Below, in pieces: positions 1-41,800 of a stretch of DNA of 41,800 bases. The stretch is from Streptacidiphilus anmyonensis (GTDB lineage: Bacteria > Actinomycetota > Actinomycetes > Streptomycetales > Streptomycetaceae). The stretch's first letter is position 1; each line of letters begins with the position of its first letter. The position numbers and the translations under genes are program-made. The notes under the pieces are model-generated. The model did not search any database, was not told where the DNA came from, and was given only the letters and a program-made list of their open reading frames with translations. The stretch lies in NCBI RefSeq assembly GCF_000787855.1, contig NZ_BBPQ01000045.1, positions 23,148 to 64,947 on the forward strand, written 5' to 3'.

Positions 1-550
1 GGCCCTCGCGGCGGCGCAGCTCCTCGGCCAGGCCCGCGTCCGCGCCGGAGCGCTGCGCCGCCTCGGCGGCCAGCTGGCGTGCCTCGGCGAGCGACCAGCG
101 CACACCGCCGGGGACGCCGATGACGCTCGGCTCGTCGGTGACGGACAGCACGGCGGAGAAGCCGACGCCGAACCGGCCGACGGAACCCGCGTCGCGGTCC
201 CCGCGCTTGGAGGAGGCGCGCAGCGTGGAGAGCGACTCCACGCCCTCCGCGTCCAGGTGCGCGCCGGTGTTGGCGGCGGCCAGCACGCCGCCGCGCAGCG
301 TCAGCCGCAGCCGGCCGGGGACGCCGGCGCGTCGGGCGGCGTCGGCGGCGTTCTGGGCGAGCTCGACGACGAGCCGGTCCCGGTAGCCGCCGAGGGCCAG
401 CTCCTCCTCGGCGTTGGCGTCCTCACGGAAGCGGGCGGGCGCGGCGGCCCAAGCGTCCAGCACGCGCCTGCGCAGCGCGGCTGTGCCGAACGGGTCGGTG
501 CCCTCGCTGCCGTCCGTTCCGAACGCGTCCGTAGCCGTCCTGGCGGTCAT
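1..550 (-). CDS. Sacsin/Hsp90-like GHKL ATPase (5' part, cut by window edge)
   Basis: Reading the minus strand from an ATG at 550 gives an open frame of 183 codons that runs off the left edge, so the C-terminus is missing. A good ribosome site (GGGAGG, 5 nt before ATG) supports the start. Residues 59-72 (RLVVELAQNAADAA) form the N-box of a GHKL ATPase, with Glu63, Asn67 and Asp70 as the expected Mg/ATP-binding positions. A later GRFGVGFSAVLSVTD stretch fits the glycine-rich ATP lid (G2-like motif). This combination matches the actinobacterial proteins with a sacsin N-terminal ATP-binding-like domain, often named Hsp90-like. The function of that family is not established; a chaperone-like role is inference. 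It lies downstream of the ccsB terminator and is probably transcribed separately. Confidence 0.78.
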   Translation of the reverse strand, partial: MTARTATDAFGTDGSEGTDPFGTAALRRRVLDAWAAAPARFREDANAEEELALGGYRDRLVVELAQNAADAARRAGVPGRLRLTLRGGVLAAANTGAHLDAEGVESLSTLRASSKRGDRDAGSVGRFGVGFSAVLSVTDEPSVIGVPGGVRWSLAEARQLAAEAAQRSGADAGLAEELRRREG

Positions 551-628
551 GCCGTCCTCCCGGTCCCCGTTGAAGCCGTGCAGAAAGCACTGGCCGCATT
601 CTGCCCGCTTCGGGTGACAGCGACGAAA

Positions 629-661
629 ACGGGACGCCGGGTGTGTCACCCGGCGTCCCGT
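629..661 (-). terminator. Rho-independent-type terminator after ccsB
   Basis: A perfect 13-bp stem (630-642 with 648-660, extendable by an A-T pair at 629/661) has a 5-nt loop. On the minus strand it is followed by a short T run (TTTT). It lies 21 nt after the ccsB stop codon, so it should end the cytochrome c maturation operon. Confidence 0.85.
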
Positions 662-681
662 CGGACGGTGGAAGGACCGCC

Positions 682-1842
682 TCAGAGCCCGGCGTAGCTG
701 TGCTTGCCGTTGATGAAGATGCTGACGCCGTAGGCGTTGAACAGGTAGCAGGCGAAGGCGATGAAGACCAGGATCGCGGCCTTGCGCCCCTTCCACCCGG
801 CGGTGGCGCGGGCGTGCAGGTAGCAGGCGTAGGCGACCCAGGTGATGAACGCCCAGGTCTCGGTCGGGTCCCACTCCCAGTAGTGGCCCCAGGCGGCCTC
901 GGCCCAGATGGCGCCCGCGATGATGGTGAAGGTCCACAGCGGGAAGACGAAGGCGTTGATCCGGTAGGACCACTTGTCCAGCGTCGCGGCGGCGGGCAGG
1001 CGCTCGAAGACGTCCGACCACCAGCCGCCCGCCTTGACCGCGTCCTTGGCCTTGCGGGTCTCGTAGACGTCCTTGGCGACGTAGAGGATCGCGGCGACCG
1101 CGCCGGCGTAGAGGGCGCCGCCGCAGACCATCGCGCCGGAGACGTGGATCCACAGCCAGTACGAGTGCAGCGCGGGGACCAGCTGCTCGGAGTCGACGTA
1201 GAACTCGGTGACGGCGATGCCGAGGCCGACCACCGCGCCGAAGGTGACCGGCAGGCCCATCCAGCGCACGTTCTTGCCGGCGGCCAGCAGCGCCACGAAG
1301 AGCAGCGAGGCGACCATCGTCAGCGCGACGGTGAACTCGTAGAGGTTGCCCCACGGCGGCCGGTGCGCGGAGATGCCGCGGGTGATGACGGCGCAGAGGT
1401 TGAGCAGCGCGGCGAGGGTGGTCAGCGAGACGGCGATGCGGCCGAAGCGGTCGGCGCCCTCGTCGCCGCCGGACGCGCCCACGCCGTCGACGGGCGGGGC
1501 GGCGTCGCCGCGGGTGACCACGTCGACCTTGCCGGCTTTGGCGGCGACGGTGCGGGTCAGCGTGGTGGTGCTGCCGCCCGCGCCGGTGACCTTGACCGCG
1601 ACGGTCGGCGCGGTGCGCGCGGCCGTCTCCTCCGCCTCGGCGTCGGCGACGGCCTGACCGAGGGAGGAGCCGGCCTTGGCCGCGAGCGCCGCGGACTGCC
1701 GGGCGACGCGGCTGCGGCCGCCGAAGGTCCACTCGGCCGCGTAGGCCAGGAAGGCCAGCAGGAACACCGCCATCGCGGAGTAGACCAGGATGTTGGAGAT
1801 GTTGGCGAACTTGGTGTCGATCGCCGCCTCGGCGAGGATCAC
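682..1842 (-). CDS. ccsB: Cytochrome c biogenesis protein CcsB/ResC (heme handling)
   Basis: About 386 residues; membrane protein of the system II (Ccs/Res) cytochrome c maturation pathway. With ResB it is known to export heme across the membrane and join it to apocytochrome CXXCH cysteines. The C-terminal half carries the Trp-rich heme-binding WWD-type motif (WGHYWEWDPTETWAF) and several hydrophobic helices; the N-terminus (NILVYSAMAVFLLAFLAYAA) is a membrane segment. A soluble insertion of roughly 100 residues (about 55-160), rich in Ala, Lys and Thr, separates the first helix from the rest. I chose the GTG at 1842 because AAGGAG sits 5 nt upstream; a GTG at 1848 that overlaps the resB stop (GTGA) is an alternative. 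Last gene of the operon before the terminator. Confidence 0.9.
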   Translation of the reverse strand: MILAEAAIDTKFANISNILVYSAMAVFLLAFLAYAAEWTFGGRSRVARQSAALAAKAGSSLGQAVADAEAEETAARTAPTVAVKVTGAGGSTTTLTRTVAAKAGKVDVVTRGDAAPPVDGVGASGGDEGADRFGRIAVSLTTLAALLNLCAVITRGISAHRPPWGNLYEFTVALTMVASLLFVALLAAGKNVRWMGLPVTFGAVVGLGIAVTEFYVDSEQLVPALHSYWLWIHVSGAMVCGGALYAGAVAAILYVAKDVYETRKAKDAVKAGGWWSDVFERLPAAATLDKWSYRINAFVFPLWTFTIIAGAIWAEAAWGHYWEWDPTETWAFITWVAYACYLHARATAGWKGRKAAILVFIAFACYLFNAYGVSIFINGKHSYAGL

Positions 1843-1844
1843 GT

Positions 1845-3566
1845 TCACTCCTTCTCGGCTGCGGTGTCGGCGGTGTCGGCTGCTGCGGTGTCCGCGTCCG
1901 GCTGGTCGGCGGGCGCGGTGTCCTGGAGTTCCAGGGCGATCTCGGCGAGTTCCTCGGCGATGCGGGCCGACTCGCTGCGGGCGAGGCCCGCGACCTCGAC
2001 GGTGGTGGCCCCGTCCGGTCCGGTCACGGCGCGGACCCAGATGCGGCGGCGCTGCACGAACAGCGAGCCGATCAGGCCCACGACCGCCATCATGGCGCTG
2101 CCCAGCGCCCAGCCGGTGCCGGGGTTGTGGGCGACGGTGAAGTTGGCCCACTGGTCGACGCCGGTGAAGGTCACCGTCCCGCCGTCGGGCAGCTTGAAGC
2201 CCTGGCCCGGCGTCCGGTCGAACTTCAGCGGCTGGCCGTCCAGCATGTACTGCTTCATGTGCTTGGTGTCGAGCTCGTAGATGCTCTGCGGCGCACCGGA
2301 GTTGTCGCCCAGGTCACCGTGGTACACGTTCAGGTACAGGTGCGGGTCGAGCAGCTCGGGGAAGATCGAGTGGGGGCCCATCGTCTTGAACTCGGACTGG
2401 GGCGCCGCGGTCGGGGTGAACAGCGCCGAGAAGCCGAGCTGGGTCGCGTTGCCCTTGTCGTCGACGTAGCCGTCGTTGACCTTGATCGCGCAGGTGGAGG
2501 TGTTGTTCCCGTCCTGCGGCAGACACGGGGTCGGGCCGTTGAAGATCACGTCGCCCTTGGCGTCGGTGACCTCGATGACCGGCGCGTAGCCGTTGTTGGT
2601 CAGGTAGACGTTGCTGCTGTCGATGCTCAGCGGGTGGTTGACCTCGATGGACGCCGACTTGGACTTCTTCGGGTCACTGCCGGTCCAGTAGGACACGTCG
2701 GCCTGGAAGTTTCGCGCGGTGCCGACCTGCGTGCCGCTGGTCTGGTACGACGCCTCGAGCTTGTTCAGCCTGAAGCCGAACGGCACCAGGCTGTCGGCGG
2801 TGTAGAAGGTGCTGGGCATGAAGTCGTCGTACATGGCGACGTTGTTGCTGAACGCCTTGCCCTCGATGACGAGGACGGTGCCCATCCCGCCGAAGAGCTT
2901 GCCGACCGCGAAGGCGATCAGCATGCCGAAGAGGGAGATGTGGAACAGCAGGTTGCCGACCTCGCGCAGGTAGCCCTTCTCCGAGGTGATCGCGCTGCCG
3001 TTGCGGGCGACCCGGAAGCGGCGTCGGCGCAGCAGCGCCTCGGCGGCGGCGAGGGTCCTCTCGGCGTCGGCGCCGCCCGCCGTGCCGCCCGAACCCTGCG
3101 CGCCTGAACCCTGCGGGCCGGAGCGCCAGGTGGCGTAGACGGGCAGCCGCACCAGGTGCTTGGGCGCGGCCGGCGGCTGCGCGCGCAGCACGCCGACGAA
3201 CTGCCAGGTGCGCGGGATGATGCAGCCGGCGAGGGAGACGAAGAGCAGGATGTAGATCGCGGAGAACCAGAACGAGCTGTAGACGTGGAACAGCCCGAGC
3301 TTCTGGTAGATCGGCGCGAGGGTGTGGTGGTCGCTGACGAACTGGGCGACCCTGGTCGGCGACGCCGCGGTCTGCGGCACCAGCGAGCCGGGGATGGCCG
3401 CGAGCGAGAGCAGGAACAGCAGGATCAGCGCGGTGCGCATGGAGGTGAGCTGCCGCCAGCCCCAGCGCAGCCAGCCGAGCAGGCCGATGCCGACTTCTCC
3501 CCCGGCCCCGTCGTCCTCCGCGGGGGCGGAGCTCAGCCGCTCGGCGGCGTCGAGGTCGGTCGTCAT
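1845..3566 (-). CDS. resB: Cytochrome c biogenesis protein ResB
   Basis: 573 residues. ResB is the large partner of CcsB/ResC in system II cytochrome c maturation. Visible are an N-terminal pair of hydrophobic helices (the first near TALILLFLLSLAAIPGSLVP), a third (YILLFVSLAGCIIP), another near LLFHISLFGMLIAFAVGKL, a large extracytoplasmic domain of about 250 residues, and a final helix (ALGSAMMAVVGLIGSLFVQ) before a cytoplasmic tail rich in Glu, Ala and Asp. This layout is typical of ResB. Its ATG overlaps the ccdA stop as TGATG, and its own stop lies in the ribosome site region of ccsB, so translation of the three genes is coupled. The tail ending DTADTAAEKE is low complexity. Confidence 0.92.
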   Translation of the reverse strand: MTTDLDAAERLSSAPAEDDGAGGEVGIGLLGWLRWGWRQLTSMRTALILLFLLSLAAIPGSLVPQTAASPTRVAQFVSDHHTLAPIYQKLGLFHVYSSFWFSAIYILLFVSLAGCIIPRTWQFVGVLRAQPPAAPKHLVRLPVYATWRSGPQGSGAQGSGGTAGGADAERTLAAAEALLRRRRFRVARNGSAITSEKGYLREVGNLLFHISLFGMLIAFAVGKLFGGMGTVLVIEGKAFSNNVAMYDDFMPSTFYTADSLVPFGFRLNKLEASYQTSGTQVGTARNFQADVSYWTGSDPKKSKSASIEVNHPLSIDSSNVYLTNNGYAPVIEVTDAKGDVIFNGPTPCLPQDGNNTSTCAIKVNDGYVDDKGNATQLGFSALFTPTAAPQSEFKTMGPHSIFPELLDPHLYLNVYHGDLGDNSGAPQSIYELDTKHMKQYMLDGQPLKFDRTPGQGFKLPDGGTVTFTGVDQWANFTVAHNPGTGWALGSAMMAVVGLIGSLFVQRRRIWVRAVTGPDGATTVEVAGLARSESARIAEELAEIALELQDTAPADQPDADTAAADTADTAAEKE

Positions 3567-4312
3567 CAGATACCCACCTGGTAGTTCGCGGTCCAGTACT
3601 GGAGCTGGTTCGTCAGGTCCGTCCACAGGCCGGTGACCAGCAGCACGCCGACAGCGACGAGCATGCCGCCGCCGATCCGCATCACCCACTGGTTGTGCCG
3701 CTTGATCCAGCTGAACGCGGAGAGCGTGCGCCGGAACGCGAGGGCCGCCAGGATGAACGGCAGCCCGAGGCCGAGGCAGTAGGCGACGGTCAGCAGCGCG
3801 CCGCGGCCTGCGCTGGACTGGTTCCAGGACAGGAACTGGACCGCACCCAGGGTCGGGCCGACGCAGGGCGTCCAGCCGAGGCCGAAGACGACGCCGAGGA
3901 GCGGCGCGCCGATCAGCCCCATGGTCGGCTTGCGGTGGCTGCGCAGCTCGCGCTGGGTGAAGCCGGGGAGCAGGCCCATGAAGGCCAGGCCCATCAGGAT
4001 GATCAGCCCGCCGGAGATCTCGGTGATCAGCGTCTGGTGCTGCTTGACGGTCTCGCCGAAGAAGCCGAAGAAGGCGCCCATCGACACGAACACGGCGGAG
4101 AAGCCCAGCACGAACAGCACCGCGCCGAGCGCCATCCGGCCGCGGCGGCGGCCGTCGGCGTCGGCGAGGTCGGCGGCGGAGAAGCCGGTGACGTAGGAGA
4201 GGTAGCCGGGGACGAGCGGCAGCACGCACGGTGAGAAGAAGGACACCATTCCGGCGAGCAGCGCGACCGGGAGCGCGAGCAGCAGGGCTCCGTGCAGGAC
4301 CGTCCCGCTCAC
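3566..4312 (-). CDS. ccdA: CcdA-type thiol-disulfide electron carrier
   Basis: 248 residues, six or so hydrophobic helices. CcdA passes reducing electrons from cytoplasmic thioredoxin across the membrane to ResA. The two expected redox cysteines are present in their motifs: Cys29 in FFSPCVLPLVPGYLSYVTG and the later GWTPCVGPTLGAV. Translation starts at a GTG that overlaps the resA stop codon (GTGA), which fixes the start and implies coupling. Gene order resA-ccdA-resB-ccsB is the classical system II arrangement of Gram-positive bacteria. Confidence 0.93.
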   Translation of the reverse strand: MSGTVLHGALLLALPVALLAGMVSFFSPCVLPLVPGYLSYVTGFSAADLADADGRRRGRMALGAVLFVLGFSAVFVSMGAFFGFFGETVKQHQTLITEISGGLIILMGLAFMGLLPGFTQRELRSHRKPTMGLIGAPLLGVVFGLGWTPCVGPTLGAVQFLSWNQSSAGRGALLTVAYCLGLGLPFILAALAFRRTLSAFSWIKRHNQWVMRIGGGMLVAVGVLLVTGLWTDLTNQLQYWTANYQVGI

Positions 4313-4902
4313 GACTTCTCCGCGATCACCGGATCGAGGATCTTGCTGAGCTGGTCGCTGGTCAGCGGCTGGAGCGCGCGCACGGCGATGCGGCCCTGGC
4401 GGTCGAGGATCAGCGTGGACGGGATGGCCTGCGGGTTGAGGCTGCCCTTGGGGAACTGGAGGAGCAGCGAGCCGTCCTCGTCGTAGAAGCTCGGGTAGGT
4501 CAGCTTGTGCGCCGCGACGAACTGCTGGGCCTGGTCGATCTGGGTGTCGCGGGTGTTGATGCCGACGAACTCGACGCCCTTGGCCTGGTCGGCGGCGAAG
4601 ACGCTCTCGAAGTCGTCCGCCTCGGCGCGGCAGGGGCCGCACCAGGAGCCCCAGACGTTGAGCACGACGACCTTGCCGCGGTAGGCGGCGAGGTCGAGCG
4701 GCTTGCCGTTCAGGTCCTTGCCGCTCAGGTTGATCGCCGCGCCGCGCTGCGCCGCCGGGACGGAGACGGACTCGCCGGTGCCGGCGACGTAGCCGCTGTC
4801 ACTGCCGCCGCCGGTCTCGGCGGCGTTGGTGCCGCTGCAGGCGGAGAGCATCAGGACGCCGCTCAGGGCGGCAAGGGCGAGCAGAGAGCGGCGGCGCGTC
4901 AT
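4309..4902 (-). CDS. resA: ResA-like thioredoxin-fold lipoprotein
   Basis: 197 residues. An Arg-rich N-terminus, hydrophobic core and lipobox (LSAC, Cys22) predict a lipoprotein anchored outside the membrane. The thioredoxin fold carries the active site WCGPC (Cys88 and Cys91) in GSWCGPCRAEADDF, and the cis-Pro loop is likely QAIPSTLILD. ResA reduces the heme-binding cysteines of apocytochrome c, using electrons from CcdA, the next gene. Family TlpA/ResA. The promoter should lie in the 110-bp gap upstream, after the hairpin at 4953-4985. Confidence 0.92.
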   Translation of the reverse strand: MTRRRSLLALAALSGVLMLSACSGTNAAETGGGSDSGYVAGTGESVSVPAAQRGAAINLSGKDLNGKPLDLAAYRGKVVVLNVWGSWCGPCRAEADDFESVFAADQAKGVEFVGINTRDTQIDQAQQFVAAHKLTYPSFYDEDGSLLLQFPKGSLNPQAIPSTLILDRQGRIAVRALQPLTSDQLSKILDPVIAEKS

Positions 4903-4952
4903 GTGAAGAGTTTCGCATGCTTGTTTAGGCCGATTTCACGGCCCCCACGAAA

Positions 4953-4985
4953 GCGTCGTGGTAGGCGCTTGACCTGCCACGACGC
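4953..4985. terminator. Hairpin between phosphatase gene and resA
   Basis: A 13-bp stem (4953-4965 with 4973-4985, one G-U/T-G mismatch inside) with a 7-nt loop lies 27 nt after the histidine phosphatase stop on the minus strand. No good T run follows, so it is either a Streptomyces-type factor-assisted terminator or a regulatory hairpin in the resA leader. Confidence 0.5.
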
Positions 4986-5012
4986 ATCGTGTAGTGGATA
5001 TTTAATTGATCT

Positions 5013-5687
5013 TTATGCCCCGAACGACTTGTTGGTCATCGGGCCCTTCTTGCCGGTCAGGTGGGCCGGAAGCAGATCGCGGGCCGGCTCGCTGTAACCG
5101 ATGGAGACGATCTTGTCGCCCTCGTAGGTGAAGGACGTCAGGCTCGCCAGCGAGCACTGGCGGCGGCGCGGGTCGTGCCACAGCCTGCGGTGCTCGGCGA
5201 AGCAGCGGGTGACCCAGATCGGCAGTTGGTGGCTGACGCAGACCGCCTCGTGGCCGCGGGCGGCGTCGCGGGCCGCGCCGAGCGCGCCCATCATCCGCAC
5301 GACCTGCTCGATGTACGGCTCGCCCCAGGACGGGCGGAACGGGTTGGTCAGGTACTTCCAGTGCGACGGGTTGCGCAGCGAGCCGTCGCCGACGCCGAAG
5401 GTCTTGCCCTCGAAGACGTTGGCGGCCTCGATCAGCCGCTCGTCCTTCGCCACGGCGAGACCGTGCGCGGCGGCGATCGGCGCGGCCGTCTCCTGGGCGC
5501 GGTCCAGCGGGGAGGCGACGACGTGGGTGACGTCACGTCCGGCGAGGTGGTCCGCGACCCGGTCGGCCATCTTCCGGCCCAGCTCGGAGAGGTGGTAGTC
5601 GGGCAGCCGCCCGTACAGCACGCCCTCCGGGTTGTGCACCTCGCCGTGCCGCATCAGGTGGACGACGGTGATGTCCTTGTTGCTCAC
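5013..5687 (-). CDS. Histidine phosphatase (phosphoglycerate mutase-like) family protein
   Basis: 224 residues. The N-terminus VVHLMRHGEVHNPEGVLYGR holds the RHG signature (Arg13, His14, Gly15; His14 is the expected phosphohistidine), and ASPLDRAQETA carries the second conserved Arg. The second catalytic His is probably in EAVCVSHQLPIW. The family includes cofactor-dependent mutases and many phosphatases; the real substrate is unknown. The GTG start is set by AGGAG 9 nt upstream, a ribosome site that overlaps the hemL stop codon (TAGGAG), so the gene is co-translated with hemL. The link to heme or cytochrome metabolism is by position only. Confidence 0.88.
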   Translation of the reverse strand: MSNKDITVVHLMRHGEVHNPEGVLYGRLPDYHLSELGRKMADRVADHLAGRDVTHVVASPLDRAQETAAPIAAAHGLAVAKDERLIEAANVFEGKTFGVGDGSLRNPSHWKYLTNPFRPSWGEPYIEQVVRMMGALGAARDAARGHEAVCVSHQLPIWVTRCFAEHRRLWHDPRRRQCSLASLTSFTYEGDKIVSIGYSEPARDLLPAHLTGKKGPMTNKSFGA

Positions 5688-5699
5688 AGCTCAGTGCTC

Positions 5700-7064
5700 C
5701 TAGGCAGTGGCTTCCGCCGCCGCACGGGCGGCCACGGGGAGGGCGGCGGCGATGCGCTCCAGCGCGCGCTCGTCGTGCGCGGAGGAGACGAACCACGACT
5801 CGAAGGCCGAGGGCGGCAGGTAGACGCCCTGGCTGAGCATGGCATGGAAGAAGGCCGTGAAGCGGAAGGACTCCTGGCCGCGCGCCTCGTCGTAGTTGGT
5901 GACGGGCTGCTCGGTGAAGAAGACCGAGAACATGTTCCCCGCGGTCTGCAGCCGGTGCGCGACGCCCTCCTTGTGCAGCGCCTCGGTGACCAGCGCGCCG
6001 ACCTCGGCCGCGACCTGGTCCACCGTCGCGTAGACGGCGTCGGTGCAGGCGCGCAGCTGGGCCAGGCCCGCCGCGGTGGCGACCGGGTTACCGGAGAGGG
6101 TGCCCGCCTGGTAGACGGGGCCGGCGGGGGCGAGGTGGGCCATCACGTCGGCGCGGCCGCCGAAGGCCGCGGCGGGGAAGCCGCCGCCCATGACCTTGCC
6201 GAAGGTCATCAGGTCCGGCTTGACGTCCGCGGACCACCCTTCGTTCGCGGATTCGAACCCGTACCAGCCGGCCTTGGAGACGCGGAAGCCGGTCATCACC
6301 TCGTCGGAGACGAACAGCGCGCCGTTCGCGCGGCAGAGTTCGAGCAGGCCCTTGTTGAAGCCGGGCAGCGGCGGGACGACGCCCATGTTGCCGGGGGACG
6401 CCTCGGTGATCACGCAGGCGATCTCGCCGGGGTGCGCGGCGAAGGCGGCGCGGACGGCGTCGAGGTCGTTGTACGGCAGCACGATCGTGTCGCCGGCCTG
6501 GGCGCCGGTGACGCCGGGAGTGTCGGGCAGCGCGAAGGTCGCGACGCCGGAGCCGGCCGCGGCCAGCAGCGCGTCGACGTGACCGTGGTAACACCCGGCG
6601 AACTTCACGACCTTGGCGCGGCCGGTGAAGCCTCGGGCCAGGCGGATCGCGGACATGGTCGCCTCGGTGCCGGAGGAGACCAGGCGCACCTGCTCGACCG
6701 GGGTGATCCGCGCCACGATCTCCTCGGCCAGCTCGACCTCGCCCTGACCGGGCGTGCCGAACGAGGTGCCGCGCGCGACAGCCTCCTGAACTGCGGCGAT
6801 GACCTCGGGGTGGGCGTGGCCGAGGATCATCGGACCCCAACTGCACACCAGGTCGACGTACTCGCGGCCGTCGGCGTCGGTCAGCCACGGCCCTTGGCCT
6901 GCGACCATGAAGCGCGGGGTGCCTCCGACCGCCTTGAAGGCGCGGACCGGGGAGTTCACTCCGCCGGGCGTCACGACGGATGCGCGTTCGAACAACGCCT
7001 GGGAGACGGGTGCCTCGTACGGGTACGGACTGCCGATGGTGTGCTTGCTCACGGGATCGCTCAC
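5700..7064 (-). CDS. hemL: Glutamate-1-semialdehyde 2,1-aminomutase
   Basis: 454 residues, usual length. A PLP-dependent class III aminotransferase fold enzyme that converts glutamate-1-semialdehyde to 5-aminolevulinate, the second step of the C5 pathway after HemA. Diagnostic stretches are [51 protein letters not shown] and the PLP-lysine motif [17 protein letters not shown] (Lys near residue 290). The GTG at 7064 has no strong ribosome site; a GTG five codons later is possible. Its partner hemA lies 30 kb away in the same window. The gene heads the minus-strand unit that continues with the histidine phosphatase gene. Confidence 0.95.
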
Positions 7065-7359
7065 GGGAACATGGTCTCAAATCGCTGTCGTTTCAAAATC
7101 GCAGCCTCGTATACGGCATGTCCGCGCCGATCATCTGGGACGATGATCGGGCCACCCGGCGCGCGTGCGTGTGCCCGTCCTGCGGAGGTACGCGGCGGCC
7201 TGTTGGCAAATCGACGACGGACGGTAAGGATGGTCCGGGGTGTCCGATCAGCGTGAGGACTCCGACTGCGGCGCGGAGCGTGGCCGCTCTGCGCGCCGTG
7301 CGCGCGGGTTGGACGGAACGACGTCGCGACGGCGCGACGGAGGTGGAGGTGCGGGCCGC
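7065..7359. other. Divergent intergenic region of hemL and the 7360 gene
   Basis: 295 bp with no convincing gene. It must hold the hemL promoter (minus) and probably one for the 7360 gene (plus). The clearest structure is a perfect inverted repeat at 7127-7135/7142-7150 (CCGATCATC, 6-nt spacer, GATGATCGG), a candidate operator or hairpin. The short plus-strand frames here look like GC-rich chance frames. Confidence 0.45.
7127..7150. promoter_or_regulatory. Perfect 9-bp inverted repeat upstream of hemL
   Basis: CCGATCATC and GATGATCGG are exact reverse complements separated by 6 nt, about 63-86 bp upstream of the hemL start. The size suits a dimeric regulator site. I do not recognise the binding protein. 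Confidence 0.35.
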
Positions 7360-7860
7360 GTGGGGGTGACCTACAAGTACTTCGGCGCACCCGACCGCGC
7401 CACGGCCGCCCGCGTCCCCACCGCCCTGGGCCGCGACGGCCTGGGCCTCGAAGCCGGCGACCTGGCCACCCTGGGCCGCCTCGGCGAGCTCTTCGGCCTC
7501 GACGGGGGCACCGAGGAGTCCATCAGCGGCAGCCTCTCCACCAAGATCAAGCCGGAGACCGTCAGCGCGATGGTCCTCACCGGCATCCTCGGCATGCCGC
7601 TCAACGAGGTGCCCCCGCTGGAACTCGTGGTCCTCCACCCGGACTACGCCGTCGTCCAGCTCCCCCAGACCGTCGTCGAACCGCTGCTGAAGGCGGACGA
7701 GGCCGTCCTCGGCAGCGCCGCCTTCATCTGGTCCACCGTCCCGGACCGGCGCGGCCCGCGCGACGCGTTCGTGATCTACCAGATGCTGCACGAGTGGCAG
7801 GACTTCGCGAACCGGCTGCACGAGGCGGGGCACCAGCTGTACTGCCTGATGTGGCCGTGA
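7360..7860 (+). CDS. Protein of unknown function, coupled to a methyltransferase gene
   Basis: 166 residues from a GTG placed 9 nt after GGAGGT; the open frame extends upstream to 7240, but that part is Arg-rich and looks non-coding. No signal peptide or membrane helix. The sequence begins VGVTYKYFGAPDRATAARV, has a mixed alpha/beta look, and ends with DFANRLHEAGHQLYCLMWP, rich in His and aromatic residues. I do not recognise a family. Its stop codon overlaps the start of the methyltransferase gene (GTGA), so the two are co-translated and may act on the same substrate. Confidence 0.7.
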   Translation: MGVTYKYFGAPDRATAARVPTALGRDGLGLEAGDLATLGRLGELFGLDGGTEESISGSLSTKIKPETVSAMVLTGILGMPLNEVPPLELVVLHPDYAVVQLPQTVVEPLLKADEAVLGSAAFIWSTVPDRRGPRDAFVIYQMLHEWQDFANRLHEAGHQLYCLMWP

Positions 7861-8534
7861 GCCAGGGGCTCCTGCTCTCGGACGGGGAGCTGGAGCAGAG
7901 CTCGGTCGTCGCCAACAACACGATGAACCGGGAACGCGGGCTCAGCGGCGTCAACAGCTACGCCCGTGAGCTGGGTTTCGACCCGGTCGCCCGGCTCCGC
8001 GGGCTCGAACGGCCGCGCTGGTTGGACCTGTGCAGCGGGGAGGGGCTCGCGCTGCGGGCGGCGGCGGCGCTGCTGCCCGCCGGGGCGGTCCTGACGGGTG
8101 TGGACCTGGTGGGGCCGCTGGGCGCGCGTCCGCTCCCGGCCGGTGTCGAGCTCGTCACCGCCTCCCTGGCCACATGGACGCCTCCGCCGGGCCGCTACGA
8201 CCTGATCACCTGCGTCCACGGCCTCCACTACATCGGCGACAAACTCGCCCTGCTCGCCCGGGTCACCACGTGGCTCGCGCCGGGTGGGCTGTTCGTCGCC
8301 CATCTCGACCCGGACTCCTTCCGGCTCCCGGACGGCCGCTCCGCCGCCCGCCCGCTCCTGCGCGCCCTGCGCGACGCGGGGTACGGCTACGACGCCCGCC
8401 GCCACCTGCTGCGCCACGAGGGCGCCACCGACCAGCCGTTCGTCTTCCCCTTCACCCACCTCGGCGCGGACCCCGACGCCGGGCCGACCTGGACCGGCCA
8501 GCCGGGCGTGGGGACGTACGTGCAGCCGCGCTGA
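7857..8534 (+). CDS. SAM-dependent class I methyltransferase
   Basis: 225 residues from the GTG that overlaps the previous stop; a GTG two codons earlier is possible. Motif I is WLDLCSGEGLALRAAAALL (glycine-rich SAM loop), followed by the acidic strand end VLTGVDLVG, the post-I region RYDLITCVHGLHYIG and APGGLFVAHLDPDSFRL. This is a Rossmann-fold small-molecule or protein methyltransferase; the substrate is unknown. It has no ribosome site of its own, so expression depends on the upstream gene. It converges on the ABC permease gene with only 4 bp between stops. Confidence 0.85.
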   Translation: MSQGLLLSDGELEQSSVVANNTMNRERGLSGVNSYARELGFDPVARLRGLERPRWLDLCSGEGLALRAAAALLPAGAVLTGVDLVGPLGARPLPAGVELVTASLATWTPPPGRYDLITCVHGLHYIGDKLALLARVTTWLAPGGLFVAHLDPDSFRLPDGRSAARPLLRALRDAGYGYDARRHLLRHEGATDQPFVFPFTHLGADPDAGPTWTGQPGVGTYVQPR

Positions 8535-8538
8535 GGAG

Positions 8539-9291
8539 TCATCCGTCCCAACGCCACTGACGCAGGAAGCCGCAGGCGAGGGCGGCGGCCGTCCAGGCGA
8601 GCAGGACCGCGAAGCCGGTGACGGCGCGGTGGGAGCCGACGGTGAGCATCTGCAGGCCGGCCTGGTCGGGGAAGTACTGGGCCAGTTGCCGCGTGGCGCC
8701 GATGACGGTGAGGATGTGCGATCCCGCCAGCACCATGGGCAGCAGGACGGCGAGCGGGAGCACCGCGCTGCGGGCCGTCGCGGCGACTCCGAGCGCGAAC
8801 AGGCTCATCAGCGTCAGATAGCCCACGGCTCCCCCGAGCGCGAGCGGTACCCCGGCGTCGCCGATCGAGGCGCCGTGGGGGCCGAGTGCCGCCTGGGTGG
8901 CCAGATAGCCGAGGACGGTGACGGGGATCGCGACGGCCGCGGTGACGGCGGCGGCGACCAGCGACTTGACGGCGAAGAGGCGGCCGCGCCGGGGCACGGC
9001 GAGCAGGGACACGCGCACCATGCCCGAGCCGTACTCGCTGGAGACGACGAGGACACCGAACACGATCAGGGCGAGCTGTCCGTACAGGATCCCGTCGAGA
9101 CCGGCCTGTTGCGGGGTGAATCCCGCCCGAAGCAGGGGGTTGTGGGAGTCGATCGCGGAGCGGGCCGAGGCGCCGTCGAGGGCGGCGACCAGCAGGCTCA
9201 GCGGGACGAAGAGCAGCAGCGCGAGGTAGGTGGTGCGGACGCAGCGCACCTTGGTGAACTCGGCGCGGACCGCCGCGAGGGTCTCAGACAC
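8539..9291 (-). CDS. ABC-2 type transporter permease
   Basis: 250 residues with about six hydrophobic helices (YLALLLFVPLSLLVAAL, LIVFGVLVVSSEYGSG, VTAAVAIPVTVLGYLATQ, YLTLMSLFALGVAATA, LPLAVLLPMVLAGSHIL, TGFAVLLAWTAAALACGFL). The SSEYGSGMVR segment after the second helix is typical of ABC-2 membrane subunits. The GTG start overlaps the end of the ATPase gene by 8 nt, so the two proteins form one exporter. The substrate is unknown; with a linked two-component system, drug, peptide or lipid export is a reasonable guess. Confidence 0.88.
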   Translation of the reverse strand: MSETLAAVRAEFTKVRCVRTTYLALLLFVPLSLLVAALDGASARSAIDSHNPLLRAGFTPQQAGLDGILYGQLALIVFGVLVVSSEYGSGMVRVSLLAVPRRGRLFAVKSLVAAAVTAAVAIPVTVLGYLATQAALGPHGASIGDAGVPLALGGAVGYLTLMSLFALGVAATARSAVLPLAVLLPMVLAGSHILTVIGATRQLAQYFPDQAGLQMLTVGSHRAVTGFAVLLAWTAAALACGFLRQWRWDG

Positions 9292-10183
9292 GGGCGTCGC
9301 TCCTGTCCCCGACGAGCCCCAGGAAGGTGTCCTCGAGGGAGCCGGTCTGGGTGCTCAGTTCGTCCAGGGTGAGCCCGGCCGCGGCGGCCAGGCGGTTGAT
9401 CTCGGCGGCGGGCATCCCGCCGACCTCCAGACTGCCGTCGGGTGCCATGGTCGACGTCGCTCCCCGCCGGTCCAGTTCGCGGGCCAGCATGACCGCCTCC
9501 GGGGTCCGGACACGCACGTAGGAGCGCGCGTGGCGACGGATGAAGTCGGCTGTACTCGTGTCGGCCAGGAGCCTGCCGCGATGGACGACGATCAGGTGGT
9601 CGGCGACCAGCGACATCTCGGTCATCAGATGGCTGGAGACCAGCACGGTCCGTCCCTCGGCGGCCTGGTGGCGCAGCAGCTCACGCAGCCAGCGGATGCC
9701 CTCCGCGTCGAGGCCGTTGACGGGCTCGTCGAGCACGAGCACGGCCGGGTCGCCGAGCAGGGCGGCGGCCAGACCGAGGCGCTGCCCCATGCCGAGGGAG
9801 AAGGTGCCGAGCCGTTGCCGGGCCGCTCCCGAGAGCCCGACCAGGTCCAGCACCTGCGCGACCCGGCCGCGCGGGATGCCGTTGCTCTCCGCGATCCAGC
9901 GCAGGTGGTTCGCCGCGGTCAGGCCGCGGTGGGCCACCGCCGTCTCCAGCAGCGCCCCCACCTGCCGTACGGGGTGGCGCAGTTCATGGTAGGGCCGCCC
10001 GGCGATCCGGGCGGAGCCGGAGTCGGGGTGGGTCAGGCCGAGCATCATCCGCATCGTGGTGGACTTTCCCGCGCCGTTGGGGCCGAGGAAGCCCGTGACC
10101 GCCCCGGGGCGGACCGTGAAGCTCAGGCCGTCCACGACGGTGTTCTGTCCGTAGCGCTTGGTCAGGTCATAGACGTCGATCAC
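9284..10183 (-). CDS. ABC transporter ATP-binding protein (exporter type)
   Basis: 299 residues from a GTG (VIDVYDLTKRYG). Walker A is GPNGAGKST, the Q-loop region is GALLETAVAHRGLTA, the signature is a variant, SLGMGQRLGLA (the usual LSGGQ replaced by SLGMGQ), Walker B is VLVLDEPVNGLD, and the switch His is in VLVSSHLMTEM. The C-terminal 75 residues form the usual regulatory extension of DrrA/CcmA-like ATPases. It pairs with the overlapping permease gene downstream and follows the histidine kinase gene by 145 bp, a gap that may hold a promoter. Confidence 0.92.
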   Translation of the reverse strand: MIDVYDLTKRYGQNTVVDGLSFTVRPGAVTGFLGPNGAGKSTTMRMMLGLTHPDSGSARIAGRPYHELRHPVRQVGALLETAVAHRGLTAANHLRWIAESNGIPRGRVAQVLDLVGLSGAARQRLGTFSLGMGQRLGLAAALLGDPAVLVLDEPVNGLDAEGIRWLRELLRHQAAEGRTVLVSSHLMTEMSLVADHLIVVHRGRLLADTSTADFIRRHARSYVRVRTPEAVMLARELDRRGATSTMAPDGSLEVGGMPAAEINRLAAAAGLTLDELSTQTGSLEDTFLGLVGDRSDARV

Positions 10184-10328
10184 CAGCCCAGTCTCGGCAG
10201 GCGGGGCCCCTTGCCGCATCAGCCCGGGGACGGGACTGCGGCTGCCCCGGCACGGCCGGGAGCCATACCTGAGGATGAGAGGCCGCACCGAACCCGGGAC
10301 GTCGGCGGGCCACAGGGGTGAGGAGGCG

Positions 10329-11474
10329 TCAGAACGGCAGCGACGCGGACACCTGGAAGCCGCCCCCCGGGCGCGGCCCGGCGGTGAGGACACCGCCGTG
10401 CGCGGCTGCACGCTCACGCATCCCCACCAGGCCCAGCCCTCCGCCGGGCACGGCGGCGCGTGACCCGCGTGCGCGGGGGCCGTCGTCGTCGACATCGATG
10501 GTGATCACCTGCTGCTCGACCGTGACCCGGACCCGGCAGCCGGTGGGCGCGGCGTGCTTGACCACGTTGGTCAGCGCCTCCTGGACGATCCGGAAAGCCG
10601 ACAGGGCGACACCGTCCGGGGGCGGCTCCTGACAGTCCACCTCGAGCGCCACGCGCACGCCCGCGGCATCGGCCGTGCGAACCAGTTCCGGCAGATCCGC
10701 CAGGCCGAGCACGGGACGCAGCTCCCCCTCCGGCCCTTCCTCGCGGCGCAGCAGCGTCAGGGTGGCCCGCAGGTCCCGCAGCGCCTTGCGGCTGACGTCC
10801 TCGATGACGGTGAGCGCCTGCTGCGCCTCCTCGGGATTGGTGACGGCGACGTGGTTGGCGATGCCCGCCTTGACGGCGATCAGGCCCACGCTGTGGGTGA
10901 CGACGTCGTGGATGTCCCGCGCGATGCGCAGGCGTTCCTCGGCCTTTGCCCGCTCGGCGGCCTGTTCGATGGTCTGCCGCAGGCGCGCCCGCCGCTCGCG
11001 GACCGCCGAGCCCGCGGACCAGGTGGCTCCGAGAACCAGCAGGCCGAACACCACCTGTACGGCCCGCGTCCCGCCCGGGTAGTGCGGCGACCCGGTCATC
11101 GTCAGCGCTGCCGCACCCACCGCGCACACCCCTCCCACGACGACGGCCGACAGCCGGCGGGGCTGCGGACCGACGACTGCGACGAGGTAGAGCGCGTAGG
11201 CGACGGCGAGGAAGGCTGTCGGTGCGAGACCGAACGGCAGCGACACCAGCGCGACCACGAGCACGCTCAGCAGGACCGGCACCGGCCACAGCCGTCGCAC
11301 GGCCAGCGGCAGCGCGGCGGCGAGCGACAGCGACCACACCGTGGCGCTGCCCGGGTCGCCCCCCAAGGCGTGGCGCAGCGGCAACAGTTCGGGGACCAGC
11401 GCGATTCCGAGAGCAGCCGCCGCGTCCAACTGGATCAGCCGCCGCGGGACGGCGCCGTCGCGAGCAAGGCTCAT
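10329..11474 (-). CDS. Sensor histidine kinase (NarL/DesK type, HisKA_3)
   Basis: 381 residues. The N-terminal half holds about five to six membrane helices. The dimerisation and phosphoacceptor segment is RLRIARDIHDVVTHSVGLI with His189 as the likely phosphorylated residue; the ATPase domain shows EALTNVVKHA (N-box), DVDDDGPR and GGGLGLVGMRERAAAHGG (G boxes). This is the short kinase class that pairs with LuxR-type response regulators, as encoded 155 bp upstream. The signal is unknown. I use the ATG at 11474; an in-frame start up to 11522 is less likely because it adds Arg/His-rich sequence before the first helix. Confidence 0.9.
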   Translation of the reverse strand: MSLARDGAVPRRLIQLDAAAALGIALVPELLPLRHALGGDPGSATVWSLSLAAALPLAVRRLWPVPVLLSVLVVALVSLPFGLAPTAFLAVAYALYLVAVVGPQPRRLSAVVVGGVCAVGAAALTMTGSPHYPGGTRAVQVVFGLLVLGATWSAGSAVRERRARLRQTIEQAAERAKAEERLRIARDIHDVVTHSVGLIAVKAGIANHVAVTNPEEAQQALTVIEDVSRKALRDLRATLTLLRREEGPEGELRPVLGLADLPELVRTADAAGVRVALEVDCQEPPPDGVALSAFRIVQEALTNVVKHAAPTGCRVRVTVEQQVITIDVDDDGPRARGSRAAVPGGGLGLVGMRERAAAHGGVLTAGPRPGGGFQVSASLPF

Positions 11475-11629
11475 GGCCACGACCGTATGTGTGCGGTCAT
11501 GACGCGTCCAGCGCCGCACCACAGCCGTCGCACGCGCGAGAGACGCCGGCCTGGGGAGAGCCGAGCACGGCAGCGCGGCCGGCTGAGCGCAGGCCCCGGC
11601 TGTTCTGTCCCGTGAGGTCGGGGATGTGG

Positions 11630-12313
11630 TCAGAGCACCTGGCCCGGCATTCCGCGTTCGGCGAGCCCGCTCTCGTAGGCGATGATGACCAACTGGGCGC
11701 GGTCCCTTGCCTGGAGCTTCGCGAGAAGGCTGCTCACATGGGTCTTGACCGTCGGAAGGCTGATGACCAGACGCTCGGCGATCTCCGCATTGGACAGCCC
11801 GTTGGCGACGAGGAGGAGCACCTCCTGCTCCCGGTGGGTGAGCCCTACCAGCCTCGGGGTCGGGCGCTGCGGCTCGGACGCCCCCGAGAACGTCGCGATG
11901 AGGCGGCGTGTCACGCTGGGCGCCAGAACGCTCTCGCCATCGGCGACGATGCGGATGCCGGCCACCAAGTCGGCGGGGGAGGCGTCCTTCAGCATGAACC
12001 CGCTGGCCCCGGCCTGGAGGGCGGGATAGACGTAGTCGTCCATGTCGAACATGGTGAGGACCAGCACGCGCACGCCCGCGGTCTCCTGGGCCGAGCAGAT
12101 CTGCCGCGTCGCGGCGATCCCGTCGAGGCCGGGCATCCGCAGGTCCATCAGCACCACGTCCGGCACGAGTTCACGGGCCATGCGCACCGCCGTGGCACCG
12201 TCGCCGGCCTCGCCGATCGCCTGCATGCCGGGAGTGGAGTCGACGAGCACGCGAAAACTCCCGCGCAGCAACGCCTGGTCGTCCGCGATGAGCACACGGA
12301 CCGTCTCAGCCAT
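11630..12313 (-). CDS. LuxR/NarL-family response regulator
   Basis: 227 residues. The receiver domain has the acidic pair Asp11-Asp12 (LIADDQ), phosphoacceptor Asp57 (VLMDLRMPG), Thr in VLVLTMFDMDDYV and Lys in GFMLKDAS. The C-terminal LuxR helix-turn-helix is LTHREQEVLLLVANGLSNAEIAERL followed by TVKTHVSSLLAKLQ. It is the partner of the HisKA_3 kinase gene downstream and most likely controls the ABC exporter genes in the same direction. Three in-frame starts lie close together (12319, 12313 and a GTG further up); 12313 gives the standard MAETVRVLIADD beginning. Confidence 0.9.
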   Translation of the reverse strand: MAETVRVLIADDQALLRGSFRVLVDSTPGMQAIGEAGDGATAVRMARELVPDVVLMDLRMPGLDGIAATRQICSAQETAGVRVLVLTMFDMDDYVYPALQAGASGFMLKDASPADLVAGIRIVADGESVLAPSVTRRLIATFSGASEPQRPTPRLVGLTHREQEVLLLVANGLSNAEIAERLVISLPTVKTHVSSLLAKLQARDRAQLVIIAYESGLAERGMPGQVL

Positions 12314-12350
12314 GGCCATGACGGCCACTGTACCCACCGCACAAGGCCGT

Positions 12351-12382
12351 CGAGGCCCGGCGCGTGGGGGCGCCGGGCCTCG
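12351..12382 (-). terminator. Terminator hairpin after the S53 peptidase gene
   Basis: A perfect 13-bp GC-rich stem (12351-12363 with 12370-12382) with a 6-nt loop, 27 nt past the S53 stop codon in the minus direction. No T run, as is common in Streptomyces. It also insulates the response regulator gene from readthrough. Confidence 0.75.
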
Positions 12383-12409
12383 AACGGGGTACGGGGTGCC
12401 CGCTCGGCG

Positions 12410-13636
12410 TCAGCCGGTGAAGGCGGTCAGGCCGTTCGGGGTGCCGAGGCCGGTCGGGCCGTCGTAGCCGGTCTCGGCGGTGCAGAGGTAGGCCGGGGAG
12501 CAGCTGGCCGTGGAGCCGGTGGTGACGTCGTTGAGCGAGGCGGTGTTGGCGTACAGGTTCTTGGCCGGGACCGAGGCGGTGTGGGCGCCCGCGTCGGCGT
12601 AGACGCCGGCGATGAGCGGGGCCGCGACGGAGGTGCCGCCGTAGACGCTCCAGCCGGACGCGCCGTAGGTCTGGTAGACCGCCACGCCGGTCGCCGGGTC
12701 GGCGACGGCGGAGACGTCGGCGACGGTCCGCTTCGAGCAGCCGCTGTCGGTCTGCCAGGACGGCTTGGGCTCATAGGCGGAGCAGCCGGAGCCGGCGCCC
12801 TCGGTGCTGGAGGTGGACCAGACGCTCTCGCTCCAACCACGGGTGTTGGACGCCTTGCTGAGCGAGGTGCCGCCGACCGCGGTGACGTTCGGGGACGCCG
12901 CCGGGTACTCCACGCCGTAGCCGCCGTCACCGGAGGAGACGGTGATCGGGATGCCGGGGTGGTTGAAGTAGGTGCTGTCGTAGCTGGTGTCGGCGGAGGA
13001 CTCCGAGCCGCCGTAGCTGTTGGAGACCTCGGTGGCGCCCAGGCTGACGGCGGTGTTCACCGACTTGCCGAGGTCCGTCATGCTCGCGCTGGTCGCCTCG
13101 ACCAGGATGATGTGCGCGTTGGGGGCGACCGCGGAGACCATGTCCAGGTCGAGCGAGATCTCGCCCGCCCAGCCGGAGTTGGAGCGCGGGAGCTTGCTGG
13201 TGCCGGTCTCGCCCACGATCTTCAGGCAGCCGCTGGCGGTGGTGCAGGCCGGCAGGCCGTACTGCGAGCGGTAGGTCGCCAGGTCCGCCGCGGCGTTGGG
13301 GTCGTTGTAGGCGTCGACGATCGCGACGGTCTGCCCCGCGCCGCCGTTGGCGGGGAGGTTGTAGGCGGAGAGCAGGTCGGACGGCCCGTAGCCGGAGGGG
13401 GTCGCGTTCGGGGTGACGCCCTTGGCGTTGACGTGCTCGGCGCTGCTGGTGACGTGCAGCGCGTTGCAGAAGGCGTGGCCGGGGGTCAGGTCGACGGCGC
13501 AGGTGCGCGTCCAGGCGACGCCGTGTCCGGCGGCCTGGGCGGGCAGGGCGGCGAGCAGACCGGAGACGGCGAGGGCGGCCGAGCCCAGGAGCGGGACGGC
13601 GACGCGGCGGGCGGTGGCTATCGAGGTGGTGCGCAA
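12410..13636 (-). CDS. Secreted S53 (sedolisin) family serine-carboxyl peptidase
   Basis: 408 residues from a TTG codon that has a perfect AGGAGG 7 nt upstream; an ATG 13 codons earlier precedes that ribosome site and is unlikely. The signal peptide is MRTTSIATARRVAVPLLG... ending near ALPAQAA. The S53 catalytic set is visible: Glu159 and Asp163 in WAGEISLDLD, oxyanion Asp237 in SSGDGG, and the nucleophile Ser336 in YGGTSVAAPL. Sedolisins are acid-active endopeptidases, usually made with a large propeptide; here the region before the catalytic domain is short (about 45 residues after the signal), so the long propeptide is missing. Monocistronic, with its own terminator. Confidence 0.88.
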   Translation of the reverse strand: MRTTSIATARRVAVPLLGSAALAVSGLLAALPAQAAGHGVAWTRTCAVDLTPGHAFCNALHVTSSAEHVNAKGVTPNATPSGYGPSDLLSAYNLPANGGAGQTVAIVDAYNDPNAAADLATYRSQYGLPACTTASGCLKIVGETGTSKLPRSNSGWAGEISLDLDMVSAVAPNAHIILVEATSASMTDLGKSVNTAVSLGATEVSNSYGGSESSADTSYDSTYFNHPGIPITVSSGDGGYGVEYPAASPNVTAVGGTSLSKASNTRGWSESVWSTSSTEGAGSGCSAYEPKPSWQTDSGCSKRTVADVSAVADPATGVAVYQTYGASGWSVYGGTSVAAPLIAGVYADAGAHTASVPAKNLYANTASLNDVTTGSTASCSPAYLCTAETGYDGPTGLGTPNGLTAFTG

Positions 13637-14182
13637 CGTACGGCCTCCTGAGGCGGGATGTCCGGGGGCGTGCATGGTGCGACCGCGTCAAAGGGAGTGG
13701 CCCTGCCGCGGGTTGAGCGTGGCGGAACGAGTCGGGGCGTCGGCGCGAACACCATTTGGCGTGGTGTCAGCTGGCGAAGACCGTAGCGACGCGTTCGGTG
13801 CACGACAAGAGTGAGCGGAGGATGATCCTCACCTTTTACAGAGGCGACACAGAGGTGAATCACGGGCGCGGGGATCGAGGCCGCCGCAAACCCCGTGGAC
13901 ACTGCGCTCGTTCGGCGCACGGACCGCCACGGGCAGGCGCGGCTCGGGCCCGGACGATCAGCCGGCGGCCCGTACGACCCCCACGAAACCTTCACGATGC
14001 GCGGGCCCCGGAAGGCGGGTCGGCGGGGCGGCCGTCACAACAGATCGACATCGAATCGTCCCAGAAATTCGCGCTCTTCTGTGCAATGCAGCCGTTCCGA
14101 ACTCTCATTGACCGCGGCCATGGGCGCAGGGTAGGTTCTTGGACGTCCCAATGGGACGCCGATCGTTTTTCGAGGGGGAATC
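13637..14182. other. Gene-free region between the divergent S53 and small secreted protein genes
   Basis: 546 bp. It must contain the S53 promoter (minus) and the promoter of the 14183 gene (plus). I see an interrupted palindrome GAGGAT-G-ATCCTC at 13818-13830, and an AT-richer stretch (14035-14175) just before the 14183 gene. Frames crossing this region are Arg/Pro/Gly-rich and look non-coding. No RNA gene is recognised. Confidence 0.4.
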
Positions 14183-14584
14183 TTGAAAACTCGCGCAAGG
14201 CGTGCACTGACAGGTGTCGCGACTGCCGCCGCCGCCGCGACCTTGGCTCTGGGGGTGGCAACGAACGCCGAGGCCGCCGTCATGTACTCGGTTTCCACGT
14301 ACAGCTGCAAGGTGAGCCTGGACATCATTCACAACTACAACGGAAGCGGCCACGACTACGCCGCCGCGACCATCACCTCCGTCAACGGGGACTGCCTGGG
14401 CGCGCTCTGGCGCTCGAGCGACGGCGGGAAGACCTGGCTGGCCGGGAGCACCGACTACTACGAGAGCCCGGGGCACACCTTCACCACGAGCTACTACTAC
14501 GACGGTCCGGGCTACGTCTCCAAGGCCCACATCCAGGAGAACGACGGCTGGGGCTTCGCAGACAAGTTCACGCCGTCCTACTGA
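14183..14584 (+). CDS. Small secreted protein of unknown function
   Basis: 133 residues from a TTG start preceded by GAGGGGGAATC. The signal peptide is clear (KTRARRALTGVATAAAAATLALGV, cleavage near AEA-AV). The mature protein of about 100 residues has two Cys (in STYSCK and NGDCLG), suggesting one disulfide, and is rich in Tyr, Ser, Gly and Asp. WRSSDGGKTWLAG resembles one Asp-box/BNR-like turn, so a single small beta-sandwich or blade is possible (inference). I do not recognise the family. A canonical terminator follows, so it is monocistronic. The DNA around it is somewhat less GC-rich than its neighbours. Confidence 0.75.
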   Translation: MKTRARRALTGVATAAAAATLALGVATNAEAAVMYSVSTYSCKVSLDIIHNYNGSGHDYAAATITSVNGDCLGALWRSSDGGKTWLAGSTDYYESPGHTFTTSYYYDGPGYVSKAHIQENDGWGFADKFTPSY

Positions 14585-14602
14585 TTTCCACAGAACAATG
14601 TC

Positions 14603-14636
14603 CGGCCCGTCGAGCGAATCGACGGGCCGTTCCTTT
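14603..14636 (+). terminator. Canonical Rho-independent terminator
   Basis: An 11-bp perfect stem (14603-14613 with 14619-14629) with loop GCGAA is followed by TTCCTTTTTC. It lies 18 nt after the stop of the small secreted protein gene and is the clearest intrinsic terminator in this part of the window. Confidence 0.92.
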
Positions 14637-14647
14637 TTCAGCGGTAT

Positions 14648-15328
14648 TCAGTGGCTCTTCGCGCGCTCCGCGCGTTTTGAAAACAGGGTGTAGTAGGGCC
14701 GACTCAAGGTGATACTGAGCAGTTGCCAGTTCTCCTCGCGAGCCCGCTCCACATTCATGACCGCAGGGTCCCGGCTGAGGCGACCGGGCCTGATACTGAG
14801 CCGGTCGTCCTGGAATTCGTCGGTGAGTTCGCGACTCCCCGGAACGTCCCAGTCGATGAAGACCGGGCCGTCCTCGGTGTCCAGCACGATCAGCGCGTGC
14901 CTCGGGGACCGCGGATCGGATATGAACGGCTCCAAGTAGCTTCGCTGCCCCGCGTAGCAGCCCAGGATCCGTGGAATCAGTTCCTCCAGGGGGTCCGGCT
15001 GCGTGGCGGCGAGGAAGGCCGTGATCTGCCACCGGCAGCGCAGAGCCGTTCCCGTGCCCGTGAAGAGCGTGAGGCGTGAGGGCCGGGCCGCCTCGTCCGC
15101 GTAGGAGACGAACACGACCCGCAGTCGGTGCCGCTGAGCGAACGTCCTGATGGCCGCCTCCGCCTCGGCACGCGTCCGCTCGCGCAGTCGGTCCACTCGT
15201 TCGGAGCGGTCGATCCGCCGCAACCGCACGTTGCTGGGAATCCCCGACCGGACGGCCCGCACCGCGACCAGCCCGAACAGGGCAACCAGACCCGACACCC
15301 GCCTTGCACGGCTCGGTGATTGCTTCAT
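14648..15328 (-). CDS. Membrane-anchored or exported protein of unknown function
   Basis: 226 residues. A basic N-terminus and one hydrophobic stretch (VSGLVALFGLVAVRAVRSG) predict a signal anchor; the rest is soluble, with a charged, coiled region (RIDRSERVDRLRERTRAEAEAAIRTFAQRHRL) and a mixed alpha/beta domain with HALIVLDTEDGPVFIDWDVPG. I do not recognise the family. The ribosome site GGGGGAG is very close to the ATG. It follows the large SGNH protein gene on the same strand after a terminator hairpin and converges with the small secreted protein gene. Confidence 0.7.
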   Translation of the reverse strand: MKQSPSRARRVSGLVALFGLVAVRAVRSGIPSNVRLRRIDRSERVDRLRERTRAEAEAAIRTFAQRHRLRVVFVSYADEAARPSRLTLFTGTGTALRCRWQITAFLAATQPDPLEELIPRILGCYAGQRSYLEPFISDPRSPRHALIVLDTEDGPVFIDWDVPGSRELTDEFQDDRLSIRPGRLSRDPAVMNVERAREENWQLLSITLSRPYYTLFSKRAERAKSH

Positions 15329-15370
15329 GGCTCCCCCGGGTTGTCGTCAGTGCGACGAAGGTTCGACGGA

Positions 15371-15402
15371 CGGGTGGGCGCGGAGCGAGCCGCGCCCACC
15401 CG
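15371..15402 (-). terminator. Terminator hairpin after the SGNH hydrolase gene
   Basis: A perfect 13-bp stem (15371-15383 with 15390-15402) and a 6-nt loop, starting 5 nt after the stop codon at 15408. No T run. Confidence 0.78.
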
Positions 15403-15407
15403 TGAGA

Positions 15408-18400
15408 CTACGGGTACATCTGCTTCAGTTCGGAGTTCAGGACGAGGGCGTAGAGCGCGGCGCCGTCGATGTTCGGGTGGAACGACTCCGCGGAAAGCCC
15501 GTAGCCGATCTTCGTCAAGACCGTGTTGAGCAGGGGGAAGTCGCGCGCCGGATTGTCACTCGCCCGGAGCTTGCTGACGAACCGGTTGATGTCCTCGGGG
15601 TTGCCGCACAGGGCGTGTCCCGCGAACACCTTCGTCGGATCGGCGAAGTAGGCCCGGTCCCCCTTGGCCGTGGCCTGGGTGGCCGCGCTCTGCATCGCCG
15701 TGGTGAGCTGGCCGCCGACGCTGTTGAGGAACGCCGCCGAGGCCGCCGACAACCCGACACTGAGCGGCGGGATCCCCAAGTTCAGGCACGATCCCTGCTT
15801 CTCGAAGAGCAGGGGGTAGCCCATCAGCACGATCTTCGCGTTCGGTGCCAGGGAGTGGATCTGGTCGAGGGTCTTCACCAGATCCGGCAGCACGATCTTG
15901 TTCATGATCGCCGGCAGGGCCACGTCGAGGGCCTGGCCGTTGAAGTCGGCGTACCTCTGGTCGCCTCCGGGCTTGCTCATGTCCTCGTTGAACTTCTCCG
16001 TGGCACAGCTGCTGCTGCCGTAGTCGAGCAGGCACTGCTGGACGACCGCCGAGAAGCGCATGTCGTTTCCACCGATCGACATCGTCACCAGGGTCGTGTT
16101 GCCGTCGAGGTAGCCCTGCTGGAGCTGGGGCAGTTCGCCGTACTCGACAGCACCGTCACCGTAGGCGCCCGTGTCCAGCAGGTTGGGGATGCGCGCACCC
16201 GAGCAGGCCAGCATGTGGTAGTCCATGCTCGGTGCCTGCTTGTCGGCCTGGGTGCCGATGTTGCTGGTCTGGCCGGGGACATAGGCGACACGCGACCACG
16301 CGTAGTAGGAGCGGTGGCAGGCGTCCGTAGCGTTGGTGGGTCCCGCGTCCTTGTAGTTGCTGTCGGCCGTGTAGTCGCTGTCGGCCTTCGCCGCGCCCTC
16401 GCCGGAGGAGAACGAGTCGCCCAGCGAGACCACGAAGTTGGCGGGCTTCGCGGCCAGCGGCACGATGGCCACGCCGTCCCAGGCGATGTCGTCGTCCGCG
16501 GTGCCGTTGTAGGCGAAGTTGCTGAGTGACACGCCCTGGTGACCGCTTCCGGAGAAGTGGAAGACACCGAGCTGGAGCCACTTGTTCTGCCGCCAGTGCA
16601 GGCTCAGGGCCCGGTTGGTGTCACCGCTTCCGGTGTGGACGGTGTAGATGGCCTGCTGAGTCGTCGCACCGGTGTCGGGCACGTGGATCAGGACCCGCGC
16701 CCAGCTGTTGATGTTCTGGTTCAGCTGGTAGTTGCCGGTCACGGCCATGGAGCCCGAGACGACGCCGGGGATCCGCGGGTCGGCGGAACTGTTGGTCACC
16801 GGCCCGGTGTCGGTGGTCCCGCTACGGGTGTGGCTGTACCAGAAGTGTCCGCCGAAGCCTCCACCGATCTGGTGCAGATCCTCCTTCGCCTCATAGTGGT
16901 TGTCGGCGTCCGGTTGGAAGCTGAAGCTCAGCGTGCCGGCGTCGTGCCAGGTGCGCTGGCAGCCGTCGACCATGGGCGGAACCTGGCCGCTCACGGAGTC
17001 GATGACGAGCGCGTTGGCGGGCAACGCGCTCGTGTCGCAGTCGGGAGCGGAGGTCTTGCCGTCACCGGGCTCCGACCGGAGCGTCATGTAGGTGAGGCTG
17101 CCGTGGCCGCAGGAGGTGGCGCAGTCCGGCTTCCACGTCGCGGACGAGTTCCACCAGTGGTACGAGTCGCAGCCCTTGATCTTCTGGGTCTCGCACGGGG
17201 GCGGGCTGTTGACGTCGCAGGCGTTTCCGGCGGTCGTGCAGAACGTGCCGAGCGGCGGCTTGACCGAGCTGCGGTCGGACGCAGTGTCCCACCAGGCCGG
17301 CGCGAAGCCCGCAGTGCTGTAGCCGGGCGTCCCCTCCGACTGAAGGTTGCCGCTGTCGTCGTACGAGCGGCCGGTGTCGATGGACCAAGCGGCCCAGCCG
17401 AGCACCTTCTCCTGGTAGGGCCAGTCCTGGGGTTTGGCGGCGTCGGAGAACGTGTTGCCGTCCAGGAACGGGTGCCGGCCCGCCGGGTAGATCGGGTTGG
17501 CCGGGTTGTTGTACCAACCGAGCCCCGCGGCGGTCGGGTTGGCCGGGTCGGAACCCTGCTTGTTGTAGCCCTCGTTGTAGTCCCACAGGGCCGCGAACCA
17601 GTTCTCCGGCCGGGAGGAACTGCCGTCGTTGACCGTCAGCGGCGGAGTGAGGCTCTGCAACTCGTTCCACTTGCCCGCGAGGATCACGGCCGACTCGGCG
17701 ATGTTGGAGGCGTAGTCGAGGGCCACGGCCTTCTGCTGGGCGTAGCTGAGTGTGGTCTGGCCGATCCTCATGCCATCGGTGACCTGCCCGATGCCGTACC
17801 CGCAGTCCGACTTGGACCAGTCGATCTGCCAGATCGCCTGACGGTTGAACACGGCCGAGGGATTGCCGTACCAGTTGGGGTTGATCGAGTTCCCGGTCTG
17901 GCCTGGCAGAGCGCCGCCCTCGGCCTGCCACAGGTTCGATTCCTGGGTCATCACGCCGAGCAGGACCTGCGGCGGGATGGTGCCTCCGCCGACCAGGGCC
18001 GGAAGCGGGAACATGCCTTGCGGGTCCACCGTGCCGAGACCGTCGGCACCGCGCCAACCGCCCTGCGTGAGCCAGTTGGAGCGCAGATCGGAGCGGACGG
18101 CCATGTCGACGGCCCACACGACCTGGTTCGGAGTCGGCTGGTACGCCTGCTCCGCCGGGTCGTTGCGGGGGATCGCGCAGGACCGGTCCGGGTCCCAGGT
18201 CTCGCTGCCCGGGCCTGAACCGCTGACGCGCGGCGACGCTCCGTGACCCGTGACCGTCGAGGCGGTCCCGAGGGCAGGCGAGGCGTCAGCCCCTGCTCCG
18301 CTGTGCCCCTCCGGCACACTGAAGTCGATCTTGGTTCCGTTGCCGGTGACAACGGCGGAGATCTGGACCGGGGCGGTACCGTCGACGCCGGAGCCAGCCA

Positions 18401-19472
18401 TCCCCTGGGCGACGTGCGAGGCCATGGCGGCCGACGCCGCACTGGTGACAGCGAGTCCGCCCAGGGTGGAGACGGCGGCATCGGCGGAGGCGCCGATCCG
18501 GCTGACTCCCGTCGGCAGCGAGGAGGAGACCCGGGCGGCGAGCCTGCCCGCGTCCGCCCCCGTGATGAAGACCCGGCCGCCCGCGCCCTGCTGGACGCCG
18601 AGCTGCGAGGCGCCCGCAGTCGCGAGGGTGGTGGTCCTGCTGCCCGCCAGGTCGCGCACCCACTCGGAGTGGCTGTCCTGCTCCGCGTAGACGACATCGC
18701 CCTTCGCGGTGACGTGCAACGCATAGGCGGTGCCATGGGTCTTCGCCAGAGCGGTGACGGCGCCGTTCGGGGCGACTCGGACGAGTTCTCCGGCGCGCGC
18801 CGCGACGGTGCCGACGGTGGTCGGCACCGCGGAGGTGACCTCGCCGGCGGTCACCGCCTGGCCTACGATCCGGCCCTGGCTGTCGATCGTGACGAGGCGC
18901 GTCCTGTCGACCGTGTCGTTGATCTGCGTCAGCACTGCCGTGTGGGTGGCGGTGTTGCAGGACGGGTCGAAGTAGGCCAGCGACGCGGTGACCGGGAGCT
19001 TGGTGACCTTTCCCGATTCAAGGTCGACGACGGCCGAGAAGCCGCCCTCCTCCATCAGCTGCTGCTTGTTGGTGAAGCTGCGCGGCCCGTAGACGACCAC
19101 TGCGTGGGACGGGTCCGTCAGACAGTAGTCGCCCACCCACAGGTCGGTGGAGAAACCGGGCTCCGACAAGTCCGCGACCGTGCTCCAGGCGTACGCGTCG
19201 CGGCTGTCCGCCTTCATCACGCGAAGCCCGTTCTGGTCGCCGGAGACGGCCACGGCCCGGTCCTGGGACTGCTGCCAGCCCTTGGGCAGAGTGCCGCCGG
19301 GGCTCGGGACGCGGGTGTCGGGCGCGACCGCCCCCGCCGTCGGCGACGCCTGGACGCCCGGGTGCGGCTGCGGCTGCGGCTCGGCCGCCGCCGCGGTCGG
19401 CGCGAGCAACCCACCGACCACCGCCACGACGGCGGTGAACTTCAGCGGGTTACCGCGACTGCGGTGTATCAA
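15408..19472 (-). CDS. Large secreted multidomain protein with transglycosylase-like, golvesin-like and SGNH hydrolase domains
   Basis: 1354 residues from a TTG start with GGGGGAG upstream. A signal peptide (FTAVVAVVGGLLAPTAAAA) is followed by a Pro/Gln-rich spacer. Residues about 60-380 look like a beta-propeller-type domain. Around residue 490-600 a lysozyme-like fold is suggested by IPPQVLLGVMTQESNLWQAE (Glu near 510) and CGYGIGQVTDGM. Residues about 860-1005 resemble the golvesin/Xly carbohydrate-binding domain. The C-terminal 340 residues are an SGNH/GDSL esterase: VSLGDSFSSGEGA (Ser near 1018), SIGGND (block III) and SFHPN (block V His). Known relatives are secreted actinobacterial proteins with unclear substrates; peptidoglycan or polysaccharide deacylation plus glycan cleavage is inference. 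Monocistronic. Confidence 0.85.
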   Translation of the reverse strand: MIHRSRGNPLKFTAVVAVVGGLLAPTAAAAEPQPQPHPGVQASPTAGAVAPDTRVPSPGGTLPKGWQQSQDRAVAVSGDQNGLRVMKADSRDAYAWSTVADLSEPGFSTDLWVGDYCLTDPSHAVVVYGPRSFTNKQQLMEEGGFSAVVDLESGKVTKLPVTASLAYFDPSCNTATHTAVLTQINDTVDRTRLVTIDSQGRIVGQAVTAGEVTSAVPTTVGTVAARAGELVRVAPNGAVTALAKTHGTAYALHVTAKGDVVYAEQDSHSEWVRDLAGSRTTTLATAGASQLGVQQGAGGRVFITGADAGRLAARVSSSLPTGVSRIGASADAAVSTLGGLAVTSAASAAMASHVAQGMAGSGVDGTAPVQISAVVTGNGTKIDFSVPEGHSGAGADASPALGTASTVTGHGASPRVSGSGPGSETWDPDRSCAIPRNDPAEQAYQPTPNQVVWAVDMAVRSDLRSNWLTQGGWRGADGLGTVDPQGMFPLPALVGGGTIPPQVLLGVMTQESNLWQAEGGALPGQTGNSINPNWYGNPSAVFNRQAIWQIDWSKSDCGYGIGQVTDGMRIGQTTLSYAQQKAVALDYASNIAESAVILAGKWNELQSLTPPLTVNDGSSSRPENWFAALWDYNEGYNKQGSDPANPTAAGLGWYNNPANPIYPAGRHPFLDGNTFSDAAKPQDWPYQEKVLGWAAWSIDTGRSYDDSGNLQSEGTPGYSTAGFAPAWWDTASDRSSVKPPLGTFCTTAGNACDVNSPPPCETQKIKGCDSYHWWNSSATWKPDCATSCGHGSLTYMTLRSEPGDGKTSAPDCDTSALPANALVIDSVSGQVPPMVDGCQRTWHDAGTLSFSFQPDADNHYEAKEDLHQIGGGFGGHFWYSHTRSGTTDTGPVTNSSADPRIPGVVSGSMAVTGNYQLNQNINSWARVLIHVPDTGATTQQAIYTVHTGSGDTNRALSLHWRQNKWLQLGVFHFSGSGHQGVSLSNFAYNGTADDDIAWDGVAIVPLAAKPANFVVSLGDSFSSGEGAAKADSDYTADSNYKDAGPTNATDACHRSYYAWSRVAYVPGQTSNIGTQADKQAPSMDYHMLACSGARIPNLLDTGAYGDGAVEYGELPQLQQGYLDGNTTLVTMSIGGNDMRFSAVVQQCLLDYGSSSCATEKFNEDMSKPGGDQRYADFNGQALDVALPAIMNKIVLPDLVKTLDQIHSLAPNAKIVLMGYPLLFEKQGSCLNLGIPPLSVGLSAASAAFLNSVGGQLTTAMQSAATQATAKGDRAYFADPTKVFAGHALCGNPEDINRFVSKLRASDNPARDFPLLNTVLTKIGYGLSAESFHPNIDGAALYALVLNSELKQMYP

Positions 19473-19663
19473 GATTCTCCCCCTCGGCTGTCAAAGACGG
19501 GCCGGGGGGCCAGCTGTCACTGTTCGGTTGGCGCCCGCGCGGAGACGAGACCGCCTCAGGCTTGGTTACCCCCCCGTAACCCGGTTTTGACTATGCCCTG
19601 TTGAGGGTGTTGCTCAAAGAAAGCTGAGAGTTTCCTGAGCAAGATTTGAGGTACTGGGGCTGG
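19473..19663. other. Intergenic region with two inverted repeats
   Basis: 191 bp between two minus-strand secreted protein genes. GGTTAC-CCCCCC-GTAACC at 19564-19581 is a perfect 6-bp inverted repeat about 95 bp upstream of the SGNH gene start and could be an operator. A second hairpin (19610-19616 with 19636-19642, plus an inner GAAA/TTTC pair) sits 21 nt after the transglycosylase-like gene stop and may serve as its terminator. Confidence 0.45.
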
Positions 19664-20293
19664 TCAGTAGCCCTGCTTGCCGTAGGCGATGGTCTCGAAG
19701 GAGCCGTAGCGGTCGTTGGCGTAGCGGACGCCCGCGATGATGCTGTCCACGGGGTTGAGGATGTCCTTGTGGCCGGGCAGGGACCACTCGGCGAAGGTCG
19801 GCTTGATGGTCTGGATCAGGCCGTAGGTGCCGCCGTAGAGGGCCTGGTTGCCGTCCCAGTGGTTCTCGGCGCGGGGGTTGCCGGAGGACTCGGTCATCGC
19901 GCGGGCCTTGATGGAGGCGGCCGAGGGGACCTTGTCGCCGTGGGCGCGCAGGATGTCGCGGGCCTGGGCGATCCAGCCGTCGAGGTTGTTCGGGTAGGTC
20001 TTCTTCGCCGGCGCGGGCTTGGCCGGGGCCGGCTTCGCCGGGGCGGGCTTGGCCGGGGCCGGCTTCGCCGGGGCGGGCTTGGCGGGCGCGGGCTTCGCCG
20101 GGGCCGGCTTGGCGTCGGTCTTCACGGCGGCCTGCTGGGCGGTGTGCTGGGCCGGGGCCGACGCCGCGGCGTCCTTGGGTGCCGCGTCGGCCGGAAGGGC
20201 GTGCTGGCCGACGAACAGGGCCGCACCGACGCAGGACGCCATGAGGACGTTGGCGGTGAGGCGGGCACGGGTACGGGGGAGGCCGAGACGCAT
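19664..20293 (-). CDS. Secreted transglycosylase-like protein with KPAPA repeat linker
   Basis: 209 residues from an ATG with GGAG upstream. The N-terminus carries a signal sequence or anchor (RLTANVLMASCVGAALFVGQHALPADA). Seven exact KPAPA repeats then form a rigid wall-spanning linker, followed by a C-terminal domain of about 90 residues with an SLT/lysozyme-like fold: IKARAMTESSGNPRAENHWDG (Glu as likely catalytic acid) and GGTYGLIQTIKPTFAEW. Such proteins are known cell-wall hydrolases in streptomycetes. The conserved ending (DSIIAGVRYANDRYGSFE) also fits. An open frame extends upstream to 20407 but lacks signal-like features. Confidence 0.87.
   Translation of the reverse strand: MRLGLPRTRARLTANVLMASCVGAALFVGQHALPADAAPKDAAASAPAQHTAQQAAVKTDAKPAPAKPAPAKPAPAKPAPAKPAPAKPAPAKPAPAKKTYPNNLDGWIAQARDILRAHGDKVPSAASIKARAMTESSGNPRAENHWDGNQALYGGTYGLIQTIKPTFAEWSLPGHKDILNPVDSIIAGVRYANDRYGSFETIAYGKQGY
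20006..20110 (-). repeat. 15-bp tandem repeat, 7 copies, encoding KPAPA
   Basis: Seven 15-bp units in frame within the transglycosylase-like gene, nearly identical at the DNA level with alternating wobble differences. The repeat number is expected to vary between strains. Confidence 0.9.
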
Positions 20294-20741
20294 GTCACTC
20301 CAGAGGTCGTGGGCGGCACGCTGCCCCCGCCCGCGAACAGGGCGGGCGGGCAGCAGGGCGCCGCTCGGGGAAACTGGCTGGCTGTTCTCGACACGGCCGA
20401 CGCACACACACGCGCTGGGGCTCTTCGGTCGAGCGTGTTCACGGGGCTGATCCGCCGGGCTCCGGGTTCTGGCACCGGGCCCTCTCGCGGCGCTGGGTTG
20501 CTGCCGCGTTCCGCTGAACGGTCTCCACGTTCACACGACCGTCGCGGCGGGGGCAAGAAACTTCGGCCTCAAGTGGTTCAAGCCACAGGAAGCAGGATCA
20601 ATAGCCCCAAAGGCATTGGATCCCAAGGAATACGGGCAAATCGGCTCTGTTGAGCCGTGGACGGCCCCCACGCGGGCCCCTCCGAACCGTCGAACAGGGC
20701 CCGGGTGCGGTGAGCCCCGTCACGCGGGGACCGGGCAGCCC
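20294..20741. other. Intergenic and leader region upstream of the transglycosylase-like gene
   Basis: About 450 bp between the transglycosylase-like gene and the ancestral stop of the decayed lrp gene. A strong GC hairpin with a small bulge (arms at 20331-20344 and about 20349-20353 inward, CTGCC...GGCAG) ends within 40-60 nt of the gene start and would be in its mRNA leader. I looked for a ydaO/c-di-AMP riboswitch, as known for some streptomycete wall hydrolases, and did not find its conserved blocks. The frameshifted end of lrp would run to 20578. Confidence 0.4.
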
Positions 20742-21377
20742 TCAGCCGTGCTGGACGGTGACGCGGGTCACCCCGGGGCGCTTCATTCAATGCCTCGCCG
20801 ACGATCACCGTCTCGGCGGCGTCCACGCCGAGCGCGCCGAGGTCGCGGGTGATGAAGGCGTAGAGCTCCGCGAGGTCGCGGAACCAGACGGCGACGTTGA
20901 GGTTGGACTCGCCGGTGGTGGCGAGCGCGCCGTGGACGGCGGGGTGGGCGGCGAGCGCCCGGCCGACCGCGTCCAGACGGCCGGGCGCGACACGCAGCAG
21001 CACGTTGGCGTCCACGGCGAGGCCGAACCGCCGCACCTCCACGGCGACGTGCGTGCGCAGCCCGCCGGTGCGGACCAGTGCCGCCAGGCCGCGGCGGACG
21101 GTGGACTCGGGCAGGCCGAGCCGGGTGGCGAGCGTCACGGCCGGAAGCCAGCCGTCGACGGCGAGTTCGGCGAGCAGGGCGAGGTCGGTGGGGTCCGTCA
21201 CAGGCGTGGGCTGCGTCACGGAGGTGGCCTGCGTCACGGAGGTGGCCTGCGTCACGGAGGTGGCCTGCGTCACGGAGGTGGCCTGGGTCACGGGCGTGGG
21301 GTGAGGGCTGCTCGTTCGGCGGGGGTGAGCACGTCGAGCCGCCAGTCGGCGGCTTCCGCGAAGACGCCCGCCGCGCT
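20742..21377 (-). pseudogene. Decayed Lrp/AsnC-family regulator (N-terminal unit lost, two frame breaks)
   Basis: The surviving unit reads DLALLAELAVDGWLPAVTLATRLGLPESTVRRGLAAL (AsnC helix-turn-helix) followed by a ligand-binding RAM domain ending VDAAETVIVGEAL. Actinobacterial relatives often have two such units joined by a linker. Here the linker remnant (AAGVFAEAADWRLDVLTPAERAALTPRP, 21291-21374) is in another frame and ends in TGA at 21288-21290, and nothing of the first unit remains. Near the 3' end a TTCA duplication (20782-20789, plus strand) shifts the frame; removing one copy restores ALKRPGVTRVTVQHG and a stop at 20742. As it stands the frame runs on to 20578. A single-unit protein from a GTG at 21201 or 21291 could still be made, so complete loss of function is not certain. 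Confidence 0.72.
21202..21291 (-). repeat. 18-bp tandem repeat, 5 units (VTQATS)
   Basis: Units start at 21291, 21273, 21255, 21237 and 21219 on the minus strand. The three inner ones are identical (GTGACGCAGGCCACCTCC); the outer two are variants. Each begins with GTG, giving a ladder of in-frame potential starts before the surviving AsnC unit. It sits exactly at the linker of the ancestral two-unit protein. Confidence 0.9.
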
Positions 21378-21379
21378 GC

Positions 21380-21694
21380 CCCCCGCTCGTCGACGCCGCC
21401 CGCGAGGCGGGCGCCCCGCTGCTGCGCAGCCCGCGCCCCACCCTCGCCACGGACGTCGCGGGCCTCCGCCGGTCCTTCGACGCCGCCGAGGCGCCGCTGC
21501 TGGCGCTGCTGCGGGAGCGGCTGGCTGGCAGCTGGGTCAGGACGACGGCAACCTGCTGGGCGGCGTGCTCGTCGCCCGCGAGGCCGGCGCGCTCGCCACC
21601 GACTGGCACGGCGAGCCGTGGCGGGCCGGCTCCGGCAGTGTCCTCGTCGCGGGACCCGGCCTGCACGGGCGGCTGCTCGCGCCCCTGCGCGTCA
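21380..21694 (+). pseudogene. Inositol monophosphatase family relic with internal deletion
   Basis: Two pieces of one gene are visible in different frames. 21386-21524 reads LVDAAREAGAPLLRSPRPTL then LATDVAGLRRSF and LLALLRERLAG, like the N-terminal helical part of an IMPase-type phosphatase of actinobacteria. From 21526 a second frame reads WQLGQDDGNLLGGVLVAREA and GSGSVLVAGPGLHGRLLAPL, the C-terminal end of the same family. The middle, which would hold the metal-binding DPxDGT-type motif, is absent. The junction (near 21521-21528) contains a repeated CTGGC/TGGC microhomology. No start codon and no proper stop remain; the 3' end runs into the MFS gene. Recognised by similarity recalled from memory, so the family call is moderately sure. 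Confidence 0.6.
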
Positions 21695-23032
21695 CAGCTC
21701 CGCGTGGAGCGGCTCCGTCGCGTGCAGAGGCTCCGTCGACCGCAGCGAGTGGTCCGGGCGCGCCGCTCGCGCCGTCCGCGCCGTCCGCCTGAGGAGGAGG
21801 GCGACCAGCGCGACGAGCAGCAGCACGACGCCCGACGCGAAGACGCCGCGGGCTCCGGACGGGGCCGACAGGAGCAGCCCGCCGACGGCGGAGCCGCCCG
21901 CGACGCCGAGGTTGAAGGCCGTGCTCACCCACGCGCCGCCCTCGGTCCGGGCGCCCTCGGGCACGAGCTCCTCGACCAGCAGGTAGGCGGTGATGAGCAC
22001 GCAGTCGGTCGCCGCACCGCCGAGGAGGAGTCCGACGGCGGCGCCCGCGGGGGCGAAGCAGAGCGTCATGAGTGCCTCGCCGCCCACGGCCGCGGCGACG
22101 AGCCACGCGAGCCGCCGGTGCGGCGGACGCTGCCAGGCGCGACGGCCGTAGCCGAGCCCGCCCAGCACGCCGCCGACGGAGAGGAGCGCCAGCAGCGGAC
22201 CCGCGACGCCCGCGCCCCAGGCGGCGACCGAGGCCAGCTCCGCCAGTGCGCCGGCGGCGCCGACGGCGAGGACCGCGATCAGCACGGACGCGAACGCCGC
22301 GGAGCGCAGCGGCACCCGGGGCCGGTCCGGGGACGCGCCGTCGCCCACCTCACCCACATCACCCGTGTCGCCCTTGTCGCCCACAGCGCCCGCAGCGCCC
22401 GCGTCCATCTCGGCATCCATCTCGGCACGCGCTGCGGGAAGGTCGCGGAAGACGGCGGCCAGGGCCAGGAATCCGAGAGCGAAGCAGAGCGCGCACAGGC
22501 CGAGCACGACGGGCGCGGCGAGGACCGTCAGCAGCGCTCCGGCGAGCGCCGGGGCGAGGGCGAAGACGGTCGACTCCGCCACCGCGTCCAGGCTGAGTGC
22601 CGCCTGCCGCTCCGCGTCGGTGCGGACGAGCACGCCCCAGCGGGCCCGGACCAGCGGACCGACGGGCGGTGAGAGCAGCCCGGCCACGGGGGCGAGCAGT
22701 TCCGCGCCCCAGCCGGCGCGGGCTCCGGCGAGCAGCGCGAGTGCGGCGAGGAGCAGGGCGAACCCGCCCGCGAGCCAGGGCAGGGCGGCGGGCCGCCGCT
22801 CCACCAGGCGCGCGCGGTAGGGCCCGAGGAGGGCGCCGGCCAGCGAGTACGCGCCGACGGCGGCCCCGGCGACGGCGTAGGAGCCGCCCGCTTCACGCAG
22901 CGCGAGCAGCAGCGGGAGCGGGCTCAGACCATAGGGAAGCCGGGCGAGCGCACCGGCGGCGAACAGGCCGCGGGCACGCGGCAGGGTGAGGACGGCGCGC
23001 AGCGAGGCGCCGCCCTTGGCGGGGCGGGACAT
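21692..23032 (-). CDS. Major facilitator superfamily transporter
   Basis: 446 residues, about 12 hydrophobic helices in two halves. The first half starts LRAVLTLPRARGLFAAGALARLPYGLSPLP, a form common in streptomycete MFS proteins near drug or metabolite genes. The central loop (about 215-245) has a collagen-like Gly-x-y run (GDKGDTGDVGEVGDG) and repeated MDAEMDA, unusual for a cytoplasmic loop. The ATG is fixed by GGAGAG 5 nt upstream; the open frame upstream is not coding. The C-terminal tail has a short duplication (STEPLHATEPLHAEL). Substrate unknown. Confidence 0.85.
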   Translation of the reverse strand: MSRPAKGGASLRAVLTLPRARGLFAAGALARLPYGLSPLPLLLALREAGGSYAVAGAAVGAYSLAGALLGPYRARLVERRPAALPWLAGGFALLLAALALLAGARAGWGAELLAPVAGLLSPPVGPLVRARWGVLVRTDAERQAALSLDAVAESTVFALAPALAGALLTVLAAPVVLGLCALCFALGFLALAAVFRDLPAARAEMDAEMDAGAAGAVGDKGDTGDVGEVGDGASPDRPRVPLRSAAFASVLIAVLAVGAAGALAELASVAAWGAGVAGPLLALLSVGGVLGGLGYGRRAWQRPPHRRLAWLVAAAVGGEALMTLCFAPAGAAVGLLLGGAATDCVLITAYLLVEELVPEGARTEGGAWVSTAFNLGVAGGSAVGGLLLSAPSGARGVFASGVVLLLVALVALLLRRTARTARAARPDHSLRSTEPLHATEPLHAEL

Positions 23033-23284
23033 GGGAACTCTCCAGGCGAACGCGAACGGGAACGCGACAGGGGCGCACAGAGGCGACGACGAGGCACACA
23101 GCGCGTCGAGAGACGCGGCGTCGGCGCTCGGTCTAGTGCGGCCCGGAGAGATGCATGGAACAGATGCTAGTGGAAGGACTCGTGACTTCGCATCAGGGAA
23201 AGCCCAGCGAGCAGCCGTCACCGCGGGTCCGTCGCCGGGCGGGGCGCGGGTGAGGACGGCGCGGATGTGGTGCATGGTGAAGCC

Positions 23285-24685
23285 ATGCGGTGGTTGGACG
23301 CGTCCGGTGGCTGGCTGGGCAACGCCTGGCTGGGCAGGCTGCTGTTCCAGCGGGCGCTGGCGGCCGTGTACCTGGTGGGCTTCCTCGCCGCCGCGCGGCA
23401 GGGCCGGGCGCTGCTGGGTGCGCACGGGCTGACGCCGATCCCCCGGTTCCTGGCCTACCGGACGTTCCGGGAGGCCCCGTCGCTGTTCCACTGGCGCTAC
23501 TCCGACCGCCTCTTCGCGGCCGTCGCCTGGACGGGCTGCGCGTTGGCGGCGGCCGTGGCCGCGGGCGCGGCGGACGCCGTGCCGCTGGGGGCGGCGATGG
23601 CGCTGTGGGCGTTGCTGTGGGCGCTGTACCTGTCGATCGTCAACGTCGGGCAGACCTGGTACTCCTTCGGCTGGGAGTCGCTGCTGCTGGAGACGGGCGC
23701 GCTGGCGGTCTTCCTCGGCAACGACCACGTCGCGCCGCCGGTCACGACGCTGGTGCTGATCCGCTGGATCCTGTTCCGGGTCGAGGTCGGCGCGGGGCTG
23801 ATCAAGCTGCGCGGCGACCGCTGCTGGCGCGAGCTGACCTGCCTGTACTACCACCACGAGACGCAGCCGATGCCGGGCCCGTTCAGCTGGTGGTTCCACC
23901 GGCTGCCGCGCCCGCTCCACCGTGTCGAGGCGGGCGCCAACCATGTCGTGCAGCTGGGCGCGCCCGTCGCGCTGTTCCTGCCGCAGCCCGGGGCGACGGT
24001 GGCGGCGGGGCTGGTCGTGGTGACGCAGCTGTGGCTGGTCCTGTCGGGCAACTTCGCATGGCTGAACTGGCTGACGATCACGCTGGCGCTGAGCGCGGTC
24101 AGCGGCCCGGCCCGGCACGGGTACCCCGCGACGCCGCTCTGGTTCCAGGTGCTGGTGCTCGCGTACGCGGCGCTGGTGCTGGCGCTCAGCTACCGCCCGG
24201 CGCGGAATCTGCTCTCGTCGCGGCAGCTGATGAACGCCTCGTTCGACAGCCTGCACCTGGTCAACACCTACGGCGCGTTCGGCAGTGTGACCCGGCTGCG
24301 GCACGAGGTGGAGCTGGAGGGCAGCGCGGACGGACGGACCTGGCTGGCCTACGGCTTCCGGGGCAAGCCCGGCCCGGTCGGGCGCCGCCCGCGCCAGTTC
24401 GCGCCGTACCACCTGCGCCTGGACTGGCTGATGTGGTTCGCCGCGCTCAACCCCGGCTATGCGCGCGGATGGCTGACGCCGCTGCTGCGCAAACTGCTGG
24501 CCGGGGACCGGGCGACGCTGCGGCTGCTGAGGCGCGACGGGAATCCGTTCCCCGACGCGCCTCCGGCCTTCGTCCGGGCGACGCTGTACCGCTACCGGTT
24601 CACCACCCGGGCGGAGCGGCGCAGCACGGGCGCGTGGTGGCACCGGGAGTTCGTCGGCCCGTACCACCGGACGCTGTCGCGCTGA
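23285..24685 (+). CDS. Lipase maturation factor (LMF1) family membrane protein
   Basis: 466 residues from the ATG at 23285 (MRWLDASGGWLGNAWLGRLL); a GTG 18 nt upstream is an alternative. Strongly aromatic membrane protein with about eight helices. Motifs that recall the LMF family are TWYSFGWESLLLETGALAVFL, LIRWILFRVEVGAGLIKLRGDRCWRELTCLYYHHETQPMPGP and the soluble C-terminal part with FAPYHLRLDWLMWFAALNPG. In vertebrates LMF1 matures lipases in the ER; the bacterial role is unknown. It is divergent from the MFS gene and convergent with the MerR gene. Confidence 0.87.
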   Translation: MRWLDASGGWLGNAWLGRLLFQRALAAVYLVGFLAAARQGRALLGAHGLTPIPRFLAYRTFREAPSLFHWRYSDRLFAAVAWTGCALAAAVAAGAADAVPLGAAMALWALLWALYLSIVNVGQTWYSFGWESLLLETGALAVFLGNDHVAPPVTTLVLIRWILFRVEVGAGLIKLRGDRCWRELTCLYYHHETQPMPGPFSWWFHRLPRPLHRVEAGANHVVQLGAPVALFLPQPGATVAAGLVVVTQLWLVLSGNFAWLNWLTITLALSAVSGPARHGYPATPLWFQVLVLAYAALVLALSYRPARNLLSSRQLMNASFDSLHLVNTYGAFGSVTRLRHEVELEGSADGRTWLAYGFRGKPGPVGRRPRQFAPYHLRLDWLMWFAALNPGYARGWLTPLLRKLLAGDRATLRLLRRDGNPFPDAPPAFVRATLYRYRFTTRAERRSTGAWWHREFVGPYHRTLSR

Positions 24686-24693
24686 CCGCCGCC

Positions 24694-24761
24694 CTCACCG
24701 CGCGTGCCACCTCACCGCGCGCGCCACCTCACCGCGCGCGCCACCTCGCCGTGCGCGCTAC
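24694..24761. repeat. 17-bp tandem repeat, 4 units
   Basis: Units CTCACCGCGCGCGCCAC at 24694, 24711, 24728 and 24745, the first and last with small changes, fill the gap between the LMF stop (24685) and the MerR stop codon. No terminator hairpin is otherwise visible between these convergent genes. Confidence 0.88.
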
Positions 24762-25582
24762 TTGAGCGGCCACTGGATCTCGGTCACCCACTCCTCCTGC
24801 GGGCCGCAGGACTGGAGGTAGAGCTCCCGGCCGAGGCGGTCCGCCTGGTGGCCGGCCGACTCGATCCAGCGCGCGAGGGTCTGCACCGAGGTGAGGACGC
24901 CGTCCATGGAGCCGTGGTGGACGATCGTCGCCGCCCGCTCGACCGCGGGGAGGTCGACGACGTCGACGCCGGGGATCTCGCCGGGGGCGGCGGAGACGGA
25001 GACGCCGGCGTGGACGACGATCCCGTCGCCGAGCGCGCCGTCGCCGTCCTGCTGGTACCAGGCGATGTCCGGGCCGGTGACCGGCACGCCCGCCGCGCTC
25101 AGCTTCTGGTGCAGCGCGGCGTAGAGCGGACCGATGACGGGGGTGACGTGGCGGGGGTCGAAGCTCTCGGCGACGCCGGTGGCGACGGCCAGCCGGGCGG
25201 CGGGGAGGGACTTCAGGACGACTTCGGAGGCGGGCATGTGCCCCTCGCTTTCGATGGTGCGGAGCCTCGTCTCGACCTGGGCGAGCCGCGCGGTCGCGGC
25301 GGCGACGGCCTCGGCCAGCTCGGCCTGCCGCAGCCGCAGCATGCCGCGCAGTTCCTCCGGACCGATCCTCGCGTCCAGGACCTCGCCGACCTGCTGCAGG
25401 CTGAAGCCGAGGTCCTTGAGTGCGATGACGCGGTTGAGGCGCGACAGCTGGGCCGCCTCGTAGTACCGGTAGCCGGTGAACGGGTCGACGCGGGCAGGTC
25501 GCAGCAGGCCGAGGGCGTCGTAGTGCCTCAGCATGCGGATCGACACCTGCCCCAGGCGGGCGAAGTCTCCGATGGTGAACAT
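24758..25582 (-). CDS. MerR-family regulator with GyrI-like effector domain
   Basis: 274 residues. N-terminal MerR winged helix (MFTIGDFARLGQVSIRMLRHYDALGLLRPARVDPFTGYRYY), a coiled-coil dimer helix (RLRQAELAEAVAAATARLAQVETRLRTIE), then a GyrI/BmrR-type ligand domain of about 150 residues ending EEWVTEIQWPLK. This layout matches multidrug-sensing activators such as BmrR. GGAGAGG immediately upstream supports the start. The gene is divergent from the chitinase gene; an imperfect inverted repeat lies between putative promoter elements with a 19-bp spacer, typical of MerR targets, so it probably controls itself and may also affect the chitinase gene. Confidence 0.92.
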   Translation of the reverse strand: MFTIGDFARLGQVSIRMLRHYDALGLLRPARVDPFTGYRYYEAAQLSRLNRVIALKDLGFSLQQVGEVLDARIGPEELRGMLRLRQAELAEAVAAATARLAQVETRLRTIESEGHMPASEVVLKSLPAARLAVATGVAESFDPRHVTPVIGPLYAALHQKLSAAGVPVTGPDIAWYQQDGDGALGDGIVVHAGVSVSAAPGEIPGVDVVDLPAVERAATIVHHGSMDGVLTSVQTLARWIESAGHQADRLGRELYLQSCGPQEEWVTEIQWPLK

Positions 25583-25600
25583 GACCTCTCCAGTGACGGG

Positions 25601-25617
25601 CCTCTCACTGTGTCAGG
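25601..25617 (-). promoter_or_regulatory. Putative MerR-type operator/promoter
   Basis: CCTCTCACTGTGTCAGG is an imperfect inverted repeat (6 of 8 pairs). On the minus strand it follows TTGACC (25617-25622), and GTCACT lies 19 bp further, the spacer length typical of MerR-regulated promoters. The element is 19-35 bp before the MerR start. Confidence 0.45.
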
Positions 25618-25643
25618 GTCAAGCCCGTTAATTGTTAGGACTC

Positions 25644-25672
25644 TTGACAGTTATATGGTCCAGACCAATCAT
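25644..25672 (+). promoter_or_regulatory. Chitinase promoter with DasR-type operator (dre)
   Basis: TTGACA (25644-25649) is followed by TGGTCCAGACCA (25656-25667), one base different from the published Streptomyces dre core TGGTCTAGACCA. The box fills the spacer of the putative promoter (weak -10 AATCAT at 25667-25672), so bound DasR would block RNA polymerase. DasR is the GlcNAc-responsive repressor of chitinase genes. Confidence 0.75.
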
Positions 25673-25723
25673 TGGCAGGGCTCAGACACGTCACTGCACC
25701 ACTCCACCCCACGGGAGTCCTGC

Positions 25724-27463
25724 ATGAGATCAGTCCGCGCCCTACTCACCGCCGCGCTGCTCGGCGCCGGCCTGGCCGCCGTCGCCGCCCCCACCGCGCA
25801 CGCGGCCAACACGCCCGTCCCCGCCCACGTCTTCTCGCCCTACTTCGAGGCGTACAGCGGGGACAACCCCGCGACGCTCTCGTCCCAGTCCGGCGCCAAG
25901 TACCTGAGCATGGCCTTCATCCAGGCCGCCACCAAAGGCTCGTGCACCGCCTACTGGGACGGCGACACCAGCCAGCCGATCAGCTCCTCGACCTTCGGCA
26001 GCCAGATCGCCTCGATCCAGGCAGCCGGCGGGGACGTCGTCCCCTCCTTCGGCGGCTACACCGCCGACGACACCGGCACCGAGATCGCCGACAGCTGCAC
26101 CAATGTCAACTCCATCGCCCAGGTGTACGAGAGCGTGATCACCACCTACGGCGTCACCAGGATCGACCTCGACACCGAGGACAACTCGCTGACCAACAGC
26201 GCCGGCATCGACCGCCGCAACAAGGCGATCGCGCAGGTGGAGTCCTGGGCCGCGAGCACCGGACGCACCGTCCAGTTCTCCTACACCCTGCCGACCACCA
26301 CCAGCGGTCTGGCCGCGAGCGGTCTCGCGGTGCTGCAGAACGCCGTCCAGAACAACGCCCGCGTCGACGTGGTCAACATCATGACCTTCGACTACTACGA
26401 CGGCGCCACGCACGAGATGGGCACCGACGCCGAGCACGCGGCCACCGGACTCGAAGGCCAGCTCGCGCAGCTGTACCCGTCCAAGAGCGCCGCGCAGCTG
26501 TGGAACATGATCGGCATCACCATGATGCCGGGCATCGACGACTACGGCGCCGCCGAGACCACCACCGTCGCCGACGCGTCGAACGTCGAGAGCTGGGCCG
26601 CCGGCAAGGGCCTGGCCGAGCTGTCCTTCTGGGCGCTGGAGCGCGACAACGGCGGCTGCCCCGGCACGGGCGGGTCCGACACCTGCTCCGGCATCAGCCA
26701 GAACACCTGGGACTTCAGCCACGCCATGGAGCCGTTCACCAGCGGCGGCGGGCAGACCCAGAACGACTTCTCGCTGAGCCTCAACCCCTCCTCCGCCTCG
26801 GTCGCGCAGGGCGCGTCGGCGACGGCCACCGTCTCCACCGCCGTCACCTCCGGCAGCGCGCAGAGCGTCAGCCTGAGCGCGAGCGGCGCGCCGTCGGGCG
26901 TCAGCGTCTCCTTCAGCCCGGCGTCGGTCACCGCGGGCGGGTCCAGCACGCTCACCGCGACCGTCGGCTCCTCCGTCGCCGCCGGGACCTACCCGATCAC
27001 GGTCACCGGCACCGCCGCCTCCGGCAGCCACAGTGCCGCCTACTCGCTGACCGTCACCGGCACCGGCGGGGGCGGCGGCAGCGGCAGCCTGGTCAACGGC
27101 GGTTTCGAGAGCGGCAGCCTCAGCCCCTGGACCTGCCAGAGCGGCGGCGGCGTCGTGTCGACCCCGGTCCACAGCGGCAGCCACGCGCTGGCCGTCGTGC
27201 CGAGCTCGTCCGCGACGGGCGAGTGCGACCAGTCGGTCACCCTCCAGCCGAACCACAGCTACACGCTGACCGGCTGGGTCCAGGGCTCCTACGCGTACAT
27301 CGGCGTGAGCGGCGGCGCCAGCGCCAGCACCTGGTCCTCCAACGGCAGCTGGAACCAGCTGACGGTGCACTTCACCACCGGCAGCAGCGGCGCGGTCACC
27401 GTCTTCGTGCACGGGTGGTACGCGCAGGGGAACGTCTACGCGGACGACTTCACCCTGGCGTAG
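25724..27463 (+). CDS. Secreted GH18-type chitinase with Ig-like and carbohydrate-binding domains
   Basis: 579 residues; ATG with GGGAG 7 nt upstream. Signal peptide ends near AHAAN. The catalytic domain (about 30-345) shows TRIDLDTED, a variant of the GH18 DGxDxDxE motif in which DG is replaced by TR but the catalytic Asp150 and Glu152 remain; YTLP, VNIMTFDYYDG and FWALERDNGG are other GH18 positions. Then a Ser/Ala-rich Ig-like domain (about 350-445), a short Gly linker, and a C-terminal module beginning LVNGGFESGSLSPWTCQ, like CBM 4/9/16-type modules. It cleaves chitin or a related glycan outside the cell. A DasR box in its promoter fits chitin control. Confidence 0.9.
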   Translation: MRSVRALLTAALLGAGLAAVAAPTAHAANTPVPAHVFSPYFEAYSGDNPATLSSQSGAKYLSMAFIQAATKGSCTAYWDGDTSQPISSSTFGSQIASIQAAGGDVVPSFGGYTADDTGTEIADSCTNVNSIAQVYESVITTYGVTRIDLDTEDNSLTNSAGIDRRNKAIAQVESWAASTGRTVQFSYTLPTTTSGLAASGLAVLQNAVQNNARVDVVNIMTFDYYDGATHEMGTDAEHAATGLEGQLAQLYPSKSAAQLWNMIGITMMPGIDDYGAAETTTVADASNVESWAAGKGLAELSFWALERDNGGCPGTGGSDTCSGISQNTWDFSHAMEPFTSGGGQTQNDFSLSLNPSSASVAQGASATATVSTAVTSGSAQSVSLSASGAPSGVSVSFSPASVTAGGSSTLTATVGSSVAAGTYPITVTGTAASGSHSAAYSLTVTGTGGGGGSGSLVNGGFESGSLSPWTCQSGGGVVSTPVHSGSHALAVVPSSSATGECDQSVTLQPNHSYTLTGWVQGSYAYIGVSGGASASTWSSNGSWNQLTVHFTTGSSGAVTVFVHGWYAQGNVYADDFTLA

Positions 27464-27467
27464 CGGG

Positions 27468-27501
27468 GCTGCTCAGTTCGCGAGGCTGCTCAGTTCGCGA
27501 G
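27468..27501. repeat. 17-bp tandem duplication at the convergent gene ends
   Basis: GCTGCTCAGTTCGCGAG occurs twice without a gap. The second copy contains the last codons and stop of the lipoprotein gene; the first copy is an extra, untranslated duplicate of that gene end. Confidence 0.9.
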
Positions 27502-27999
27502 GACGGGAACGTCGATCCTGACCATCCCCGCGATGCCGAACTGCAGCATCACCGGAACGGTGCCGCCCGGCTTCAGGGCGGCGCCGTTCGTCAGCACCAC
27601 CTTCGGGCCGTTCGCCGCGCCGAAGGAGGCGGTCGAGCCCGAGCCGATCAGCACGCCGGCGACCGACTTCGCGTTGTCGGCGGCGCCGTCCAGCGTGGCC
27701 ACCTTGCCCTGGACCGCGGCCAGCGCGAGGTGCTCGGTGACCGGGCCGGAGTTGGTCACGCCCATCTCCAGCTGCGCGCCGCCCGTCGCCCCGAGGTGCA
27801 CGGCAGCCTTGTCGATCCTCAGGTCGACGTTGCGGCCCTGCACCGAGTAGTCGGTGCCGTCCGCGCCGACCGACGCCGAGGACTGCGCCGTGCCGGGAAG
27901 CTCCCGCTGGACGCCGCCGCTGGCGCAGCCGGACAGGGCGAGCGCGGCGGACAGGGCCAGGGCGGGAAGCGCGATCGCGGCGCGGGAACGGGGACGCAT
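27490..27999 (-). CDS. Lipoprotein, PCu(A)C/DUF461-like
   Basis: 169 residues with a clear lipoprotein signal (LSAALALSGC, lipid on Cys near residue 24). The mature part has a spacer, then a beta-sandwich-like domain (DLRIDKAAVHLGATGGAQLEMGVTNSGPVTEHL ... KPGGTVPVMLQFGIAGMVRIDVPV). It resembles the small streptomycete lipoproteins related to PCu(A)C copper chaperones, but the Met/His copper ligands are not evident here, so copper binding is doubtful. No strong ribosome site precedes the ATG. Confidence 0.75.
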   Translation of the reverse strand: MRPRSRAAIALPALALSAALALSGCASGGVQRELPGTAQSSASVGADGTDYSVQGRNVDLRIDKAAVHLGATGGAQLEMGVTNSGPVTEHLALAAVQGKVATLDGAADNAKSVAGVLIGSGSTASFGAANGPKVVLTNGAALKPGGTVPVMLQFGIAGMVRIDVPVLAN

Positions 28000-28217
28000 A
28001 GCAGCATTATCGCCACCCGCCCACGGCGCCCCCGCGCCCGGGGTGCCGGTACCGGCGACCACCGGCGACCACCGGGGGCACACGTCCGGACGGGCGACTT
28101 GGCGTCGTGCCGACCGGGGGCGGCGGCGGGGGGAGCGCAGAGTGAAGCTGTGCACACGAAGGGCGACCGAGGTGCGAACATCGGCCCGGCGTCCCCCGAC
28201 CACAGCAAGGAGCAAGC

Positions 28218-28655
28218 ATGCGCAAGCCCTCACGGCTGGCAGCCGCCGGGGTCCTCGCGGCCGGTCTGGTACTCGGCGCCTGCGGCGTGGCGAGCGCCGA
28301 CGCCACCGCGAACGGGGTGGCGACCAACTCGCCGGGCTTCCTGTCCGGCAACCTGATCCAGGTCCCGGTCCACATCCCGGTCAACATCTGCGGCAACACG
28401 GTCAACGTGCTCGCCGCCGGCAATCCGGCGGGCGGCAACCTCTGCGTCAACGGCGAACACGTGGTCGGCGCCGGCCACGAGATGGGCGCGGACCACGAGA
28501 TGGGCGCCGGCCACGAGATGGGCGCGGACCACATGGCGTGGCAGCACCACTGGTGGCAGCACAGCGACGCGGCGACCGACCAGAACCGCGGTGACGACCA
28601 GAGCCAGGCCGACGACCAGAGCCAGAGCGACGACCACGGCCAGGACTGCGATTGA
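28218..28655 (+). CDS. Chaplin with long Met/His/Asp-rich C-terminal tail
   Basis: 145 residues; AAGGAG precedes the ATG. A signal peptide (MRKPSRLAAAGVLAAGLVLGACGVASA) is followed by one full chaplin domain (ANGVATNSPGFLSGNLIQVP ... VNICGNTVNVLAAGNPAGGNLCVN, with the two conserved Cys). Chaplins are amyloid-forming surfactant proteins that coat aerial hyphae. Unlike short chaplins it continues for about 70 residues: three and a half GHEMGA/DHEMGA repeats, a His/Trp patch (MAWQHHWWQHSD) and a DDQSQ repeat ending in Cys. There is no sortase motif or C-terminal membrane helix, so it is not a normal long chaplin. Metal binding by the His/Met/Asp tail is inference. Confidence 0.88.
   Translation: MRKPSRLAAAGVLAAGLVLGACGVASADATANGVATNSPGFLSGNLIQVPVHIPVNICGNTVNVLAAGNPAGGNLCVNGEHVVGAGHEMGADHEMGAGHEMGADHMAWQHHWWQHSDAATDQNRGDDQSQADDQSQSDDHGQDCD
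28473..28535 (+). repeat. 18-bp tandem repeat in the chaplin tail (GHEMGA/DHEMGA)
   Basis: Units begin at 28473, 28491, 28509 and (partial) 28527, in frame, alternating GGCCAC and GACCAC starts, which gives HEMG repeats. Confidence 0.88.
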
Positions 28656-28717
28656 TACCGATCCCGTCCGCCCGAAGCACCGCGCGCTCTGACGCGCCGT
28701 CACCCCCGATAATACGC

Positions 28718-28752
28718 ATCGGCCCTGCTCCCGAGCATGGAGCAGGGCCGAT
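28718..28752. terminator. Bidirectional terminator between convergent chaplin genes
   Basis: A perfect 14-bp stem (28718-28731 with 28739-28752) and a 7-nt loop, between the stops of the long-tailed chaplin (plus) and the next chaplin (minus). Confidence 0.82.
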
Positions 28753-28811
28753 CCGTGTGCCGCGGACGACGCCGCGGACGATGCGACGGCTGGCGCCGCG
28801 CGCGCTGGCAG

Positions 28812-29057
28812 TCAGCCGACGTTGGCGGCGTGGTTGCCGAAGGCCGGGTTCAGCAGGCCGACCACGTTGGCGGAGTTGCCGACCACGTTGACCGGGATGT
28901 GGACCGGCAACTGCAGCTCGTTGCCGCTGACCGCGCCCGGGGAGTTCGAGGCGTCGCCGCAGGCGTGGGAGCTGGCGAAGGCGGCACCGGCCCCGGCCGC
29001 GACGACCGCACCGGCGGCGACGGAGGCGACCATGGCGCCCTTCAGAACGTTCGACAT
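28812..29057 (-). CDS. Short chaplin lacking the conserved Cys pair (ChpE-like)
   Basis: 81 residues. Signal peptide MSNVLKGAMVASVAAGAVVAAGAGAAFAS, then a chaplin domain SNSPGAVSGNELQLPVHIPVNVVGNSANVVGLLNPAFGNHAANVG. The usual CGN...C pair is VGN...A, as in S. coelicolor ChpE, which also has no Cys in the domain. One Cys remains before the domain (SSHACGDAS), which could form intermolecular disulfides (inference). It is the only minus-strand member of the locus and is divergent from the next chaplin across 363 bp. Confidence 0.9.
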   Translation of the reverse strand: MSNVLKGAMVASVAAGAVVAAGAGAAFASSHACGDASNSPGAVSGNELQLPVHIPVNVVGNSANVVGLLNPAFGNHAANVG

Positions 29058-29420
29058 GACTCTCGATTCCTCGCACGTGTGGAGCACGTTTGGACCACGC
29101 CACCGGGTCCGACCGGGGCGGGGCCCGCGGTCACCGAACCGCAGGCACCGAGCCCAACGAGGCCGGTTCGCAGCCGTCACCGGCCATTTTCGACATTCAC
29201 CCGGACGACGGATTCCACCGAACATGCGCCCATTCGGGTGGAGCTGGAGTTGACCCATGTCCTCGTGAACGAAAGGTCGTTGGAGAGTCCGGATGAACAA
29301 GAGCGGAACACGGCGAACGCCCCCGGCCGGATCGAGACCCGAGACGCACCGGAGCAGCGAGGCCTGACCGCCGATCCCGAGATCTTCGTACCAAGAGAAT
29401 CACGAGAGGGGACACCTCCC
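29058..29420. other. Divergent chaplin promoter region
   Basis: 363 bp between divergent chaplin genes with no convincing gene. It must hold both promoters; I could not pick out clear -35/-10 pairs. The plus-strand gene has a purine-rich AGAGGGGAC ribosome site at about 29405-29413. Confidence 0.4.
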
Positions 29421-29663
29421 ATGCTCAACACCAAGCGCGGCCTTCTGGTCACCGTCGCCGCGGCCGGCCTGCTCGCCGCCGGTGGTGGCGTCGCAGCCGC
29501 CAGCAGCACCGCTCAGGGCACCGCGGCCAACTCGCCGGGCTTCCTGTCCGGCAACCTGGTCCAGGTCCCGGTCCACGTCCCGGTCAACCTGTGCGGCAAC
29601 ACGGTCAACGTGATCGCCCTGCTGAACCCGGCGTTCGGCAACCACTGCGCCAACGAGGGCTGA
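29421..29663 (+). CDS. Short chaplin
   Basis: 80 residues: signal peptide (LLVTVAAAGLLAAGGGVAAA) and one chaplin domain, TAANSPGFLSGNLVQVPVHVPVNLCGNTVNVIALLNPAFGNHCANEG, with both conserved Cys. Secreted, expected to assemble into amyloid fibrils on the aerial surface, possibly anchored by partner chaplins. Its own terminator follows. Confidence 0.93.
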   Translation: MLNTKRGLLVTVAAAGLLAAGGGVAAASSTAQGTAANSPGFLSGNLVQVPVHVPVNLCGNTVNVIALLNPAFGNHCANEG

Positions 29664-29684
29664 TCTCCCGTCCTCGCAAGCGTG

Positions 29685-29713
29685 GGGCCCGGCCGCGAGC
29701 AGCGGCCGGGCCC
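29685..29713 (+). terminator. Terminator after short chaplin
   Basis: A 12-bp perfect GC stem (29685-29696 with 29702-29713), loop GAGCA, then TTCCTCC. It lies 21 nt after the stop codon. Confidence 0.85.
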
Positions 29714-29873
29714 TTCCTCCATCGAAGCGATGTGCGATCGGCTGTCCGAGTGGTCGTTCGAGTCGGCTCGTGACCGCGCGGTCCGACGCTCGTTTCGTCA
29801 TGCGTCCCCTCCTTTTTCGAAGGGGCGCTCGGAAACGCACACCAGCAACATCCCAGACCGAAGGGTTCCCATC

Positions 29874-30113
29874 ATGAGCAAGGTCATCAAGGCCGCCGCG
29901 CTTGGCGCCGCCGCCGCTGCCGTCACCCTCGTCGGCGCGGGCATCGCCTCCGCCGACTCCACCGCGAACGGCGTCGCCGCCAACTCCCCGGGCTTCCTCT
30001 CCGGCAACCTGGTCCAGGTCCCGGTCCACATCCCGGTCAACGTCTGCGGCAACTCGGTCGACGTGGTCGGCCTGCTGAACCCGGCGTTCGGCAACGCCTG
30101 CCTCAACAAGTAA
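29874..30113 (+). CDS. Short chaplin
   Basis: 79 residues: signal peptide (IKAAALGAAAAAVTLVGAGIASA) and the domain ANGVAANSPGFLSGNLVQVP ... VNVCGNSVDVVGLLNPAFGNACLNK with both conserved Cys. The leader contains GAAGGG before ATG. Only 26 nt separate it from the next chaplin, so the two are an operon. Confidence 0.93.
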   Translation: MSKVIKAAALGAAAAAVTLVGAGIASADSTANGVAANSPGFLSGNLVQVPVHIPVNVCGNSVDVVGLLNPAFGNACLNK

Positions 30114-30139
30114 GGCACGTCCAAGATTGGAGATCCACC

Positions 30140-30385
30140 GTGCGTAAGCTCACGACCGCAGGCGCCGTCTCCCTCGCCTCCGTCGGCCTGCTGACGGGCG
30201 CCGCGGGAGCCGCCTCGGCCGACGCAGGGGCGAACGGCGTCGCCGCCAACTCCCCCGGCGCCGTGTCCGGCAACGCGATCCAGGTGCCGGTCCACATCCC
30301 GGTCAACCTGTGCGGCAACTCAATCGACGTGATCGGCGCGCTGAACCCCGCGTTCGGCAACACCTGCGAGAACGCGCCCTGCTGA
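30140..30385 (+). CDS. Short chaplin with an extra C-terminal Cys
   Basis: 81 residues from a GTG with GGAG 8 nt upstream. Signal peptide ends near AASADAG; the domain is NGVAANSPGAVSGNAIQVPV ... LCGNSIDVIGALNPAFGNTCENAPC. In addition to the two usual Cys there is a third as the last residue, giving an odd number and a free thiol that could cross-link chaplins (inference). Second gene of the pair starting at 29874. Confidence 0.93.
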   Translation: MRKLTTAGAVSLASVGLLTGAAGAASADAGANGVAANSPGAVSGNAIQVPVHIPVNLCGNSIDVIGALNPAFGNTCENAPC

Positions 30386-30420
30386 CGCCCTGCTGACCCT
30401 CACCCAGCAAGGCGGGTCCG

Positions 30421-30458
30421 CCGCGTCCCCCGCGCCTCGTCGGTGCGGGGGGTCGCGG
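30421..30458 (+). terminator. Probable terminator after the chaplin pair
   Basis: GC-rich hairpin with a one-base bulge (30421-30433 with about 30445-30458) after the stop at 30385. No T run. Confidence 0.55.
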
Positions 30459-30488
30459 TGCGCCCATCACCGGATCGGGAGACCCTCC

Positions 30489-30878
30489 ATGAAAACGGCC
30501 CGCGCAGCGGCGTTCGGCACCCTTCTTCTCTCCGTGGCCGGCCTCGTCGCCGCCTCCCCTGCCCAGGCGGCCGACTCGTCCCGGGCGGCCGGAACCTCCT
30601 CCGGCGCCCAGCCCAAGGCGGCCCTGCAGCCGCTCTCCGTCAGCCCCACCGTCACCGGGCTGACCGCGGCGGTCCCGAACGTGGTCCGCCCCGCGAAGGA
30701 CTTCCGTCTCGACCCGCTGGCCAACTCCGCGGCCGACCCGCTCAACAACGGCGTCGCCCTCAAGCCCGACCAGGGCGGGCCCGTCTCGACGCAGCCGGTC
30801 ACCTCCGGGTTGAGCAACGGCGGCGGGCTGACCAGCCTGCCCCTGGTCGGCGGAGTCGCCGGCCTGCTGCCGGGCTGA
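30489..30878 (+). CDS. Small secreted protein of unknown function next to chaplins
   Basis: 129 residues; GGGAG precedes the ATG. Signal peptide ends SPAQAADS. The mature part has no Cys and no chaplin domain; it is rich in Pro, Val, Leu, Asn and Gly, with the segments PTVTGLTAAVPNVVRPAKDF, LDPLANSAADPLNNGVALKP and a hydrophobic end (GLTSLPLVGGVAGLLPG). Such amphipathic, low-complexity secreted proteins occur in streptomycetes, but I know of no assigned function. A strong terminator follows. Its position suggests an aerial-surface role (inference). Confidence 0.78.
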   Translation: MKTARAAAFGTLLLSVAGLVAASPAQAADSSRAAGTSSGAQPKAALQPLSVSPTVTGLTAAVPNVVRPAKDFRLDPLANSAADPLNNGVALKPDQGGPVSTQPVTSGLSNGGGLTSLPLVGGVAGLLPG

Positions 30879-30912
30879 TCCCCACCGCGCGGCCTCGTCG
30901 CCACGCAGACCT

Positions 30913-30952
30913 CCGCCGGTCCTGCCTACTCCTCCTTCGGCAGGACCGGCGG
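30913..30952 (+). terminator. Terminator after the 30489 gene
   Basis: A perfect 14-bp stem (30913-30926 with 30939-30952) with a 12-nt loop, followed by ATTCTTGC. It also separates the plus-strand gene from the convergent gene ending at 31003. Confidence 0.82.
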
Positions 30953-31002
30953 ATTCTTGCTGCTCAGGACTCGGGACCCCGCAGGGCCCCCGGGATCACG
31001 GG

Positions 31003-31680
31003 TCAGCCGCGCGCGGAGTTGAGGGCGCCGTCGGCGCTGGCGACGACGTCCTGGACGGGCTGGATCAGGTTGGCGTCCGGGGTCCGCTGGTCCAGCGAGA
31101 GCTGGCCGCCGGGCGCGCTCTGCACGCGCGGCGGGGTGACCTCGGGCTGCAGCCGGGTCAGGTCGAGCTGCGGCAGCCGGGTGTCGGTCGTCGGCGCCGC
31201 GTAGGGCAGCGAACGGCCCTGGTAGGTGACCGGGTGGCCGACGCCGAGCGCGGCGCTGACGGCCTTGAGCGGCGCGGCCGGGACGGCCAGCCGTGCGCCG
31301 CCGTCGTGGACGGCGCCGTCGGCGGCCGGCATCGGGGCGGTCAGGCCCAGCTCCGGCGTGCGGTCCGCCGAGTCGAGGGCCGGCAGCAGCGGGTCGGGGA
31401 TCAGCGCGTGCTGGTCCCGGCCCTGCACCGGCGGCTTGAGCGGCATGGCCGGCATGCTGCCGGCGAGTCCGCTGTCCGAGTGCTGCCCGGTCACGTGCTG
31501 CACCAGCGTGCCCAGCGGCACGGCGAAGGGCACCTCCATCCGGCCGACGCTCTGCTCCAGCGCCTCCTGCTGCTGCGGCGAGAGCGGTTCCGCCTGGGCG
31601 CTGGTCGCGCTCACCGCGGCCAGGACCGGCGCCGCGCAGGCCGCCAGGGCGACGGCCGTTCCGCGGAGGGACTTGTTCAT
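31003..31680 (-). CDS. Secreted Pro/Leu-rich protein of unknown function next to rodlins
   Basis: 225 residues from an ATG with AGGAG 7 nt upstream. Signal peptide MNKSLRGTAVALAACAAPVL ... ATSAQAEP. The mature protein starts with a short helix (SPQQQEALEQSVGRMEVPFA), then is rich in Pro, Leu, Ala and Asp without Cys, with loosely repeated PxLP/PxLDxA/LTxP phrases (PLLPALDSADRTPELGL, LPQLDLTRLQPEVTPP). Probably largely extended or disordered. I do not recognise the family. Divergent from the first rodlin gene across 285 bp, so the two may share control. Confidence 0.75.
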   Translation of the reverse strand: MNKSLRGTAVALAACAAPVLAAVSATSAQAEPLSPQQQEALEQSVGRMEVPFAVPLGTLVQHVTGQHSDSGLAGSMPAMPLKPPVQGRDQHALIPDPLLPALDSADRTPELGLTAPMPAADGAVHDGGARLAVPAAPLKAVSAALGVGHPVTYQGRSLPYAAPTTDTRLPQLDLTRLQPEVTPPRVQSAPGGQLSLDQRTPDANLIQPVQDVVASADGALNSARG

Positions 31681-31886
31681 CGTGAAGCTCCTGACGCTCC
31701 GGTACGAGGCATGGGTTGGGGGCAAGGGTTGAGGGCGATTCAACAACGCCGAAGGGGTGGAGATTTCAGAAATCCACCCGTACGGCCCAGTACCTGCCCC
31801 GGAATTCCCTCCGTCGCTCACGAATTTCCCCCTTGCGGGTGAGTGACGGTCAGGCACGCGCGCCATCGGATTCCCTCGATCGGAGT

Positions 31887-31915
31887 CGCAACCACGTTGC
31901 CCCCGGTCTCGTTGG
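31887..31915 (+). promoter_or_regulatory. Candidate sigma-BldN-type promoter of the first rodlin gene
   Basis: CGCAAC (31887-31892) and CGTTGG (31910-31915) are 17 bp apart and about 50 bp before the rodlin start. From memory, sigma-BldN promoters carry CGTAAC-like and CGTTG-like elements with this spacing. One mismatch per element; not tested. Confidence 0.4.
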
Positions 31916-31965
31916 TTTGTGTGCCAGCACGACGGATTGATAGGTGTTCAGAAAGGCGCGCAGCA

Positions 31966-32304
31966 ATGCTCAAGAAGTCCTTTGCCGGTGTCGGTATGGC
32001 GGTGGCCGCTTTCGCGGCGACGGTCACTCCGGCGATGGCCATCGGCAACGCGGACGGCATGGCCAGCTCTGTGGAGGGCCCGGGCGGCACCAACGTCACC
32101 GGGACGTGGGGCAACGACAGCCCCAACTTCCACTTCCTGGACAACCCGAACATCTGCCTGCCCGAGATCCACCACGTCCAGGTCGGCCTCGTGCCGATCC
32201 AGGCGGACGTGCCGATCGGCAACCAGCAGCTGCACCAGACCTGCAACGTCGGCCAGGCCACCCAGTCCACGGGCGACGGCGCGGCCTCGCACCTGATCGG
32301 CTGA
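31966..32304 (+). CDS. Rodlin family protein (copy 1)
   Basis: 112 residues. Signal peptide MLKKSFAGVGMAVAAFAATVTPAMA followed by a mature domain starting AIGNADG. IGNADG..., VGLVPIQADVPIGNQQLHQTCNV and GDGAASHLIG line up with RdlA/RdlB of S. coelicolor (MAIGDD, IGLVPIQ, NQQC, DGALAHLL). Two conserved Cys (ICLPEIHH and TCNVGQ). Rodlins organise chaplin fibrils into the rodlet layer of aerial hyphae and spores. First of three tandem copies; purine-rich GAAAGG lies upstream of the ATG. Confidence 0.88.
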   Translation: MLKKSFAGVGMAVAAFAATVTPAMAIGNADGMASSVEGPGGTNVTGTWGNDSPNFHFLDNPNICLPEIHHVQVGLVPIQADVPIGNQQLHQTCNVGQATQSTGDGAASHLIG

Positions 32305-32346
32305 TCGGGTTCCACGCGCAGTTCCGCAGCACCCGCAGCACCCGCA

Positions 32347-32376
32347 GTGCGCAGTACCGAAGTGCGCAGTACCGAA
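32347..32376. repeat. Two exact 15-bp tandem repeats before rodlin copy 2
   Basis: GTGCGCAGTACCGAA occurs twice without a gap, preceded by GCAGCACCC-type repeats (about 32325-32346). It occupies most of the 107-bp gap between rodlin copies 1 and 2. Confidence 0.9.
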
Positions 32377-32411
32377 CGAACGATCTGAACCAACTCACCA
32401 GGAGAAATCCC

Positions 32412-32750
32412 GTGATCAAGAAGTCCCTGGCCGCCGTCGGCCTCGCCGCCACCGCGCTCGCCGTGACCGCCGCCCCGTCCTTCGCCATCGGCGACAGCGA
32501 CGGCGCCGCGTACTCGACCCAGGGCGCGGGCGGCACCGACGTCACCGGCACCTGGGGCAACGGCAGCCCGAACTTCCACACCGCGGACAACCCGAACGTC
32601 TGCCTGCCCGAGATCCACCACGTCCAGGTCGGCCTCGTGCCGATCCAGGCGGACGTCCCGGTCCTCAACCAGCAGGGCCACCAGATCTGCAACGTCGGCC
32701 AGACCACGCAGACCTTCGGCGACGCCCCGCTGAGCCACCTGATCGGCTGA
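32412..32750 (+). CDS. Rodlin family protein (copy 2)
   Basis: 112 residues from a GTG with AGGAG 7 nt upstream. Signal peptide MIKKSLAAVGLAATALAVTAAPSFA, then AIGDSDGAAYSTQGAGGTDV, the shared GTWGNGSPNF block, ICNVGQTTQTFGDAPLSHLIG. It has the same two Cys as the other copies but is the most divergent of the three, especially at HTADNPNV (HFLDNPNI in the others) and the C-terminus. Its 3' end is followed by a short hairpin, then copy 3. Confidence 0.88.
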   Translation: MIKKSLAAVGLAATALAVTAAPSFAIGDSDGAAYSTQGAGGTDVTGTWGNGSPNFHTADNPNVCLPEIHHVQVGLVPIQADVPVLNQQGHQICNVGQTTQTFGDAPLSHLIG

Positions 32751-32756
32751 CCTTCC

Positions 32757-32775
32757 CCGATCGGTCACCGATCGG
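32757..32775 (+). terminator. Short palindromic hairpin between rodlin copies 2 and 3
   Basis: CCGATCGG, TCA, CCGATCGG: two identical self-complementary 8-mers that can form an 8-bp stem with a 3-nt loop, 7 nt after the rodlin stop codon. It could be an attenuator or an operator. Confidence 0.5.
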
Positions 32776-32818
32776 CGGGTCCCGCCCACCCCAGTCGGAC
32801 AGAAAAGAGAACCACCCC

Positions 32819-33160
32819 ATGCTGAAGAAGGCCCTCGCCTACGCCGGTGTCGCGGCCGCCGCGATCGCCGCCACGGCGACGCCCGCCTCGGCCATCGGCG
32901 ACACGGACGGCTCCGCCGTCTCCACGCAGGGCGCCGGCGGCACCAACGTCACCGGGACCTGGGGCAACGACAGCCCCAACTTCCACTTCCTGGACAACCC
33001 GAACATCTGCCTGCCCGAGGTCCACCACGTGCAGGTCGGTCTGCTGGTCCCCGTCCAGGTCGACGTCCCGGTCGGCAACCAGCAGCTGCACCAGGTCTGC
33101 AATGTCGGCCAGGCGACCCAGTCCACGGGCGACGGCGCGGCCTCGCACCTGATCGGCTGA
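32819..33160 (+). CDS. Rodlin family protein (copy 3)
   Basis: 113 residues. Signal peptide MLKKALAYAGVAAAAIAATATPASA, then AIGDTDGSAVSTQGAGGTNV, GTWGNDSPNFHFLDNPNICL, VGLLVPVQVDVPVGNQQLHQ and STGDGAASHLIG. It has one extra residue (VGLLVPVQ against VGLVPIQ). Its middle and its last 45 bp match copy 1 almost base for base, including third codon positions, although its N-terminus is closer to copy 2. A 20-bp terminator stem follows. Confidence 0.88.
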   Translation: MLKKALAYAGVAAAAIAATATPASAIGDTDGSAVSTQGAGGTNVTGTWGNDSPNFHFLDNPNICLPEVHHVQVGLLVPVQVDVPVGNQQLHQVCNVGQATQSTGDGAASHLIG

Positions 33161-33185
33161 GCAGTACCCAGACCCTCCAGGATGT

Positions 33186-33230
33186 AGCAGGAAGGGCCCG
33201 GGAGTCTTCGACTCCCGGGCCCTTCCTGCT
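33186..33230. terminator. Bidirectional terminator with a 20-bp perfect stem
   Basis: 33186-33205 is the exact reverse complement of 33211-33230, with the 5-nt loop CTTCG. It sits between the stop of rodlin copy 3 (33160) and the convergent stop of hemB (33242), 26 nt and 12 nt away, and should end both transcripts. Confidence 0.93.
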
Positions 33231-33241
33231 CTCACCCAAAC

Positions 33242-34228
33242 TCAGCTGTCGCGCAGCCAGCGGGCGGCCTCGACGGCCCAGTAGGTGAGGATCTGCTCGG
33301 CGCCCGCGCGGCGGATCGAGGTGAGGGTCTCCATGATCATCCGGTCCCGGTCGATCCAGCCGTTGGCCGCGGCGGCCTCGACCATCGCGTACTCGCCGGA
33401 CACCTGGTAGGCGGCGACCGGCACCGGGCTGTGGTCGGCGACCTCGCGCAGCACGTCCAGATAGGCCATCGCGGGCTTGACCATCACCAGGTCCGCGCCC
33501 TCGGCGACGTCCAGCTCCAGTTCGCGCAGCGACTCACGGGCGTTGGCCGGGTCCTGCTGGTAGGCCTTGCGGTCGCCCTTGAGGGAGGAGCCGACGGCCT
33601 CGCGGAACGGACCGAAGAACGCGGAGGCGTACTTCGCGGTGTAGGCGAGGATCGACACGTCCTGGTGCCCCGCCTCGTCCAGCGCCTGGCGGATCACCGC
33701 GACCTGACCGTCCATCATCCCGGAGGGCCCCACCATGTGGACGCCGGCGTCGGCCTGGACCCGGGCCATCTCCGCGTAGCGCAGCAGGGTCGCGTCGTTG
33801 TCGACGCTGCCGTCGGCGGCGAGGACGCCGCAGTGGCCGTGGTCGGTGTACTCGTCCAGGCACAGGTCGGACATGACCACGACCTGGTCCCCGACCTCCG
33901 CGACGACGTCGCGGATGGCCTGCTGGAGGATCCCGTCGGGGTTGGTCCCCTCGGAGCCGACGGCGTCCTGCACGGCCGGGACGCCGAACAGCATGATGCC
34001 GCCGACGCCCGCGGCCGCGGCCTCGTTGGCGGCCTTCTTCAGGGTGTCCCGGGTGTGCTGGACCACGCCGGGCATGGAGGCGACGGGAACCGGCTCCTTG
34101 ATCCCCTCCCGCACGAACATCGGCAGGATCAGCTCGGCCGGGTGGAGCCGGGTCTCCGCGACGAGCCGCCGGACGGCGGGAGTCGTACGAAGTCGCCGAG
34201 GGCGGATGTACGGACTCTCGATACCCAT
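33242..34228 (-). CDS. hemB: 5-aminolevulinate dehydratase (porphobilinogen synthase)
   Basis: 328 residues. HemB condenses two 5-aminolevulinates to porphobilinogen. Landmarks are [30 protein letters not shown] (the region that holds metal ligands in many HemB enzymes), [20 protein letters not shown] with the first active-site Lys, and [13 protein letters not shown] with the Schiff-base Lys; YQVSGEYAM completes the site. AGGAG lies 8 nt before the ATG. Last gene of the rex-hem operon, 36 bp after hemD. Confidence 0.96.
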
Positions 34229-34264
34229 TTACTGCGCTCCTTCAGTTCCACGAGCCGGACGAGG

Positions 34265-35947
34265 TTAGCGGGCCTTCCGACGTGACCCAGGCCGTCGCTC
34301 CGAGGGGCGGTAGACCGGCTCGCCCGCCTCGTGGGCCGCGTCCCGGCGCGCCGCGCCGAACTCGGCGAGGGCCTCGGCGAGAGCGTGGACGGACGGGGCG
34401 GGAGCGAGGACGTCGACGCGGAGCCCGTGCTCCTCGGCCGTCTTCGCCGTCGCGGGGCCGATGCAGGCGATGACGGTCACGTTGTGCGGCTTGCCCGCGA
34501 TGCCGACCAGGTTCCGCACGGTCGACGACGACGTGAAGATCACCGCGTCGAAGCCGCCGCCCTTGATCGCCTCGCGGGTCTCCGCCGGCGGCGGCGCCGC
34601 GCGGACGGTGCGGTAGGCGGTGACGTCGTCGACCTCCCAGCCCAGCTCCACCAGGCCCGCGATCAGCGTCTCGGTGGCGATGTCGGCGCGGGGCAGCAGC
34701 ACGCGGTCGATCGGGTCGAAGACCGGGTCGTAGGGCGGCCAGTCCTCCAGCAGCCCGGCGGCGCTCTGCTCGCCGCTCGGCACCAGATCCGGCTTGACGC
34801 CGAAGTCGACCAGCGCCTTGGCCGTGGTCTCGCCGACCGCCGCGACCTTGATGCCCGCGAAGGCACGGGCGTCGAGCCCGTACTCCTCGAACTTCTCGCG
34901 CACGGCCTTGACCGCGTTGACCGAGGTGAACGCGATCCACTCGTAACGGCCGGTCACCAGGCCCTTGATGGCGCGTTCCATCTGCTGCGGGGTGCGCGGC
35001 GGCTCGACGGCGATGGTCGGGACCTCGCTGGGGACCGCGCCGTAGCCGCGCAGCTGGTCGCTGAGCGCGCCGGCCTGGTCCTTGGTGCGCGGGACGAGGA
35101 CGTTCCAGCCGAAGAGCGGCTTGGTCTCGAACCAGGACAGCTCCGCCCGGTGCTCGACCTGCTCGCCGACGACCACGATGACGTTGCTGGCCGGGTCCAC
35201 CGGCGCCGAGACCGGCGAGGGGAGGACCTTGGCCGCCTTCAGCTCGGCCGCGATCGAGCCGAGCGTGCCGCACCAGGTGCGCTGACGCGTCGTCGTGCCC
35301 TCGAGGGTGACCGAGACCGGCGTCTCCGGCTTGCGACCGTTGGTCACCAGGGACGAGGCCGTGGACGGGATCGAGCCGAGTATGGTGCGGACCACGAGCG
35401 TCGACTCGCAGGCGCCGAGGTCGGCCCAGACCGACTCCGGGAGCAGGCCGGCCGCGTCGACGAAGCGGACGTCCGCACCGCGCGCGCCCGCGCGCAGCGG
35501 GACGCCGGCGTAGGCGGGGACGCCGACGGACTGGGCGATGCCGGGCACGACCTGGAAGGGGACGTGCGCCTGGGCGCAGGCCAGCATCTCCTCGGCGGCG
35601 CGGCCGTCGAGGCCGGGGTCGCCGTCGACGGTGCGCACGACGTGCTTGCCGCCGCGGACCGCGCCGAAGAAGCGAGAGACCGCGGCGCCGCCGTCGCCGC
35701 CCAGCACGCCGCCCTCGTCGAGGACGAAGGCGTCGGAGGCGTCGGCGGCCTGGTGCATCTCGACGTGCGCGGGGCAGTGGGCGCGCACGGCCGCTGCGGT
35801 GAGCGGGTCGGCCACGAGCACGTCGGCGGAGGCGAGCACCTCCACCGCACGCAGCGTCAACAGGCCGGGGTCGCCGGGACCGGCACCGAGGAAGGTGACC
35901 TGGCCGACGGCGCGACGCGGGTTGTCGGGACTGGCGGTGGGGCTCAC
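34265..35947 (-). CDS. hemD: Uroporphyrinogen-III methyltransferase-like / uroporphyrinogen-III synthase fusion
   Basis: 560 residues from a GTG that overlaps the hemC stop (GTGA). The N-terminal half (about 15-255) is an SUMT/CobA-like domain: VTFLGAGPGDPGLLTLRAVEVL, DPGLDGRAAEEML, VPFQVVPGIAQSVGVPAYAG and TPVSVTLEGTTTRQRT. The C-terminal half (about 280-530) is HemD: FGWNVLVPRTKDQAGALSDQ, WIAFTSVNAV, AAVGETTAKAL and FTSSSTVRNLVG. HemD closes hydroxymethylbilane to uroporphyrinogen III; the SUMT half would methylate it towards siroheme or B12. This fusion is the usual form in streptomycetes. The tail is Arg/Glu-rich. Whether the SUMT half is active cannot be judged from sequence alone. Confidence 0.94.
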   Translation of the reverse strand: MSPTASPDNPRRAVGQVTFLGAGPGDPGLLTLRAVEVLASADVLVADPLTAAAVRAHCPAHVEMHQAADASDAFVLDEGGVLGGDGGAAVSRFFGAVRGGKHVVRTVDGDPGLDGRAAEEMLACAQAHVPFQVVPGIAQSVGVPAYAGVPLRAGARGADVRFVDAAGLLPESVWADLGACESTLVVRTILGSIPSTASSLVTNGRKPETPVSVTLEGTTTRQRTWCGTLGSIAAELKAAKVLPSPVSAPVDPASNVIVVVGEQVEHRAELSWFETKPLFGWNVLVPRTKDQAGALSDQLRGYGAVPSEVPTIAVEPPRTPQQMERAIKGLVTGRYEWIAFTSVNAVKAVREKFEEYGLDARAFAGIKVAAVGETTAKALVDFGVKPDLVPSGEQSAAGLLEDWPPYDPVFDPIDRVLLPRADIATETLIAGLVELGWEVDDVTAYRTVRAAPPPAETREAIKGGGFDAVIFTSSSTVRNLVGIAGKPHNVTVIACIGPATAKTAEEHGLRVDVLAPAPSVHALAEALAEFGAARRDAAHEAGEPVYRPSERRPGSRRKAR

Positions 35948-36936
35948 TTGGCTCGCTCCCCCATGAGACCGGCAGCGCCGGCGGCGAGCAGGCGCGCGGC
36001 GAGGCCGCGTCCCAGCTCGTCGGGGGCGCCGTGGCCGGTGGCGGACAACTGCACGACGGTGTCTCCGTCGACGGTGCCGACGACGGCCCGCAGTTCGAGC
36101 TCGTCGGCGTGGGTGGTGGCTGGTGTGGTGGCGAGCGCGCCGACCGGCGCGGAGCAGCCGGCCTCCAGGGCGGCCAGCAGGGTGCGCTCGGCGGTGACGG
36201 CGGCGCGGGTGGGCGCGTCGTCGAGGGCGGCCAGGGCGGCGACCAGCACGGGGTCGCCCGCGGCGCACTCGATGGCGAGGGCGCCCTGGCCGGGGGCCGG
36301 GAGCATCACGTCGGTGTCGATGACCTCGGTGGCCTCGGCGAGGCGGCCGAGACGGCTCAGACCGGCGGCGGCGAGGATCACGCCGTCGAGGCGGCCGTCG
36401 CGGACGTAGCCGATGCGGGTGTCGACGTTGCCGCGGATCGGGACCGTCTCGATCGCCAGGCCCTCGGCTCGGGCCCAGGCGTGGAGCTGCGCCATGCGGC
36501 GCGGGGAGCCGGTGCCTATCCGGGCCGGGTGGGCCGGGTCGGCCTTCTCCAGCAGCTCGCTCAGGGTCAGCCCGTCGCGGGCGACGATCGCGTCCCGCGG
36601 GTCCTCGCGCTTCGGGACGGCGGCGAGGACGAGCCCCTCCGGCGCGGCCGTGGGCAGGTCCTTGAGGGAGTGGACGGCGAAGTCGATCGTCCCGGCGAGC
36701 AGCGCGTCGCGCAGCGCGGAGACGAAGACGCCGGTGCCGCCGATCTGCGCGAGCGCCTCGCGGGAGGTGTCGCCGTAGGTGGTGATCTCGACCAGCTCGA
36801 CGCGGCGCCCGGTGGCGGCGGTGACGGCTTCGGCGACCATGCCGGACTGGGCCATGGCCAGCGCGCTGCGCCGGGTGCCGAGCCGTAGCGCGGGTGGTGG
36901 GGAGGAGGGCTGAGTCATGCTCGTCTGACCCGTCAT
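35944..36936 (-). CDS. hemC: Hydroxymethylbilane synthase (porphobilinogen deaminase)
   Basis: 330 residues from the ATG that overlaps the hemA stop (ATGA); an ATG six codons later is possible. LRLGTRRSALAMAQSGMVA, DFAVHSLKDLPT, IGTGSPRRMAQL, PIRGNVDTRIGYV and LPAPGQGALAIE are the standard substrate and cofactor sites. Cys near residue 261 in LEAGCSAPVG binds the dipyrromethane cofactor. HemC joins four porphobilinogens into hydroxymethylbilane, the substrate of the next gene product. Confidence 0.96.
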   Translation of the reverse strand: MTGQTSMTQPSSPPPALRLGTRRSALAMAQSGMVAEAVTAATGRRVELVEITTYGDTSREALAQIGGTGVFVSALRDALLAGTIDFAVHSLKDLPTAAPEGLVLAAVPKREDPRDAIVARDGLTLSELLEKADPAHPARIGTGSPRRMAQLHAWARAEGLAIETVPIRGNVDTRIGYVRDGRLDGVILAAAGLSRLGRLAEATEVIDTDVMLPAPGQGALAIECAAGDPVLVAALAALDDAPTRAAVTAERTLLAALEAGCSAPVGALATTPATTHADELELRAVVGTVDGDTVVQLSATGHGAPDELGRGLAARLLAAGAAGLMGERAK

Positions 36937-38240
36937 GAGATCATCCTGGTGGTGCTGACGGCCTCAACGGCCATGGGATCGAGGTCGAACAGTTCGCGCA
37001 GCGCCTCGGCGTAGGAGGCCCCGCCGGGCTCCCCGGCCAGTTGCTTGACACGGACGGTGGGCTGGTGGAGCAGCTTGTCCACGACGCGGCGGACGGTCTG
37101 CTGGATCTCCGCGCGGGTGCGGGTGTCCAGCTCGGGGAGGCGCCCGTCGAGTCGCTCCAGCTCGGCGTTGACCAGCTCGGTGGCCATGGCGCGCAGGGCG
37201 ACGACGGTCGGGGTGATCGCGGCCGCGCGCTGGGCGGCGCCGAAGGCGTCGACCTCCTCGGCCACGATGCGGCGGACCGCGTCGACGTCGAGGGCGCCGG
37301 AGTCGGCGTGCTGGGCGGCGGTCGCGAGAGTCTCCAGGTCGACCAGGTGGACGCCGGGGAGGGCGTGCGCGGCCGGGTCGACGTCGCGCGGCATGGCCAG
37401 GTCGAGCACGGACAGCGGGCCGGCGAAGGCGCTGCGCTTCTCGGCCGCCAGGGCGAGGTCCTCGGCGGTCAGCACGATCCCGGCCGCCCCGGTACAGGAG
37501 ATGACGACGTCGGCCTCGGCGAGGGCGGCGCCGACCTCGTCGAAGGGGACGGCCCGGCCGCCGAGCTGCTCGGCGAGGCGTTCCGCCTTCTTCTGTGTGC
37601 GGTTGGCGATGACCAGCTCGGCGACGCCCTCGCGGGCGAGGGTGGCGGCGGCGAGCGAGCTCATGGATCCGGCCCCGACGACCAGCGCGCGGCGTTCGGC
37701 GACGGGCCCGGCGACGGCGGCGATCTGCTCCAGGCCGAAGGTGACCAGCGTCTGCCCGGCCTTGTCGATGGCGGTCTCGCTGTGGGCGCGCTTGCCGACC
37801 CGCAGGGCCTGCTGGAACAGCTCGTTGAGGCCCCGGGCCGCGGTGTGCTGGTCCTGCGCCAGGTGCAGCGCGTCGCGCAGCTGGCCGAGGATCTGACCCT
37901 CGCCGACGACCATCGAGTCCAGGCCGCAGGCCACCGAGAAGAGGTGGTGCACGGCGCGGTCCTCGTAGTGCACGTAGAGGTGCGCGGTGAGCTCGTCCAG
38001 GGCGACGCCGGAGTGCTCGGCGAGCAGCGTGGACAGCTCGGCGACCCCGGCGTGGAACTTGTCCACGTCGGCGTAGAGCTCGATGCGGTTGCAGGTGTTC
38101 AGCAGGGCGGCCTCGGCCACCGGCGTCGCCGCGGCGGCGGAGTGCAGCAGCCGGGACGGCTGATGCCCCGTCAGCGCGGCGCGCTCCAACAGACCGACCG
38201 GCGCGCTGCGGTGGCTCAGTCCCACGACCAGCAGGCTCAT
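36933..38240 (-). CDS. hemA: Glutamyl-tRNA reductase
   Basis: 435 residues. First enzyme of the C5 pathway; makes glutamate-1-semialdehyde, the HemL substrate. The N-terminus LLVVGLSHRSAPV, catalytic Cys50 in LLNTCNRIELYA, SVACGLDSMVVGEGQILGQL, the NADPH site RRALVVGAGSMSSLAAATL and a C-terminal dimerisation helix (RAEIQQTVRRVVDKLLHQPTVR) are all present. The ATG overlaps the rex stop codon (ATGA), so it is translationally coupled to the redox regulator. Confidence 0.96.
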   Translation of the reverse strand: MSLLVVGLSHRSAPVGLLERAALTGHQPSRLLHSAAAATPVAEAALLNTCNRIELYADVDKFHAGVAELSTLLAEHSGVALDELTAHLYVHYEDRAVHHLFSVACGLDSMVVGEGQILGQLRDALHLAQDQHTAARGLNELFQQALRVGKRAHSETAIDKAGQTLVTFGLEQIAAVAGPVAERRALVVGAGSMSSLAAATLAREGVAELVIANRTQKKAERLAEQLGGRAVPFDEVGAALAEADVVISCTGAAGIVLTAEDLALAAEKRSAFAGPLSVLDLAMPRDVDPAAHALPGVHLVDLETLATAAQHADSGALDVDAVRRIVAEEVDAFGAAQRAAAITPTVVALRAMATELVNAELERLDGRLPELDTRTRAEIQQTVRRVVDKLLHQPTVRVKQLAGEPGGASYAEALRELFDLDPMAVEAVSTTRMIS

Positions 38241-39085
38241 CCCGCCGCCTCCTCGTACTCCTGGCCCTGCTCGTGCCCGTGGCCGTGTCCGGGCGCCACG
38301 GCGCGTTCCGGAGTGGAGACTACTGCGGCGGCGGGGGCGGAAGGGACTTCCGCGTCGGCGTCCGCCTCGGTGGGCCCGTCATCGTCGCGGTACTCGTCGC
38401 CGGCCTTGCGCTGCTCGTGGAAGGCCAGGATCTGCAGCTCGATGGAGAGGTCGACCTTGCGCACGTCGACGCCGTCCGGCACGTTCAGCACGGTCGGGGC
38501 GAAGTTGAGGATGCTGGTGACGCCGGCGGCGACGAGGCGGTCGCAGACCTGCTGGGCGGCGCCGGGCGGGGTGGTGATGACGCCGATGGAGACCCGCTCG
38601 GAGCGGATGATCTCCTCCATCTCGTCGGTGTGGCGCACCGGCAGGCCGGCCACCACGTTCCCGGTGATGGCGGGGTCGGCGTCGAGCAGGGCGGCGACGC
38701 GGAAGCCGCGGGAGGCGAAGCCGCCGTAGTTGGCGAGGGCGTGGCCCAGGTTTCCGATGCCGACGATGACCACGGGCCAGTCCTGGGTCAGGCCCAGCTC
38801 GCGGGAGATCTGGTAGACGAGGTACTCGACGTCGTAGCCGACGCCGCGGGTCCCGTAGGAGCCGAGGTAGGAGAAGTCCTTGCGCAGCTTGGCGGAGTTG
38901 ACGCCGGCCGCGGCGGCGAGCTCCTCGGAGGAGACCGTGGGCACCGAGCGCTCGGACAGGGCGGTGAGCGCGCGGAGGTACAGCGGCAGCCGGGCGACCG
39001 TCGCATCGGGAATACCCCGGCCCCGGCTGCGGCGGGTGCCTGCGGCGGGGTTGGGGTTGTGCTGAGTGGATCGGCCAGTTGCCAC
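38237..39085 (-). CDS. rex: Redox-sensing transcriptional repressor Rex
   Basis: 282 residues from a GTG with AGGAG 4 nt upstream (VATGRSTQHN). Winged-helix DNA-binding domain: RGIPDATVARLPLYLRALTA, SSEELAAAAGVNSAKLRKDFSYLGSYGTRGVGY. Rossmann NAD(H) domain: VVIVGIGNLGHALANYGGFA. Rex binds operators when NADH is low and releases them when NADH/NAD+ rises; in S. coelicolor it controls cydAB, nuo and its own rex-hem operon. The C-terminal tail (about 40 residues, Asp/Glu-rich, then HGHGHEQGQEYEEAAG) is a lineage extension. A Rex operator is visible in its upstream region. Confidence 0.96.
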   Translation of the reverse strand: MATGRSTQHNPNPAAGTRRSRGRGIPDATVARLPLYLRALTALSERSVPTVSSEELAAAAGVNSAKLRKDFSYLGSYGTRGVGYDVEYLVYQISRELGLTQDWPVVIVGIGNLGHALANYGGFASRGFRVAALLDADPAITGNVVAGLPVRHTDEMEEIIRSERVSIGVITTPPGAAQQVCDRLVAAGVTSILNFAPTVLNVPDGVDVRKVDLSIELQILAFHEQRKAGDEYRDDDGPTEADADAEVPSAPAAAVVSTPERAVAPGHGHGHEQGQEYEEAAG

Positions 39086-39130
39086 GGTGCTCCTGAGGGT
39101 GAAGCTGGGCTGCGAACGCCAGGCTATGTC

Positions 39131-39150
39131 TTTGTGAACGCGTGCACAAA
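39131..39150. promoter_or_regulatory. Rex operator (ROP) upstream of rex
   Basis: TTTGTGAACGCGTGCACAAA matches the Rex consensus TTGTGAANNNNTTCACAA with one mismatch. It is centred about 55 bp before the rex GTG, so it predicts autoregulation of the rex-hem operon by NADH/NAD+. Confidence 0.9.
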
Positions 39151-39186
39151 GATGGTGTCCGTTTTGTCCACCAGGAGTGATGCGCA

Positions 39187-39915
39187 TCACGCCCGCCCCC
39201 CGGGAACCGCGGGACACACTGCCGATACGCCGTACGGTACGGCGCACGGTACGCCGTACGCCTCGAGCCCGGAGACAGCGGAACGATTCTGCGTGTGCAG
39301 AGCCTGCGCCCGGCGGCGCAGCTTCGGCCACAGGGCGCGCTGAGCCTGCTCGACGGCCGCGCGCACCGGCTCGACGCCGCCGGCCGGAGTGGACAGGGCG
39401 CGGCGCAGCACCCGCGCGGTGGCGCGGGCGTCGCCGAGCGCGGTGTGCGCGTCGAAGCCGGGCAGCCCGAACGCGGCAGTGCAGGCGAGCAGTGAACGGC
39501 CGGCGAGCCGCGCGCCGAGGACGCGCTCGGCGAGCGCCATCGTGCACAGCGTCGGCACCTCCGGCACGGCGACCCCGATCCGGGCGAACTCCCGCACCAG
39601 GAAGCCCACGTCGCAGGCGACGTGGTGGCCGACCAGCACCCGGCCGCGCAGCAGGTCCGCCAGGTGGGGGGCGATCTCACGGAACACCGGCGCGCCCGCG
39701 ACCTGTTCCTGCGCGATGCGGTGCACGGACGTCGGCCCGACCGGCCCGCCGGGGTCGACCAGGGTGGTGAACTCGTCCTCGACGCGCAGCAGCGGGTAGT
39801 CGAGCAGCACGACGCCGACCTCGACCACACGGTGCCGCCAGGGGCTGCGCCCGCTCGCCTCGACGTCCACCACGGCGAACCCGCGAGCGGGCGGCGGCGT
39901 GGACGGGGGCTGCAC
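39187..39915 (-). CDS. DnaQ-like DEDDh 3'-5' exonuclease family protein
   Basis: 242 residues. I start at the GTG with AAGGAG 6 nt upstream (VQPPSTPPPARG); an upstream TTG precedes that site. Exo I is FAVVDVEASG (Asp and Glu), Exo II lies in VGHHVACDVGFL (Asp) and Exo III in FDAHTALGDARATA (His and Asp). The enzyme resembles the polymerase III epsilon subunit, but a stand-alone repair or RNA-trimming role is equally possible. The C-terminal 50 residues are not part of the fold and end in AYGVPCAVPYGVSAVCPAVP, encoded by palindromic repeats. Confidence 0.88.
   Translation of the reverse strand: MQPPSTPPPARGFAVVDVEASGRSPWRHRVVEVGVVLLDYPLLRVEDEFTTLVDPGGPVGPTSVHRIAQEQVAGAPVFREIAPHLADLLRGRVLVGHHVACDVGFLVREFARIGVAVPEVPTLCTMALAERVLGARLAGRSLLACTAAFGLPGFDAHTALGDARATARVLRRALSTPAGGVEPVRAAVEQAQRALWPKLRRRAQALHTQNRSAVSGLEAYGVPCAVPYGVSAVCPAVPGGRA
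39228..39259. repeat. Three CGCCGTAC half-elements in alternating orientation
   Basis: CGCCGTAC (39228-39235), its reverse complement GTACGGCG (39237-39244) and CGCCGTAC again (39252-39259), inside the 3' end of the exonuclease gene and 80-100 bp upstream of the Rex operator. The first two form a nearly continuous palindrome. Confidence 0.75.
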
Positions 39916-40052
39916 GGGGGGCTCCTTCTCGGTCGTCCCCCCGCGGCACAAAACCCCTCGATGGTAAGCGCACTAACAGCGGACGCCTACATCCTTACAA
40001 CCGGGTGAACCGGACATATCTTCCCCCGGCCTCATAGTTGGAGGCGCAATCG

Positions 40053-40331
40053 TTATGCGCCCAGCGCCTTGCGCAGGCGCACCGGGTCGACCTTCCAGAA
40101 GTCGTGCTGCCGTCCGTCGATCAGCGTGACCGGGATCTGCTCCCAGTACGTGCGGAACAGCTCCTTGTCCTCGTTGATGTCCAACTCCTCCACCGAGAAG
40201 CCGAGCTCCTCCGCGAGCCGGAGCACGACCGCGCGGGCGTCGTCGCACAGATGGCAGTCGGGCTTGCCGATCAGCGTCACCACGTGATCGGCGGGCTGCT
40301 TGGCGCTACGGCGCGGAAGAAGTGGAGCCAT
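40053..40331 (-). CDS. Glutaredoxin-like thiol-disulfide protein
   Basis: 92 residues. VVTLIGKPDCHLCDDARAVV is a thioredoxin/glutaredoxin-fold start with a CHLC redox pair (Cys26 and Cys29), and QIPVTLIDGRQHDFWKVD includes the cis-Pro loop. This is the short DUF836-type glutaredoxin family that lies near rex and hemA in streptomycetes. The ATG at 40331 gives the usual length; an ATG ten codons earlier is possible and no ribosome site decides. Divergent from the HAD hydrolase gene across 94 bp. Confidence 0.87.
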   Translation of the reverse strand: MAPLLPRRSAKQPADHVVTLIGKPDCHLCDDARAVVLRLAEELGFSVEELDINEDKELFRTYWEQIPVTLIDGRQHDFWKVDPVRLRKALGA

Positions 40332-40425
40332 GGCCACATTGTGGACCCGTCCGGCAGCCATGAGTTAACTCCCCCTCCACGCTGCGGATACAAGTTTCCG
40401 GCCGGTATCTGGCTATGCTCGCGGC

Positions 40426-41292
40426 ATGGCCAGGCAGCGGAACACCACGCGGCTCGCGGGCGAAGCCTCCGCGGAGGCAGCCGCGGAGCAGGAGCGACCG
40501 ACCGGGGATCTCTCGGTCGACCCGGCTGCGGGCGCGTTCTTCGACTGCGACAACACGATCATGCAGGGCGCGGCGATCTTCTACCTGGGCCGGGGCCTCT
40601 ACAAGCGCAAGTTCTTCTCCACCCGCGAGCTGGCCCGCTTCGCCTGGCAGCAGGCGTACTTCCGGCTGCACGGCGCGGAGAACGCCGGGCACATGGCCGA
40701 CGCCAAGGAGAGCGCCCTGTCCATCGTGCAGGGCCACCGCGCGGCGGACCTCGAGGCGATCTGCGAGGACGTCTTCGACGAGTTCATGGCCGAGAAGATC
40801 TGGCCCGGCACGCGCGCCCTGGTGCAGATGCACCTGGAGGCGGGCCAGCGCGTCTGGCTGGTCACCGCCGCGCCGCAGGAGGCGGCGCGCGTCATCGCCG
40901 CCCGGCTCGGCATGACCGGGGCGCTCGGCACGGTCGCCGAGACCATCGACGGCGTCTACACCGGCCGGCTGGTCGGCGAGCCGCTGCACGGCCCCGCCAA
41001 GGCCGAGGCGGTCAAGGCGCTCGCCGCCCGCGAGGATCTGGACCTCGCGCGCTGCGCCGCCTACAGCGACTCCGCCAACGACATCCCGATGCTCTCCCTC
41101 GTCGGCTACCCCTACGTCATCAACCCGGACGCCGAGCTGCGGCGGCACGCCCGGCGCAACGGCTGGCGGGTCCGGGACTTCCGCACCGGCCGCAAGGCGG
41201 CCAAGGTCGGCATCCCCGCCGCGGCCGGGCTCGGCGCGGCCGCGGGCGGTACCGCGGCGGCGGTCGCGATCTACCGCAACCGGCGCCGCTGA
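40426..41292 (+). CDS. HAD-IB family hydrolase (SerB-like phosphatase), membrane-anchored
   Basis: 288 residues. Motif I is FFDCDNT (Asp40 nucleophile, Asp42), motif II lies in VWLVTAAPQEA, the conserved Lys is in HGPAKAEAV and the motif III/IV acidic pair is AYSDSANDIPML. This matches the HAD-IB/phosphoserine phosphatase-like group. The Ala/Gly-rich C-terminus (GIPAAAGLGAAAGGTAAAVAIYRNRRR) looks like a membrane anchor with positive inside residues. An N-terminal low-complexity region of about 30 residues is Ala/Glu-rich. Substrate unknown. It precedes bldN in the same direction by 318 bp. Confidence 0.9.
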   Translation: MARQRNTTRLAGEASAEAAAEQERPTGDLSVDPAAGAFFDCDNTIMQGAAIFYLGRGLYKRKFFSTRELARFAWQQAYFRLHGAENAGHMADAKESALSIVQGHRAADLEAICEDVFDEFMAEKIWPGTRALVQMHLEAGQRVWLVTAAPQEAARVIAARLGMTGALGTVAETIDGVYTGRLVGEPLHGPAKAEAVKALAAREDLDLARCAAYSDSANDIPMLSLVGYPYVINPDAELRRHARRNGWRVRDFRTGRKAAKVGIPAAAGLGAAAGGTAAAVAIYRNRRR

Positions 41293-41610
41293 GCGCTTTT
41301 GGCGCAGTGAGCGCCCTGCATGCCAACTGACCGGTTCTGACCGGTCCTTGCTCGCGCGTATGCGCGGGATTCTCGCGCGACGCGCCCGGGAAGCCCCCCG
41401 GATCCGATCAGCCCCGGCCGGGCGCGGATCAACTCCGACCAGAGCTCCGGCAACCGAGCAGGACAGAGATGGTCACATTCTGCCACCGGGAGGTAACAGA
41501 TGTGACTGAAGCGGTGAATTTGGCAACTGGGTGTAGCTGTTGTTGCACGAAGCGTTATCCTCGTGCAGCGGTCCCACCCTGCACACCACAGTCCTGCCTC
41601 TGGGAGTCCC
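41293..41610 (+). other. Gene-free regulatory region upstream of bldN
   Basis: 318 bp without a gene. Near its start GGCGC-AGTGA-GCGCC (41301-41315) may terminate the HAD gene. GTAACAGATGTGAC around 41492-41505 resembles a BldD half-site pair (TNAC...GTNA) but with 4 rather than 5 intervening bases. TGCACGA...TCGTGCA (about 41546-41569) forms a 7-bp hairpin in the probable leader. The last 130 bp are less GC-rich, as expected of a promoter. Confidence 0.5.
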
Positions 41611-41800
41611 GTGTACCCACACGTCCGTGAAGACGCCGGCCTGACCCTGCTGCGCAGCCTGGTGCGTCGGGAGCAGTTGCTCCCTACGCCTGTTCTCGCG
41701 GTCGCGGGCGGCCCGGTGATCGCGCCGCTCGCGCCCCTGCCGACGCCCGCCGTGCTGCGCACCCGCACCACGGCGGGCGCACGCCCACGCGGCGCCGCGG
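41611..41800 (+). CDS. bldN: ECF sigma factor BldN, N-terminal extension (cut by window edge)
   Basis: GTG start with GGGAG 5 nt upstream; 63 codons are visible. The sequence begins VYPHVREDAGLTLLRSLVRR, very like the start of S. coelicolor BldN (VYPHVGVDASGLATLRATV), then an Ala/Pro/Thr-rich segment. BldN is made as a precursor with an N-terminal extension of about 86 residues not found in other ECF sigmas; what is visible is that extension, so the sigma domains lie beyond the edge. Its position after rex-hem and the glutaredoxin and HAD genes agrees with the known streptomycete order. In Streptomyces it controls bldM and most chaplin and rodlin genes. Confidence 0.88.
   Translation, partial: MYPHVREDAGLTLLRSLVRREQLLPTPVLAVAGGPVIAPLAPLPTPAVLRTRTTAGARPRGAA

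Follow-up and report, generated by a model that had tools for sequence, protein, structure and literature searches.

Between positions 28218 and 33160 of the window, the whole stretch of 41,800 nucleotides that was analysed, lies what appears to be the largest cluster of aerial-coat genes in a Streptacidiphilus genome. The cluster and the hairpin that follows it are composed as follows.

28218..28655, plus strand: chaplin 1, mid-length, with a His/Met/Asp-rich C-terminal tail ending in DCD (PF03777, 83.7 bits)
28812..29057, minus strand: chaplin 2, short (PF03777, 82.3 bits)
29421..29663, plus strand: chaplin 3, short (PF03777, 98 bits)
29874..30113, plus strand: chaplin 4, short (PF03777, 96.9 bits)
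30140..30385, plus strand: chaplin 5, short, GTG start, 26 bases 3' of chaplin 4 (PF03777, 94.3 bits)
30489..30878, plus strand: SecA, small secreted protein of 129 residues without a Pfam or NCBIfam match, conserved within the cluster in the clade
31003..31680, minus strand: SecB, proline-rich secreted protein of 225 residues without a Pfam or NCBIfam match, whose relatives adjoin Streptomyces chaplins
31966..32304, plus strand: rodlin-like gene 1 (NF041022, E = 4.8e-10, under cut-off)
32412..32750, plus strand: rodlin-like gene 2, GTG start (NF041022, E = 8.5e-11, under cut-off)
32819..33160, plus strand: rodlin-like gene 3 (NF041022, E = 2.7e-11, under cut-off)
33180..33236, no strand assigned: hairpin between the convergent rodlin 3 and hemB, a probable two-way terminator (-49.3 kcal/mol)

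The five chaplins and three rodlins of the preliminary description are thus present. All five chaplin genes pass the gathering score of PF03777 (ChpA-C; 82-98 bits against 21), and hydrophobic N-terminal segments are visible by eye in their translations; one of the five, chaplin 2, lies on the minus strand. Counterparts of chaplin 1 that carry the tail are present in other Streptacidiphilus. The three rodlin genes score 39.5, 42.0 and 43.6 bits with the NCBIfam rodlin model NF041022 and do not reach its curated cut-off of 75, so that "rodlin-like" is the safe word; across 14 genomes of the genus the model matches in 13 and its cut-off is passed in none. Two further secreted genes are enclosed by the cluster, and their names, SecA and SecB, were coined in this analysis. 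A genome-wide search returned ten chaplin domains, five of them in the cluster, which correspond to nine chaplin genes, likewise five in the cluster; the remaining four comprise a short chaplin and a long, two-domain one on contig C148, plus one short chaplin each on C36 and C84. With rodlin 3 as query, the genome yielded three rodlin-like genes, all inside the cluster, and no set elsewhere outnumbers the one described here.

ChpA-H and RdlA/B of S. coelicolor belong to the same two families of secreted aerial-coat proteins, chaplins and rodlins; set beside RdlA/B, the Streptacidiphilus rodlin-like proteins score under the NCBIfam cut-off. In S. coelicolor, chpA, chpD and rdlA/B are placed at SCO2716-2719. 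Six further chaplins are numbered chpB sco7257, chpC sco1674, chpE sco1800, chpF sco2705, chpG sco2699 and chpH sco1675 (PMC5650626), which supports the contrast drawn earlier between scattered coat genes in that species and the single 5 kb block here, which holds five chaplins together with every rodlin-like gene detected.

Beyond the hairpin lies a block of haem-biosynthesis and regulatory genes that reaches the end of the window.

33242..34228, minus strand: hemB (PF00490)
34265..36268, minus strand: hemD with a uroporphyrinogen methylase domain (PF02602, PF00590); limits of the reading frame, start probably internal
35944..36936, minus strand: hemC (PF01379, PF03900)
36933..38240, minus strand: hemA, glutamyl-tRNA reductase (PF05201, PF01488, PF00745)
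38237..39547, minus strand: rex (PF06971, PF02629); limits of the reading frame, start probably internal
39187..39951, minus strand: exonuclease of the RNase T family (PF00929)
40053..40361, minus strand: glutaredoxin-like protein (PF05768)
40426..41292, plus strand: HAD-family phosphatase (PF12710)
41611..41800, plus strand: bldN, 5' part only, up to the contig end; the remainder is on contig C118 (locus L136)

The window ends where its contig ends, which cuts bldN. Residues 1-60 of the frame that begins with GTG at 41611 are 82% identical to S. jiangxiensis BldN, and the end of contig C118 carries BldN residues 79-264 at 99% identity. This C118 piece scores 258.4 bits with TIGR02952, the BldN family model (cut-off 206.45), and the S. 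jiangxiensis orthologue 255.2 bits. In locus L049, 89 residues, a putative N-terminal pro-sequence, precede the matched domain, and the window has counterparts of the first 60. The identification of the right-hand gene as bldN, starting at 41611, is borne out by the N-terminal identity and the C118 match. Its adjacency to the coat genes also stands, but the distance of "within 8 kb" given at first was too short, as the nearest rodlin lies 8.45 kb away and the chaplins 11.2-13.4 kb. An rsbN relative, 94% identical to the rsbN of L049, adjoins the bldN piece on C118. The pair resembles BldN-RsbN of S. venezuelae in that BldN exceeds the family cut-off, the rsbN relative adjoins it and a BldN-like site precedes rsbN; it differs in lying 8.45 kb from a coat cluster, whose control by BldN is putative.

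The published BldN motif is CGTAAC-N16-CGTTGA (PMC2375139), and three candidate sites resemble it.

31887..31915, plus strand: BldN-like site of rodlin 1, CGCAAC-N17-CGTTGG; boxes invariant in five species, spacer mostly variable
29769..29796, plus strand: BldN-like site of chaplin 4, CGTGAC-N16-CGTTTC; intact in three of four species
29154..29181, minus strand: BldN-like site of chaplin 2, GGTGAC-N16-CGTTGG; GTGAC and CGTT kept in five species

The upstream box of the chaplin 4 site is broken in S. pinicola. In 200 shuffles, which preserved dinucleotides only roughly, the upstream sites were matched 6 times for chaplin 4, 8 times for rodlin 1, 27 times for chaplin 2 (weak) and 86 times for chaplin 3 (poor), while the upstream sites of chaplin 1, SecA, SecB, rodlin 2 and rodlin 3 were no better than shuffles. 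The window holds two GTRAC-N16-CGTT sites, a number reached by 5 of 100 shuffles. The motif is short, and CGTRAC-N16-CGTT occurs 17 times in the genome against 15 for the reversed control; therefore, only position speaks. Within this genome CGTRAC-N16-CGTT also stands upstream of rsbN and of a BldM-like regulator; rsbN and bldM are named as BldN targets in Streptomyces (PMC4255298, PMC4125116). The density of a relaxed motif is 0.32 per kb inside coat blocks versus 0.10 outside (32 and 30 sites), its reversed control giving 5 and 9 sites, respectively; six of the 21 coat loci have none, and 11 of the 32 sites do not stand shortly upstream of any chaplin or rodlin. Among seven loci of groups g9 and g6, the motif lies upstream of 7 of 17 listed chaplins and of none of four rodlins, with the reversed control at 0 of 26 listed genes; this count omits L124's long chaplin, domain two of a long chaplin in L120 and the rodlin at the edge of L122, and loci L125-L130 stand outside it. 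On the promoter-like sites, control of the coat cluster by BldN is likely. A search for dyads ahead of 147 coat domains yielded word pairs resembling conserved coding and signal-peptide sequence and was set aside.

Coat genes adjoin hemB in 14 of 14 Streptacidiphilus, counted as all 12 regions with a located hemB (L104-L115), genome G013 (L116, hemB fragmented) and the window; at L115, whose contig begins within SecB, only rodlins and SecB are seen. The same holds for five of six regions of group g14 (six of its 27 genomes were looked at), which is taken as Kitasatospora because it is nearest to all nine Kitasatospora-type named loci, and for all four regions examined from two more genera (g3, 1/1; g11, 3/3). 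The three g11 loci contain chaplins and SecA, and no rodlin was found in them. In a 62-tip tree, the 21 coat tips and G086 form one clade with a support of 1.0, and the linkage is retained in 22 of the 23 clade genomes (21 of 22 tips plus the window); G086 lacks the cluster and retains the hem-bldN block. Outside the clade, none of 39 informative loci, six of them from sister families, has coat genes within 8 kb of hemB. The order hemB-D-C-A-rex-glutaredoxin-HAD-bldN is an older one, met also in further genera and a sister family where coat genes are absent from it.

A stable hairpin separates the last coat gene found from the convergent hemB in 21 of 21 coat loci; in the window, the locus for which the shuffle control was run, none of 200 shuffles was equally stable. 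A generic scan of 27400-34300 reported no sigma-70 promoter, and its T-tract rule called no terminator between rodlin 3 and hemB; an Rfam search of the window gave no matches. The strong hairpin probably keeps coat and hem transcripts apart. With this hairpin in between, and with the block found elsewhere without coat genes, the idea of a rex-hem operon embedded in a developmental island finds no support. Conservation of the linkage in Streptacidiphilus and Kitasatospora, two of the three genera named at first for comparison, is supported by the hemB survey, and the proposed new layout is new relative to S. coelicolor but is common to the clade and not peculiar to this genome. The parts are known, and placement of the cluster beside hemB and bldN is a clade-specific variant. 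A literature search, in which coverage of subscription journals was thin, returned no description of a chaplin-rodlin cluster at this position.

SecB occurs with chaplins at two chromosomal addresses, the hemB-bldN site of the Streptacidiphilus-Kitasatospora clade and a Streptomyces chaplin locus. At the latter (L118-L122, g9), away from hemB, SecB relatives lie between or beside chaplins, as in Streptacidiphilus; the chromosomal site differs, there is no SecA match, and a rodlin match is seen only at the edge of L122. Group g9 is equated with Streptomyces because all named proteins among 120 listed SecB relatives (of 370) are from that genus. SecA had no match in the loci scanned outside the clade. 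A SecB profile built from Streptomyces alone found SecB in five of ten g9 genomes and, outside the clade, in none of seven genomes from further genera; among clade members it picked up G101 and G116, missed G015 and G074 though SecB is present there, and gave nothing in G036 and G086, where no SecB is known. SecB is not put forward as a target of BldN, since the window offers no good site for it, none was assigned to it in 21 coat loci, and the g9 loci gave 0 of 5. Its company makes it a candidate for an unrecognised coat partner. More tentatively, the coat may be encoded by a portable module, uncharacterised secreted partners included, with SecB as a structural or assembly protein and capture beside bldN favoured.

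The best overall explanation, to which we assign a probability of about 0.78, is a coat cluster under BldN that joined an older hem-bldN block in a single event. As aerial hyphae form, the organism would produce the five short, secreted chaplins and the three rodlin-like proteins, which, judging from their families, would build amyloid and rodlet layers on the hyphal surface. Sigma-BldN, presumably held by the anti-sigma factor RsbN, would probably initiate transcription from promoters of the BldN type upstream of rodlin 1 and chaplin 4, and perhaps of chaplin 2; chaplins 4 and 5 probably share one transcript. The simplest account of why the cluster adjoins the hemB-D-C-A-rex-HAD-bldN-rsbN block is that coat genes came to lie there once, in the common ancestor of Streptacidiphilus, Kitasatospora and the two further genera. 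Sigma factors act in trans, and the linkage to bldN is therefore unnecessary for control.

Selection for the linkage itself, through matched gene dosage, replication timing or local sigma supply beside bldN, or through a tie of Rex redox control and haem supply to coat formation, seems unlikely to us. It would account for retention of the linkage although the chaplins diverge, and by our own arithmetic a chance landing within 13.4 kb of bldN, given a genome of 9.39 Mb, has odds of about 0.3%. Yet only a single event is involved, and the regulator was picked after the fact; the hem-bldN block is conserved beyond the family, so that persistence may just reflect a quiet core region, and both the hairpin between coat and hem transcripts and G086, which keeps the block without the cluster, speak against selection. 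An origin of the hemB-side cluster in the ancestor of the whole family, followed by loss or relocation in Streptomyces and the other genera, is improbable, for although the chaplin-SecB locus elsewhere in Streptomyces genomes indicates that the parts predate the clade, the absence of coat genes beside hemB from all 39 informative loci outside the clade would require many independent losses.

The probable single joining of coat genes to the hem-bldN block, one relocation on a well-supported branch, offers a clean natural contrast in which to ask whether position matters for a developmental regulon. SecB, and with it SecA, become testable candidates for missing pieces of the aerial coat, and the coat-gene layout of S. 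coelicolor is not general for the family.

The coat genes of the window, that is, its chaplins and rodlin-like genes, form one cluster that also encloses two secreted proteins, here named SecA and SecB. Features of the cluster are as follows.

28218-28655, + strand, chaplin 1, passes PF03777
28812-29057, - strand, chaplin 2, passes PF03777
29421-29663, + strand, chaplin 3, passes PF03777
29874-30113, + strand, chaplin 4, passes PF03777
30140-30385, + strand, chaplin 5, passes PF03777
30489-30878, + strand, SecA, secreted protein between chaplins and rodlin-like genes
31003-31680, - strand, SecB, secreted protein between chaplins and rodlin-like genes
31966-32304, + strand, rodlin-like gene 1, significant to NF041022, below the curated cut-off
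32412-32750, + strand, rodlin-like gene 2, significant to NF041022, below the curated cut-off
32819-33160, + strand, rodlin-like gene 3, significant to NF041022, below the curated cut-off

Matches to NF041022 are present in 13 of 14 Streptacidiphilus genomes, none above the curated cut-off, and the best eight loci sharing the window's rodlins are all named Streptacidiphilus. Past the rodlin-like genes follow hemB, hemD, hemC, hemA, rex, genes for an exonuclease, a glutaredoxin-like protein and a HAD phosphatase, and bldN (from 41611). Chaplin 1 bears a tail rich in His, Met and Asp with GHEMGADHEM repeats, ending in DCD, which could bind metal. The tails of its counterparts in the 12 other Streptacidiphilus loci compared are His-rich or charged and end in DCD, DCC, DCN, DDC or KDC, and the same holds for the last chaplin in the two loci compared from the Kitasatospora-type genus g14 and the two from genus g11; genus g3 has no such tailed chaplin.

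Elsewhere in the 9.39 Mb assembly (153 contigs), PF03777 has further matches, five of the ten domains lying in the window cluster. On contig C148 there is a short chaplin together with a long, two-domain one that contains LAETG, a sortase motif; contigs C36 and C84 have a single short chaplin apiece. All three rodlin-like genes of the genome, searched with rodlin 3 as query, are in the window cluster.

The preliminary description had taken the right-hand gene for bldN, and this is borne out. The window (C109:23148-64947) stops where its contig stops; its bldN part aligns with residues 1-60 of the S. jiangxiensis orthologue. The stretch matching residues 79-264 is found at the terminus of contig C118, and an rsbN relative comes next after it. 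Both the C118 piece and the orthologue fall in the BldN family above cut-off, and the best solved relative of the latter, 6dxo, carries the description ECF-subfamily sigma factor. The gene is therefore bldN, interrupted by an assembly gap of ~18 codons. Assembly breaks fall inside the 5′ part of bldN in four drafts, our own, S. melanogenes, S. neutrinimicus and S. pinicola (window 41790-41800; ends of loci L047, L048 and L053), and part of sigma region 2 is absent from S. jeojiense bldN (L052:19115-19690); this stretch therefore seems difficult to sequence or assemble.

We compared hemB regions, covering 8 kb on the coat side, contig permitting, with gene order read from our own HMMs and tblastn. 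Among the 121 family genomes, 120 yielded a hemB position, as did 13 of 14 Streptacidiphilus genomes, the exception in the genus (G013) being rated 76% complete. The comparison took in 13 other Streptacidiphilus genomes and, from the 107 family genomes beyond this genus, a sample of 40 in which each of the 16 other genera was represented, together with ten from an order search (seven of 15 from other families, three of genus g9, taken as Streptomyces). Coat genes adjoin hemB in 14/14 Streptacidiphilus loci (L104-L114, L115, L116 and the window), although L115 begins inside SecB, with only rodlins and SecB visible, and hemB is in fragments in L116. They also lie beside hemB in five of six g14 genomes (G086 being without) and in the one g3 genome examined; in g11 chaplins and SecA do so in 3/3, and neither rodlin nor SecB was found in these three regions. 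All nine named loci of Kitasatospora type, some of them still under Streptomyces titles, were nearest to g14. Outside these four genera, a chaplin or rodlin match was found in 0/30 family and 0/10 order-search loci, or 0/39 informative loci once L152, which shows just 2.3 kb on the relevant side, is set aside; the rodlin model, built from the coat clade, could miss highly divergent rodlins, and the chaplin model is less exposed. Rodlins stood beside hemB in all 17 loci collected by, and thus selected for, rodlin. Across the 21 coat loci, the distance from where the last coat gene stops to the first bldN match is 8.1-10.3 kb. In G086 the whole cluster is absent beside hemB, with three chaplin domains genome-wide. 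Four genomes of g19, in sister family f3 (G122, G125, G127, G130), have multi-domain chaplins, one at 48-53 kb from hemB in each.

In a 62-tip tree of six concatenated hem-bldN block proteins, rooted on f3, the 21 coat-bearing tips and G086 group together as a single clade (support 1.0); support is weak at several deeper nodes, and the window is not among the tips. bldN lies at the far side of the hem block in 37 of 40 family loci outside Streptacidiphilus, and in L072, L082 and L083 the stretch stops before its position. Six of seven other-family regions, all f3, have the hem-rex-glutaredoxin-HAD-bldN order; L148 (family f2) has hem and rex only. Most simply, hem-bldN is an old neighbourhood that the coat cluster joined a single time and from which it was later lost once, in G086. 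The suggestion that the rex-hem operon is embedded in a developmental island therefore reverses the order of events. In some Streptomyces genomes hemA appears as two separated tblastn pieces, as if insertion-bearing (L071, L080, L082, L083, L100, L101), and the hemB-hemD distance is unusually large in L080, L082, L083 and L157.

The published BldN motif is CGTAAC-N16-CGTTGA, with bldM then its sole known site (PMC2375139); in Streptomyces, BldN activates the genes for chaplins and rodlins as well as bldM and rsbN (PMC4255298, PMC4125116). Upstream of rodlin 1, five species share an unchanged CGCAAC and an unchanged CGTTGG around a mostly variable 17-base spacer. Chaplin 2 is preceded by GGTGAC-N16-CGTTGG (GTGAC and CGTT conserved in five species) and chaplin 4 by CGTGAC-N16-CGTTTC, which three of four species retain whole, the upstream box being broken in S. 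pinicola; at chaplin 3, GGTCGTTGGA is conserved and the upstream box is poor. Genome-wide, CGTRAC-N16-CGTT occurs at 17 sites versus 15 for the reversed control, barely above it. The 17 include the chaplin 4 site, one that begins 135 bases upstream of rsbN, and one 86 bases upstream of the open frame of a BldM-like response regulator with receiver and LuxR domains. A relaxed motif gave 32 sites in 21 coat blocks, 21 of them 46-196 bases upstream of a chaplin or rodlin match, and was absent from six of the 21 loci. In seven loci of Streptomyces and genus g6 it preceded 7/17 listed chaplins, 0/4 listed rodlins and 0/5 listed SecB genes (reversed control, 0/26 of these genes). These sites suggest that the coat cluster is likely under BldN control. 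The genome has four CGTAAC sites, and one of these (CGTAAC-N16-CGTT, L147) starts 58 bases upstream of a putative lipoprotein gene, a candidate new BldN target.

Between the convergent rodlin 3 and hemB lies a 21-pair hairpin (-49.3 kcal/mol; 0/200 shuffles as stable). The corresponding gap holds a hairpin in 21/21 coat loci (-41.5 to -62.1 kcal/mol, best 60-base window, the shuffle control applying to the window locus only).

No family was assigned to SecA or SecB in a Pfam/NCBIfam profile search of the window. Their protein-database relatives (16 and 13, respectively), where named, are all Streptacidiphilus except one SecB under Streptomyces tateyamensis. With an iterated HMM, SecB relatives were recovered in 5/5 Streptomyces chaplin loci examined (L118-L122), where direct tblastn gave a weak match in L119 only (E 3e-4). 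When a profile of these five alone was aligned to the clade profile, the match spanned 171 columns with a probability of 98.0%; ten versions in which the columns after 30 were shuffled reached 10.7-41.8%. Run on 23 whole genomes, the five-locus profile found one copy adjoining chaplins in each of five Streptomyces genomes and the coat-cluster SecB beside hemB in G101 and G116, but failed on G015 and G074 although both have SecB. For these genomes, SecB is thus shown to accompany chaplins at two chromosomal addresses. The g9 SecB has 370 database relatives at E ≤ 0.001; among the 120 listed, every named one is from Streptomyces and none has a Pfam domain. SecB is a candidate coat protein; no BldN-like site was found upstream of it. 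At L119:5800-7748, a Streptomyces chaplin with an HHDKGG tail stands beside an apparent tyrosinase and its helper protein (presumably melC2 and melC1), with SecB next.

The chaplin and rodlin families and the BldN regulator are already known, and no description of coat genes placed in one block beside bldN was found in the literature searched. This placement is a clade-level variant.
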